From: Heterotrichella gracilis
Lineage: Eukaryota; Sar; Xanthophyceae; Tribonematales; Xanthonemataceae
DNA: 64,000 bases
NCBI GenBank assembly: GCA_032358255.1
Contig: JAULBX010027938.1
Coordinates: forward strand, 146,782 to 210,781
Direction: 5' to 3'
Position numbers and translations under genes: made by a program. Each line of letters starts with the position of its first letter. Position 1 is the stretch's first letter. The notes under the pieces were generated by a model that made no database searches, had not been told where the DNA came from, and saw only the letters and a program-made list of their open reading frames with translations. Below are positions 1 through 64,000 of the stretch, piece after piece.

Positions 1-2
1 GC

Positions 3-1624
3 CACAAGAAGTACCCCCCGGCGGGCAACAAGGCCACCACGCGCAGCCAGGTGGGGGTAGGGGGTGGGTGGGTGGAAGTGTGGAGCAGTCTTGAGAGGGG
101 CGGGTGGGGCTAAAGACGTGACGCTGGTTAGGGTTTGGGTGGTAGTGTTGCAAGGCTGTATCTTTCATTCATCATGTAGTAGATGGTGCATGTGGGATTT
201 ACTGTGAGATTTTGTTCATGAATCTGATGTGCGTGGTCAAATAATACAGGTGTATGTGTTTCTGATGACGGCTGGGAATGCCTTTCTAATTTGTTTGTTT
301 GTATTTCTGACTCGAGTATTGCCATGCTTCAGGACATCTGGCTGGAGCAGACTGATGCGCAGGCTGTGACTGAGGGGGAGGAGGTCACGCTCATGGACTG
401 GGGGAACTGCTTCGTACGGGTACGCACACTTAAGGGGGGGAAATTCCTAAAAATAAAGTTCACAATGTTTGAAGGGGAGGCGGTTATGCTCATGGACAGC
501 AGGAACTGCTTCATATGGATACGCATAAATAAGGGAGGAAACTACATAAAATAAAAAATAGTTGGTCTTCGTGTCTAAAGATACTTGCAGGCGTGAAGTG
601 GAGTGAATTCATGACGTCGCGCTGTGCTAGTTGCAAAACAGAGCTGGAAGGGGAAAGCCTTGCTAGTCATTGCTCCTACTAAGCTAGTCACCAGCACTTT
701 TGACTGCCGCTCACACCCACGACCCACCCGCAAAAAATCACGCGTGATGAGCAGGGCGTGGTGACTGCCCTGGAGGGCGAGCTGCACCTGGAGGGTCTCT
801 CGCCTAATCCCAAAGCCCTAAACCCAGCCACTCCCTTCCACATGCACCATCACGCTCTTGTCCCGCCCACAGAAACATGCATCTCCTAAACCCACATACC
901 TGAACACCCCCGCCTCTCCCGCAGAAAGTCACGTGCGACCCTAATCCTGCATACCTTACCCCCCTCCCGCCTGTCTCGCAGAATATCAGCCGCGACGAGC
1001 ACGGCGTGGTGACAGCCCTGGAGGGCAAGCTGCACCTGGAGGGTTCCGTGAAGACCACAAAGCTCAAGCTGACGTGGCTGTCCTCCGCTGCCGAGCTGGT
1101 TGACCTGGTGCTGGTTGACCTGGGCTACCTCATCACCAAGCCCAAGCTGGAGGAGGGGGACGAGTTTGAGGACTTTGTCAACCCGCAGTCGGTGGGTGGT
1201 GGCGGGTGACGGGGTTAGGTGATGGTGGGATGGTGAAGGGTGACGTGATATTGTATATCCCATATTTTCAGAATAATAGAAAATGCACTGTTTCGGTGCA
1301 GCGTTTTGAGGCCTATACCATGGGCGACGCCAACATGCGCACCGTGCTGAAGGCTGCACCATTGGAATGTATATGAAGTATTTACACTAATGGCATTTTT
1401 GAAAATTTACCAGTTTTAAGACTATGTTTTTTCTGTTGCAGCGCTTTGAGACCCTGGCGGTGGGCGACGCCAACATGCGCACCCTTCAGAAGGGCGACAT
1501 CATACAGCTGGAGAGGAAGGGCTACTACATAGTGGATCAGCAGCAGGTCAGGCCATCCAAGCCACTGGTGCTGCTCAACATACCCGATGGACGCACCAAG
1601 ACCTCAGCGACCCCCGCCAAGTGA
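3..1624 (+). CDS. Glutamyl-tRNA synthetase, cytosolic (C-terminal part, 5' end outside window)
   Basis: Charges tRNA-Glu with glutamate for cytosolic translation. Four exons are visible: 3-50, 333-419, 982-1191 and 1442-1624, all phase 0, giving 175 residues to a TGA stop. The translation follows the C-terminal anticodon-binding beta-barrels of eukaryotic/archaeal-type class I Glu/Gln synthetases in order. Landmarks are HKKYPPAGNK, EGEEVTLMDWGN, HLEGSVKTTKLKLTWL, the acidic EEGDEFEDFVNP linker, GDANMRTLQKGDIIQLERKG and VRPSKPLVLLNIPDGR. The catalytic Rossmann domain (HIGH, KMSK) lies upstream of the window. Three of the exons have a decayed partial copy nearby in an intron (see findings). The distinction from GlnRS rests on recalled similarity to plant GluRS C-termini. 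Confidence 0.9.
432..545 (+). repeat. Decayed copy of GluRS exon 2 end
   Basis: About 45-120 bases after the exon ending at 419, the sequence again reads GE-AVMLMDSRNCFI-, matching GEEVTLMDWGNCFV of the exon. The match includes the following TACGCA and AAGGGGGGAAA-type intron bases, so the copied block spans the donor site. The donor has changed and the copy is not needed in the gene model. Confidence 0.7.
735..796 (+). repeat. Decayed copy of GluRS exon 3 start
   Basis: This copy of the acceptor side of the exon at 982-1042 encodes RDEQGVVTALEGELHLEG against RDEHGVVTALEGKLHLEG in the real exon. Homology stops after the GAGGG of LEG and the reading frame then ends. It lies about 247 bases upstream of the exon it copies. 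Confidence 0.75.
1298..1358 (+). repeat. Decayed copy of GluRS exon 4 start
   Basis: The block reads RFEAYTMGDANMRTVLK, closely matching RFETLAVGDANMRTLQK at 1442. It begins with a GCAG-like acceptor, as the real exon does. It sits about 140 bases upstream of the functional exon. Confidence 0.75.
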
Positions 1625-2954
1625 AGGGCTCTGCTGGGGTATTGGGGGTTGGCTGTGCTACCTGGGTCACCTTGTGGCATGCGCATGGCAGCGGCCGGCC
1701 ATTGGGGGGCTTGGTGCCCAGGTCACCTCGTGGCATGGGTATGGCGGAATGGGTATCGTAGTGGGCGCAGTGGCTGCTGCATGAGGGACCAGTTGGCGCT
1801 GGCAGCAGACCAGGGCCATCCAAGCATGAAGATGGGCGTACAAGAACTGCAGCAGTGCACCACTCGTGAAGGGTTTGCTGACAGCAACACTGTATCAGAG
1901 ACTGTGCTGGCCTGTCGGTGACACAGGGCTTCCAAAGGTTGGCAAGTTGCTATCTGTACTGTACATTGCGGCGGGGTTATGTACGGCGTTTATCGCATCC
2001 AGTGGCCTGCAGGTTGTGCGTAATTAGAATTTATTTGTGACGTTGCAGCCCATTGAGTTTGGTGCAGTGTAGCTTGCATCGATGATCACTGTCGTTGCAA
2101 CATGCATGCACAATTTCACTTTGTGCAGCAGCGGATGCGGCAGGTATTGCAGATGCTAGCAAGGGGGGAAGCTTCATGAATCTTAAATGCATTATCACTT
2201 TGCACAACGATTATCCCCCAAGGGACTTTCCTGCAGCGCTCAAGCTTCTGGCTTCAGTGGTGTGGGAAAATTGCACTAGCTCTTCAAAGATCATCTCCCC
2301 TTCCGAAAAATGATTCAAAACATTGCCAGGGCACATTATCCATGGTGGATGGTGGCGGTGACTCCCCGACGAGTCAGATGTGCCAGCAACCTCCACACGA
2401 ACAGCCGCCTACCGGCATGAACCAATGGTACCCTAAATTAAAATCAGCGCCGGTTCAGGATAGGATTTCCAGCGCCGGTTCAGGAGGCGCGTTTGCAGGA
2501 CTTGTTCACTGTTTTCCCACTGATGCCTGCCACACTGCTCATCATTGGGAGCCGCAATGGTAAATTGAAGTAATTAGCAAAAATGCTAATTATGTACAAG
2601 TGACATCTGATGTTTTACAGTGAAAGCAGAGGCAGGTCTTCCAGTCTTGCGTGAGCAGCTTGGTTCTGGATACGCTCAGCCACTGACAGCCGTGTACTAG
2701 CGCTGTAGCTACGCCCGTCTGGCTACGCAACTGGTTGGTCACCAACCAGCGGGCAGGCACAGTGGTGCCCGGCCGCATGCGGCACTGCTCTCACAGCAAC
2801 AATCCACTAGTTCAATAACTTGCCCTACTCGTATGAAGTACTGTCAAAACTTCCATGCATGTTTGTGAAGGAGCCTGCACTAGGCACCTTTACTCGCTGC
2901 AGCTGCCCGACCGGGTCACTCTATAACCAGTACATTACCTAAACATGCAAAAAA
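1625..2954. other. 3' UTR and convergent spacer
   Basis: This lies between the ends of two convergent genes. I see no exon with coherent splice sites. A 16-base unit (CAGCGCCGGTTCAGGA) occurs twice near 2450-2482. The rest is presumably the two 3' UTRs and spacer. Confidence 0.5.
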
Positions 2955-3461
2955 TCAATAGAAGCCAGCAGCAGGATCGGGGTTGTGGTGGCTCGATTGG
3001 TATGCAGCTGCCTGGTCATCAATGTTGCCCTCGTCGCTTGTGTAATCCCGATGCGCAGCATCATTGAACCCAGCTCCCTCCGTCCGCCTTTTCTTTGCTG
3101 CACGCTTCTTTACAGGCGCCTTTGGCAGCAGGAAGTGAAAGTCCTTGTCACCAATCTGCATAGCGTCCTGGGACTTGAGCGCCAGAGGTGGGGAGGATGG
3201 GGTGTACAGCACGCCTTCCACAAGTACCCCGTTCTTGCCCAGCACGTGCAGCTCGAAGCTCCCGGTCTCAAAGTTGTAGTTGATGGTTGCGTGTTGCCTG
3301 GAGATGTTCATGTTGTCACCCAATACCACGTCCAGGGCTGTGCTCTTGCTGCGCCTGCCCAGCACCACATCGTACTTTTTGATGTAGTACTCCATATGGT
3401 CCCCCGACAGCTTTGCGAAACCGCATTTCTGTATCCTCGGGTCGTCAGGCGCCACTGGCAT
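2955..3461 (-). CDS. FHA-domain protein, plant FHA2-like
   Basis: A 168-residue intronless gene. Residues about 12-108 form a forkhead-associated phosphothreonine-binding domain with the expected landmarks: GFAKL near the start, VLGRRS, the MNISRQHA core (Ser-Arg-x-His), VLGKNGVLVEG (the Asn-Gly that contacts the phosphopeptide) and MQIGDKDFHFLLP. The pattern resembles plant FHA2/Fhl1-type domains, where the domain sits at the N-terminus of a nuclear regulator. A basic cluster, KKRAAKKRR, follows and looks like a nuclear localisation signal. The acidic, Gln/His-rich tail has no recognised fold. The absence of introns is unusual among its neighbours. The Met was chosen because the FHA homology starts just after it. 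Confidence 0.85.
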   Translation of the reverse strand: MPVAPDDPRIQKCGFAKLSGDHMEYYIKKYDVVLGRRSKSTALDVVLGDNMNISRQHATINYNFETGSFELHVLGKNGVLVEGVLYTPSSPPLALKSQDAMQIGDKDFHFLLPKAPVKKRAAKKRRTEGAGFNDAAHRDYTSDEGNIDDQAAAYQSSHHNPDPAAGFY

Positions 3462-4478
3462 CGCGTGTTGTCACCAGTGGGCACCAGCAACGGGCGGTAG
3501 CTCAGGATGCGTGATTGGCCTGATGCGCATATGCATGCATATGCCCCACAACAGGTTGATGGAGCAGAGCCAATAGCAGCGTGGGAGCCGGTACGTCAAG
3601 ACGTGGCTAGGCAAGGAACAACTGGGTAGTAGGAGATACAGCCAAGCCAATAACAGTCAGTGCATCAGAAAATGTGGAACCAGGTGTGTTGCCGGTGTTG
3701 TCAACAAGTAGTGCAATGTGCCCACAACAGGTTTGCGGAGATAAGGGAAACGGTATGTGCGCAGCACGACTACAGGCGGGTTGCGGCTCACACACTGCTT
3801 CGAGACTACAGAGATTGCTCACAAGTTGTGCAGCCCTATCAAACTGCAGCCCGCTGCAGCAGGTGCAGGTTTGCGAGGCGAACGACGTAATGCTGGGTCT
3901 TTTCCGCCACACAAAGTGCGGGTCCAAATTAAAAGCTGCAGGGGGTCCACCTTTAATGCACATTTCGCGATTGCCGAATGCCACGTCGTAGCCACGTCAG
4001 CATAGATCGTGTAAAGTTCACCTCCCATCGCTTTATCCACAGGCAGTTTGCTGCCAAAGTGGTGCCACATCGGCAAGGCTTGTGGATGCCATGCGTCAAA
4101 ACAAAAGGGCCATAAAAGCGCTCTGCGGTACACCCGGGTCACAAGGGGGGTAAAACCATACCAGATATGGTCGCCTTGGTGCCCTCCACTCCTCACGCCG
4201 ATAATCATCGTTGATAGTTCTGCACAAGAGAAGCAACGCCTTCGCAACCTCCACCCTCCGCCACTTGCTCTGCTGCCCTCGAGGTCGTAACGCGTGTAAA
4301 AGGGAGGCGGGGCGTTCCACAGATATGCAGTGTGGATAGCACAGCTGGACGAGCGTACAACGGTTGCGCTGGATAGGGAACGGATACAGCAACCAGGGTT
4401 GCCCCAATCTTCTGGGGAAGCAGCAGTACAGGCTAGTAGGGAACTGTGGTAGGTCAGCTTGCCGCTGGCCGACCCAAG
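3462..4478. other. Divergent promoter region of the FHA and zinc-finger genes
   Basis: About 1 kb lies between two divergently transcribed genes. It contains a palindromic CATATGCATGCATATG element near 3528-3543. Open frames are present on both strands but lack splice sites or recognisable protein patterns. Confidence 0.5.
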
Positions 4479-6729
4479 ATGCCTCAAACCAAGGACCAGG
4501 GCAAGGTGGTCAAGGCGGCCTCTGGGGACAAGGACCAGGACAGGTTTTACTGCCCATACCCGGGCTGCAACCGGAGCTTTGCCGAGCTGTGGCGCCTCAA
4601 GGTGCACTATCGCGCCCCTGCTGACGTCCGGGGCTCGGGGAAGGAGCGGGGGCACGGCACGGAGCTGTGGTTCTGCCCAAAGTGCTCGAAGGAGCTCAAA
4701 CCTGGCAAGCATCACGTCGGGTGCTCAGCAGGGCGGAGTGCCCCTCGCGCGGCTGCCAAACGCCAGCGAACGGTGAGTGGTGGGCTGTGGGCTGTTTCCA
4801 AAGCCTCGATACCTACCAAACCTGGTGTGCAATGCACATTGGTGGTGTTTTTGCCCACCAGCCTGGGTGGAATGCTTTCCTAATGTGTGTGACACCATCC
4901 CCGTTTGGCAGCCTGCAACCCCACGCCCACTGCTGCATTTGGCCCTGGTTTGGTGCAAATACTTTGTATCAGGGGAAAGCTGTTGCCTTTGGCCCCAATG
5001 CGTCGCTTGCAACAACACTACCTCTTCCGAGACGAGGGCGTGCATTCGACACCCACCTCGACGCTCGTGGTGCTTTGTGTAACGGTGTATGCCTGCCTCC
5101 TGCAGGCACAACCTGACGGCACCACAGAAGGAGAAGAGTTGTTCGGGGAGGGGCTGGAAGAGGTCTTCCTGGGGACACGGTTTGACGCCTTCGAGCCAGG
5201 GACGTCTGGCAGGTAATTGCCCTTCCACCCTTCTCTGCACACTCCCAATGCTGTGTGGTTTCTTACACCTGCTGCCCTTGTTGCCACAGACAACCTTGTA
5301 CTTTCCTTGCAGAGAAACGACATCAACTGACCCTGTGGGTTGGCTTGCAGGCCTGAGGACAATGGGGAGCTGCTTTTCACAAACCAGCTGCTGCAGCCAC
5401 AGTTCACTGGGGTTTCCCTGCAAAACCCTCAGCCCGTCCACCACGCGTCCCTCCCCTCGCACCTGATGCAGCCCATGGCTGGCTTTCAAGACCCAGGGAC
5501 CAGCTACACGTTCCCTGAGCCTGCCAGTGAACCAGGGTTTGCGCCCTCGTCGCCCCCAACCCAAGTGCCCTCCCCTCCCCCGCTGCCGCCAGACTTCGAC
5601 AAGAAGTTCAAGTCCACAGCAGGCTTCCTGTTTGACTTTGACCAGTTCGATGCCAGCAAGCGGGACGACGGCCACGCCTTGCACGCGCCTGCGGTGACAG
5701 TCACGTCTGCCATGAACCCCAAGGATGTCAACTACCCCTCGGACGACTACATCATGCAGATCCTGTTTGGCAGCGACTCAGACCCCTGCCCCCGCAGAAT
5801 CACTGCGCACTTGCACCAGTGGCCCAGCAGCATTTTTGACAACCCCTTGGAGCCGTGGAGCGAGGGGCTGAACGGCTCTGCAGACCTCCCCGACATGGGT
5901 GTGGGGGGCCACGTGGAGACAGCACAGTCCAGGGCAGACGGCCAGCTCCCAATCCCTGCCCTGCCTGTCTCAGTTGCCCAGCCGCAGCCAGCCTTGACCC
6001 TGGCTAACAACCACTACGCACAGCCTTCATACGGCAGCGGGGCAAAGGTGGGCGCGCCCTCGGCCTCACCTGGAGCAGGCGGGCAGGGGTCCAGCGGGAT
6101 GTCTATGCACCGGGGATATGGCCAGGCTGCGGGGGGGTGCTCGGGGCAGCAAGAGAACTTACAGAGTCTGCAGGTCAACGGCTTCATGAACAGGCACCTC
6201 CAAAATGGCATGGTAAGGATGTTTCTGCAAGCTCTTTTTCTATAAGCTCTTGTTTTTGTGAGTTCCTTTTGTTATTCCTGTCCATTTGTGGGGGGGGGAC
6301 CATGCGGGTGTTTGTTGCGTCCTGTCAGGGGTGTTAATATATAACCCAGGAACTTCCTGGTTTATATATTAACACCCCTGGTCCTGTGACAGTCAAGCTT
6401 GACGGCCCAGGTCGCTGACACACAGTGATCTGTCTCGTTGCAGTCTGACAAGCAAGCCTGCAAAGGCGCAGCCAACGGGTATGAAGTCGACAAGCTGCTT
6501 GGCTGGTCCTTCTCAACTGCTGCTGCGCAAGCTGTGGACGATGACTTTGCCAGGTAGGATACTGGGGAGTGCCTTGTGCGCATTCCACTGTACAAGGTCA
6601 TCTTGTATTCCTACTGAGCACCACCAAGCAACTGCCAAGACTGGCAACATAAGCTTGGCAAAGCGCACGTGTATGCACCATATTCTGACAGGTGCTCTCT
6701 ATTGCTGCAGATTTTTGGATGGGCCATAA
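4479..6729 (+). CDS. C2H2-like zinc-finger protein, putative transcription factor
   Basis: Five exons (4479-4772, 5106-5212, 5351-6212, 6444-6553, 6711-6729) join in frame to 463 residues. Residues about 25-85 hold a zinc finger starting CPYPGCNRSFAELWRLKVHY. A second Cys/His set follows (FCPKCSKELKPGKHHVGC), separated by the basic stretch DVRGSGKERGHGTEL. The second His of a classical finger is not obvious, so the metal site may be non-canonical. A basic patch (AAAKRQR) follows. The remaining 360 residues are low-complexity, rich in Pro, Ser, Gly and Gln, with an acidic GEELFGEGLEEVF segment, as in many activation domains. A nuclear DNA-binding role is inferred from the finger. I cannot name an orthologue. 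Confidence 0.75.
6326..6380. repeat. Near-perfect inverted repeat in intron
   Basis: Two 27-base arms (CAGGGGTGTTAATATATAAC and onward, with the complement) meet almost without a loop and differ at about one position. It lies in the intron between exons 3 and 4 of the zinc-finger gene. It could be a tiny MITE relic or a hairpin in the pre-mRNA. Confidence 0.8.
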
Positions 6730-7930
6730 GGTGGCCAGCTATCAGCAGGCACCCTGGGGAACCACCGCTGTTCAGTTCTTTGCTGGCTGCGCACAAAGCC
6801 GGAGCTTGGTAGCAACGGGAGGCTTTGTCCAGTCACGCCAACGCATGCCGCTAAATACCTGTAGCCGGTCCTTCTACTAGTAAGCTGCTAACCTGTTGCA
6901 ACAGGCGGTTGGGTACAGTATTCTCGGGGTGTGCCCTTGACGCGAGCCCAGTCTGGGGTGATGGGTACATATGACAAGTCTTTCTCGGAGTGCGCAGTGC
7001 ACTCCCCGATCCAGTTGCACGTGGGTGTGCACCAGTCTGGCGACTGCTGGTGTGCACCACTGCCCTGGTATGCGTACCGTGGCAGGATGAGAAGATCATT
7101 ACTAGGGGGGGTCATCTTTAATGACCAGGGTGTTTTTTTGCTGCCTCGATGCGAGCACGTGTGTGAAATTAAGAGCCCGCACTGCATTGTTGGTAGTGCG
7201 TTGCTGTTATGAGAGGCTGCTCCAGAGGGCAGAGCAGCGGGCTGGTTTGAGCTTCACGACTGTTGCTCCAAGCCATGTGTGCTGACACGGTTTTCATCCT
7301 GTTTTTGCTCACACAATTAGTATTTCTTACGTTTGACGAGTCCACTAGGGAGGCATTGCAGCTCACGGACCCACACCATGTGCAATGCCCACAAAGCTTG
7401 CAACTTGCAGTCTGGTTTATCGTTCTGCCTCGTACTATGGTGCTCATCCTTCCTTTTTTAGCTGCATAAATACATAGGGATTATCGAGGCAGCAGCTGTG
7501 CAGTCCATATGCCTGTGGTGAAGGCACTGCAATTTGCGATATCTCAACTGCTATCATTGGACCCGTGCAACACAGTCACCATCTGTTGCATGATTTTCCA
7601 GCTTCATATGTCAAACGGGGCACGTTGCCACCAGTGTTTGCAGGATTTGGTCTTCTTTTGTTGAGCAGTGCTATGTGGGCGCTGGGGAGTGGGATATGGA
7701 ACTTATTTGCACCATTCGCAGCGTGTGGTCTGTCACGTATTGGCTTGCTTGTCAGATAGTCCCTCACGTTTGACTGTCTATTCAATGTGGATTGAACATA
7801 GTTGGTAACCACTAGCAGATCGAGTACTCTGCTGGTGCAGTACATTAGCTCATCGGACCTTGCTATCCTGTTTGCACTTCCACTGCCTGGTTGGCGCTAG
7901 GCTGTAAGTTGTGGCACATCCACCTGTACT
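6730..7930. other. Convergent spacer, no gene seen
   Basis: This lies between the zinc-finger stop and the last exon of the transporter on the other strand. I found no exons. The reading frames present are short and have no recognisable pattern. Confidence 0.5.
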
Positions 7931-10900
7931 CTACAAGTTGAGAAGCCACGTGCCAATGGCAAAGTAGATGATCAGCCCACTGCTGTCAATAATGGTCGCC
8001 ATGAGGGGTGCACTGGTGACCGCTGGGTTGAACCTGCAAGCAGTAATTGCAGTTCAATGGGTTATCAGGCAACCCAGCTAGTGCCAGCTGAGCTACATTT
8101 TGAAGACACAAACTAACCAACTCCAGTCACCATCCCGGATAGCGCCCAGAGGAAAACTTACCCTAGGGGAAAACTTACCCTAGCCTTGAGGCACGCACGC
8201 AATAAACGGCAGGTCAAGCAGCTAAACGTGAGCCTGTGTGGCGTGGCAATGGTCAATATAACTGCAATATGTTGTGCTCGCCAGAGTATTGCAGCGTGAT
8301 TGACCGTCTGTCAAGCGAGTTCTGCTGACCAGATGCATGCACGCATATTGGACCGACCAAGGAATGTGAGGCGTTCAACCTGACTTCCGCAATATTACCC
8401 AGGGACCCACCTGCCACCTGCAAACATCCCACCAAACGTTTACAGTCGTACGTTGGTGAATTATCAATACTCACCGTACATACTACTGTTCATCGTTGGG
8501 TGGGTGGGCAGATGCATGCATATTAACCAGTTTGAACCATCTCACCGTGCTTTTAGTGTTGTTCGTATCGTTCAATAAATTGGGGTTTGCCATGAGCAAC
8601 CCAAGCCCCCGCAAACCAAGGTGAGTACCAAGGTGGGCCGGGTCATCGGGGGTTGCTGGCAGATATATATGCATCTGATGCATGCATCCAACCAACCAGC
8701 TTCTTCTAGTTGTAAAACCTCTCAATTTCTATCCTGGACTGGTGTTGCTGCTTCAGTTGCACCTTTCTTTCAGGTTGGACACTGGATCACTCTGCCGCGA
8801 GGGACCACCACCTGACCAACAGTCCCACCATCGCTCCCTTTTGTGGACCCTGGGGAGAACTGGCAACTTGGCGATGGGCAATCCACCAAAGCGTAGTCAA
8901 CTGGTTATTGGTACATACATATGTCACTGTGATATATGCCTTGTCCTGTGCCGGCCCATGCCTAGCAGCTCCTGTTTCTGTGCAGCAGCTGCCATCTTGC
9001 ACTTGCCATGGTGCTCCACAAGCGCTGCCCAAGATGAGGTAATGCGTTGTATATTATATGTGGTCCTCTGATGGGCCACGGTGCCAGTTATTGGTATATT
9101 AGATGAGCGCCAAGTTTGGGCCTGCAGTAAAGTAGAGCGGTGCCTACTGGCTCGGTGGGCAGCCGGAGCGAGGTGCATGCAGACATGCCGGATGCATTTT
9201 GAGCGCGTCTTGCACACCAGCTGTTCCCACCAAGAACAGCCACCAGGCTGCACTACAGGACATGCTGTGGCATGCAGCATGACACAGCACACCTTGCAGT
9301 CAGGTGCATTGGCTTGGCTGACTTACCTGTGCAACTATGTAAGGGCTTGGCTGCTTGTGGAGGGAGCTGTTGTTTGATACCTGCGCTCGGGCTAAGCCAA
9401 CCACCCCCTGTGCTGCTAGGTTTGTGTACAAGTCTCCAGGCCCAACCAAATTATCTAGCCAGCAGAATCATGACCGGACAAAGTATCAGCAGACTTTGCC
9501 AACTGCAGCGGAAGCTGCTGTTGCATATGACTGGCTGGCGCACAAGCTGCAGATCCCAGTAGGTTGTGTTGCCTGTGGAACCCAGGGGCTGCAATTGGAT
9601 GCATGCCTTCGCCTGGACACTGTTGGTGGCCATGTACCCGTATGAGCTGCAAAAGCCATGTGGCTGCCATAATGTAACATAGTAGTGATATGGAGCTGGC
9701 TCCTCAGGTGCAAGCCAGAGGGGTGGGCACCATCGCAGATCATCTAAGTTACACAGATTTGGAGAATATGCATGTACACAATGGTTGGATGTCTGCCCTG
9801 GGCGTGTGGCAAAGGGTATTATTGGCCACAGCGTTTGATTGCACAACATGGCCCAAATCCACATGGTATGAAGCAAGCCACCACCCTGACGCGACCAAAA
9901 AGTTGCAATACAAAGTTTACAATAAATGCAATGGTGTTTGGGTTCATAGGGTGCCGACACGCTCCAGCTAGTTATGTACAAGATCTTTGTTTTCCATTGG
10001 CACTATGGCACCCGATTGCGTTATTTATCCCAGGGGCCAGAACGGAACTTCCCTGCAGCAATTGGGAAGGTGCATGCTGACAACGCAGCCCAAGCCTTGG
10101 TGGTGGAGGTACATGAGCAATGGGTGTTTGGGTTGACCCAAAGCCCTCTGCAGACCCTCACACACCCTCACCACCCATTACCCTGCACGCAGGTGGCCCA
10201 GAAGGAGATTCGATCATCTTCAGCTCGTGAGCAGGCAGCCAAGTTCGCACTGGGTCAAGCCGAGGGTGAGCACCAGGCCCGAAAGCGGGCACTGGAGGAC
10301 TACGAGAGGGAGGCGAGGCGGTTGGGGGCAGACAATGCAAGGTTGGAGGATGCGCTGCATTGTTTGGAGGGGGAGCTAGGGCAGCGGGCTCGAACAGGGG
10401 CAGCAGAAAAGCGCGCAACACTGGCGGAGGAGCGCGCGGCACATGCAGAGGGGGAGGCAGGCCGTCTGGCTGGGGAGAATGCATGCATCAAAAGGCTGAG
10501 CTGCAGCCGGTCAAAGGTGGGAGCGTGCAGAGGGTGTGTGGGTGTGCAAATGTCTTTCCAGGGACAAGTGCATTGGGAGGTCACCTGGCGTGGGTTTGCA
10601 TGATGGACTGGAGGGCAGCATGGACAAAACTGTCCTGTCCAGTGGCGGTTGAAAATTGTTTCTGTCATTAAATGAATTTATTTGAAACCCTAACATCCGG
10701 ACAAAAACCCTAAAAAATAAATTCATTTCTGATGTGTGCAGCTCACAAAAAGCGTAAAAAATAAAATCATATCTGCTTTGTTGTAAGTCTGATTATTGGG
10801 TGATTTTATTGCGGTGGAACGTGATGCCCAGGCATATTGAGCATGCTGCATTCCGCCGCAGTGCATGTTCCAAACGGCCCAATGCACTCCAAAGGGCAAT

Positions 10901-13900
10901 AGCATGGAACAGCAGCAGGCGTTGCAATGCATGTCTGCGACCACGCCATGCTCATGCCATGCCATGCCATGCCATTGCGCATCTGAAAGTTTTCCCTGTG
11001 ACCTTTGCATGCTTCCCACCTTAAGTTGTTTACACCCAGGCATTCACATTGCAATCCATCCCCTTGGCCCAGGACCACTCCCGGGAGCTGCAGCGCAAGC
11101 TTGAGCTCAAGGAGGGCGAGGCGGAGGAGGCGCTGCATGAGGCGCTCGCCACAGTGAGGACCAGGCGATCGTGATGGCGTGAGGTTCAGGACATTAGCCC
11201 ATAGCACTTACTGTGGCGGTGTACAGTATGATATGGTATAGGGCCATCAATGTGTTTCAGTGTGGACGTGGGTTTTTGAGAGTGGGTACTTGAGACTCCA
11301 CGCTCCACTAGGGTTGTCATAGTATTATGTTGTGTCACCTGGTCCTAGCAGAATACCATTTACGTGGACTTTTCAGGTTTTCAAACGTTCAACTGCACTA
11401 GCATTGTTGCTCGGCCTTGTGAGTTTGCCACAGCTTCAGCTAGCCCGAGGGCACCTGGCCAGCATGAATGTGAACTTTGTTGCTTGAGATTAAAGCTTGG
11501 GCATATATCCCTTGCAGCACAAGCATAATGTTTTTTTGGTCAATGTCTTAAGATCTTGTGAGGGCTGCTAGGGCGCCACTGGTTATGCCCTTGTGTATGG
11601 TTCCCCGTGTGGTTTGAACCAAATGGGCCATGTGGCCGGGGGGGCAGGTTACCACTGGTGGAAACTGTGCACAACAGACTAGGTACCGTGGGACAACTAG
11701 AATCCCATATTACTTTTTGTTGGCTCATGAGCTGCAGTGAAAAGCAGTGACCCCTTGCTTCAGGCCAATGTAATTGCGTGCAAATTGTATTGAACGGAGT
11801 GATACCCAGCTGGAATTGAAGGATGGTTATAACAACTGGCAATCGTTTCAAAACTGCAACTGTCAAGGTTGGATCATTTACTTGCAAACATAATTGAAGG
11901 TGGATGGCAGGGCTTGCATCGCAGTGCTGGCAAGGGCTTGGTATATCTTGACACCAACCTCAGCTGTATACGTATCCTGTCCCCATCAATAGTATTACCA
12001 TTAACTAGGATTCTGGTAGGGTCCTCAGATCTTGTTCCCAAGTTGCCTCAAATAGCAATCGGAGAACGCAATTGTTGGCTATCGATGCTGCTAGGTTTCA
12101 CTTGTTTGCAAATACCTGGTGGGTGACGAGTTGGCAGTGGAACCCGTTTGACTGGTGGCATCTGCCGATGGCAAAGTAATACTATATGATGAGCCCATGC
12201 CACAGTAATGTGTGTTGCCATGTACAGTTCATGTCAAGGCTGCATTACTTGACTGTGCAGACAGCTAATGCCTAGCCCATGACATTATTATGATGTCCAT
12301 GCCATGTAATGACAGTTAGTTGGTAATAATGAAGTCAGCATGCTAATCCTGGACGCGATTTGTGCTCTGATTATGTTAGATTATGACAAGATGATGACTT
12401 TTAGCCATGAGATCATTATTGAATAGGGAAACTTTCCCTATCACGGTGAGAATCAATTATTAGGGTTTATAAAGTGATTAGGGTTGACATGCAGCTGTCC
12501 CATGCTGTATGCCATGACATGTGGCATGCTGTATGCCATGACATGTGGCACATTGTGGCAGCCATTGAGCTGAACAGTCGCGGAGTTTCTAGCCTTGCGT
12601 GGTGGTGCCACACCCACTGCTATCAACTAGGGAGACCTTGATGAGCTGGAGCACTGTCAGCGGCACCATGCTCCAAAACCATTGTGTCAAGCCATGTGTT
12701 CTGCAGGTGCACTTTTGGTTCTGAGCCTGGTGTGGCAAGGTATCTATGATACCAAATTGGATGCGGTGTGATAGCTGGAGGCTGCCAGCGGTAAATTTAT
12801 TATCACCATACTGGCATGGAAAAGGCGGTGCTAAAAGATACCTCCTGCTGGAAAATTGCCCGGGGCAAAGCATAAACGGGCAATTATATTATCACGTAAA
12901 AGCTCGATCCTTGTGTGAATCCAAAATCAGCAATGTGCATTCCTAAATCACCGCATGATATCATACACCGTCGACGTCAGATTCTATTTAACTCCTGTTA
13001 ATAGTCAAACTCAGACAAAATCATAAAAGCATCACCTGGCCTAATATTGTTACTGTTCACGTCAAATGACTGATCAAGATCGTCAAAATTCATAGCATCA
13101 TACAGACATCAAAATTTTGCCATTTGCAAATTGTTACTGATGTACCTAGCCAGACTGTGGCCAGATCCACTGCCTGTTCACAGCATCCCACTTTGGCGGC
13201 TCACCCCTGTAGAGCACCACGCTGTGTAGCCATTTTGAGGCTTCCGGTCCGGTCACATCCTTCATGTCGCCGTGATCAGCGGCACTGTTGAAACTGACAT
13301 ACACAGCCTTGGTGGTGTCATTTCTCTTCCCTGGAGGATACCACCGAGCATGAAAACTATTGCAATGTTTCCTGGGGGTTACATCGGCAGAGACTGGCCC
13401 AACACCCTCCACCACTGCCATCGCACGAAGGTCATCTGTAATATTAGCTTCCCGTCTCTTCTGGTTGTGCGGTCTCCCTGCAAATTGTTGGCAAACAGAT
13501 ACGGTGTAAGAGTTAAATTGGCCAAACAGATAATTTGGGCAAAAAGAGAATTAATTTGTTTGACAGACTTAAACTGAAGTCTGCACGCGCTTTTAGAATC
13601 TATCACGCTCGGGGTTGTTACAATTGATTGCAAGCCATTCCCCAGCAACCAAATGCGCATCATGCGGATATATGTGATATGCTCTTCATCTGAAGTGGGA
13701 AGACCATGAAAACACTTACTTTTTGTACCATGGTCATTGGCACGTCTGGCTCGAATCTGCTCCGCTGTCATGCCTGCAAGATCTGCCAACTTGTCGCCCT
13801 TCAGAAAAACATTGCCCTTCAAACCAATGGCTGCTGCTTGTTTCTCCTGCTTGCTCCTGCCCCCTTTGACACCTGCGGTAGGGGGTTATCAATGGCACAG

Positions 13901-16900
13901 CCAGGGAATAAACAGCTCACCAGCCCTGCCAGCTTTCACTGGGCATGTAGCAAGGTGACAACTTGAAGTTGAGTGAGGATTTGCGATATCACACAGTTAT
14001 AATAAATTTACAAGCAGTACTACTTCACTGCAGTGCTGGTGAATTTGTTTGCAATCGGCAAAATGCTGACATTGGCATTATAGTACTGGGGACAGTGTAC
14101 CAATCGGGATGACAATCAACTTCATAACAGTGTCACCACTTTGTCAGCAAATTTGGAACTCACATATGGCATGTCTGATGCAACTGTGTGCCCAGCCAAG
14201 CGCATACATCTCGCCACCATCAGCATGGGCAATGGTTGGATCTGCCAACGCCTGCTTGATCCCCTCCTGCGGTAATGGAGATGAGTAGCAATTCATTGAT
14301 CAAGTTGACGATCCATTAATGTAGCAGCATGTTCAGGGTTGGGCAAGCACCCACCGTGTACACTCGTAGCCAGGGCTTCAGTTCCTCAAGGAGTGGCTGC
14401 TGTGCAGCCTCTGATAGTCTCATTTGCCTGATGATCTGCATGTGTCAAGGCATGAGCAATGTGCATTCCTCCCTGCAAAAACATTTTTTAGCTTGTAAAA
14501 TTGTACAATTTCAGGCATACAAGGTCTAGGCTGCATGACTTGCAACACAATAACGCCATTATATATGCAAACCTACTTGTAAGTGTCTGGGAGGTTGGGT
14601 GCGGCGGTTGCCATGAACGACTCTGTCGCGCTCTGGTACGCCCCGTACATCAGGGCAGCCCTGGTGTCGCAATCTGAGTCATTTGGGAAGGGGATGCTGC
14701 GGTCACCTTCTTGAAGGCCGTTGGCCTCACTTGCAGCCCTGCAGCACATGCGATTGACCTTGGTTTAACAATTGGTTCAGGGGATGCAACATCCGCTGAC
14801 TGAGGTGGATGGATTGGCATCCTTTAAAATTGGTGCTACTTACCTCTTCTGCAGCAGTACCACGTCCTCCATGGCTTTCTTGCTCATTGATGCCATTATT
14901 ACCGGGACGTGGAGATGCCCAGTTACTGGACCAGGCTCAGCTCTTACTACTGCTGTCACTTTGGTTCTGTCTGTGGTCTGAGCAGAATTCCATTCATCAA
15001 TAGCTTGCCTGATGCGCGTGACAGTGGCAGGTACCAATGTACCATTCTTGGGGAAATGCGCCCTCGTCCAGGTTATGTGCAGATTGTGCCATTTGGTATC
15101 AGAGTCTGGTATACTTCTGCTTCCTCCAAGTACGCTGCAAATTTGGGAAGTCAGGTTTGCAAATGCATGACAGCAAGAAGCAGTTGAGAGCGTACACATG
15201 ATCAATCACCTTTTGCAAGAAGATAGCTATCTGGAGACAGGTAGAATCCCATATCATTGCTGGGAATGCCTAGTCTCCGTTTTCCTGCTTCTCCCCTTGC
15301 AAGAAATGTTCTAGAAGCTCTGGTGGGCAATCTGTAGGAACACAACAGCCTACTGTGAGTCACCCTAGCAAGGGTTTGAATGCCACCTGCTGGTATGCAA
15401 GCCAAGGAACTGATGAGCTATATCATATCTCAAATTGTTGCATAATGATTATTGTCAATAACGTGACCAATGTGTCCATACAAATGGTAATGCAATCACA
15501 GAGAGCGCGTTTCAGGGTGAGCCTTACCCAGGTGTGCATCGGAGAAGGTGTCAGAGGCAACACTGACACCATGCCTCCCTTTCTTGCGCGATGCAACTCT
15601 GGCACATACTGGCCTGGCTGAAGCCGCCTGCATGAGGTTTCAGCTGTGTTGCAATCATTTACTGCTGCAGCAGTCTATGCACTGCAATAGAGTAGGCACT
15701 GACACTGAGAACGTGCTTATAGTGCACCACATGTTTCAGTGAATCACATGCATATACAGGCAGCTGCCAAACCACATCCACCAGCCCCAAACGCTGGTCA
15801 CTTTAATTTACCTGGTGATCGACATCATCATCGTCCTCTGTGTCCTCGTTGTAGGTGAAAGCAAGCTCCTCCAGCACGCTCTTGTAGACAGGGGTTGGTG
15901 CGGCTGCATGTGCCTGCATGAAGTTGGAGCCATGTTGCCAACATTGTCTGCGGCTGGGCTTGTGCACTGTTAAAATAGTGGGCGGGGAAACCGACATTGA
16001 AAATGTGCTTGCAATGCACCACATATGTCTGTTAATCACGTGCATGTGCAGGCAGTTGCCAAACGACACCCACCATGCCCCAATTGCTGGTCACTTGAAT
16101 TTACCTGGTAATCAACATCATTATCGTCTTCTGTGTTTTCGTTGTAATTGCCAGCAAGCTTTTGCCGCACGCTCCTGTTGGCAGGGGTTGGCAATGCTGC
16201 ATGCACCTGCATGAGGTTGCAGCTTGTCGCGATATAGGTTACACGCTGCACAGGCTCTACATGGGCATATGCAAAGGCTTCCGCGAATAATTTGAACAAT
16301 GGGAGGTCGTAAGTAGTTACCAAGTCAGTAATACTATGGCATATCGGTGGGGAAATCTAGGTAAACACACAAACTGCAGTTTGAATGTAGCCGTTTATTG
16401 CTTGCATACCTGAGCAGCCCTGTCCTGCTCTGCATCCGCACCGCGCCTGGTGGCCATGACAGGTTGGTTGTCGATGACCTTCAGCACACCTCTAGTGGCT
16501 GGTTGTACAGCTGTGGCATTTTCTTTCTCGTAGACAGGCGTGTCCTCTGGCCCTACGGTAGTTGGAGCACAACAGTCAGTCAGGCGTACGAACCAAATGC
16601 ACGCTCCATACAGACACCATCAAATCCGTCCAAAACGTAATGCATGACAAGATTTGGACAGGGCACCCATTTGGAATTGACAGGCCTCTGGGGGCAAGGG
16701 CATTAACAGGCAGCCAGAGAGACTCAGGACGATGCAAAACAGGACGTACCGGATCGATCATCCTGGTTCATACTGGCAGTCCTGGTGGACAGATGGCAAC
16801 CGTTGTCGTCTGTCATAGTCCTCAGCCTAGTTTCTGGATGTCAGCAGTTGTGAAGAGTAGGTTAGCAGACCCACCATGAAACAGGATTGACAAATGAGCC

Positions 16901-19035
16901 ATGAACATAGACCATGGGGGCTCAATGATGTGGTACCATAGGACTCTGAGATATGTGATGAAACATAACAGCAAAATGCACCACCAGGCTACTGTTACAT
17001 GCATTAGGGGCCTAGGGTCTTGCACTGGGTCACACATGCAATACAGCACCCCCACAACTGATAATGCTAAAAACAGCCATTGCACAATCCACAAGTTTTG
17101 CTTGAACGTACATACCGCCCCAAGTGACAAAACGTTGCCAAACCTGTATAGTTACTGTAACAGCTACCAACGTTAAACCATGAGTCAGCTGAAGCAGAGT
17201 CTGACGAAGGCTGAATCTATATTGCCTAGCAGTTCGTCAGAATCACGCTGTGAGGCCAGACTGCGCAGCTAGCCTAGCCAGTAGCTGCTAAAAACCGTTT
17301 GCCAGCGTTGGCAGTGTCGATATCAGCTACTGAGTCTTTTCACCAAAAGTCACTGTGAAAGTGGAGTGTGCACAACAGCAGCGAGCCTCAGTCTGAGAAT
17401 AGCAGACTTTGGGAAGCTTTAGGGCTCGTGAGACTACCACACTTCGTGCACGGTTTTGGCCGACTATGTTTAGGCTTCGTGCTTTGCAGCCCTTTCACGA
17501 AATCCGATGGGCCATGCAGCCCCACGAGCAATTACATCCCCGCTTTAGCAGAATCAATTATAATATTATTTAATAGAAAATAAACAATATTATACTATAT
17601 GTATGGATTTGCTCAAACCACATTACAGAGGAACACGAAGGACTGGTGGTCAATGCTATCAATTTCTCATGCTAACTTTGGTATTTGCTCCCTGCTTACC
17701 ACTTGCATGGAGCCATCCGGTAAATTAGTGGAAGCTGACTAATATATTGAAGTATACTTCCAATGGATTGGCGTGTGTAGACACACGGGTGGTGTTCTCC
17801 CAACTAGTGGTGTCTACATTGTAAAGTGGGAGTTGTCATGAGCGGCGCACTGGTGACCGCTGGGTTGAACCTGCAAGCACTGTTGCAGTTAAGAGGGAAG
17901 CGCCTTGCTGACAGTAGGGGCAGTAGCGCGCCAAGCAAGTTTGCCCACACTGACACAACCTGCAAGTTGAAACATTGGACTGGTTAGCTACTAGCTCATC
18001 GTCCTGCCACGCCTCCCTGCTTTTTGCCAAAGGGGGTACATGACCTTACCGGCAGCGAGATAGCCACAGTCAGGCCCACCATCATGCTAACTCCGCTCCA
18101 CAGCATGCAGCACGCAAAAACCACGGCCCCAAGGGCGGTCCCTGCAAAACAGAACCGCAAGAACGACTGCAGTTCCACTTCCCACTTATAGCAAAGATAC
18201 AGCAGCTCCACCCATACCAGTTATCAATCCCACGCAGCTCTCCTTCAGCAGGACAACGATGAACTCAGAGGGCCTAACCTGGCCAAGAGCCAGCGCCCTG
18301 AACAGCACCAGCCCCGACTCAGTTGACATATTTGCACGGTGTGATGTACCTGGTTGTTACTGTAAATGGCAATACTGCTATGCAGCATTGCACACCTTGT
18401 GCAAGGTCGTTGCATTAAGCTAGAGGTGAACATGGCACAAGTGGGAGCTGAAATGGCGTGACCCTCACCTGATGATAGTGGCATTTGACTGGGAGCCGGT
18501 GTTTCCTCCGTGACCGATAAGGAGAGGTACAAAATAGGAAAGCTCCACTGACTGTTTCAGTAGCTCCACGTACGCCTCAACCACACCCGCAGCACACATG
18601 AGCCCAGCAAGGAATAACAGCAGCCACGCAAATCTGGAGTGAACAAGGAGAAACACTCCCTCTCGCCTGAGTAGATGCCAGAAGGTTTTTAGAGCCTTGA
18701 CTGACACAAGGCACTTGAATGTGCAGGTGCAGCAAGTTTGGGTTCCATTTGGTGTATGCAGGCCAGTGTACACACTAGGCAAAGGAACAACATTACACCT
18801 CAACTAGCTTGAAGCAGGAGAACCTCCAGTATTGAGGTATTTTTGGCTAGTGTTTTCCTTGTGTGTGCTAGCTTACTAGTCCACTGAGCTATTAGCTGTT
18901 GCATTGCCAGGGCGGTGACGGGGTATGCACTTGCAAGTCTTACCTATAGTTCCCCTCATCCTTTACTTCTCCAGAGTCACTCTCTCTGGCACTTTTGTTT
19001 TTTCCTGATACGCTGACTGTGGCTGTTGCAGTCAT
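7931..19035 (-). CDS. MgtE-type magnesium transporter (membrane domain only), with ~9.9 kb last intron
   Basis: Six exons on the minus strand (19035-18944, 18774-18469, 18297-18218, 18141-18050, 17959-17904, 8033-7931) join in frame to 242 residues. The protein matches the MgtE/SLC41 transmembrane domain: RFAWLLLFLAGLM, then the hallmark FVPLLIGHGGNTGSQSNATI, RALALGQV, WSGVSMMVGLTVAISLP, NLLGALLPLLSAR, FNPAVTSAPLMATIIDSSG and a final helix before the stop. MgtE proteins carry Mg2+ (or Co2+) across membranes. The bacterial N and CBS regulatory domains are absent and only a Ser/Lys-rich 35-residue leader precedes the helices. The fifth exon appears to use a GC donor at 17903. Joining it to 8033 restores the conserved C-terminus. 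The intervening interval contains two other gene models. If that splice is not used, a shorter protein ends with an unrelated tail near 17817. Confidence 0.8.
7996..8060. repeat. Direct repeat, left copy (MgtE last-exon edge)
   Basis: This block contains the acceptor and first codons of the last MgtE exon (FNPAVTSAPL). It is nearly identical, in the same orientation, to 17832-17890. The two copies bracket the interval holding two other gene models. Confidence 0.8.
8592..11174 (+). CDS. AP2-like/coiled-coil protein, nested in the MgtE intron
   Basis: In-frame exons can be chained at 8592-8620, 8774-8903, 8986-9038 and 9420-9558. One or two uncertain exons follow between about 9700 and 10110. 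The last exons are about 10194-10516 and 11073-11174 (stop TGA). The N-terminal half includes a segment ending TAAEAAVAYDWLAHKLQ, which resembles the C-terminal helix of an AP2/ERF DNA-binding domain (TAEEAARAYDxAA). The strand part is weak, so this is tentative. The second half is a long charged coiled coil (residue types A, E, R, Q in heptads: EHQARKRALEDYEREARRL and onward). It is transcribed opposite to the host transporter gene. A nuclear role would follow if the AP2 match is real. Confidence 0.45.
11175..13145. other. Spacer within the MgtE intron
   Basis: I see no convincing exon here. It has AT-rich stretches and a 24-base unit (CATGCTGTATGCCATGACAT and four more bases) repeated back to back at 12502-12549. 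CATG-rich runs are frequent. Confidence 0.5.
12502..12549. repeat. 24-bp tandem duplication
   Basis: Two perfect adjacent copies of a 24-base unit beginning CATGCTGTATGCC. There is no coding context. Confidence 0.85.
13146..16816 (-). CDS. Multi-exon protein of unknown function, nested in the MgtE intron
   Basis: Minus-strand exons can be read with good splice sites from a Met at 16816: 16816-16750 and 16552-16410. Two paralogous 34-codon exons follow at 16206-16105 and 15913-15812, then 15627-15528. After a stretch whose phasing I could not settle come exons around 15330-15205, 15130-14846, 14745-14580, 14430-14350 and 14270-14160. The last are about 13870-13690 and 13470-13146, ending IWPQSG-stop. 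The N-terminal part is acidic (NTEDDNDVDYQ). The middle has ADPTIAHADGGEMYALGWAH and SIPFPNDSDCDTRAALMYGA. Near the end is the Lys/Arg-rich AEQIRARRANDHG. I do not recognise the family. It could be a host gene or part of a mobile element. Exact exon edges in the middle are uncertain. Confidence 0.5.
15627..16206. repeat. ~290-bp tandem duplication containing an exon
   Basis: The unit covers a 102-base exon plus flanking intron and occurs twice (15627-15913 and 15914-16206), diverged by roughly a quarter. The edge of a third unit can be seen at 16207-16225. Both exon copies keep frame, splice sites and the same length of 34 codons. Confidence 0.8.
16817..17831. other. Upstream region of the nested gene / right end of the MgtE intron
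   Basis: This should hold the promoter of the unknown minus-strand gene. I see no further exons. Near 17770-17815 two imperfectly complementary GTGTAGACAC/GTGTCTACA words lie close to the right copy of the flanking direct repeat and might mark an element end. Confidence 0.35.
17832..17890. repeat. Direct repeat, right copy (MgtE last-exon edge)
   Basis: This is a partner of 7996-8060, with only a few differences through GCACTGGTGACCGCTGGGTT and its flanks. In this copy the MgtE frame breaks down after TSAPLM into an unrelated tail and stop, so it looks like the decayed copy. Confidence 0.8.
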
Positions 19036-20098
19036 CGTTCAATTGGGTTGGGTGACCTTGTCAGTACTGAATTGGAATGGAGTTGTGTATGACCTCGGGA
19101 GTGTTTTGCGGAGGAGGTAACTCAAACAGATTCCAGGTTATCAAACCCCGATACGCTAACCATCAGATACCTGCCAGTTAAGTAAAGCTAGGGAACTGGT
19201 GATGTCCAGAGTACTCTTTCTAGCGGCATTGCAGCATGCCACATTTGCACCGATGCCACGGCCCTATGGCAACCAGCTTGAGACACCAAATCAAACTTTT
19301 CTGCTTATCACCGATTGGAACTCCCACCTCTAACTGGAACAATGGTGTTATGAGCTGTTCCGAGCATTGGGCATTGCAGTGCACGTTTCCCCCCCTGCCA
19401 GGGGCCCCGCCGGTCCAATATACCTCCCACCAAAAAGTGAACACGTCCAATCTTTTAAGCATGGGTCTTTCGGAGACCCTGAAGCAAACCGTCACTATTC
19501 GGTTTGTGTCGACTTCCTGCATGCGAAAGTTTTGCACCAGCCCACTTGGCACCTGATGGCAGTTTTACATAATGCATGCAAGACATTAATTTAGCGAACC
19601 TGTGGTGTTGAGGTATCGGCGCAAAATTGTGGGATGTTGCAAAAGACATTACCGTACGTTCTACCATAATGCATGCATATAGTGCTTCAGAGTCGCCCAG
19701 TTGAGGTCTAGGTGCTGTATTGTTGGACTTCACTAGGGGACACCACTTGTAGGTCCTCATGTACGTCAGATCCAAGCACACGCCCCGTCGACTGTGCACA
19801 CCACAGACCTACCAGGCACACAGCTAGCCTTCCAGCCAATGGATGACGAGCTCAGGCGATCGCTGCTGGTGCTGCTGTTTGTGGCGTGCTTTCTATTCCT
19901 TTCTATGGCAACACTTGCAATCATGAAGACCGTGGCAGAACTCCTGGACAAAGCAGGCCTCATGGCACTCAACGCAGAACCTGGGCAGTGGCTGAATTGA
20001 CAGTGCTGGTGCCCTTAACCACATCGCTTCAAGCAGTGCCCAGCAAGAGCCCTAGCCTACCGGGCACAGGCTGTTTACTCCACCAACAGCTCAAGAGG
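19036..20098. other. Divergent spacer between MgtE and MED18
   Basis: This is the promoter side of both genes. An open frame at 19839-20000 (+) would encode a 53-residue protein with one hydrophobic helix (LLVLLFVACFLFLSMATLAI). It could be an upstream ORF or small membrane protein, but nothing supports expression. Overlapping frames at 19220-19594 have no recognised pattern. Confidence 0.4.
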
Positions 20099-21618
20099 AT
20101 GGAGTGCAAAGTAGTAGCAGTGGTGCCGTCCGACAAGGCACCAGACCTGCAGGAGCTGTTCAAGGGCCTCTCGGGGTTCACTCCCGACAGCTTCAGGTCC
20201 CGGGTGCTGCTGATGAGGTCCAGCCAGGGAGGCAGCAACCCCATGGAGCTGCAACTGACGCAGCACCTGGAGGGAGGCAACCTACAGCCGGGGTTTGTGG
20301 GCACCAACAGGTGAAACCCACCTGCGACATAATCATTGCTTTCATGGGATCCTGTAGTCACTTGACTGAAAGTGCCCCGCGCCGGTACACAGCCCAATAG
20401 GCTGCATTCCACACTTAAGAGTGTGGCAAGCCCTGGTTCCCAGTGGCATGTACACGCACCAAGATGGGCAGTATTGACAGAGGCTTGCAGGGCCTGGCAC
20501 TGGCAGCGGTGTTGTGCACAACTTGAGCGCATGGCGTGTGGCCACTGTTGGTGTGTGCGTCCCACCTGGGCACCCCATGTAGCTGCAACTGCATACTCCC
20601 AGTGGACCTCCTGCAGGCCTACCCTTAAACTATACGGGTAATTGACCTACGAGCTTCCCTGTGCAGGTGGGTGGTCCGGCAAGAGGGCATGCCTCTGAGG
20701 GGCAAGGGCGCACAGGACCTCTTCACCACAGTCAGGGCGGTGCAAGAGGCCAGCGTGGAGGGGCCCAACCCTGTGAAGTTCTGGCAGGCGCTAGGGTTCA
20801 GGGCGGAGCACGAGACCCTACGGCAGGGCACGACGTACTTCATCACCCGAGGGAAGCACAAGATTCGGGTAAGCTGGGGCAGCGCGGGTTGCGGCTTGTG
20901 GGAATGCATGGAGCATGGCCAGTGCTGGTGGATGCATCCCTCGTTTGCCACGCTTGTTGCTGTAATTGTAATTGTAATTGCTGCTCCAAGTCCCCCTCTA
21001 ATATGTGTTACTGCTTGTCGAACACGTGGTGTTTCACCACCATTCAAACGTTGGGTCATTCCTTGTAGGTATCACTGTTCACTTTGGGCCAAGCTGTGGC
21101 GGCTGGTGGCCAGCAGAGTGTGGCGGATGTGTCCCCGGGATTCCAAATACTGGAGGTGTCGGGCATGGCGGGGGATGGGTCCCACGCCGATCTGTCAACT
21201 GCAATCGGTGAGTCCCTGACAATGCAGCTAGCTGTTTCATGCAATTTGCATGGCCCAGGAGAGTGATTCATGTGGCTAGTGCATTTTAAAATTTACAGCC
21301 AGCTGCTCTTTGCCAAACATGCCTTGTGCCAGTCAACCCTGACTTGGCACTGCTTCCACCAACTCCACCCTATTTTGCGTCCACGTTGCAGCATAAAGCA
21401 AGATCATGCAGCCGTGTTACATACATAATTAGTGAAAATGTGTTTTCAATGTGCTTTTTCCACGTGCTGTTTCCCTCCTAGTTGTTTCTTAGTTTTTAAT
21501 TTTTAGCTGTCGATAATTAGCTGGCCGCAACAGGCTCATGGAATGCGAAACCCTGTGTGCAGGTGCCTTCTGCAAGTCTCACCTGTCCAAGTTTGAAGTG
21601 CGGAAGACCGCCAAGTGA
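20099..21618 (+). CDS. MED18: Mediator complex subunit 18
   Basis: Four exons (20099-20310, 20667-20868, 21069-21207, 21563-21618) join in frame to 202 residues, a usual size for MED18. The order of conserved blocks fits plant MED18: MECKVVAVVPS at the start, LLMRSS, FVGTNRWVVRQEGMPLRGKG, NPVKFWQALGFRAEHETLRQG, ITRGKHKIRVSLFTLGQ, SPGFQILEVSG and a closing STAIGAFCKSHLSK helix. MED18 forms a beta-barrel heterodimer with MED20 in the Mediator head and helps couple transcription factors to RNA polymerase II. Intron phases are 2, 0 and 1. No exon echo is obvious in this gene, unlike its neighbours. Confidence 0.85.
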
Positions 21619-23006
21619 CCAAGGGAGGGACACCAATGGTCCATCATGTGGCAACATCACTAGAAAACCAATTACTGAGCATTGGGTGTGTTTCTTCCTC
21701 AATAAGGGAGGACAAAGGGATTGCTCTCAGATAACCTACATGCATTATTATATCTGCGACCATATTTTTTCATCTGGGACAACGTCCTGGCGCGCTGTGC
21801 AATCAGCTGGGGGTTGCGTGCGCGTTGTCCTTTAAAGTTTGCTGCAAACTGTTCGTTCAATTATATAGCACCTGGCAAATTTTGTACCCGTCCTGGTGTC
21901 CAACTTGTGTGATGGGTCGAGACACAAATCCTGCTAGTAGCACTGCATGCATGTCCTAGAAAATATAGGAGCAGCTTCACCAGCAATTGTCGAGGTAGGA
22001 CACATGCCATGCGTACCATTTAATCTGGTAGACTACCTAGTCACTATACGGTATGCAATATTGTATACGTATATTGCGAAGGAGGAGGAACTCCAGTGGC
22101 ATGCGCTGAACGGCATATCATGCTCTCAATGACATGACCATGCTAGCCTAGCTTTGCTGTAACTCTCATGGACATTTCTCGACTGGTTACAGCAAAATGG
22201 TGGCATTGGCCGGCCCAAGGCTGCCCAGTGATGTACTTGTTGGCAATCATTATGCGGACCTTGCTGTTGAGATCATGAACATCTCAAAATCATTGAAGTG
22301 GCAAGTGTCATCTATGCATGATCACCGAGACATCAAACTTCGGTCACCTTTAGCGAGATGATCATGACAGCACAGGAGTCACGTGAGTCAAAAATTGTGG
22401 CCTACCTTTTCGCAGCTGCTGCAGCGGTCCACGCTGCGTGAGACGTCTTGAAAGAATCTCGCAAAAGTCATGAACCCACCTCAGACTGGTCCCGCACCGA
22501 AAATTCAGAAATCCGTCATATATTCTTGACAGGAGTCTTTGACTGTGTACTAGTTAACAACATCGCAATGTGAGGAACACATGTAGACACACTCAATAAG
22601 TTGACTGCGTTCTGCGTTACAAAGGAAATGTCATGTTTTAAAAGCAATTTACCTAACAATTTACAACATATGATTTACTTGCAGTACCTAATGTTAGTTG
22701 CTGGCATTCCCCTGGTGTAGGTGACGCACACCCTTGACACACGCACATCACCAATGTAACCCTCAGAGAGTCTATAGCTATGACCAGTGGTTGTGAAGCC
22801 TCTGTATTGATCCCATTGAACATCAAAAATGTGCATACTCTTCCCCAGTACGCATTCTGCCCCGTAACCTACCCCCCTACCTATCCAAGACACCCCACAA
22901 TCTACCCATGTACCCATCCCCTACCCGCACCGCCGTCCCCTCCCCCTCCCCTCCCCTCAGGTTTGGAGTCTAATCCCCACCCCCCTACACCCGCTCCTCG
23001 CCCCAC
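21619..23006. other. Convergent spacer
   Basis: This lies between the stops of MED18 and the OPR-RAP gene. It is AT-rich and then, near 22860-23005, pyrimidine-rich on the + strand (3' UTR of the minus-strand gene). No gene was found. Confidence 0.5.
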
Positions 23007-26000
23007 CTACGGCACATGCAAATCCTGGTACCCTTCTCCCCCCTCGCCCCCCTCCGCCCGCCCAGCCCCCACCTCCTCCAGCATCTCCAACATGAACTCA
23101 TGCTTCTCCAGGCTGGACTCCAGCGCCCGCCACTCCACCACCCCCACCGGCGCCACGCGGCAGCGCCTGTGCTGCATGAGGCGCATGTGGCATAGCGTGG
23201 GGCCCCGCAGCTGCACATCGCCCAGGGTGAAAGGGTCCTCCCACATCACAAGGATCACGCGCTTCATGCCTGCAATTAAAAAAGGAGCAGGGGTTTCAAA
23301 TGATAAATTTGACTACTATTCAAGGAACTGTAATGTGCGGCCCTGTAGGTGAAGGGTCCTCCCACACCACAAGGATCACGCGCTTCATGCCTGCATGTAT
23401 GAGGAATATAATGTGGCTATCAAATGATATATTTAGGGGAAATCCAGGGAAATGTAATCTGCGGCCCTTTAGGGTGAAGGGGTCCTCCCACATCACAAGG
23501 ATCACGCGCTTCATGCCTACAGATGAGGAAATGAAACATTGATTACCATAAACTTCTGCGCGTGCCATTGCAAAACATTCATCAAGAAGCAAGGTTTGCA
23601 AGTACTGTTTTCCGGAACCGTTATAAACAGAAATCTGTGAATATGTAATCGATTTAATCAAACCTGTGGCCCTTCCGCCATTTTCCATTATTTCAGGATG
23701 CCTCTTGTTTCCCTGCCCCCAATAGGTGTCCCCACAGCCAATAATCTTCTGGCACCCTCCCACCACCCACCTCCCGGCTCCTGCCCCACCTCGATCAGAA
23801 TGCCCAAATATCCCCCTGAACCCCCCCACCACCACCCACCTCCCTGATCCTGCCCCCCCTCGATCAGAATGCCCATGCACCCCGCGGTGTCCCGCCCCTC
23901 CATGGCCTTGCCGCGCAGCCCCAGGCTGGCCAGGCAGTCGATGATGTCGGAGCGAACCGCAGTCAGCTCGGCGCGGTGGCGTGCACTCATGCGCTCTGTG
24001 TTGAGCACCCGGCCCAGGCGCACCCACCACAGCCTGCAGGGGAGTTGGGTGTGGTCAGCGACGATGAAGGTAACACCTTTGAAGGTGCGTCCGTTTGAAG
24101 ATGGGGATGTCAATAGCGGTCTATACACACGGAGAGCGGCAATTACCTGTCTGAGGACGGGGATGGGGGATGGGCAGCATGGAATAATATTTCCCGCGCA
24201 CGGTGATCTTTGGAAGTATGATGAATGCGCGTAGTTCATGCACTTGCCGTTGACCACCCGACCAGGCACACCCACCATACCCTACATGACGAGGGTGGCT
24301 TCTACATTACCCTCCCCGATCCCTGGTGACATGAAGTTTACCAGTAGTGCCCACAGGCCATGCATCATGTACATGAAGTATATATGAGGCTTGTAGCGGT
24401 GTTTGAGGCACGATGCATGGAGTAAGAATATGAACACTAATGCACTTGTCACGCCTCAGAGAATCAGGCTGTGACATAGCTATACCTCTCTGAGGCGCAA
24501 CAAGCACAAGAGTATTCTTAAATTCATTCCATGCATCATGCCTCACACACACACTCTGCCAGCCTCATATTATACAACATGGTTGCTCTTGATGCAGAAA
24601 TGCCTTTGTGCACCAGCGTTCCTCGCGTTTCTTAAAGCCAGGGCGATGCACATGCCGTGCATAGACCCTAGCCAAACCCTAGTCAAAACCCTTACTTTGG
24701 CAGCTGCAGCCCGCAGTGGGACTCGAAGCTCGCCAGGCGCGCCGCCACCGCTAGCTCCCAGATTGTGCATGCATGAACCCTAACCAAACCCTAACTAAAA
24801 CCCTCGCAAACCCTAGTCAAAACCCTTACTTTGGTAGCTGCAGCCCGCAGTGGGACTCAAAGCTCGCCAGGCGCGCCACCACCGCCAGCTCCCAGATTTG
24901 TGTGGTGCATAACCCTAGCCAAACCCTAGCCAAACCCTAATCAAAACCCTTACTTTGGCAGCTGCAGCTCGCAGTAGGACTCGAAGCTGGCCAGGCGCGC
25001 CGCCACCGCCAGCTGCCAGATCTGCTGCGGCTTAAGCGTCAGCTGCACGTCGTAGCGCTGGAGCTTGTTGATGAGCAAGGGGAACAAGGGGTGCTGGTAC
25101 TGCTGGAACACGCACAGGGACCAGAAGGCGTCCACGCATCCCGACAGCTGCCTGCGAGGGGTGGGGGGTGGGACCAGTAGGGAAGGGGTTGGATGAGACA
25201 AGAGTCGAGGATACCAAGGCGAAGGGAGCATCACTGTAAGGGCCGCACCGTACTTAATTGACATTGATGATCAACAGGGGGTATGGAGTGTGTGGGTACT
25301 GCTGGACCACACACCCAGGCCCACACAGCACTCATTTGCTTGATACCCCGCGTGCAATACCATTGCGTTCACCACACCCACCCACCCCATCCACTCACTT
25401 TGTGGACACCACCGCCTGCATGGTCCCCGCATTGACCTGCAGCGCATGCAGCAGCGGCAGCGGGGTAACCCCCAGCGACGCACATGCCCACAGGATGTTG
25501 GTGATCTCAAAGCCCTTGAGCTGGTCCACCTTCTCACTCACGGAGCACACCAGCGTAGCCACTAGGGTTTCGGGGTACAGGTGCATTTGGGCGAGGCCCT
25601 GCAGGAAGGAAAACAGGTACCGTCAGTACTCGTTTTAGGGTTTTGAGTAAGGGTTTCGGGGTACAGGTGCATTTGGGCGAGGCCCTGCGGGGAGGGAAAC
25701 AAGTAGGCAAGGTACTTATTTTAGGGTTTAGGGTTCAGGGTTTAGGGGTACAAGGTGCATTTGGGCAAGGCCCTGCGGGGAGGAAAGCAGGTAGGTCAGG
25801 TACTGGGTTTAGGGTTAGGGTTTAGTGTTTAGGAGTACAGGTGCATTTGAGCGAGGCCCTGCTGGGGTCACCAGACAGGTCAGTACTGTATATAGTTCAA
25901 GCTCAAAAGTGGAACCAATGTGGGTGCAAGCACAAGGCTGGCACCCCCACCCCCCCACCACCTCACCTCACCACCACCTCATCCCCCCACACCAACACCA

Positions 26001-29000
26001 CCCCCACCAGCATCCCATGCTTCCAGCACATGCTCCAACCACCCACCTTGAGCACCATGGCAGAGTCCTGGGGCCCCATGTCCCCCCCCGCCCGCTGCTG
26101 CAGCTCCTCGCACAGGGTGGCTGCAAAGTCCAGGCTGGCGCCCGGCTGCCTGTCCAGCTCAGCGAATGCCCACACCATGGTTGCCAGCTGGCGCACCTCA
26201 AACAGCTGGGGGTTGTTGGTGACCCGGAGGGACACAGTTTCGATGAGGCCTCGGGCGAAGGCGGCGGGGTGGTGCAGCCTGCGGGGCAATAGCAAAACGC
26301 ATTAGGCTTAGAGGTTTAATTGGTTTGGTGGATTTGGGTTTGCGACCAACTATTGTGCTAGTATGTGGGAACGGTGATTGATTGGAGCCCGGGGATGCGA
26401 CAGGGTGATTATGAAAAATGGTGGTGCAGCCTGCGGGCAACGCAGACAATGTTAGGGTTCTATAACGACAAGCTAATGTGCTGGCATGTGAAGGACATGG
26501 CTCTAAGCGAGTGGGTTTCAGACAAGAGCTGATGACTAATGATGTTTTTTCTAGTTGAACTGATAAGGAAATATAACACTTGGTATAAATCAATAGTCAG
26601 GGTAAAAGTACTGTTTTCACATTGGTTGGCTCAGCTCCACTGGCTGAAGCTCATGTGCCCTTGCATGCAACGCCTCCGAAAGCCCATCAAACCATTTTCA
26701 ATTTAAAAACAATCCATTTACGGTAATTCATTCAACAAACATCCACGGATGAAAGGAAAACATTATGGCTTTACGGCTTTCAATCCAACCACCCCCACTT
26801 ACTTCCCGTACGCCCACATCAGCTGGCTGAGCTCCATGGGCTTGAGCTCATGCGCCCTGGCATGCACCTCATCAGACAGCCGGTCAAACAGGGCCGGGGG
26901 GTAGTGGCCCAGCGTGGCAAAGGCAAACGCCAGGTTGGCCAGCTCCTGACCCTTGAATAGGGTAATGGTGGTGCGGCAGCGCTGCGCGGCGGCGTCCAGG
27001 AGGGGCGTGGGGGGGCCAAAGTTGAGCTTGGCAAATGCCCACAGCAGGTTGGCTATGTGCTGGGGCTCAAAGTCGTCAAGCTTGTCCAGGGCGGATTGCG
27101 CGCTGGCATTGAGGAGCGCCACGGGCCTGGGAAAGGGGGTGGACGGGTGTGAGGCGCATTGGCGGCGATGTGAGAGGGGGTGGAAGGTGAATGAGACAAG
27201 GTGGCGGTGACAGCAGAGGGATGTAATTCAGCAACGCCTGTGTGACCATTGTACCACGAACGAAAATCAGATAACCCCTCTACAAACCTTCCATCACACC
27301 CACCAAAAAACCTGGCAAGCTGCCGCCCGCGCCGTGTTCCACAACGCCTGCAGGTCGCACTTGTCCACCACCTAAACCTTAAACCCTCACCTGAACCCTA
27401 GCGTGCTGAACGCCCACACAATGTTGGACAGCGCCTGGGGATCGCACTTATCCACAACCTCGCTCGCGCTCGCAGCCGCATCCTTCAACCACAGATTGCT
27501 CGGCCGGTGCCCCAGCTTAACCAGCGCCCACAGTATATTGGACAGCGACTGTGCGGCCAGGTTCCCTAGTCGGGGTTTCAGGTTGGCGGTGACCACGTCT
27601 AGGGTTTCTGCGGGGGGTTTCCAGTCCAGCTTGGCGGTGGCCCACAGGACTGTGGCGAGGGACTTTCCGTCGTACCGCGCCACCTGGCTGTGGAGCTGCA
27701 GGTGGATTTGGTCCAGCAGCGCGTGCGGGTAGAAGCTGAGCTTGGCGCATGACCACGCCACCTGCGGGTGTGTGGGTAGGGTTTAGGGTTTAGGGTTCAC
27801 GGCTTATGGTGTGTAGCTGTGAGTGGATCTGGTCCAGGAGGGGTAGAAGCTGAGCTTGGCGCATGACCACACCACCTGCGGCCCCACCCGGGTGGGTGCA
27901 GGGCAGGGTTTAGGGTAATGCGGGTTGGATGGTGTTCAGCTGAAAGGTGCATGAATGGGTGAATGAATGAATGAATGAAAGGTGACTGAATACATATTCC
28001 AATGACAATCTCCAATGGAAATCACACGAATCCATGGGCCAACCAACCAGCGCCATGCAGGGCTGGTAAAACGACAATCCAACTCTTGTGACAAGGATGG
28101 TGAGAGCAAATGGTAGAGATACCCACCCTTGCTATCTGCTCCGGAGTGAAACTATCAATCTGCTGCAGCACCAAATCGGCCGCCGTCTGGTTTTCCATTC
28201 TTTTTAGTTATGAATTCTCCTAATATTCACTAACGCAATATTTCATGTGTGATGATGCACCACAACAGCCCACCTGTGGGTGGCAGGCTTTAGTGGCATT
28301 TGTTTAGAGGCATGTGACAAGGGGACCCACCCTTGCTATCTGCTCCGGAGTGAAGTTATCTATCTGCTGTAAGACCGAATCAGCCGCAGTCTGCAGCAGC
28401 AGCGGCGAGCGGGGCCCGTAGCGCGCAAAGGTGGTTAGGGTAATTGACAGCGCGTTAGGGTTGAGCGTCTGCAGGCGGCGCGAGTACCACACTTCTGAGG
28501 CCTCCAGCAGGGCCTTCGGCTCCATATTGATTATTGAGTAGGAAGTCATGAGCCTGCACATGCAAAGGACGGTGTCAGGGATTTGTGCATCGTGGCTGTG
28601 ACTATCTGTACTAAAACAGAGTGATATGTCCCAAGTGTGTCCCACGCATACTTCATCCTGCTGCCTGGTTTCTTTTCCTTCATAATTCTCGACTCTCCCA
28701 TGAAAGCACTCCCAGGGGTGGGACTCAAGTTATGGGTTACAATCCACTTGACGCAATTGTGCATGGCTGCCTATAAACAGCTTTGCAAGTAGAACACCTG
28801 CCCCCTCCTTTGTCCACTGTGGTGCCCCTGCTTATTTCCACCCACATGGTCCCGCAGGTGCGATGCCGCAGGTTGATGATGGCATTATGTGCCCAGCATC
28901 CACAAAGGACGGTGAGGACCACACGGCGTGTTGCAACTACTAGGACCTGTGCATGCATATCAGTTAATGCAAGGCCTTGAACCCACCTCAAGATATCCTG

Positions 29001-32000
29001 GGACTGAAAGCTATCCACCGTGGCAGCTGCCTGGGAAGCCAGCGCCTCAAATAGGCCCTCGGGCTGGTACCCGTATTTGGAGTACGCTCGGGCCACATTT
29101 GCGAGGTCCCGCGGCTGCAATTTGGCCACATTTTCCACCAGGGGCCCCGCCAGGCTGACATATAGGCCCTCCTCGAAGTAGTCCAGCCGGGAGAAGTACC
29201 ACAGCAGGGTGGCTAGGGTTTTGGGGCTTGCGTTGCGGCGCCACTGCATGCAGGTGGCTGCGAGCTGCGACAGGGCAGCGGTGCCTGCAAGGGGAGGGGT
29301 ATTAGGGTTCAGGATTTCGGGTTTAGGGCTTAGGGTTTTGGGCTGGTATTGCAGCGCTACTGCATGCATGTGGCGGCAACCTGGGACAGGGCAGCGAAGC
29401 CTGCAGGAGTAGGGTATTAGGGTTTAGGTTGATAGCTGAGGGTTAGGGTTCAGGGTAAAGCAGATCGCCAGGAGGCAAAGCCGAACGGGGGGGCAATGAG
29501 ACGGAGCCAAAGGGGGCATGACAGCAGCAGCACGAGAGACCTCTGCAAGGGTTTGGTAGGGTTTGCTAGGGTTGTGTGTCGTGCCTGGGTGCAACTCCAG
29601 TGGCTGGAATGCCGCCATGAGCAGTACCAGCTCCTCTGCTCCCAGCTGGAAGTAGTCCTCCCTTGCCTGCATGACAGGGGTGATGGCGGCCACCAGCTGC
29701 TTGGGGGAGTGGCCCGCCTTGGCGAATCCCCACAGCAGCCTGGACCACAGGAAGGCCATGGGTAAGCACAGGTGGCGGGGCGGGGGCAACAGCTAAAAAA
29801 CCTCCTACGAAAAGCATATCCCCAGGCATATCCACTTCAAACTCTTACTAAGGTATGAGCTGCTATCATGTTGCCAGCATGGGACGTGGGGGAGCAAAGG
29901 TGGGAAAAACGCACTACCACTAGAATTCCTTCTCCAATATGCTACTGCACTTTCGCTGCAGTACCGGTGCATGCACGCACCGCACAACGTCCTTGATCCC
30001 CATCTGCCCTGCCTGGCCAACCACCAGCGGCTCCGCCAGCTCAGCGACGTCCCTTGCGCTGTGGTCAAGCACTCCAAAGGCCCACAGCAGCGTAGCCACG
30101 TCAGGGGCATGCACACCAAGCGGGTGGGCATGCGCATGCGTCCCCACTACCACCCCCTCTCCTTCCGATCCCCCGCCACTAGTGTTGGTGGTGGTGGTGG
30201 AGGTGGTGTCGGCATCCAAAAGCACCTCCAGCGCTGCATCGTGGAGGTGGTCCAGGAGGGGGCGGTGGGGGAGGCCCAGGGTGGCGGCCGCCCACGCGCC
30301 TCGCACGATTGGCTGCAGGGCGCATGGCAACAGTCTTGAGCTTGGTGATAGGGAAATACTATTCATAATTAGTTGCCATGCGAGAGCCTGGCGAGCAAGA
30401 CGTTCACCGGCTCTGGAGCTGGATTAATTCGTGTTTCAAAATGGTGTGAAAGACTGCGATGAGCCTATCCATCCCACGTGTTGGACCAGCCATCATGTCA
30501 AGTGCACAACGCACGGAATGCTCAAAGCCAAATGTATAGCGCTCACTTCAGGATGCGGTGATGTCAATCTGATGGGCATGGTCCAATCCGCACGTTGGGT
30601 GGATAATACAAAATCAATGTACAATAATTACATTTTTTATAATGCCAGTAAGTATAATGCCAGTAAGTATAATTACATTTTTTATAATGCCAGCAGAATC
30701 CCCTATCCTGGTATTTGACGCACCATGAGGCTCCCGCCGCTGCCCACGCCCCCCGCATTGGCCGCAATCCAATCCACCAGCTGCGCTGACGGGGCAAGCT
30801 GCAGCCTGGCCAGCTGATACAACACCTCCAGTGCAGCCTGCGCATCCGGCACCCTGCAAACCCCGGCACCGGCTTCACCACCCTCCCCTGTACCGCTCTC
30901 CCCATCAGGAACCCAGCCAAGCCCAACATTGGCTTCACCTCCCTCCCCTATACTACTCGTCCCCCCTGTGTCTGTGTATAAGTCTGTGGCTGTGGCAGTG
31001 GTTGACCCTATGGCTGTGGCTGTGCCAGTGGCTGTGGCTGTGGCTGCGACCGCAGCTTGCAGTTCGGCGCTTGGGCTGTGGTGCAGGTGTGCCAGGGAGG
31101 ACAGCGCCGCCGAGAGCGTTGCCCAGGGGACGCTGTGGTCGTGTATGGCTGCCACCAGGCCTTGGTCCACCGCTGCAATCAGCACTGCTGGGCTGTGGTT
31201 GAGGGCGGCACACGACCTGTGGTGGCAGGGGAGATTAATGAGTGATGAATGACAGTGATAAGTGATCGCGTCACAACCCTAAACCCTAAACAGTGATGGT
31301 GGGACACGACTTTGGCCCCCTGTGGCGGCAGGGGACCCTGTGCCGGGGGAGAGTGATACTTGCACCCTCAGCAGTACGACTCCTTTAGTTTTAGTGGCGC
31401 TTAGTTCCTTGGGCCACAACTAAGGTTGCAACGCCAGGTGCCAGCGCCTCGCCCACACCTTCCAAAGGTGTGATGGTGAGGGGTGGGGGTGGCATGCAGT
31501 TCAGCACTGGCGATGCAAATGGCGATGCAATCGACGATGCAATTGCTTGTGCCTGCATGCCTGCCAACGTGGTTTTGCGCAAGACAATTCACAGCAGTTG
31601 AGGGCAACATATCAGCAGCACTAGCAGTACACCCCATGCGAGCGGGATGCAGCAATGAACCCAACATGTGGGACGACAACTACCTAACCGGTATCCAACG
31701 CACTGTTGTAAGGGTACAAGTCAAGGTGCTTCACACAGGGTGCCAATTGCACACACCCTTGTTCAACAAGCACGCTGAGTGCGCTATATTGAGTGCGCTC
31801 TTATGGAAGTGGAAGCAAGCAAGCTAGTGCAAACTCACCCTAGTATGGCTACCAGCTCACTCCAGCACAGCTCGCCCAGGTGGTGGTGGAGCTCCCCCTC
31901 CAGCTCCCCAAGGGTGTTTCGAAGCTGCCAGGGCTGCTCCTGCAGCAGCGCAGCGTACCTCTGGGCAAGCTCGTGCCCCACCTTGCTGGGTGTGGGGGCA

Positions 32001-32356
32001 TTGAAGCCCACTCGCTGCTGCTCATGGGCCTCGTTTGTAGCTGTCCGAGGCACAGATACCTGCTGACGGGGCGGCAACTCGTCGCGGTGTAACGCATGGG
32101 CGGTGGGGTGTTCATCGTGGGGATGCTGGAGCTCAACCACCGCTGTGTCTGCGGCCCGGTCCCTGGCATTGGCGAGCAATGGCCTGCCCGTCACATCCAC
32201 CCTGCCTCTGGGTCGGAGGAGGCCCTGTTGGCGAAGCCTGCGGGGCCTCGGTGCCCCACAGGCCTGTTTGGAGTGGCTGGTTGCCTGTTTCCGCCACGAT
32301 TGTCCCTCGCAGCACGCGGCATTGGTTACGGAAACATGGCTGGTGCTCGTGGCCAT
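23007..32356 (-). CDS. OPR-repeat protein with C-terminal RAP domain, organelle RNA factor
   Basis: A large minus-strand gene with about 13 exons, including 32356-31839, 31216-30724, 30312-29981, 29739-~29590, 29284-28987, 28553-28331, 27761-27391, 27126-26803, 26278-26047, 25598-25399, 25151-24954, 24033-23840 and 23269-23007. The exons encode helical octotricopeptide-type repeats with the recurring motif LANLLWAFAKLNF / LATVLWATAKLDW / LSNIVWAFSTLGF. The last exon matches a RAP domain (CRVAPVGVVEWRAL, then EKHEFMLEMLEE). The N-terminus is rich in Ser, Ala, Arg and Gln, consistent with an organelle transit peptide. In green algae, OPR and RAP proteins bind specific chloroplast or mitochondrial transcripts and control their processing, stability or translation. 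The target RNA cannot be read from the sequence. Nearly every exon edge has intronic copies. One possible extra exon near 31580-31440 and some exon ends remain unsettled. Confidence 0.8.
23225..23525. repeat. Two extra copies of the RAP-exon start
   Basis: The acceptor side of the last exon (GTCCTCCCACATCACAAGGA and flank, + strand) is repeated at 23346-23395 and 23472-23521. Each copy keeps GMKRVILVMWEDPFT with one or two changes. Confidence 0.85.
24381..24572. repeat. ~190-bp imperfect foldback in an OPR-gene intron
   Basis: Arms of about 80 bases (TATATGAGGC... GCCTCAGAGA and its complement through GCCTCATATTA) pair imperfectly around a loop near 24462-24486. Copies of GATGCATGGA and GCCTCAGAGA/TCTCTGAGGC mark the pairing. 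It could be a MITE or a long hairpin like a miRNA precursor. Confidence 0.75.
24695..25025. repeat. Two extra copies of an OPR exon end
   Basis: The donor side of the exon ending at 24954 (coding FESYCELQLPK) recurs at about 24690-24770 and 24815-24900. Each copy is preceded on the + strand by AACCCTAA-type filler. Confidence 0.85.
25567..25865. repeat. Three extra copies of an OPR exon start
   Basis: The block GGTACAGGTGCATTTGGGCG AGGCCCTGC (coding GLAQMHLYPET) of the exon starting at 25598 is repeated at about 25655, 25745 and 25835. The spacing is roughly 85-95 bases, with TTTAGGG-like filler between copies. Confidence 0.85.
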
Positions 32357-33219
32357 GCTGCGCCTTTCAGCCTCGGCCTCTCACCTGCTGCTACGCAGCG
32401 GAAGGCAAACCCTGTACAACATATATATAACCTATAAAGAATAAAACTACCAAAGATCTCGGGAGGAAGCAGTACTCCCGGCAGGTTCGTCAAGCTTAAT
32501 GGCTTGACGGCCACACATGCCGCTGCTACCAAATGGACACGTGTGCCACCAACTGCACGAGATCTGGACTACTGGGCAGCACCGTACCGACCTAACCAAG
32601 AGTGATGCTCCGCTGTGGGAGTCGAGGTTGGTTTTGGGCAACGTCCTTTGGGCTCTGCCCCAGGTTTGGCTCGTTTGCTCCACCCCGTGGCAGTGTCTTA
32701 TTGTACTTTGGAAGGCCACTGGCACCTGCACTTTGGCCATAAAACCACATGCCAAGACTGTTCTGCAGTACAGTTGAGTTGGTCCCAGATGGGTCTTTGA
32801 CTACAGCACTGTAACTTGAGCATTGAAAAGCACGCCCACCCATCCCTTGCCCCACTCCACCAAGCAGTCGCCCACTTGCTGCCACAACCCACCAGGTACT
32901 GACAGGCACAAAGTCCAACCACACCCCACAGGGTTTTCGGACCTATAACCCGTCAGTGCGGTGTGCCTTGCTCTTACCGACAACCCGTGTACATGCACCG
33001 AGTGTGTGACATCCAACTCCTGCATAATTACACGTCAGCTGCACCACTAGGCATAAATGGCCCGCATATGCATGAGTTATGCCGAGACCCCTGTTCTCGC
33101 CACACGCCTGGAAACCCCTCTTCCCTCACACATTACGACTGCCGTGTGTGGTCTCTTGCAGCGCATCACACTCCCCTGCGCCTGGAACCGCCCCACAGGC
33201 TGGCGTCTGTGGCAGTGGC
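32357..33219. other. Divergent promoter region of the OPR-RAP and PAN3 genes
   Basis: This holds the 5' regions of two divergent genes. A good acceptor (CTCTTGCAG) near 33155-33163 precedes the PAN3 start, so a 5' UTR intron or an upstream PAN3 exon is possible. Otherwise I see no exons. Confidence 0.45.
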
Positions 33220-36200
33220 ATGACCGATGTGAAGGGCAGGCAGGCGAGCGCTGCTGGCACCTCCGAAGGGTCCAAAGGGTCTTCAACCTTCAAGGTCAGC
33301 GCGGTCCCTTTCGTGCCCAGCAGCGCCGCAGCCCCCAAGCCCCCCTCCATACAGGGCGCAGTCAACGCGAAGGCTTTCGTGCCGGGTGCCGTGCACAAGA
33401 GCGCAAGTGCGAGTGTGCTCAACAGCGCAGCGGCCAATGCAGCGCCCTTCGTCCCCGGCTCAGGTGACAGAACGCATTCAGCGCCCGCGCATCTCAAAGC
33501 TAGTAGCATGGGACCCCATTGGCGCATGCATGCATTAGTGGTTGGTGAGGGGTACGCGTTCCAGCAATACAGGGTGGTCAATAGTCTGCACTGCATGCCT
33601 TTGCGCCAGCCAGGACTGTCCTGACACTGCTGTTACCGCCTCGCACAAAGCAAGGCAGCACTACACTTCCATGTGTTCTCTCTGTGCGCCCTTTTGGTGC
33701 ACTTCCCACTGGCTGGTGGTTCACGTGCAGGGGCAAGCTCCAGTCAGTCCGCCGCCTCACGAGCCGTAGCAGGCATCTCAGCCGCTGCAGCACCCTTTGT
33801 CCCTCGCGGGAACGATGCACCAGCGAGAGGTGCGCCCCGCACCCTAGACTAGGGTCCTTGTACCAACCCAACCCAGTTGTCAGGGAACCCTCCTCGCCAC
33901 GCTTCAAGGTTTTCACCCAAAGCCCTGTGTTTTACCATGAAGCGCATGGATGTACTATTCTGTCGGTGTCACTAGTTCAATGGTTTGCACCTGTGGTTCG
34001 GAAGGTCGTCCAAGTAAGTGGGTAACCCCGCCATCTGCTCCTGTTATATGCACCTTGCGCGCAGTACCACGCCCCTGGTCCAAACCCTAAAGCAAACCCT
34101 AAAACCCCTTGCTCTGCATTCCAGGTCGGGGCAGAGGCCGGGGCGTGGCTGCCGCCTCTGCCACTGCGCCAGGCGCAGCCGCAGCCGCCAAGGGGGACCA
34201 CCACCTCCCAGATGGGGATGACCTGCTGGGGATGACTGCGCACGATGGGTCCCCAACAAAGCAGGCAGCGGAGGCAGCCATGGGCTTTTTCTCACGCTCC
34301 GCCACACCCACGTCGCCCTCGGGGTAAGGAGCCCCCCCCCTTTGGCTGAGCGGAAAACTGTATGCGGAAAACCCATGGATCTACCTTTCATCCCCGCATG
34401 CAGTTAATTGCATCCTTAAATTTCTTTACCTGCAACCCCTCCAAAAAACAAGGCTAGCAGCCAGCCTCGTAATGGCCCCGGGGAGGTCCTGTCATTGCTT
34501 GTACCATATCTTACTGCTGACCTTGGGGTATTGCTGGAATGCATCTCGGTGTTTGACTAACCGCACGCATACACACTCACACCCTTGCAGTCGGAAGCCG
34601 GTCCCCGCATACGGGCGGGGATCCCCCCGCACGCGCGGCGCACCCCTTGTGCCGGCCTACGCCTCCCGGGGACGGGGACGGGGATTTGAGCGGGGACGGG
34701 GGCGGGCGCGGGGGCATTTCACCGGCTACAGTGGATCTACATTGGGGGGCATGGGGTTTGGGGGCCCGCCCATGGGGGCCCACCTGCCGCCGGGCCGCAC
34801 GCAGCTGTCGTCGTTTTTTGTCGCGGAGCGCGTGCGCCAGGAGCTGCAGCAGAAGAGCTACTTGACGCAGGCGCAGGTGGGTGGCATGATGGTGGGTGGA
34901 GGGAGGGTGGGAGGGGGATTGGGTAGGAAATTGGGGTGGCATGAGGATGGAGCATCTTTGATTGGTGGCAGCACCTTTGATTGGCATGATGCAGCGAAAC
35001 CCTACTGAATGGCTTCGCCAAACCCTACATATCAACCAGGTCAACCGAAAACCCTACCCTCAACCCTCACCTCGTGCAGGTGAACCCTGAGACCGACGGC
35101 GACCAGGGCCTGCCCGACATGATCCAGCAGTACCACACGCTGTACGCTCTTGAGGACCTGAGTGGGGCTGAGGAGAGCCCCAGCCAGGCATTTGGCATCC
35201 GCACATCGGTGGTGAAGGGAATCAGCGCGCAGGACGGGCACGCGTATGCGCTGCGGCGGATAGATGGGCGCCAGGTGGGTGTGGGGAGGGTGAGGATTCT
35301 TGGACTCTTGGAAACACGGATATTGTCCTGTTCACATTAAATAATAATTGTATTCGATTACTTTCGTCAGTCAATTACTTCTAATTTAATTGGTTTCTCC
35401 ATCCCCCTTTCCAGGTGATCCCAACCGGCGAGCTGCTCCAGGCCGCCCTGGACACCGTGGACGCCTGAAAAGTAATAAATATATATGTCAAATTTTCGGA
35501 GACAGAAATCATCCATCCATCCCCGCAGGTGATCCCCACCGGCGAGCTGCTCCAGGCGGCCCTTGACACTGTGGACGCCTGGTCTGCCGTGGCTGCGCAC
35601 CCGGGGGTGGTGCCCCTGCGTGGCGCATTTGTGAGCCACGAGGTTGATGGCAATGCATCGCTGTTCATGGTGTACGACTACGTGGCGGGCGCGGTAAGAA
35701 TAAACACCGAATTTACAAAACCTATCTATTTTGCATCATGGCCACACCCTCGAGGTGTAGTTCCAATGGTGCCCACGCATAATCCATCTACTCATACGCA
35801 TAGGTGGATGCGACTCAACGTGCATAGAAGTTGTGTCAATCTACATTCAAATGCTTTTAAACCCTAAAACCCTTAAATATGGGGGCGAATGAAAGACAAT
35901 TGTCATCTCACACACCCACCCCTACCCCGCAGCTGACGCTGGAGCAGGCGCACGTCAACCCCACCACCTCGGCCGCCGGCCTGTCCCGCAACCCGCCCTC
36001 TGAGGACCAGCTGTGGTCCTACCTGGTCCAACTCACCGCTGTGTTGAGGGTGGTGCACAGTGCGGGGCTGGCCCTGCGCCCCTCCTGCCTGCTCCCTAGC
36101 AAGGTGCTGGTGAGCAGCGCGGGGAGGGTCAAGGTGGGGTGCTGCGGTCTGGTGGAGGCTCTGCATGCGGACGCGGTGGGGAGGGAGGACGGGGCGCAGG

Positions 36201-37860
36201 CGCAGCGGGAAGACCTGGCGGTGCGTGGGTGGGGTTGATGTAGGGCTTCTAAGGTGGTGGTGTTAAGGGTTTTACAGGACTTGGTTTGGGCTGCATACAG
36301 ACACGGTGGGGAGGGAGGATGGCGCGCAGGCGCACCGGAAGATGTGGCGGTGCGGGGCCTGTGGGTGGTCATATGGTGCATGTGGTCTTGGGTACACGTC
36401 ACCCGCATGCCAGTGTGACTCTGTTGCCCCTAAATGCCACCCACTCAACACCACCCCGCTTTATGTTCCCACATGCTTGCTCACCCACACACATGCACCC
36501 ATCCACATCCGCCCCTTGTACCCCTTGCTTGTACCCCCCCGGGCCTATGCCAGCAACCTAAACCCTGAACCCTATTTCTTCAGGGTGTGGGTGGTCTGCT
36601 GCTCACCCTTGCTTGTGCCAGCAACGGCGTCATCCCCAACCTTGACTACCTGGCAGCGCACTTCTCGCCTGACCTTGTGCGCACAGTGGCGACGCTGCTG
36701 GGGAGCGCGGAAGGTGCGGGGGTTAGTATATAGATTGTTTTGTTGTGGTACAGTATTTTATTTCACCGGTAATGAAAGGGTGGACACCATGGCAGGGGAT
36801 GTAGTACTAAAAAAAACCAAATAATAAAAAACTCCTTTGTACTGTTCATTGCCAGGGAACGCCAAGGAAGAAGATTGAGTGTAAAGATTCAACTCAAACC
36901 CACCGTTTTTAATTAATCCGCCCCCCCCTTTTCCGCAGGCGGGGTTCTGGGGAGCTGGCGGGCGCTCCAGTCTGCGCTGGGCGACCGCGTGCTGAATGAA
37001 GTTGACACCATGACCGCATACTCAGAGGGTGTGCTGGGTGAGCTGTCCAAGGAGGCGGACAACGGGAGGGTGCTGCGGCTGCTGGTGCGGCTGGGCACCA
37101 TTGTGGAGCGGCCGGAGGGGGATATGGACCAGCAGTGGGCAGAGACGGGGGACAGGTGGGTTGCGGTGGGGATTTGGCTGGCGTGTTGTGTAGTCATGGC
37201 TGTTTTGGCATGGTGTGGAAGTGCTACTGTCAGTGGGATTTGCACTTGGGTCGTGGTGGGTACAACGGGAGGTGCTGCGGCTGCTGGTGCGGATGGACAC
37301 CTTTGTGGAGCGGCCGGAGGTGGATATGGACCAACAGTGGGCGGAGACGGGGGACAGGTGGGTTGCGATGGGGGGGTTGGAATGTGTGTTGTGTAATAGT
37401 GGCTATTGTGACATGGGGAGTGGGAGTGCCACTGTCAGTGGGAAGTTGCATGTACGTACTGGTGGGTACAAGGAGAGGGTGCAGCGGCTGCTTGTGCCGC
37501 TGGGTAACCCCTATCCATGCAGTGCCAAACAGGCCTGTCCTGACACCGCCTGTCCCAATTCTGAATTTCCTCTTACCCTGCCAAAACCCCAGGTACCTCC
37601 TCAAGCTCTTCCACGACTTCCTGTTCCACCAGACCGGCGAGGACGGGGCGCCCATGCTGGACTGGGGCCTCCTCATGGAGGCGCTGAACAAGCTTGATGC
37701 AGGGGTGCCCGAGAAGATCCTGCTGCTCAGCCGGGACGAGCAGTCCATGCTGGTGGTGTCCTACGGGGACGTCAAGCGCTGCATCGAGCGGTGTTACGGG
37801 GAGCTGACCGCGCGCGCGGCGCGCATAAAGGCGGGGGTGCGCATGGAGCGGCACCGGTGA
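33220..37860 (+). CDS. PAN3: PAN2-PAN3 deadenylation complex subunit PAN3
   Basis: Ten exons (33220-33463, 33731-33829, 34125-34323, 34591-34876, 35080-35274, 35529-35693, 35933-36220, 36584-36713, 36939-37155, 37593-37860) sum to whole codons and give 696 residues. PAN3 recruits the PAN2 nuclease to poly(A) mRNA for initial tail shortening. The N-terminus is Ala/Ser/Pro-rich with repeated FVP motifs (AVPFVPSS, KAFVPGA, SVLNSAAANAAPFVPGS) reminiscent of PABP-binding PAM2 motifs, though the spacing is not canonical. An RGG-like region (GRGRGRG, SRGRGRGFERGRGRARG) follows. The pseudokinase starts near IQQYHTLYALEDL and the coiled coil and knob end the protein (RYLLKLFHDFLFHQ, LNKLDAGVPEKILLLSRDEQSMLVVSY). 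The CCCH finger of fungal/animal PAN3 is not visible and could lie upstream. Confidence 0.88.
35415..35581 (+). repeat. Copy of PAN3 exon 6 start
   Basis: 35415-35467 repeats the first 53 bases of exon 6 (35529-35581) with about 4 mismatches, encoding VIPTGELLQAALDTVDA. It has its own CAG acceptor, then a stop codon directly where homology ends. Confidence 0.9.
36290..36358 (+). repeat. Copy of PAN3 exon 7 end
   Basis: About 70-140 bases downstream of exon 7, this repeats the block encoding ALHADAVGREDGAQAQREDLA and its GTGCG donor, with scattered changes. The copy includes the exon-intron border. Confidence 0.8.
37268..37362 (+). repeat. Copy of PAN3 exon 9 end
   Basis: This repeats the last ~90 bases of exon 9 (37066-37155: VLRLLVRLGTIVERPEGDMD and onward) through the GTGGGTTGCG donor. 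A second, shorter remnant begins near 37475. Confidence 0.85.
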
Positions 37861-39462
37861 CATGCGCCCCGTGGGGAGGTGGGTGGAGGGCATGGTGGTG
37901 TGCGGCGGTTGGCGCAGTGGAGTGAGACCTTGCTGCTGAGCGGTTGATGGTGGTGTCGTAACAGGGCGATGTCAGGTGTTGCTATTGGGGGCTGTGCGGA
38001 CGTTGGGGTCGCGCGTGGATTGTCATTGGTGATATACACGCTGGCGAAGGGTGTGGGTGGAGGCTTGGTGAATGGCCTTGGTTGTCCAAAGGGCGTGGGC
38101 TACACGGGGCAGCTGTGCTGTACATTTCGGAGTGCAACATGTTGGGAATATGTTTTTGGTGGTGGAGATTGGAACGTTGGCGTGCGTTTTTGGCGATCAC
38201 TTGGCATGTGCTGATGTTCCACTGGGTAGATGTGCTTATTCCAGGTACTAGAGGATAGCAGGTTTTTGCATCTGGACTTGTGAAAGGTCGTGCCGTCGTT
38301 GAGATATTGCTTGCAGTGCTAAAGCACCCTGGTATTTTGCCTTCAGCGGTTTTTGCTTCAGCTTTGTACTACAGTATAGGACTTCCACCAGCAGTCGTGC
38401 TTTTTTTGCCGTTGAAAGGTGTTGTGTGACAAGTATTGATTCCCTTACAACGCATAGTTACCTTTGATACCTAGCATTGCTGGCACATTGCTACACTGCC
38501 CGCAAGCGTGACTGTGAAAGTGAATACAGCAACCAGATACTGACGGAAGAACCTTGCATGATTTTCAGTTGTTAGCCTATACCAGTGCTGCTGCTTCCCT
38601 TGTTGGTTCCGTTTCCATTGCTGTGCATTTGGCATGCATGCATCCTGCATTGGTATGACACACATGCATGCATGAGCCACATGCACGGCAACGTTGTCAG
38701 TATTTTGTAACGCAGAACCATCTACCAGTACGGGCACTCAAAGCCTGGTGTGCAGACACGTCGCGTGGGAATGCCAGAAGGCTATGTGGTAGACCTTGAG
38801 TACGGGGGTTGGTAAACCGACCCACCTGCAAGTGCATACATATTGCAATCTATTGCTGGACCGAAACTTGTTGCTGGCACCAGGAGTACGATTTTAAAGG
38901 ACGAGTTTTCAGGCCGCTCGTTTGCTGTTACAAAGTGCCTTTCCCTTCACCGTGCTCCCCTCTATCCTTGTCGTCGCATTCCAACCCTAATCTTGGCGCC
39001 CGGATTCCAGCATCCAGGTAGGAAGGGTTTTAACCACGTGCACTAAGGGCATGCGTGGTTTTGAAGTACTACTGGACCCGTTGTTACCGGGATAGTGCTG
39101 CATCGTCGTCACTCGTGGTGCACCTTGCAAGTTGTGCGCCCACCCGTGACATCAGCTGCATGCATCTCAGTGGGCGAAACTAGCGAACACCAGCGAAAGC
39201 TCTGGCAAGCAACCGTCACACACTAGTAGATCTACACAGACAACATGCTTCGCTCGTTATTGTCCTTCCATTGGACTTGCATCCGCATCCCCCACGATGT
39301 AGCACGTTTTTTATTCCTTTGCACGTTTTTCTTGGCATGCAGGTTGTTGCTCAGCAGGGATCGTCTGCCAAAGCTGCCTGCTATACAACCTTATGCACGA
39401 TACCTTCCATAAACCCATTGAAACTTTTGCGAACGGTACAGGTGTGACGGCCCAGCACCAAG
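37861..39462. other. Spacer between PAN3 and the secreted-protein gene
   Basis: 3' UTR and upstream sequence. It contains several TGCATGCATG words (38636-38675). I see no coherent exons. Confidence 0.5.
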
Positions 39463-40710
39463 ATGCAGTCACCTCGCTTGGTACCCACCTTGGCATGCGC
39501 CTTGCTCCTGGCAGCATGCGGGGGGGCATGGGCCCAAACCGTGGGCATACAGACCGTCACAAAGACGTACCGCAAGTTCACATCGGAGGACGATGACCCA
39601 GCCTGGGTGGATGGCAAAGATACGCTTTCCGACCTTGGATACAACATGACGTCAGTTGAAGTGGGCCCTCCAGGAAAGCTGGTGACCTTCCTATCCACCC
39701 CCTACGGCAGGATGAGCATCCTGGGCCTTCCACCCCTGTTCTCGGCAGATTTCTCTTCGGACTACGGCATCCAGACGGTGTGGCCCTACTGCAAGTCCAA
39801 GGAGGAGTGCCCCATGTTCACCCAAAAGGTACTTACCCTAGTCGGGTTCAGTGGCGTCTAACCCTCCACCTCACAAGCATTCCTGTTGCCACTCTTGTTG
39901 TGTTATTGTAGTGCGTTGACAGCAACAGCTTTTGCGCCAGCATGGTGGAAAACTTGTGGAGAGCTTGTGGAGGACTAGCTTAGCAACTTGTGGAGAGCTT
40001 GTGGAGAGCACGCTTGAGGCACAACTGTGCGAGGTTGACCCTAGCCTAGGGTTTAGGGTAAGCGCAATTTGGCACACTGTTACCTCACCAAGGGTTTGGA
40101 GACAGTGTGCCCACCTGGCTTACAGTCGAGATTACAAGCGTACCCCTGATGAGATGCATTGATTGATATTGGCCATCCGCCATGTACTTTCGGGTATGCG
40201 TGGTTCCTTGCGTGCATACCCCGCCACTACTTGCCTGCCAAGTGGGGCATACAAACCTCTGTCCAACACGTTGCAACTGCCCTCTGATGCAACCTACATC
40301 ACCCTCTTTTCTCGCAGACCAACACCCTGGCAGCATCCCCAATCACCGTGCTGCTCCCCAGCGGGGTGTCCGCCATCGACTTCTACACAGACATCGCCAT
40401 AGACTGCGAGTCGGTCCTCTCCATCACAGCGGTCTGCAGCGCCACCGCCCAACCAGGCAGCGTCAACATCACCACCAGCCTGGAATCCATTTGTGGGTCG
40501 CCTAAGGTGGGCTCCTACTATGGGTTCTACAACCCCTCGGGAGCGATTTCCAGGGTAACGATTAAGTGTGGGAGCCCCTTCCCTCGGTGCCTGGGGCTGA
40601 TGCGGCTGGGTGTGTTGCCTGGGCAGGAGGTGGCAGGGGGGGAGTTGGATATGGATGCAGAGGTGCAGGCGGCTCTGGAGGCTGCAGGGGCGGAAATCGC
40701 AGCGGCTTGA
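39463..40710 (+). CDS. Secreted protein of unknown function
   Basis: Two exons (39463-39828, 40318-40710) join in phase 0 to 252 residues. Residues 1-24 form a clear signal peptide (basic start, hydrophobic LVPTLACALLLAACGG core, AWA cleavage motif). The mature part is rich in Thr, Ser, Gly and aromatic residues with alternating hydrophobic stretches (PITVLLPSGVSAIDFYTDIA, YYGFYNPSGAISRVTIKCGS). This suggests an all-beta extracellular or wall domain with a few Cys that could pair. The acidic Ala-rich tail (ELDMDAEVQAALEAAGAEIAAA) is encoded by a block that is duplicated just downstream. I do not recognise the family. Confidence 0.65.
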
Positions 40711-40920
40711 AGGTCCAAATGGGCATTCCCCGCAATATTTTTTGGCAGCAATCCTGCGAAGTTGGTGTGAACAGCCGAGCGCCTACATTTTGACCTTGAG
40801 ACTGATGCGCCTGGGTGTGATCCGTGGGCAGGAGCTGGCAGGGGGGGAGTTGGACATGGATGCAGAGGTGCAGGCGGCCCTGGAGGCGGCTGGGCAGAAA
40901 TCACAGTGGCTTGAAGCTCC
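40598..40920 (+). repeat. Duplicated 3' coding block of the secreted-protein gene
   Basis: 40598-40711 and about 40801-40914 share LMRLGVxxGQExAGGELDMD AEVQAALEAA. The second copy lies after the stop codon, is preceded by TTGAG rather than a good acceptor, and has diverged. It could serve as an alternative last exon. Confidence 0.8.
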
Positions 40921-42182
40921 ACTGGCAGATGGATATTATAGGAGCACCAGTATTGCATTTTTCTGTGAAACCAGTGTTGCATTTTTCTGTTTGTTTTTGT
41001 CTGTATTGCATGCCCATGTTGGCAGGTTGCTATAGTGCATTTTGTGAGAAATCCCGGGCAACTTTGCACTGCCGGATGAATTCCTTTCACACTAAGCGCG
41101 TTTACATCTGTAATTTGTGATGAAAGCAATTGGCAATATGTCCTTTGCAACGGCAGCAGGGTAGCAGACATGCACCAGGTGCATACACTACATATATTTG
41201 TTATTTGATTGTGCACAGGTTCTAATCTTGTGAAGGTGTCACTGCTGTTGGACTTTTGTGTGCAGAATTGCCTCAGTTGCAGAGCGTGCTGTCAACGTTG
41301 CCAACAAATCGTTAGCCCGCACTGGCTTTACACAAGCACTGTCGTATGAACATTATTTACAGTGCTTGCTGATGGACGTGGACATGGACAAACACGCTGG
41401 GCGGCAGGGGCCCTTCAAAGACCTTTATCCATGGACAGCAGGTGGGCTGACCTAATCCAGCAGGTTCTCAAATACGTGGTCAAATTTTGGCTCAGATTGG
41501 ACCAGAAAAGAGCTGCGTGGCGCTGCATGTGCAAGACCGACTGCTAAATCTGGCTGTACTGCTGGAATGGATGTAACCAACTAACTAATTGTATAAGCAC
41601 TGAACAAAAGACTGTTTAGGGTGCAACAAAATGTCCTTACCCGGTGTCAAGTCCGTCGTGCTAAAGGTGCAACCATTCATACCACTTAAAGAGGAGTGAT
41701 ATGAATGGTTGCACCGCACCCCTTCGCCTGGCGCTTTCTGCCAGCTGGCAACCATGCAATACGCAGACTTCTATTGCAGGCTGCACCCTGTTGACGAAGC
41801 CTTGGAGAGTACTTGCGCTTCCTTCTGTCACCCCCATCTTCAAGACCTCTGCCCCAGCCACCATGCCTCCCACTGCTTGCTGGAGCTCCAGTCTCGCAGC
41901 GCTGCTGTTCACCCTGTAGAGATTGCAGACGCTATACTCTGTGCCGTCTACGAATCGCTGTGACTCCCAAGAACGCGACTCCAGTCTTCTTCAACACCTA
42001 AGGGAGAGATAGAGCACCTGCAGAAGAATGGTTACTTTCATAAGACCAACGCCGTTCTCCAAACAGCTTGTGGAACAGCCTATGCACAAACACCAACTCC
42101 AGAACGTGGAAAAGCTTACCAATTTAGTGTACTTCCGGCCACAGAAACCGAAGGAGTCTCACGCATGAGTAGCTGCAGACCG
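40711..42182. other. Convergent spacer
   Basis: It contains the duplicated block above, an open minus-strand frame at 41661-41912 that lacks a recognisable pattern, and the inverted repeat at 41666-41715. No gene can be supported. Confidence 0.45.
41666..41715. repeat. Inverted repeat, 16-bp arms
   Basis: GGTGCAACCATTCATA pairs with TATGAATGGTTGCACC across an 18-base loop. Just left of it (41649-41675) is AAGTCCGTCGTGCTAAA, which also occurs at about 42874-42890. This points to a small dispersed element. Confidence 0.8.
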
Positions 42183-42610
42183 CTATACAAAAAGTCCGGA
42201 CACCAGAAAGACTGACTCGGCAATCGGGGCCAGTGTCTTGTCAACTCCAATTCTTCTGATGAGCTCCTGCACGCCACAGTTCTGAAGCGTTGAGTAGCTG
42301 CAGTGTAGGGCTGAGCCAGGAGAAAACGTGCGAGAAAACTACTTAAATCACAACAAGCACACGGTAGCAAGATTTTAAAGAGTAAGAGTGCTCAAGCTTA
42401 AAGACTTACCTTGATGATGTCCTTGGTCTCTGTGGGATCCTTGTTGGTCTCCTCGAAATGCGAATTTGACGCCGTGGCGGGCTTCCAGGTGAATCTCGTG
42501 AACGGGAGCGCTTGTTGCCTGTTGAAAAAGCGTGGTCTGTTGCCAAGTGGCTTCAGTACGGCCCTGTTGCTGCTGACACTGTGCACAGAAAAGCTGAGAG
42601 TGGACGCCAT
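42183..42610 (-). CDS. Small protein with putative plastid transit peptide
   Basis: Two exons (42610-42410 and 42266-42183) join in phase 0 to 94 residues. The first ~40 residues (MASTLSFSVHSVSSNRAVL and onward) have the Ser/Arg/Asn-rich, acid-free composition of a chloroplast transit peptide. The mature part is short: an acidic segment (HFEETNKDPTETKDIIK) followed by ELIRRIGVDKTLAPIAESVF and a hydrophobic end, LVSGLFV. The possible donor GTGTCC after VFL means more exons could follow and the C-terminus is not certain. The pattern suggests a small thylakoid or stromal protein. I cannot name it. Confidence 0.55.
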
Positions 42611-43450
42611 TGTGGCAGTCCTACATTGTGCACAAACCAAAACAGACACACGTTACAGCACCATAAACTTTATTCAAAGAACAAACGCAAACATACACAA
42701 GCACACAAGCACAGAAGCACACGCATACAGATGCAAACAAGTTACACTGGAGTGTGTGCGTTGGTTTAAACGGGTTTGGGTTTTCGAACAAGGTCAGGTC
42801 ATAATAATTTTAACGGTCATTGTCTTTTAAAAGGATATTATAAGAACTCGATAGAACGCCGACGTCCTTACCAAGTCCGTCGTGCTAAACGTGCAATATT
42901 TTACAGAGGAGTGTGGGAAACGGTTGCAACTTTCATGTCTGATGCATGCATGTCAAATCTGATGCATGCATGCATATTGCACGGCTTTTACGCCCGTAAG
43001 ATCTTGAAGCGTTAGTAAGCTGTACGTTGGCAATCAGTTGCCACCTTATCCTCCTCTGCACGTTGGTTGCGTTCTCCACATCTTTTGCGCCTTCAGGGGT
43101 TTCAACTAACGAATTAATTGCCTGCCAGCTGAAGTGCTGCAACTACACCCACAGCCACAACCCAGCACTACAGTACCCGTTCAATAATGGTTAGAACATT
43201 AAGAGCCTGTTTGCAGTCGCATAACCAAAGGCACCCCATGACAACGCGTTGCTGCTTCCAGGTCTGGAAAAAAGGGGTACACAAAGCAGAACTGAGTCAT
43301 AACAATATTTTATCCCTATGCGGTGCTCATCACCTAGGTGCTGACAGCGACACATACCAAAACTGACAGAGGTGGAGTCAACCTCTTGCACCACTCAGCA
43401 GCAACCCAAAGGAGCACTCAGCAGCAAGCCCTGAACCCTAAATAGTCGAC
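42611..43450. other. Divergent spacer between the small plastid protein and SET genes
   Basis: It contains a run of ACACAAGCACACAAGCACAG-type repeats (42693-42735), TGCATGCATG words near 42945-42975 and a copy of the AAGTCCGTCGTGCTAAA word. No exons were recognised. Confidence 0.45.
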
Positions 43451-46400
43451 ATGGCAGACGCTGAATTTTGCTCACAAGCCACTGGGCAGCAGAGTGCTAC
43501 CCAGGCAGTGGATGCGGCACCACTCCTGGTGGAGCCAGAGGTGAGGGCCCTCTGAGTAGGGTTCAGGGTTTAGGGTTCATGGTACAGGGTTTTCGCAGTG
43601 CCACACCCAGTCGAGCCAGAGGTGGGGGCCATTTTGTTCAGGTTCAGGGTTTAGGGTGGTTGCGGAGCATAGCTTGACCCTTAACATCCTTATTCCTCCT
43701 CTCTCACTCTCTGTCTCGTCTCCCAGCCAACGCTCTTGTATATGCATGAGATACGTGAGAGTATATATCTGAGATGAGGCTCGTATATATTTCTTTACAG
43801 AAAGGGCACAGAGGCACGTGGCGCAGTTGACAGTCAGCTTTCTGATCAGCTTGGGGAGCTGTCTATTTCTGGTAAGGCACCTTGACTCATCATGCGGTGC
43901 AGGGGTTGTTTCGCTTTAAAGTAGGATTTCACTGTGTTGTACACGTTGAATCTTCATGGTGTGAATGGCTTCGCTAGGGGATTGAGTTGAGGCCATTTGC
44001 CATATCCGGGTTAGGGAGGTTTGTAGCACTGCATCTAGTGGCTAGCTGCTGCATGATGCACACCCACACTTGTGCCTGGCCTGTGTTTAGGATCTGGAGT
44101 CCACTGGGTCACACACTGCAAATATACACGTCATATCTATGTGAAGCGAAAAGAATGTGGAGGGCCCCAACAGTTTTCGGGAAGTTATTAAACGTTTTAT
44201 GGAGGTAGCCAAGTGAGCAGTTACCTGGTACACTTGGTTTTCACCCTGCCATCCAACCCTTTTGTGCAGGTCGTCCCGGTCTGGTATGCAACGACATTTC
44301 AGGGTGAGGCAAGGCAAACACCCGCTTGAGTCACTGTGTGCGCCATGAAGCAATGCCTCACCATGCGCATCCCCACTATTGCCAACCCAATCGTATGGCA
44401 ACAGGCTTATCAGAAGGATCGTCCAAGACGTACAACTCCTCCAAACGTGGAAGGTTGTCAAGGGTTACACATGCGCATGCACATTCATTGACCATGATCA
44501 AACTGTAATACACATGCCAAGCTCGTCTTTATCTGTGATACCCAGCTGCGAGTCCTTAATTTTAAAAGTAAATTGAAAACGCATCACCTCCATGCCCACC
44601 CCTCCCCTCCACCCAATTCCCCTCCACCTCCAACTCCCCTCGTGCAGTGGCCTTGAGGCTGTGCCTGTCCCTGTGTACAACGAGGTGGACGATGCTATCC
44701 CCCTGCCCTTCAAGTACACAAGGTGCGGCTGCACAGCTCCAACCCTAAATCCTGGGGCTGTGCCCATCCCTGTATTGCATGAGGTGGATGGTGGGACCCT
44801 CTTGCCTTTCAAGTACACGAGGTGCAGCTGCTTGTGGGTGAAACCCTAAACCCTAGCTGGGCGGCTGGGCCCCTATAGATATCCAAGGTGGAAGTGCGCT
44901 GGCTAGGGCGCAGGCCTTGAATGCAAACCCTTGGCCTGAAGCTTGGGGATGTGCGTTTTCCTGTGTACAATGGTGCTCATTCCCCCACCCACCCCACCTT
45001 GGTGCAGAGTCAGCTTCCTTGCTAGCGCAGCCGCCCTGCAATTCTCCAACGACCACCACCTCCCTATACGCTGTTTTGAGTGCGGGGTGGCCATCCACGG
45101 GGGGGTGCAGTACAACCGTGCAGGGCTGCTGGTGGTGTCGTGGCCCATGGGCCTGTTTGAGGTGAGGGGTCTAGGGTTTGGGATCAGGGTTAGGGTTCAG
45201 GGCTGCTGCTGGTGTGGCCCATGGGCTGTTTTTGAGATAAGGGGTGAGGGGTTGAGGGTTCAGGTTCTAGGGTCCAAGCTTTTAGGGGTTTAGGGTTAAG
45301 GGTTCACACAAGTGTGACACACACGTACTGCCCTTGCCAGCGAGTGGTGTTCCCCTGCGCCCTGTCGTACCTGTGAAATCCTAAATTTAATCCCTTAAAT
45401 ATTATGGACCTTAATATTTATCCCTTTAAGTCCTCCCCATCTAACTCCTGCCTCCCTCCTCACCCCTCCAGTGCGCCGCCGACTGCAATGAGCACCCCTC
45501 ATGCCCCCGCCAGCGGGTGGTTTCCAAGGGGGTGAGGCTGCCGCTGGAGGTATTTCGCACACCGGGCAAGGGGTGGGGGGTGAGGTGTGGGGAGGGCATT
45601 CCGGTGGGCTCGTTTGTGGCGTGCTACGAAGGATCAGTCATCACAGACCAGGAGGCGGTGTGTGACAAACCCCAAACCCCAATGGGGAGCCTGATGCAGA
45701 CCCTTAAAGTCAAACTTGAAACCCTAACGTGAACCCTAAACCCTAGACTGTGGAGCGGTCGTGGCATGCTAGGAGGGATCACAATAATCACAGAAGAGGA
45801 TGCGGTGTGTGCCAACCCCCCAAAACCCTAATGTGGCCGTTGGGATACCCTAATGTGAGGTTGGGTCTGGTTGAATGTTTGGAGGCGTAAGAATCCCACT
45901 TCTAAACCCTAAACCCTCTGCAGGTGAGCCTCGACGACACGTACCTGTTTGACCTCAACCACTACCTGCTGATGGCGTGAAGTTGCATCCTAAACCCTAC
46001 CTCTAAACCCTAAACCCTCTGCAGCTTGGCCTCAACGACACTTACCTGTTTGACCTCAAACACTACCTGCTGGTGGCGTAAAGTTGCATCCTAAACCCTA
46101 GCTCGTAAACCCTAAACCCTTTGCAGGTGGGCCTTGACGACACCTACCTGTTTAACCTCAACCACTACCTGCTGGTGGCGGAGGAGGGGGGAAATGTCAC
46201 CCCCGAGGAAATCGAGCCCGCGCCCCCCCTGCCACCCTTCTTCCACCACAAGGACCAGTGGGAGGCTGCGCATCAGAACACCCACTTGGTGATCGATGCC
46301 AGGGAGGCAGGTGAGGAGTGGGTGTGGGTGTGGAGGGGGGGGGGGGAGTTGGGAGAACACCCACCTGGTAGTGGATGCCAGGGAGGTGTTCAATGTTAAT

Positions 46401-46813
46401 ATTCACGGCAAATTCCCGTCATTTTTGGAATTTCGACTTTGGGCCCATCCTTGTGCAGGCCCCCTTCATCAACCACTCATGCGACCCCAAGCTGATGGTC
46501 CAGCCGGTGCATGTGGACAAAATCTATAACCCTAAACCCTAAACAAAACCCTACATCTTGACCACAACCCATTGCTCCCGCAGGCAACGTGGCCCGCTTC
46601 ATCAACCACTCCTGTGACCCCAACCTGTTGGTCCAGCCTGTGCTGCTTCCTGGGGACTCCTCGCTGCGCTACCGGGTGGCCTTCGTGGCATCCAGGCACA
46701 TCCCAATGGGCCAGGAGCTGTGCTTCACCTACAATTACAAGCTCACAGACAGGGTGGACCAGCAGATCCAGTGCAGATGTGGGGCCAAGAGGTGTGGGGG
46801 CAGGCTGAGGTGA
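43451..46813 (+). CDS. SET-domain histone-lysine methyltransferase, SUVH-like
   Basis: Confident in-frame exons are 44648-44722, 45008-45161, 45472-45657, 46127-46310 and 46584-46813. A likely first exon starts at 43451 (MADAEFCSQATGQQ), but its linkage through about 43800-43875 does not phase cleanly. The order fits H3K9-type enzymes. A pre-SET start (VPVPVYNEVDDAIPLPFKYT) is followed by Cys-rich CAADCNEHPSCPRQRVVSKG. Next come LEVFRTPGKGWGVR and the SET core with the AdoMet/catalytic GNVARFINHSCDPNL and ELCFTYNY. The post-SET is CRCGAKRCGGRL. It should act in the nucleus on histone tails. No SRA domain is visible in the window and the N-terminal part is short. The presumed substrate (H3K9) is inferred from the pre-SET type. 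Confidence 0.82.
44755..44826 (+). repeat. Copy of SET-gene pre-SET exon
   Basis: This repeats the exon at 44648-44722 in altered form (AVPIPVLHEVDGGTLLPFKYTR), including the AGGTGC donor, about 100 bases downstream. Confidence 0.85.
45924..46183 (+). repeat. Three-copy array of a SET-gene exon start, ~102-bp period
   Basis: The block encoding LDDTYLFNLNHYLLVA begins at 45924, 46025 and 46127, each after a CTGCAG/TTGCAG acceptor and a CCTAAACCCT run. The first two copies run into a stop right after VA/MA. The third is the functional exon. Confidence 0.92.
46350..46520 (+). repeat. Copies of flanking SET exons within one intron
   Basis: 46350-46392 repeats the end of the upstream exon (NTHLVIDARE) and 46458-46520 repeats the start of the next exon (FINHSCDPKLMVQPV). 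One intron therefore holds echoes of both its neighbours. Confidence 0.85.
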
Positions 46814-48338
46814 TGGGGAGGGTCAAGGGGAGCGTTTTTCTGTAGTTGGTTGCCTCGGATTTTAGCCATTGGACCCATTTTCGGCGCATTTCTGCGGGCC
46901 GTAACCGATAGGCAGGACCAGCAGATCCAGTGCAGGTGTGGGGCCAAGGGGTGTGGGCGCGGGGGCGCGGGGGAGGGGCGTCTTTCCCCTCATTTTCCAC
47001 CTCGCATTTTAGGCGTTAAAGCCATATTTCTGCCTCTCATTGGTACATGGCAGCCGCTGTAGTCCCCTTTTTACCCCCTTTAGCTTGTTTAGGCATGATA
47101 TCTTTTCACTCGTTAGAACTTAGCACAACTACCCAGGCCGGTGGTGTGTGCAGCCGCTTGGAAACCAACAGCTGACGTCCGCGCCATGGCGAGTGGGCTG
47201 GTGGAAAGTGGGACCAGGTGACAGGGTTTGGTATACTACATATGATTATGAAATGCAACCACGCTGATCTGGCTTTGTTGCCGGTATGCATGTAATAGAT
47301 AAAGCAACCATGGTATGGCCCGTCAACTTCACACCAAGCGAGTCTTAGGACTCAGGAGCAAGACTAAGGAACCTGGTGGCACTTGCTGTGTAGATGCTGC
47401 TGAGGTACCTGTGTAAACTTCATCTGGTAGCAAATGAGCAAGGTGTTCAAAATAGGCATACACGGATCATCTTGGCATGCCCCTGCATTGGAGCTGCAAG
47501 CTGCCAGCACCCGAAAGAGTGTTGCTGATAGAGTGCTACAGCTACAACAGCGCAATTCAACTTTGCAAGACTGCCCCAACAATGGACTGAAGACGCAATA
47601 GCACCTAGTAGCATAGTTGGGAACATCCCTGCAAGTTGTGACGCTTTGTGATGCGAGCATAAAAAGTCAAAGGCTGTCTGCCAGTGAGGCATGCCCTGGC
47701 ATTTCAAACAGGCCTATAATAAACTGGTATTACTGACAGAAATGCACACAGCTATCGTGCATATGATAGTCTCCCCTCCAAAAGCTGCAACATATACCTG
47801 ACCTGACCGCACTAACTCTTCACTGGAGGAAGGAACAGCTTCGTGCCCGGTGAACCTCAGTTCCACTGTTTGTAGAACCATGGCTGCATGTAGCAGCTTT
47901 TACAAGTGTGCAGAATCACTCCACACACGTGTAAAAGTTGCCACACACAGCAATGGTACGTCAACCAACTGGTACTGGGGTTTACCAGGCACTACGTAAT
48001 TCCTCCCTCCCCCCCACCAATGCTCACCGCCCCACCCACCCCCCGACCCCGTCCATCACCCCCGGGCCCTCCTCCAAAGTACTTCCCCCCTGCAGCAGGG
48101 GCATGCCAGGTGGCGCCAGCTGACCGCGCCAGCTCAACTGTCAGTCAACACCAGCTCAACTGACCCCACTAGCTGACCACATATGCCCCAGGTGACAACA
48201 TGGCTCCAGCTAATTACGCTACACATCCACACCCGCTCCCGCTGACCGCACCAACTGACCCCATCACCCGCTCCGCGAAACCACGCCAGCATATTGCACC
48301 CGGCTGCAGGGTGTATTCCCCCCTCCCCCCTGGTCCCT
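46814..48338. other. Convergent spacer
   Basis: 46895-46960 is a further copy of the post-SET coding end (DQQIQCRCGAKGCG) beyond the stop codon. The rest, including the pyrimidine-rich stretch at 48000-48090, shows no gene. Confidence 0.5.
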
Positions 48339-48882
48339 TCACACCTTGTCCAGCAGGTCCAACACGTCTTCTGCATCCTCCCTGTGTACCCAGAGGAGCA
48401 GCTCCCGCCATGCAGCACTGTTCTCTTCCTGAGCACTGACCGCCTCACACAGGGTAAGCAGGTCCAGGGGTTGCGCAGCCGCTGCCTTTTCCAGTGGCGT
48501 GGTGGACCCACCACTACCATACCTGGTAAGGCGCACTGCTTGCTCAGAGAGCTCCAAGCTAGCAAACTCAGCCCGTTTGGTACTCAGCAGGTCCTCCATC
48601 AGGGAGTTGTAGGTGGGCTTCTCCTCTTGTTTGAGCGGGCTACCACGCACCTTGAGCACGAATTGCTCCCCTGCCAGTAGCCATGAGCTTGCGCAGTTGG
48701 AGTGTCTGTGCAAACTTCGTTTGCTTTTGCTGGGCTGCAATGAAGTTTTCAACCTCTTCAGCTGTTCGTGCTATGGCTGTTTGAAGGGCTTTAACTCCGG
48801 CCTCCAGGTCGTCTATGCGGATCTTGTTGGGTTTGAGAGGCGCAGGGTGCTCGAGAAACACATTAGCTATTTCCAGCCCCAT
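48339..48882 (-). CDS. Helical/coiled-coil protein, unrecognised; reading frame changes once
   Basis: Two overlapping minus-strand frames look coding. The first (48882 to about 48690) reads MGLEIANVFLEHPAPLKPNK, then a helical KALQTAIARTAEEVENFIAA. The second (about 48675 to 48339) reads EQFVLKVRGSPLKQEEKPTY, then LLSTKRAEFASLELSEQAVR, LDLLTLCEAVSAQEENSAAW and DAEDVLDLLDKV-stop. Between them lies either a very short intron without a standard GT donor or a real frameshift. A GTATGG donor near 48520 may also split the second part. Upstream, MPFNFESAGAQALTR at 49186-49142 could be the first exon. No known family is recognised. Confidence 0.4.
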
Positions 48883-49697
48883 ATCGACCAGAAGTAAGAA
48901 AATCACACACAAGTGCAGTGACGAACAGCAATTAACTACTCGCCCATGTCAATTCGGCCACATCAAGCATACTGCATGGTTTGTGGACCTGCTATGTCTG
49001 CGTAGTGATTGAGAAGTGAGGCCTAGTGTGCACTTGTCTAAGTGCAAGCGTGGATAAAGGCGGACAGCAAAGTGGGTGTGTGGAGTACATGCATGCATAT
49101 GCAAGCTCCTCGTTGTTCTTAGTCCTATTATATCTCATCACCCTTGTTAGGGCCTGCGCCCCAGCGCTTTCAAAATTGAATGGCACTTTGTGAGACCTTC
49201 AACTGTCTCCACCGTGAACAACAGTTGTACACATTACTAATCGCCTGGTACAACGACAGTGGCCAGTTGTCCCGCATTGAAATGACCTGAGTTACATCTA
49301 CGGAACGCTATCTTGCCAACCTGCCAACCATGGCACACATATCAGCCACCCATGACCTGCACAACATGGAACGCGCATTGTCGCAATGCTGCAATAAAAC
49401 AAGCCTCTCCCACCAAAATGTTAGTGGTGTCAGTTCTTCTTGTACACCCACCCACTGCCTTTCACCAGAGCAGCCCTACCAGGCGCACAGAACCTGCATC
49501 ATGCTTGCACTCTCGAAGGCTACAGCAGCCCTATGCAAGGTCATGCAAAGCATCCTCCTCACCCTGCCTCAGCACCTACCCTGCCCAGCACCGCACAAAG
49601 CATCCAGCGGCTGCTCAACACAAGCCCCTTAGCACATGCCCCAAAGTCATCGCTTGCGCCCTCGAGCCCAAAATAGGGTCACACAAAAGACCCTTCT
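48883..49697. other. Spacer between two minus-strand genes
   Basis: This is upstream of the helical-protein gene and downstream of HMG-CoA lyase. It contains a TGCATGCATATGCA word near 49090. The + strand frames at 49313-49676 are Pro/His/Ala-rich without splice or family support. Confidence 0.4.
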
Positions 49698-52666
49698 TCA
49701 TGCTGCCTCAGCACCCGCACTGGCCGCCGCACGCGCACGCATGCCCAGCAGCGCCACAGCCACCCGCGATTGCCCCGGCCTGCCTAGCACCCCGGAAATC
49801 ATTTCGCTTGCATCCAGCAGCTCGTCCAAGTCCACCCCGTGGCGCACGCCCAGGCCGTTGAGCATGTACACCAAGTCCTCGGTAGCCAGGTTGCCTTAAT
49901 AGCACAGCACGTGTGAGCCGTGGAAAGTGAGAAAAAGTGCTTATATCATACGTCAATTTAGCAGATGTGCGAGACGCTGGTGGGCAAGTTGCCTGCCTTC
50001 AAAGCACAGCACAATGTCCACCATGGGTTCCTGCAGACTGGCAAATCTGATGGATTTTGCTGCTCAAAATCTAGGCCATTCAGCATATGTATGAGTCAGC
50101 CCCTTCTCATATATCCACACTTATTAGACACCCCTCTTCCCCCGCACCCCTCACCCGTTACCCCCTGTGCAAGGGGGCACCTCACAGCATGTACATGAGA
50201 AACATCTTAAGGTTCTTATCTCCCCACGCACCCCTTCCCTTGGCCCCCCCCACCCACCTGTCGCGCCCTGTGCAAAGGGGCACCCCCCCAGCCCCGCCAC
50301 GCTGGAGTCAAACACCCTCACCCCCAGCTGCATGGAGGCCAGTACATTTGCCAGCGCCTGACCATATGTGTCGTGCAGGTGCGCAGCCAGGTGGGACACG
50401 GGGATCTGGCGCAGGCATGCCTGCAGGGGGTGACAAGGGGGAAGATTTACTTGAAGATACCACGTAAATCAATTACTTATGATTGTCAGAGGCCTGATAC
50501 CTACCAGACATACTTTGGTGAGCTGTGTGAATTCATATCTGCATAGAGCGGATGGTTTCCAGGGGATGAAACCTAAAGGCACCCCACCTGGAACATTGCC
50601 GTGACTGAGGCCGGTGTGCCCACCCCCGTGGTGTCGCTCATTGACACCTCGTAGCACCCCATGGCGTGGAGCGCAACACCCACGTCGGCCGCAGCCTCGG
50701 GGCTCACCTCGCCCTGCGCCAAGGAAAAGGAAAGAGTGTCATGAGTAAGAAATATACACCGAATGAAATGACTTTAGCTTAATATATGAAACACATAATT
50801 AAAATGCAATTAATGCAATCATCGACTATAATAATCCAAAATTGTTTGATACAAAAATTACGAATAACAATAAAGCAACATCGTATCCAGCCTGTACTTG
50901 AACCACCATGAGGGGAGTGGAGTTACAAAGGCCTACCAATAATCTCTCGTCCACCATTGTGGGCATATACACGCGGTGATCACAACCCCACCTGGTATGG
51001 GCAGCCCACCACTGTGGACACATAACCCCGCACAGCCATCCCCTCCTGCTTGGCTGCACCAACCACATCCTCAATCTTGTGAAGCGACTCCCCTATGGTG
51101 CAGTTGAGGTTGCGCTTGTTGAACGCCTCCGATGCGGCCACAAAGACAGAAATGTCCTTCACTCCGGCCTTGACGGCGCCCTCAAAACCCTACACAAGGG
51201 TAAACAGGGCCACTCAATACCCTACACAAGGGTAAGCAGCCATGCCCAACGCCATCAAAATATTATACATGGTAAAAGCGCTGCATAACCATACCCAAGG
51301 GCATCATCCCTCCAAACCCTCCACAAGTGTAAGTACCCTACGACTACACGCAAGGAGATGCACGTGTGCGCCGTGTGTGTGTGCATTGGCGTGTGTGCAG
51401 GTTTGTGCCCTCCACGCTAAGGGAATTTACGCAAGGAGAAGCCTGATATGCGCCATGTGTGTGCATTGGCGTGTGTGGGTGGAGATTTGGCCCTCCTCGC
51501 GCAAACCTTCCCATTGCTGGCAACTCACTTCCCCCACCTTCCTGTTTGGCACCAGCACATTCCACCCCCATTCCCAGCCCCACGCTCACACCTGGTGACC
51601 CCACCCCACCCGCTCCCCCCACCTTCATGTTTGGCACCAGTACGGGGAAGCGCACCCCCTGCCTGGGCGCCACCCTGCGCACCACCTCAGCCGCATCCGC
51701 CAGCTGCAACACGAGTTTGAGCAAGGCAAATCTGGTGGCCTCTACACCCAAAATCCCACCTCCACCGCCACCTTACCATTCACACTGTACCAGCACACTC
51801 CACCCTCACCACCCCCACCTTCATGTTTGGCACCAGTACGGGGAAGCGCACCCCCTGCCTGGGCGCCACCCTGCGCACCACCTCAGCCGCATCCGCCAGC
51901 TGCGGCACCCACTTTGGCGACACAAAGCTGGTGGTCTCCACGAAGGGCAGGCCAGCGGCTGCCAGCCTGTTGATGAGGTCGACCTTCACATCGGTGGGGA
52001 CCTGTGGGAGGGTGTGGCGTAGGGTTTTTAAGCAAGGGTTTAGGACATTGGCTCTTTATATCTCTCAATCCACACAGGTTAACCTTCAACCGGTCCTCCT
52101 GTTCTTTTCCCTTGGGTACGTGAGGGCAGGGGGAAACCAACAGGTCAGCGGTGGGCCAGCGCTAACCCTAGAACACCCTAGGAAACTAGACTGCCCCCGT
52201 GTGTGTGTTGGCGTAAAATGAAGCAGCAGTGCCCTGCCAAGCCCCAATGAGCAGCTCTATTTCTTTGTGATGCTATTTGTGAGGGCTGAGGGTGAGCAAA
52301 CAACTTTACCTGGTTGGGCTCGTTTTGCAGGCCGTCCCGGGGACCCACTTCTACAATAGTGACAGACTCGGGCAGGTGCTGCGGGGCGTTGACAATAGAG
52401 TTAAGTGGAGGGAACTGCAAACGATGTGCCCTGTCAAACCTTGCATAAGGCAGATTACTTAAAGTATCCATACTGGAATTATGGCGCGGCATGCCATTTG
52501 CATGCAGCCCAGGACAACGCCCATCACACGTCAGACAACCATCTAGCGCTAGAAGACTTGCAAAAGTACTGTACTGCATACCAGGTTGGCCTGTTGGGCA
52601 AACCCTCTTCGTTGACGGGCGCCGCTGTTTCCTACTCGCCACTGGTGCAGTGCCGATACCAAGCAC
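49698..52666 (-). CDS. Hydroxymethylglutaryl-CoA lyase
   Basis: Six exons (52666-52310, 52001-51819, 51189-50992, 50713-50588, 50420-50258, 49894-49698) join in frame to 407 residues. The enzyme splits HMG-CoA to acetyl-CoA and acetoacetate, the last step of leucine breakdown, usually in mitochondria. Conserved blocks appear in order: [15 protein letters not shown] (catalytic Arg-Asp), [87 protein letters not shown] (metal-binding His-x-His), [20 protein letters not shown] (signature with active-site Cys) and [12 protein letters not shown]. The long N-terminus is basic and Ser/Arg-rich, as expected for a mitochondrial leader. The start could instead be the Met at about 52468. Confidence 0.92.
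51616..51903 (-). repeat. Apparently identical 91-bp copy of an HMG-CoA lyase exon end
   Basis: 51616-51706 and 51813-51903 appear identical base for base at an offset of 197. The block encodes [20 protein letters not shown], then VLVPNMK and the GTGGGGG donor. The copy lies in the downstream intron and continues into unrelated sequence, so it is a recent duplication. Confidence 0.92.
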
Positions 52667-52977
52667 CTCTTAGACATACCCAACCAGCTGAGCATGCACA
52701 GTTCGAACCAGATTAGATGCCACTAGGCCGTCGGTATGTTGTGGTACTAGTGTAAACGAACGGCGTGCAAGGTAGTCACTGTCGTAAAAGTTGGGATGAC
52801 CTGTTCACAGTGACAACTTGGGTGGAGCAGCTATTGCAGGTGTATCGAGTTACAGCACCTGATAGCGGTAGCGAACTTATCAGCAACGAGGGAGGGTGTT
52901 GCAGAGTTGCTTTGTGCGGTATGCAGCGTGTATAACAGCGCCAGCAGGATAATGCATGCAGACATGCACGCACCCTG

Positions 52978-53542
52978 GGGTGAGCAATAGGAAAGCCAAA
53001 GGGGAGGAAAATGGCCAGGATTTTCACTGGTGTGTCTCCACTGGATGATGAAATTCTGGTGACCAATAAGCTGAGCAGAAGAGCAGTGCCCCAAAAGCAT
53101 TAAACACCAAAGGGCAAACTTCAGATCTGGGACTGGCAGGCCCTGACTGACGCAAAATGGTCCTTTTTTGAAGCAAAACAAAGCAGTCTTAAAAAAAATG
53201 CTGACGGCGGGCAAGGTACTTACGAATAGCCACCATCAAGCCACAGATGAGGAAAAACCTTTGTACAGGGTACCAGTCCTGAAAGACATTCCAGATGCCC
53301 ACCAACGGCAAGAAGCCTGTCAACCCATGAATACCATACTGCACTGCCATCGCCACGTGCTGTTTTGGTCAGCTGAAGACCCCAGCCATACCAACCATTC
53401 CAAACACAAGCACAGCTGCGGGCGGCAGCAGAAATGACTTGAGTACGCTGTTTGCAGCCTGGATCGATGTGAGGGCTGCCGTGACCTGTACCATCCAGAA
53501 CACAGTCAGTAAAACCACCCCTGTGCCGTTCTTATCCTCCAT
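52978..53542 (-). CDS. Putative multi-pass membrane protein (3' end unresolved)
   Basis: A Met at 53542 starts exon 1 (to 53392: MEDKNGTGVVLLTVFWMVQV, TAALTSIQAANSVLKSF, LLPPAAVLVFGMV). Exon 2 (53343-53224) follows in phase with YGIHGLTGFLPLVGIWNVFQ, DWYPVQRFF and LICGLMVAI. A third piece (about 53130 to 52978) can continue as LKFALWCLMLLGHCSSAQLI. At least three hydrophobic helices are visible. There is no signal peptide and no family is recognised. The exon after 52978 and the stop codon were not found, so the coordinates are partial. Confidence 0.45.
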
Positions 53543-53804
53543 GAGAAAACAGTGACGTTTTTCACACAAAAAATACTTGACGCATGCACGCAGACGACAA
53601 GGCATGCGCAATGATTGATCATATTTTATAGAAATGTATGCATCATAATAATTTGCAATTGGGATGCCAAACCTTCATTCCTGTATCATGCAACTTGATA
53701 CTTCATATCATCTGGCCACCTACAATTGAACCATGCTCATGCAATATAAGTTTTTACACCAGGCCGGCAATGTAAATCTTTACGCCGGCGCTCAGCGTCT
53801 TGCC

Positions 53805-55315
53805 TTAGGGTTTAGGGCTCATTATTTTAGGGTTGAGAGTTGCAACTTGGCTGCTTACCTGGCGCTCGGTGTCTTCGAGGCTGCCCGAATTGTCGATCAG
53901 GGTGCTTGCCAGGGCCTTTTTGCTGCCAGCTGGCATTTGAGAGCTGATCTTGGCCTCAGCCATGGCCCTGGTGCACTGGTCGCGATCCATCACCCGCTTA
54001 ACCTGCGCATGAACAATGGTTCAAAAATGGTTTTTAGGGATGCATTAAGATCTGCACATTTCCACACGTGCATGTGGGTTCACTAATTTACAAAACAATG
54101 ACAAAGGGTGATCAACCCACACGATAAGAAGCAACAATCAAAACAAAGTATTCATTGCTGAGAAGCACATGGCATCACTCTGTCCAATAACAATAATCAG
54201 CAACACAAAACGCCAGCACCAACCGCATACCCATCACCCCACCTGAGTGTCATGCTCGCACCACACCAGCCATGTGCGCATCATGAGGCGGTGGCTGCTG
54301 CTTTCAAACAGCAGCGGCATGTCAACTACCTGCAAGGGGCACACAATATTATCATGTTAAGTTTATTCCCCCAATAAGTGTAATTTGATTAGAAGTGTAA
54401 CTTGATCACAGCCTGCAAAGGGTAAAATAGGTAAGGACATTTTTTTTGTGTGTGTAGATGTTGTGTAAAACTATTGGTCTAAAAATTTCTTACTCCAGGT
54501 TCCACATTTAGGGTTTAGGGTGCGTGCATCTGCCTATGTCTATAGATAAAAATATTGTTATAAAAATTTCTTACTCCAGGTTCCACCTATAGGGCTTGGG
54601 GCACTCACCAAGAGCGGTGTGAGTGTGATCCACGCCATGAGTATCTGCCTTGCAAGCTCCAGAGCCACCGCAGGGTGTGTTGCCTTGTTCAGCTTGCGGC
54701 GCGCAGCGGCGTCTGTGAAGGCAAGCGACCCCAGGGCGTCCCGGTCTATCTCACCGTCTGCCTGCAGGATGTTGTTCCCAAAGGCTGACACCACGCGGCG
54801 ATACCCCCACTTGCCCTGCACAGGCAGCTTGATCAGCCTGGGGACTGCTCTGTTGTAGGGTGGAATCTTTTCCCAGCTGGCCAGCGCTCAGCCCCACAGG
54901 GGAGTAGAGGGGAGAAAAGGGCTGACGTTATGCCAAGTCAAATGGCATTTTATAGTGTGAGTATTATTGAAAGGCGAAAGGCGGCCGTCATGCCAAGGCT
55001 GTCATGGGCTTACCTTCTTCACAACCTCCTCTGCTATCTCGTTGCCTAAACCCTAAACGACGAGGGTACATCGCCTAAACCCTAATCCCTGTACTTGTTA
55101 TGATGCCATGTCAACGCACGTTATGTTATCGTGTGCACAAACTTACACTGAAAGACGGGAGGGGCAGTATCAGCCTGACTGCCTGGGCTCACCTTCTTCA
55201 CCACCTCCTTTGCTATCTCGTCGCAGTCGATCACCGCCACCCCCCTGCGACGCAGCATGGTCGTCACCGCTGACTTGCCACAGGCGATGCCTCCCGATAA
55301 TCCGACCAACTTCAT
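53805..55315 (-). CDS. Dephospho-CoA kinase
   Basis: Four exons (55315-55193, 54866-54609, 54329-54243, 54002-53805) join in phase 0 to 221 residues, the normal CoaE size. The enzyme phosphorylates the ribose 3'-OH of dephospho-CoA, the last step of coenzyme A synthesis. Visible motifs are the P-loop GLSGGIACGKSAVTTMLRRRG, VIDCDEIAKEVV, ADGEIDRDALGSLAFTDAAA, NKATHPAV, the core VVDMPLLFES with WLVWCEHDTQVKRVMDRDQ, and IDNSGSLEDTERQ at the end. The stop used here (TAA at 53807-53805) lies in a CCCTAAACCCTAA run reached by reading through a GTAAGC donor-like sequence after ERQ. A further exon is possible but was not found. Confidence 0.88.
55005..55050 (-). repeat. Copy of CoaE exon 1 end
   Basis: TACCTTCTTCACAACCTCCT and following bases repeat the end of exon 1 (coding CDEIAKEVVKK) and its donor, with a few changes, about 150 bases into the intron. 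An AACCCTAAAC run follows directly. Confidence 0.8.
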
Positions 55316-56332
55316 GTTGCTGACTTGGCTTTGCAAAGGATGTTGTTGGCCAAGTGTGCTTGAGGATGTTGTTACTGCAGTTGGTCAACAGCTGGGGGTG
55401 TGAGTACCCAAAGGAACCCACGTTGCCAGTGAAGGCTGGGTCAGTGGTACGTTCTGGTTTGCTGTTGTTGGCTGCTAGCTGATATGTGAGTCCTTATTTC
55501 ACGTACAGATTGTGGTACTCATGGACAACACTTGCTGGGTGAGTGCCATATGCATGCATGAGTGACATGCGGAGGGTTCAAACCCGATTCAACACAGTGC
55601 CGCTTACATGTTTTATTGAGTATCAGAACACGAGTAAGAGATAAACATGTAAGCTTGAATCATTGGGTGCCTTTGGGTCGCGGTTAGCAAAGTGCATGCA
55701 TGCGTTTCTCGCAACCAGAAGTGTATGACTCACGATGAAATACTTCTGGTTGCGAGAAACGAAGATTACACAAGGGTTGAACTTGAGCTTTTTGCGGAAA
55801 CTTGACTAAGTTGCTCATGCAGTGCTCAGGGATTTTCTTCCTGCAACTTTAGGAAGTATCTGTGACAGATGTATCTCCAGAGCTCACACATATGCACGCT
55901 GGACCCTCTGCACTTGCTGCCAATGCATGCATGCATATGTGCGACTTATGACTCAGCGCCCAGGAGACCCCCGTGTGCGTCGCAGAGTGGCATATTCGTT
56001 GTATTGTCCCACCGCGACAACAGCTTGGCATTTATGCTCGGTGGTTGTCACCTTGGCTTCCAGTCAGCCTAGACGAAGCTAGAGAAAAAAGCAGCCTGCA
56101 ACGCTCCCACGGTCCACCCTTCCATAAACTGCCAGCGCTGCATCATCCTTAGCAACTCATAAAAAACTGCTACGCTTTGTGTCAAACTGCCACACACATG
56201 CATGGGGTGCCACACCCAGAAGGCAGAAGGCAACGAGTTTGTGACTTGCGCATGCATGCATTGTGCCCCAGCCAAACGGTGATACGCCCCCTGAAGTAGC
56301 CTTAAGCCTCAACCTGGCAATACGCAGCTGCG
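55316..56332. other. Divergent spacer between CoaE and TLDc genes
   Basis: Promoter region for both genes. It contains the perfect hairpin at 55703-55761 and several TGCATGCATG words (55551, 55693, 55925, 56253). No exon was recognised. Confidence 0.5.
55703..55761. repeat. Perfect 20-bp inverted repeat with 19-base loop
   Basis: CGTTTCTCGCAACCAGAAGT at 55703-55722 is matched by its exact complement at 55742-55761. It lies in the divergent spacer and belongs to no coding frame. Confidence 0.9.
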
Positions 56333-59300
56333 ATGTGGAGCTACCTCACGGGAGGTGGAGGAGGTGGAACCGCTAGGAGCCCAGAGTACAGAGCGGTGGA
56401 AAGGTAACGCCAGCTTTGGTAACACCACCCAGCATGCCAACCCCAACGCACTGTGCATGCCACTGTGCAATGCCACTGTGCAATGTTCAACCCGGTAGCA
56501 TTAGCTTTCATAGGGCACGGCTTCGAATTATACCAGGGTTGTTAGAAAGAGAGTCTCTGGTTATACCGCATTTGATCCCTTCTCGGCGATGCTCCACAGG
56601 TACTTTCCAGAGGGCGAGCTGAAACAGCTTGAGCAGCAATACAACCAGCACCGCGACCCCAAGCACCAGGGGCTTGACCAGGCCACACTCTTTGTAAGCT
56701 ACCACCACCCAGCTCAAACCCCAAAACCCTAAACTTTAAAACAGTGCAGCCAGCGACCATATGGTGTCAGCACCAAGCGTCCACCATGCAACACTGCTTG
56801 TATGCTACTGGCACCCAGCAAAAACCCTTAACATCCAGCCCTCAATCTTAGGGTCCGCTCCAGCACCAAAACCTTGGGATCCTGCTTTTTCCCCAACTTT
56901 GGAATGCAAGCTCAAAACACGTAAGGGTTCGGCCTGTACCAGCTCTCAGCCCTAGTGGGGTTTCCCGCAGGCATTGTTGGGGTTGCACAAGCTCACCCCG
57001 TGGCTGGCCACCAGGCTGTTTCACGTAGTGACACGTGGCAAGCCCCTGGCTAGCTTTGAGGATGTGGTGGTTGCCAAGGCAAGGAGCGGGAAGAAGGGTG
57101 ACGAGGAGGAGGCCAGGTTCTGCTTCCAGCTGGTGGATGCAAGTGGCACTGGGAAGCTTTCCAAGTGAGTTCTGCAGATGGAAAAGTGTCGGAAGTGCTG
57201 ACGTTTTATCGTCTGGTTGAAAGGGTGAAAGGTTGAAATAGGAGGAGATTGCCGTGCATGTGCAGGCCACATCATTGCAGAATAGCGAATCAATCTGCGC
57301 CAATAGCATGCATTTGCACCACTTTGCGCAGGCTGGATGTGGAGCAGGCAGTAGAGTCATGTCTCCACCTGGCACTGGGTATGGCCTCCAATGACAAAGT
57401 CGACACGCTGTACCCCCAAGCGATAGCCGAGGGGGCGATGGCGCACGCGCAGGAAGGCGCCCTATGGTTTCAAGGGTTTTTGAAGTGGTCCAAGGGTGTG
57501 CCTGCGCTGGTGCGCACCCTGCGGTCGCTGCTGAGGCAAGGGGAGGAATCAAGCGTGCACGACGGGTGCACGGGTAAGTCATTTTGCATATGATACTCTC
57601 TTCATGGCCAAGATCCAAGAATTCCCAAATCTTGGGGATGTTTAGGAATGCCTGCTGTCTAATTGAACTGTCTCGGAGTCTTGTTCTGTGTCCTAATGTG
57701 GAAGAAAAAATGCTGCCTCATCAACGCTTCCCTCAGCAATGCGAAGGGCGGAAGGCGTTGCTCATGATGGGTACATGGGAAAATCACCGTAGAAAAGTTT
57801 CTTAAATTCCAATCACAGAGGAAAGCTCCCCAGCGCAAAATTGCAGATCAAGTTACCCTCCTCACACAGGCAGCGCCCTGCTCCCCTGCCTCCAGCCTGG
57901 CCTCAAGGCCAGCCCCAGGAGCCCACTGCTGCTCACGCGGGAATGGGCGTGGCTGCTGGGTTCCGCAGTGCCTGCGGGCCAAGGGGGGGAATGGCAGCTG
58001 CTGTACAACAGCGACCTGCATGGCAAGAGCTTCAACACATTCATGGGGCGGGCAGGTGAGTACCTGCATCAAAGCCCTAAGCCCTACTACCGTACTCAGC
58101 AACCTGCGCGGTGAGAGGGTCAACAGTTTCATGGGGCGGGCGGGTGGGTGCCGATGCATCTCCGCTGCAAACGCAAAACCCTAAACCCTAGTTCCTATAC
58201 AGTTCATGGGCATGCGTGTGAGCGCCAGTACTTTGGCTCCCCTTGTAATGCATGCATGCCCACATGGCACTTGGAGGCCATGTTTTCCGCTTTGTGCAAC
58301 TATTTGCACCACTTCTCTGGTGGCAGCGCCTGACTGTGGTGCACAGATGTTTGCGCCACCTCTCCAGTGATGCCAGAGGTTTTAGGGTTTAAGGTTTTGG
58401 ACTGTGGACTCTGTGTGTGGCGACTCTCTCACTGGGCCCTGGCTTGTGCTGCCAGGTGGCAAGGGTGCGAGCGTGGTGGTGGTGCGTGATAAGCAGGGCC
58501 ACGTGTTTGGGGGCTACGCTGCGTGCCCGTGGGAGAAGAATGGACAATTCTACGGTACGCTTGACTACGTTGGTAAAAACAATTAAGTACATATGTATTT
58601 AAATACATATATGTGTGTATAAGGGGTATAGAGTGTATACATATATAATTTGGCTATAAGCTATATTGCCAAATTAAACAGGCCTGTTCTTCCAGTACAA
58701 ATGGCACATTTTAGCAGGCGCATGCTTTCTGGAAAGCTGAAGATTAATCTTGATTGTTTGTCTTAATAAGCCGATGCAACCCACGGCATGCTTTTGCAGG
58801 CGACTTTGTGGATTTCGTGTTTTCCCTGCTCCCCACCGCGCACATCTACCGTCCCAGCGGCGCCAACCAGAACTTCCAGTGGTGCGGCCACACCTTCACT
58901 CAGCTGCCTAACGGCATCGGCTTTGGGGGCCAGGTCAGCATGCTTGCAACCAATCCCTGAATGCTTGCGATTAATCCCTGAATGCTTGCAACTAATCCCT
59001 GAATGCTTGCAACCAATCCCTGAATGCTTGCAACTAATCCCTGAATGCTTGCAACCAATCCCTGAATGCAGAGTGTACCACACAGCATATCATGCGGCAT
59101 CATGCATCTTGGGTTGTGTCGTGTTTTGGGGACAGGTCAGCATGCTTATAACCAATCCCTGAATGCAGAGTATACCACACAGTGTATCGTGCGCCCTCAT
59201 GCAACCTGTGTGGAGGGTGTCGTGGAGCCCTGCTAGAAACCCTAGCAGATAGCTGGAACCCCTCAATAACCCTCCGCCGCGAGCCCTGACACTCCACCTA

Positions 59301-60420
59301 TGCCAGTCCGACACTTTCAGTAGTCCTCCGCTCAAAACCTGACACCCTCCACCTCCCCCAGGTTGGCTACTTTGGACTGCTAGTGGACGATGACCCTGCA
59401 CATGAAGGCCTGAAACCCTTTTTGTGAAACCCTTCCCCAGGTTCGTTACTTTAGGTTGCTAGTGGATGGCACCTTTGACGGGGGCATGAGCCGGCCAGTG
59501 CCACCAGGACTTGATAACCCTTGGATTCAGGACCTGAAAACCCTTAATACCCTTCCCGCAGGTTGGCTACTTTGGACTACTGGTGGATGGCACCTTATAC
59601 CGTGGCCTGAGCCTGCCTGCAGCCACCAGGACTTGAAAACCCTTCGAACTGGGACCTGAAAACCCTCAATACCCTTCCCGTAGGTTGGCTACTTTGGGTT
59701 ACTGGTGGATGGCACCTTCGATGGGGGCATGAGCCGGCCTGCCGCCACCTATGCCAGCCCAACACTCTCGGGCCAGCCTGTGTTTGAGGTGGATGTGGTA
59801 GAGGCCTGGCTCACATTGGCAGTGCCAAAGGAAGAGTATGGTGGTGGGGCACAAGGGGAGGGGGGCAACACGGTGCTGGACAGGTGGGTGGGAAGGGGGG
59901 GATGGCGGTGGATTGCTGTGTGCAAAAACTGGTTTTTGGAGGCCTGGTATGCCTCGTGGCACTGCAGTTAGTGCAGTGGGATTGAGGTGGATGATGTGGT
60001 TGAGGCATGGCTCACATTGGCAGTGCCCAAGGATGAGTATGGTGGTGGGCACAAGGGGAAGGGGCCAACACAGTGCTGGACAGGTGATGTGGATGGCAGT
60101 GCTTACATTGTATTTTGAATTGGTTGTTTGACTAACGAAACCTGGGGCAGCTGAGAAAAATCTGGGGCCCTTTTATGTGGTGTATATGTCACCTGCATCC
60201 CCTGGATTAAATCCATGCATCTGGTGTCCATCAGGGCTGGTGCTGAACCCTAGCCTGTGGTTTCCTGCAGGTTCAACAAGGACCACCACCTGATGCTGAA
60301 CCCTAGCTTGTGGTTTCCTGCAGGTTCAAGGAGGACCACCACCTGATGGAGCTTGCTGGGGTGGCCACAGACCACAGCGCAGGATACAGGGACAAGGGCC
60401 CCGCGGAACCTATATATTAA
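56333..60420 (+). CDS. TLDc-domain protein (MEAK7/TLDC1-like)
   Basis: Nine exons (56333-56403, 56600-56693, 56971-57164, 57332-57573, 57870-58055, 58456-58554, 58800-58933, 59684-59883, 60324-60420) sum to whole codons and give 438 residues. The first half is helical with an EF-hand-like region (FCFQLVDASGTGKLSKLDVE). The second half is a TLDc domain: WQLLYNSDLHGKSFNTFMGR, GASVVVVRDKQGHVFGGYAA, WEKNGQFYGDFVDFVFSLLP, YRPSGANQNFQWCG, GIGFGGQVGYFGLLVDGTFD and VDVVEAWLTL. The short Gly-rich N-terminus lacks the N-myristoylation Gly2. TLDc proteins act in oxidative-stress resistance and V-ATPase or mTOR-lysosome regulation in animals. The algal role is unknown. Confidence 0.85.
58085..58150 (+). 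repeat. Copy of TLDc exon 5 end
   Basis: It repeats the block coding LLYNSDLHGKSFNTFMGRAG in decayed form, about 80 bases downstream, again including the GGTGRGT donor region. Confidence 0.75.
58940..59065 (+). repeat. 21-bp minisatellite, 6 copies, in a TLDc intron
   Basis: Six head-to-tail units of about ATGCTTGCAACYAATCCCTGA start seven bases after the exon 7 donor. A single unit recurs at about 59139-59159 next to a second copy of the exon-border word GGACAGGTCAGC. This shows the array grew within an exon-edge duplication. Confidence 0.92.
59362..59883 (+). repeat. Three upstream copies of TLDc exon 8 start
   Basis: The block GTTGGCTACTTTGGACTGCT (coding VGYFGLLVDGT) occurs at 59362, 59441 and 59562 before the functional exon at 59684. 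Each copy follows a C-rich AG acceptor and later ones carry longer exon stretches (DGTFDGGMSRP). Confidence 0.92.
59983..60300 (+). repeat. Downstream copy of TLDc exon 8 end and upstream copy of exon 9 start
   Basis: 59983-60086 repeats EVDVVEAWLTLAVPKEEYGG and onward to the GACAGGTG donor. 60260-60300 repeats TTCCTGCAGGTTCAAxxAGGACCACCACCTGATG of exon 9. One intron holds echoes of both neighbouring exons. Confidence 0.88.
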
Positions 60421-62248
60421 TTAATGAAAATATTTGGGACGAGTAGGGCGTTGTACGGCTAATCGGAGGGGAGCTGCAGCGCGGCAGCTGGCAGTAGGCA
60501 GCACTGCAAGGCACAAGAAAGCGGTTGAATTACTTTTATGAGGGGGAGAATTGTGTGCAGCGCAGCAGCTGGGCCAAGCATCACGGTGCCACAGACCCTT
60601 AGGGTATTGAGCACGCAATGTGTTCTCTGGTAGTTGTAGGGGCGCACGCAGCGCAGCGGGCGGGGCGGGCTATTTTTTGTAGGCATTGTTTACTGTTTGG
60701 AGGGGAAGGTACATAATACAATAGCAGGCGGTGCCAGTAGGTTACCAGTCCATATGAAGGTACTTATTGTACTCCTTTGGAGAGAAGCGCTGCAGCTTGA
60801 TTGGCAGGGAATTCCAATTATGCGGTAGATGTAGGGGGCCATGCAGGGCAGCTGGCGCAGGTAGCACTGGGCGCCCACAACTGAAATATTGTAGACCCCC
60901 TGGGACAAATGATGCCGCATGAGTGCATTTGCCGCTAGGGGCCCCACACGGTTTTTGGAACCCACTGTGGGCTAGGGTGGATGGTTTTTGTCTGGCAGTG
61001 CACCATGGTCCGGGTATGCAGCACCGCGGCACTTTGCCTTGGCCTGGATGGAAATGTATGGAATGAAACAACGTGAATTTCAGTCTAACGCCGTTCAAAA
61101 AGCGTCATTTTCAACTGGCGCCATTTTCAACTACGCAGTGTTACAAGTCTGGTCAGACATTGTTTAACTTGTGGCTGACCCGCTTGCTGAAAGCACAATG
61201 TTGTACTATATTGGTATCATTCCAAGGCTAGGCTGAGGCCCCATGATATCGATATCATATGCTCTCCATGGAAATATGAATTATAATTCATATTTAATGG
61301 CATGCTTCAAGTTTATAAATCTTGATTGCAACTGGGGGTCATCGATGAGTCTCATATCACTGTGCATTGTCAATGCATAGCTTTCTATATGGCATAGGTA
61401 TTGGTAAATGCATCAGTCGACACATTGGCAATTTGGAAGTTGCCACCAGCCATGCCAAGCTGGACGCTGTCAAGCAGTTCACACTTTGTTCCCTCAAGAC
61501 TGCAATTTGATATTTTTGCTTTATTTACAGCACGCAGGTGATCATAGGGCTGCGTTGCACTACGACAGCCCATGGTACCGGTATATGCTATAGCATAGAG
61601 TGTAGAAATGAGGTCCAAAACACTGAGTGGAACCTCAAAACCTGGCTTGTACAGTCAAGGAGGACCAAAAGCATGAATTATACAACACTGGTTCAATAAA
61701 AGTGGTCCAGCGTGCGTAGGCCAAACAGGCAACTACTCTATCAAAGGTGGGCAGTGTTGTAATGGTAGGGGCATATGGGAGGGCCCAGCTATCCCAGGGT
61801 CCTAAAGCTAGATGTACGTGGTAAAAAGCTGCACTGCACATAAGCGGTTGTACAATGTTGCAACAAATGTTATGCATATGGATGCTAAAAGAAATACGTG
61901 TTGAATTATCCATGCACATAGTGCCTGGAAGCTGCTCTTAGTTGTAGTTGTGTTCCAAACTGTACCCACATTGTTCCATGCCCGCCACAGTTTTGCAGTG
62001 CATGCAGTACGCCGTAAAAGGGGCTACACAATTGTAGTAGCTGTAGGGGGAAGTGCGTATATAGGAGTGTAGGGGAAACCAAAGCAGGGAAACCAGAAGC
62101 AGCGGGAAACAGAAGCCTAGAAAACTACACTAGCCAATAATCTGACGTGGCGCATCACAACGCCAGCATGTCTGATCGGATCTTGACCTGATCGGATCCT
62201 GATCAGACCAATCTTGATCAGGTCGGATCTTGATCTGATCAGTCTTGA
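60421..62248. other. Spacer, with one possible unplaced minus-strand exon
   Basis: Two overlapping minus-strand frames near 60960-60740 look protein-like (NRVGPLAANALMRHHLSQGV and WNSLPIKLQRFSPKEYNKYL), but no single frame or splice pattern joins them, so I do not call a gene. Near 61245-61300 are AT-rich palindromes (ATGATATCGATATCAT). The right end, 62155-62245, is GATC-rich. Confidence 0.35.
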
Positions 62249-62285
62249 TCACAACGCCAGCATGTCTGATCGGATCTTGACCTGG
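62155..62285 (-). repeat. Copy of the last-exon end plus GATC-rich filler
   Basis: AACGCCAGCATGTCTGATCG and following bases up to TTGACCTG occur at 62160-62190 and 62251-62282. The second is the coding end (KIRSDMLAL-stop) of the proline-rich protein gene. The copies are joined by short GATCTTGATC-type repeats. Confidence 0.85.
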
Positions 62286-64000
62286 TCTTTCAACTCCTGG
62301 GCGAGGGTGTGCGCCATGGAGAGGGCGTCCTTTGCGGTCCGCACCAGCTCGTCCGCATGCACATGCTGTGCTGCGTCCTTGCTGGAGATGGCCAGGGTCA
62401 GTGGCTGGTGTTGGCTCTGGCTCAGTGCGGTGGCTGATTCCGCGTCGTGCAGCAAGTCACCTGAAAGGAGAGAAGAGGCATGGGTCAGATACTGAGCTGT
62501 TGAATACGGGGTAGAGCACAGAGTAAACATTGCATGAAAATAAACTGCATGTGAAACAACTAACATGCACTACAGCAGCAACCTGGCAGGGCAGCACACC
62601 AGTATAGGGTTTCAAGTTCCATAATCTATGGTTTTAGGGTCAGGGCATGTGGCAGCGCGTCTCACCTGTGTGCTCGGCTTCATGGCCAAAGTCCAGGGTG
62701 CCCTGCAGCACCGGTACCCTCGAGTCGGGCAGCTCCACCCCCAGCTTCTCCACATTGCTGTACAGGGAGTTCATCCCCGTGAGCAAGCTGGACTGCACCA
62801 ACGCCTGGCGGGCATCGGCGGAGATGGGCGTGGGTGGCACCGGCACAAAGTCGGGGTCGGGGACCGCCCCGGTCCCCGCCCCGCTCTGGGATAGCGCCAG
62901 GGTCTCCTGCACTCCTCGGGTGGCCACGGAGCGCAAGGGGAGCGTGACATTGGCGTCCTCGGAGGCGGCCAGGTAGGAGGGGAGGTCAGCGAAGTCTGGG
63001 GGGAGGGCGATCCCCGCATCCTGTCCCCGTCCCAGGGCTGCGTCCAGGGATGAGGTGGAGAAAGCGGGGAAGTCGAGCTCCATGGCGCCGCGCTTCTTCT
63101 TTGTGGGGGTGCTGTCGGGCCCCGGGGCGGGCGCGGGGACGGGGGCGGGGGCCGGGGCGTCCACAGGTGGCGGGGGGGTGCGCTTGGGTGGTGGGTGGAG
63201 GGGCGGTGGGTGGTGTGGCGGTGGGGACTCGGGTGGGGGCGACTGGGGTGGTGGGGACTCTGGTGGTGGGGAGTCTGGCGGTGGGTGGTGGGGTGGTGGG
63301 TGGTGGGGCGGTGGGGAGTCTGGGGGTGGGGAGTCGGGGGGGGGTGGCGAGTGCTTGGGTGGTGGGTGGTGTGGTGGTGGTGACTCTGGTGGAGGGGAGT
63401 CTGGTGGTGGTGACTCTGGTGGTGGAGACTGGCGCTTGGGTGGTGGGGAGTCTGGAGGTGGTGACTCTGGTGGTGGTGACTGGCGCTTGGGGGGCGGCGA
63501 GTCTGGTGGTGGGGACTCTGGTGGTGGAGACTGGCGCTTGGGTGGGGGTGAGTCTGGTGGTGGCGACTCTGGTGGTGGCGACTGGCGCTTGGGTGGGGGC
63601 GAGTCTGGAGGTGGGGACTCTGGTGGTGGCGACTGGCGCTTGGGGGGCGGCGAGTCTGGTGGTGGGGACTCTGGTGGTGGCGACTGACGCTTGGGGGGCG
63701 GCGAGTCTGGGGGTGGGGACTCTGGTGGTGGCGACTGGCGCTTGGGTGGTGGGGAGTCTGGAGGTGGGGACTCTGGTGGTGGCGACTGGCGCTTGGGTGG
63801 TGGGGAGTCTGGTGGGGGAGACTCTGGTGGTGGGGACTGGCGCTTGGGAGGGGGGGCATCTGGTGGCGGAGACTGGCGCTTGGGGGGTGGCGAGTCTGGT
63901 GGTGGGGACTCGGGGGGTGGCGCCTGGCGCTTGGGAGGGGGGGCCTCTGGGGGCGCTGCCTCGCGCGGGGGTGGGGGGTGGGCGGGGGGCGGGGACGCGG
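62249..64000 (-). CDS. Proline-rich repeat protein (C-terminal part, 5' end outside window)
   Basis: Two exons are visible: 64000-62666 (running off the window) and 62460-62249. The first ~270 residues are a low-complexity tract built from SPPP units, mostly as [18 protein letters not shown] with a period near 17 residues, degenerating downstream to HHPPP and [12 protein letters not shown] short [12 protein letters not shown] linker and KKKRG basic patch follow. Then comes a normal-composition domain: [49 protein letters not shown] and a helical tail, [24 protein letters not shown] tracts are typical of algal hydroxyproline-rich wall proteins. The interspersed KRQ triplets and the helical non-secreted-looking tail fit an intracellular scaffold better. 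No family is recognised for the C-terminal domain. Confidence 0.65.
63180..64000. repeat. GGTGGT-rich degenerate coding minisatellite
   Basis: About 820 bases of G-rich (+)/C-rich (-) DNA encode the SPPP/KRQ repeat on the minus strand. A ~51-57-base higher-order unit (GACTGGCGCTTGGGTGGTGG and onward) recurs roughly ten times from 63420 rightwards. Confidence 0.9.

What the first reader, a model, noticed from the sequence alone, without database searches (positions are those of the whole stretch)
1..64000. Exon echoes: intronic copies of exon edges in most of the multi-exon genes
At least ten genes carry partial copies of the adjacent exon border inside introns: GluRS, MgtE, the unknown nested gene, OPR-RAP, PAN3, SET, HMG-CoA lyase, CoaE, TLDc and the proline-rich gene. 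Each copy starts or ends inside an exon, spans the splice site and part of the intron, and is usually 50-250 bases away. Copy number runs from one to three and identity from about 60% to apparently 100%. This is not a known repeat family, because each copy is local and exon-specific. It suggests a recurrent tandem-duplication process that seeds new splice sites, lengthens introns and could create alternative exons or new introns. No feature type normally records this.
Basis: partly seen in the sequence, partly recalled or inferred. Interest (0 to 1): 0.9.

Follow-up and report, generated by a model that had tools for sequence, protein, structure and literature searches.

The report
Exon-edge copies joined by telomere-like motifs
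In this eukaryotic (probably green-algal) stretch, many exon ends have been copied in short tandem steps into the neighbouring intron, often with a telomere-like motif at the new joint, which points to an unusual repair process that lengthens introns and leaves spare splice sites behind.

Summary
Below position 62,000 there are 52 direct and 0 inverted self-matches of >=35 bits at <=500 bp, and none in 20 shuffles. With curated gene models, 36 of 40 non-overlapping repeat pairs join exon to non-exonic DNA; circular shifts average 10.8, maximum 21. By hand assignment, 34 of 118 splice edges carry a copy.

The copies are DNA-level tandem duplications across donor, acceptor and sometimes stop-codon borders. 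Afterwards they drift without coding constraint. Splice dinucleotides persist in 34 of 37 copies.

Uniform duplication with decay and detection limits predicts 26-31% edge-spanning families; observed are 32 of 36, or 29 of 36 by the stricter rule. And introns are loaded with the plant-type telomere motif AAACCCTA (46 in 20,493 bp; 2 in 27,982 bp outside genes), which sits at the duplication joint of 18 of 32 edges against 7.3 expected.

Best reading: recurrent break repair or template switching at coding borders, often joined through telomere-like sequence. Splice-site use, taxon breadth and the enzyme are untested. I rate it a new variant of a known kind.

The parts
371..555 (+). GluRS exon 2 donor edge (371-457) and its tandem copy (470-555); donor GT is AT in the copy
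   Evidence: 78% over 87 bp, offset 99
729..1044 (+). GluRS exon 3 acceptor edge (977-1044) and upstream copy (729-796); acceptor AG is AA in the copy
   Evidence: 87% over 68 bp, offset 248
1297..1493 (+). GluRS exon 4 acceptor edge (1437-1493) and upstream copy (1297-1353)
   Evidence: 81% over 57 bp
15626..16223 (-). Whole-exon tandem duplication (unit 286 bp, exon plus flanks) in a minus-strand exon assigned to MgtE by position only
   Evidence: 77% over 313 bp; reading
23224..23530 (-). FAST/RAP gene exon 14 acceptor edge and two upstream copies
   Evidence: 96% and 80%
23760..23875 (-). FAST/RAP gene exon 13 donor edge and copy
   Evidence: 94% over 47 bp
24665..25024 (-). FAST/RAP gene exon 12 donor edge and two copies, telomere-like sequence at the joints
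   Evidence: 86-94%
25563..25888 (-). FAST/RAP gene exon 11 acceptor edge and three copies; exon-interior end falls on a coding AAACCCTA
27689..27881 (-). FAST/RAP gene exon 8 acceptor edge and copy
   Evidence: 82% over 79 bp
28121..28393 (-). FAST/RAP gene exon 7 donor edge and copy
   Evidence: 87% over 69 bp
29214..29428 (-). FAST/RAP gene exon 6 acceptor edge and copy; exon-interior end falls on a coding AAACCCTA
   Evidence: 82% over 100 bp
35398..35581 (+). PAN3 exon 6 acceptor edge and upstream copy
   Evidence: 87% over 70 bp
36161..36357 (+). PAN3 exon 7 donor edge and copy
   Evidence: 85% over 68 bp
37059..37504 (+). PAN3 exon 9 donor edge and two copies (offset 203 bp for the first)
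   Evidence: 83% over 243 bp
40597..40921 (+). C-terminal coding end with stop codon of the unknown gene and its copy in the 3' flank
   Evidence: 88% over 121 bp
43520..43657 (+). SET gene exon 1 donor edge and copy with telomere-like tract
   Evidence: 79% over 57 bp
44654..44970 (+). SET gene exon 4 donor edge and copies
   Evidence: 77% and 83%
45118..45276 (+). SET gene exon 5 donor edge and tandem copy (offset 77 bp); donor GT is AT in the copy
45616..45836 (+). SET gene exon 6 donor edge and copy
   Evidence: 79% over 76 bp
45892..46180 (+). SET gene exon 7 acceptor edge, two upstream copies in a 101-bp array with AAACCCT tracts
   Evidence: 89-92%
46458..46643 (+). SET gene exon 8 start and upstream copy
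   Evidence: 89% over 53 bp
46745..46963 (+). SET gene coding end and copy in the 3' flank
   Evidence: 87% over 60 bp
51524..51941 (-). HMG-CoA lyase exon 2 donor edge and two copies; a 92-bp identical run inside an older pair
   Evidence: 88% over 147 bp, run P=0.0005
55005..55224 (-). CoaE exon 1 donor edge and copy ending at a telomere-like tract
   Evidence: 90% over 41 bp
58009..58160 (+). TLDc gene exon 5 donor edge and copy
   Evidence: 78% over 64 bp
59352..59749 (+). TLDc gene exon 8 acceptor edge and three upstream copies
   Evidence: 82-91%
59784..60086 (+). TLDc gene exon 8 donor edge and copy
   Evidence: 90% over 106 bp
60237..60348 (+). TLDc gene exon 9 acceptor edge and 53-bp tandem copy
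   Evidence: TRF 93% matches

Best explanation
The echoes are small direct tandem duplications whose unit (about 53-290 bp) straddles a border between coding and non-coding DNA: donor, acceptor or stop codon. They recur at the same borders, up to three extra copies.

SHOWN: direct orientation, local, edge-biased, and exon plus intron flank are copied together in part of the cases. The surplus copy lies in the intron or 3' flank, drifts without coding constraint, and usually keeps a good splice site. Telomere-like AAACCCT/AGGGTTT sequence sits at the joint (the copy's exon-interior end) more than twice as often as at random places in the same introns.

INFERRED: breaks or stalled forks at coding borders of expressed genes are repaired by template switching. 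The 3' end is joined through telomere-like sequence, either added by telomerase or used as microhomology. Only duplications whose extra copy is spliced out or untranslated survive selection. Part of the edge bias may come from exon sequence being conserved and occasionally recopied onto the echo by gene conversion.
For: Excess and orientation: 52 direct versus 0 inverted, 0 in shuffles. Edge preference: 36 of 40 non-overlapping pairs exon/non-exon versus circular-shift mean 10.8, maximum 21 of 2000 shifts, P=0.0005; for all 63 pairs 49 versus mean 18.4, maximum 33 of 500 shifts. TRF independently finds seven arrays of period >=40 before 62,000, and I read all seven as crossing an exon edge in my models.

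Uniform duplication plus decay plus detection predicts an edge fraction of 0.26-0.31 overall and 0.48-0.56 within genes. Observed are 32 of 36 and 32 of 35 (P<=1e-12 and <=5e-6). With the simulation's own rule of >=15 exon bases they are 29 of 36 and 29 of 35 (P<=2e-9 and <=7e-4).

Non-coding drift of the copy: mismatches at codon positions 1/2/3 are 109/809, 70/810, 159/806; intron columns 194/1117, about twice position 2.

Telomere link: AAACCCTA 46 in 20,493 bp of introns, 3 in 13,716 bp of exons, 2 in 27,982 bp outside. Joint location 18 of 32 edges versus 7.3 at random (P=0.0002) or 7.5 at non-repeat intron positions (P=0.0005); the copies' other ends 9 of 40. Echo edges versus other edges within 70 nt: acceptors C-strand 8/14 versus 9/45, P=0.015; donors G-strand 5/20 versus 1/39, P=0.014. 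Two of the three exonic AAACCCTA sit at the exon-interior ends of copies, at 25,563 and 29,214.
Against: Joints without the motif: 14 of 32 edges. Echo edges are not significantly enriched for the C-strand at donors (4/20 versus 3/39, P=0.21) or the G-strand at acceptors (1/14 versus 3/45), and at the level of whole introns the orientation contrast is weak (P=0.09). C-strand motifs near acceptors may simply be splicing signals. In 22 of 41 copies the intron flank beyond 12 nt shows no similarity above background although exon parts are up to 98% alike over 50 columns; this does not fit a plain perfect tandem duplication with neutral decay and needs filler, later turnover or conversion. Mosaic runs are significant in the exon part of only 2 of 43 copies, and over the whole alignment in 5 of 43. 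Within genes the edge excess is much weaker under the stricter rule. No second species, no RNA, no population data.
Confidence: 0.5

Rival explanations
1. Survivor bias refreshed by gene conversion: tandem duplications happen everywhere, but only those touching exons stay recognisable, because the exon side is conserved and keeps recopying itself onto the echo while intron-only and intergenic pairs decay.
For: HMG-CoA lyase pair holds a 92-bp identical run inside a diverged pair, P=0.0005. Homology often stops near the splice border: 22 of 41 copies lack flank similarity. Copies seem to cluster in exons that look conserved (impression, not tested).
Against: Significant runs in the exon part of only 2 of 43 copies, 5 of 43 over whole alignments. 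One-sided versus two-sided decay alone is too weak. Does not explain the telomere motif at joints.
Confidence: 0.25
2. Uniform tandem duplication plus purifying selection in exons and ordinary detection bias, with no targeting at all.
For: Needs no new process; exon-internal duplications would be purged. Within genes the excess falls to P=2e-5 to 6e-4 under the stricter rule.
Against: Expected edge fraction 0.26-0.31 versus 32 (or 29) of 36 observed; only 1 of 43 families outside genes although 27,982 bp are outside.
Confidence: 0.08
3. The telomere-like tracts are splicing signals (branch point or pyrimidine tract at acceptors, G-rich enhancer at donors) and only coincide with the duplications.
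For: 28 of 73 C-strand motifs lie within 60 nt upstream of an acceptor and 13 of 37 G-strand motifs within 60 nt of a donor; motifs also occur in echo-free introns.
Against: Motif excess is at the copy's joint end (24 of 40) and not its outer end (9 of 40); echo-free introns have about a third of the density (2.68 versus 7.61 per kb).
Confidence: 0.25
4. The copies are functional: alternative exons or regulated decoy splice sites kept by selection.
For: 34 of 37 splice dinucleotides kept; echo sites score far above random intronic GT or AG.
Against: Codon positions drift as expected for a non-coding copy and 31 of 34 exon-part gaps break the frame (my count). By my estimate, retention of 34 of 37 is close to what about 8.7% neutral drift gives.
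Confidence: 0.05
5. Assembly artefact (misjoined haplotypes or read errors).
For: No reads are available to check.
Against: The 43 aligned copies differ by 6-27% with separate indels, stand in register with exon edges, and are direct and local.
Confidence: 0.03

Closest known systems
Junction-spanning tandem duplication in the potato RdRp gene (Ma, Lan and Niu 2016, PMC4974935; passages incl. part of the abstract seen)
   Same: A tandem duplication copies part of an intron, its 3' splice site and the following exon sequence.
   Different: There one event activated a cryptic donor and made a new intron; here dozens of events in 64 kb leave surplus copies inside existing introns, with telomere-like joints.
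Intron gain by duplication of an AGGT-containing exon segment (Rogers 1989; Hellsten 2011), as described in PMC4974935 (passages)
   Same: Local tandem duplication with splice sites.
   Different: That model needs both copies to span a splice junction of the new intron; here one copy lies in the intron or 3' flank.
Internal gene duplication (Gao and Lynch 2009; cited in passages of PMC4974935 and in the reference list of PMC3488318; paper itself not read)
   Same: Duplication of parts of genes is described as common.
   Different: Here units are edge-centred partial exons, non-coding after duplication. I do not know that paper's rates for such edges.
Interstitial telomeric sequences inserted by telomerase at double-strand breaks in mammals (Nergadze 2007, PMC2246262; passages)
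   Same: Telomeric repeats inside chromosomes at repair sites, in a minority with duplicated flanking sequence (6 of 130 rodent, 4 of 25 primate loci in its table).
   Different: That study classifies insertions by what happened to the flanks at the break; here short imperfect TTTAGGG-type motifs lie in introns at joints of exon-edge duplications.
Plant telo boxes AAACCCTA (Gaspin 2010, PMC3022908; passages)
   Same: Same octamer; the authors propose a telomerase and recombination origin.
   Different: In Arabidopsis the motif is enriched in 5' UTRs (680.3 per Mb) and introns hold 150.7 per Mb; here introns hold 46 in 20,493 bp, about 2,245 per Mb on both strands. Whether their count covers both strands I did not check.

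Membership tests
Local tandem duplication | Direct, adjacent or near-adjacent copies | tested here: met
   52 direct versus 0 inverted at <=500 bp; seven arrays of period >=40 before 62,000 found by TRF
Local tandem duplication | Unit length equals offset (no filler) | tested here: inconclusive
   Flank similarity above the 95% null in 19 of 41 copies, not in 22; one more copy too short to test
[quoted passage not shown]
   In pairs touching an edge, the other copy is in the intron or 3' flank
Exon duplication giving alternative exons | Copy keeps coding constraint and frame | tested here: not met
   Position rates 0.135/0.086/0.197 and 31 of 34 exon-part gaps not multiples of three
Telomerase-inserted interstitial telomeric sequence | Telomere-type repeats located at the repair joint | tested here: met
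   18 of 32 edges versus 7.3 random, P=0.0002; the organism's own telomere repeat is not known
Telomerase-inserted interstitial telomeric sequence | Empty site in a relative, insertion as exact repeats | not testable with these tools
   No relatives found
Transposon or introner family | Same sequence at many loci | tested here: not met
   Within the window, matches >=40 bits beyond 500 bp: 3 direct and 1 inverted; copies are exon-specific

The most novel reading that the evidence does not exclude
A lineage-wide repair pathway in which telomerase, or another enzyme adding telomere-type repeats, acts at breaks on coding/non-coding borders of expressed genes. It produces edge-centred duplications that steadily lengthen introns and stock them with spare, still competent splice sites.
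Probability: 0.15. Interest if true: 0.88.

Novelty: new variant of a known kind. Interest (0 to 1): 0.7.

Why it matters
Intron growth and the origin of new splice sites are usually argued from few cases. A genome in which roughly three in ten splice edges carry an alignable duplicate would allow rates, breakpoints, splice-site fate and conversion to be measured directly. The telomere-like joints would link intron evolution to a named repair chemistry. For annotation it warns that gene finders will call echoes as exons; my own did so at 925-981, 37,272-37,357 and 51,610-51,703.

Tried and rejected
Tried and rejected: AGGT-type intron gain (geometry); alternative-exon function; RNA-family content (0 Rfam hits at gathering score) and tRNA genes (0); a local inverted-repeat or dispersed-repeat origin within the window. 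My first dynamic-programming gene finder over-called splice sites and was discarded. The second chained genes together, so I used it only for exon limits and curated genes by hand. The MgtE assignment is represented by two exons only and is left out of the intron statistics. Eleven other gene models feed the 118 splice edges.

Literature: 10 searches; among the titles and abstract starts listed I saw no report of telomere-joined exon-edge copies. Four returned nothing, partly because the term lists were narrow, and searches listed only the top few of many matches. The library lacks most subscription papers. The Coccomyxa genome paper (PMC3446292), searched for six terms, mentioned no exon copies in the six passages shown. 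I recalled it as a possible near relative; the taxon is not established.

Dropped rows: pairs starting beyond 62,000 (proline-rich VNTR). rows SET5d and TLD9a overlapped themselves and were redone. In one search MgtE was left out and one copy was too short. In one search, stop-edge and MgtE families were dropped and 3 of 40 had no edge inside the alignment. In one search, stop-edge and MgtE families were dropped. Family and edge lists were assigned by hand and include weak members (for example HMG-CoA lyase exon 5 at 75%, low complexity).
Full report
WHAT WAS CHECKED. The window is 64,000 bases without N. No host genome is held, and no relatives were found with two PAN3 exons in viral contigs or one in genome contigs. 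All tests are therefore internal to the window.

REPEATS. Self-BLAST below 62,000 gave 52 direct and 0 inverted matches >=35 bits at offsets up to 500 bp, and 0 of either at 500-1000 bp. Twenty dinucleotide shuffles gave 0 at <=500 bp. Tandem Repeats Finder independently lists period >=40 arrays at 371, 24,673, 25,564, 45,121, 45,901, 59,429 and 60,237, and others after 62,000. I read all seven of those before 62,000 as crossing an exon edge in my models.

GENE MODELS. A codon-usage gene finder was curated by hand. Exon limits, splice dinucleotides and frames are printed, and nine limits were then corrected. Pfam supports the SET (2.8e-11), CoaE (5e-13), PAN3 pseudokinase (1.2e-27), TLDc (1.7e-05) and FAST-kinase-like (4e-11) exons; of the ten exons submitted, four had no hit and one only a sub-threshold match.

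WHERE THE REPEATS LIE. Of 43 hand-grouped families, 32 originals span an exon edge, 7 lie inside an exon with the copy in non-coding DNA, 3 are intron-only and 1 is outside genes. In an automatic version with 40 non-overlapping pairs, 36 join exon to non-exon, 3 are non-coding within genes and 1 is outside; 2000 circular shifts average 10.8 and reach at most 21. With all 63 pairs the split is 49 exon/non-exon, 1 exon/exon, 12 non-coding within genes and 1 outside, against a shift mean of 18.4 and maximum of 33 for exon/non-exon. By hand assignment 34 of 118 splice edges carry a copy, 20 donors and 14 acceptors. Two coding ends with stop codons are also copied (40,597 and 46,745), so the target seems to be the coding border and not splicing as such. 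At this threshold the zinc-finger and AP2-like models have no copy and the Mediator-like model has only a 20-bp match.

IS THE EDGE BIAS A DETECTION EFFECT? I simulated uniform tandem duplication with observed unit lengths, neutral decay, constrained exons and the BLAST threshold. It predicts edge fractions of 0.26-0.31 overall and 0.48-0.56 within genes; observed are 32 of 36 and 32 of 35. The simulation calls a unit edge-spanning only with >=15 exon bases. By that rule the observed counts are 29 of 36 (P<=2e-9) and 29 of 35 (P=2e-5 to 6e-4). Detection bias alone is therefore disfavoured within this model, strongly overall and less strongly within genes. Gene conversion from exon to echo could add to it. 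One pair, HMG-CoA lyase exon 2, has a 92-bp identical run in an otherwise diverged alignment (P=0.0005). In the exon part only 2 of 43 copies reach P<0.05, and over whole alignments 5 of 43.

FATE OF THE COPIES. Mismatch rates are 0.135, 0.086 and 0.197 at codon positions 1, 2 and 3, and 0.174 in intron columns. Position 2 thus shows about half the intron-intron rate, as expected if mainly the echo drifts there. Of 34 exon-part gaps, 31 break the frame (my count). Splice dinucleotides are kept in 34 of 37 copies. Mean site scores are 5.6 for echoes and 6.7 for real sites, against -0.1 and -1.95 for random intronic GT and AG. The sites are neither purged nor clearly conserved. Whether the spliceosome uses them is unknown.

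ANATOMY OF THE JOINTS. In 19 of 41 copies the intron flank beyond 12 nt is also similar (11 above the 99% null, 8 above the 95% null), as in a plain tandem duplication. In 22 it is not, so filler, turnover or conversion is needed there.

The commonest sense-strand 7-mers of introns are telomere-type: AAACCCT 52, AACCCTA 47. AAACCCTA occurs 46 times in 20,493 bp of introns, 3 times in 13,716 bp of exons and twice in 27,982 bp outside. It leads all 280 distinct 8-mers of the same composition in introns. The published Arabidopsis intron value is 150.7 per Mb (PMC3022908, passages); here it is about 2,245.

A telomere-type 6-mer lies within 20 nt of the joint end in 24 of 40 copies and 18 of 32 edges, against 7.3 expected at random in the same introns (P=0.0002, the floor of the test) or 7.5 at non-repeat positions (P=0.0005), and 9 of 40 at the outer ends. 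Two of three exonic AAACCCTA coincide with exon-interior ends of copies. Orientation evidence is weaker: echo acceptors are enriched for the C-strand and echo donors for the G-strand (P about 0.015 each), but the contrast over whole introns is not significant (P=0.09).

INTERPRETATION. The best-supported account is recurrent small tandem duplication at coding borders during break repair or template switching, often joined through telomere-like sequence, followed by drift of the surplus copy. Telomerase involvement is an inference by analogy with mammalian interstitial telomeric insertions, some of which duplicate flanking sequence (PMC2246262, passages), and with the telo-box origin model (PMC3022908, passages). 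The nearest published single event that I found is the potato RdRp junction duplication (PMC4974935, passages). I therefore call it a new variant of a known kind.

LIMITS. One 64-kb window, hand-curated models and family lists, no transcripts, no relatives, taxon inferred only.

Noticed in passing
8000-8054 and 17837-17890: A 55-bp stretch at the start of an apparent MgtE exon (minus strand) is repeated 9.8 kb away at 91%, with an AP2-like gene on the other strand between the copies; a long-range echo or a second terminal exon.
   Followed up: partly
62154-62193 and 62248-62287: Proline-rich gene: a 40-bp copy at 97.5% beside what is either its stop codon or a donor site.
   Followed up: partly
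63186-64000: Large coding repeat array (several periods, 15 to 87) in the proline-rich gene.
   Followed up: no
6326-6380, 55703-55761, 41666-41715, 24409-24540: Hairpin-like inverted repeats with arms of 27, 20, 21 and 54 nt (74-100% complementary), possibly small non-autonomous elements.
   Followed up: no
outside gene models, e.g. 42940-42975: TGCATGC and its reverse complement GCATGCA are the commonest 7-mers outside genes (58 each, both strands counted).
   Followed up: no
58940-59211: 21-bp minisatellite inside a TLDc intron next to a donor edge that is itself copied.
   Followed up: partly
8151-8183: Exact 17-bp tandem containing a donor-like CTAGGGTAAGT on the minus strand, near MgtE.
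   Followed up: no
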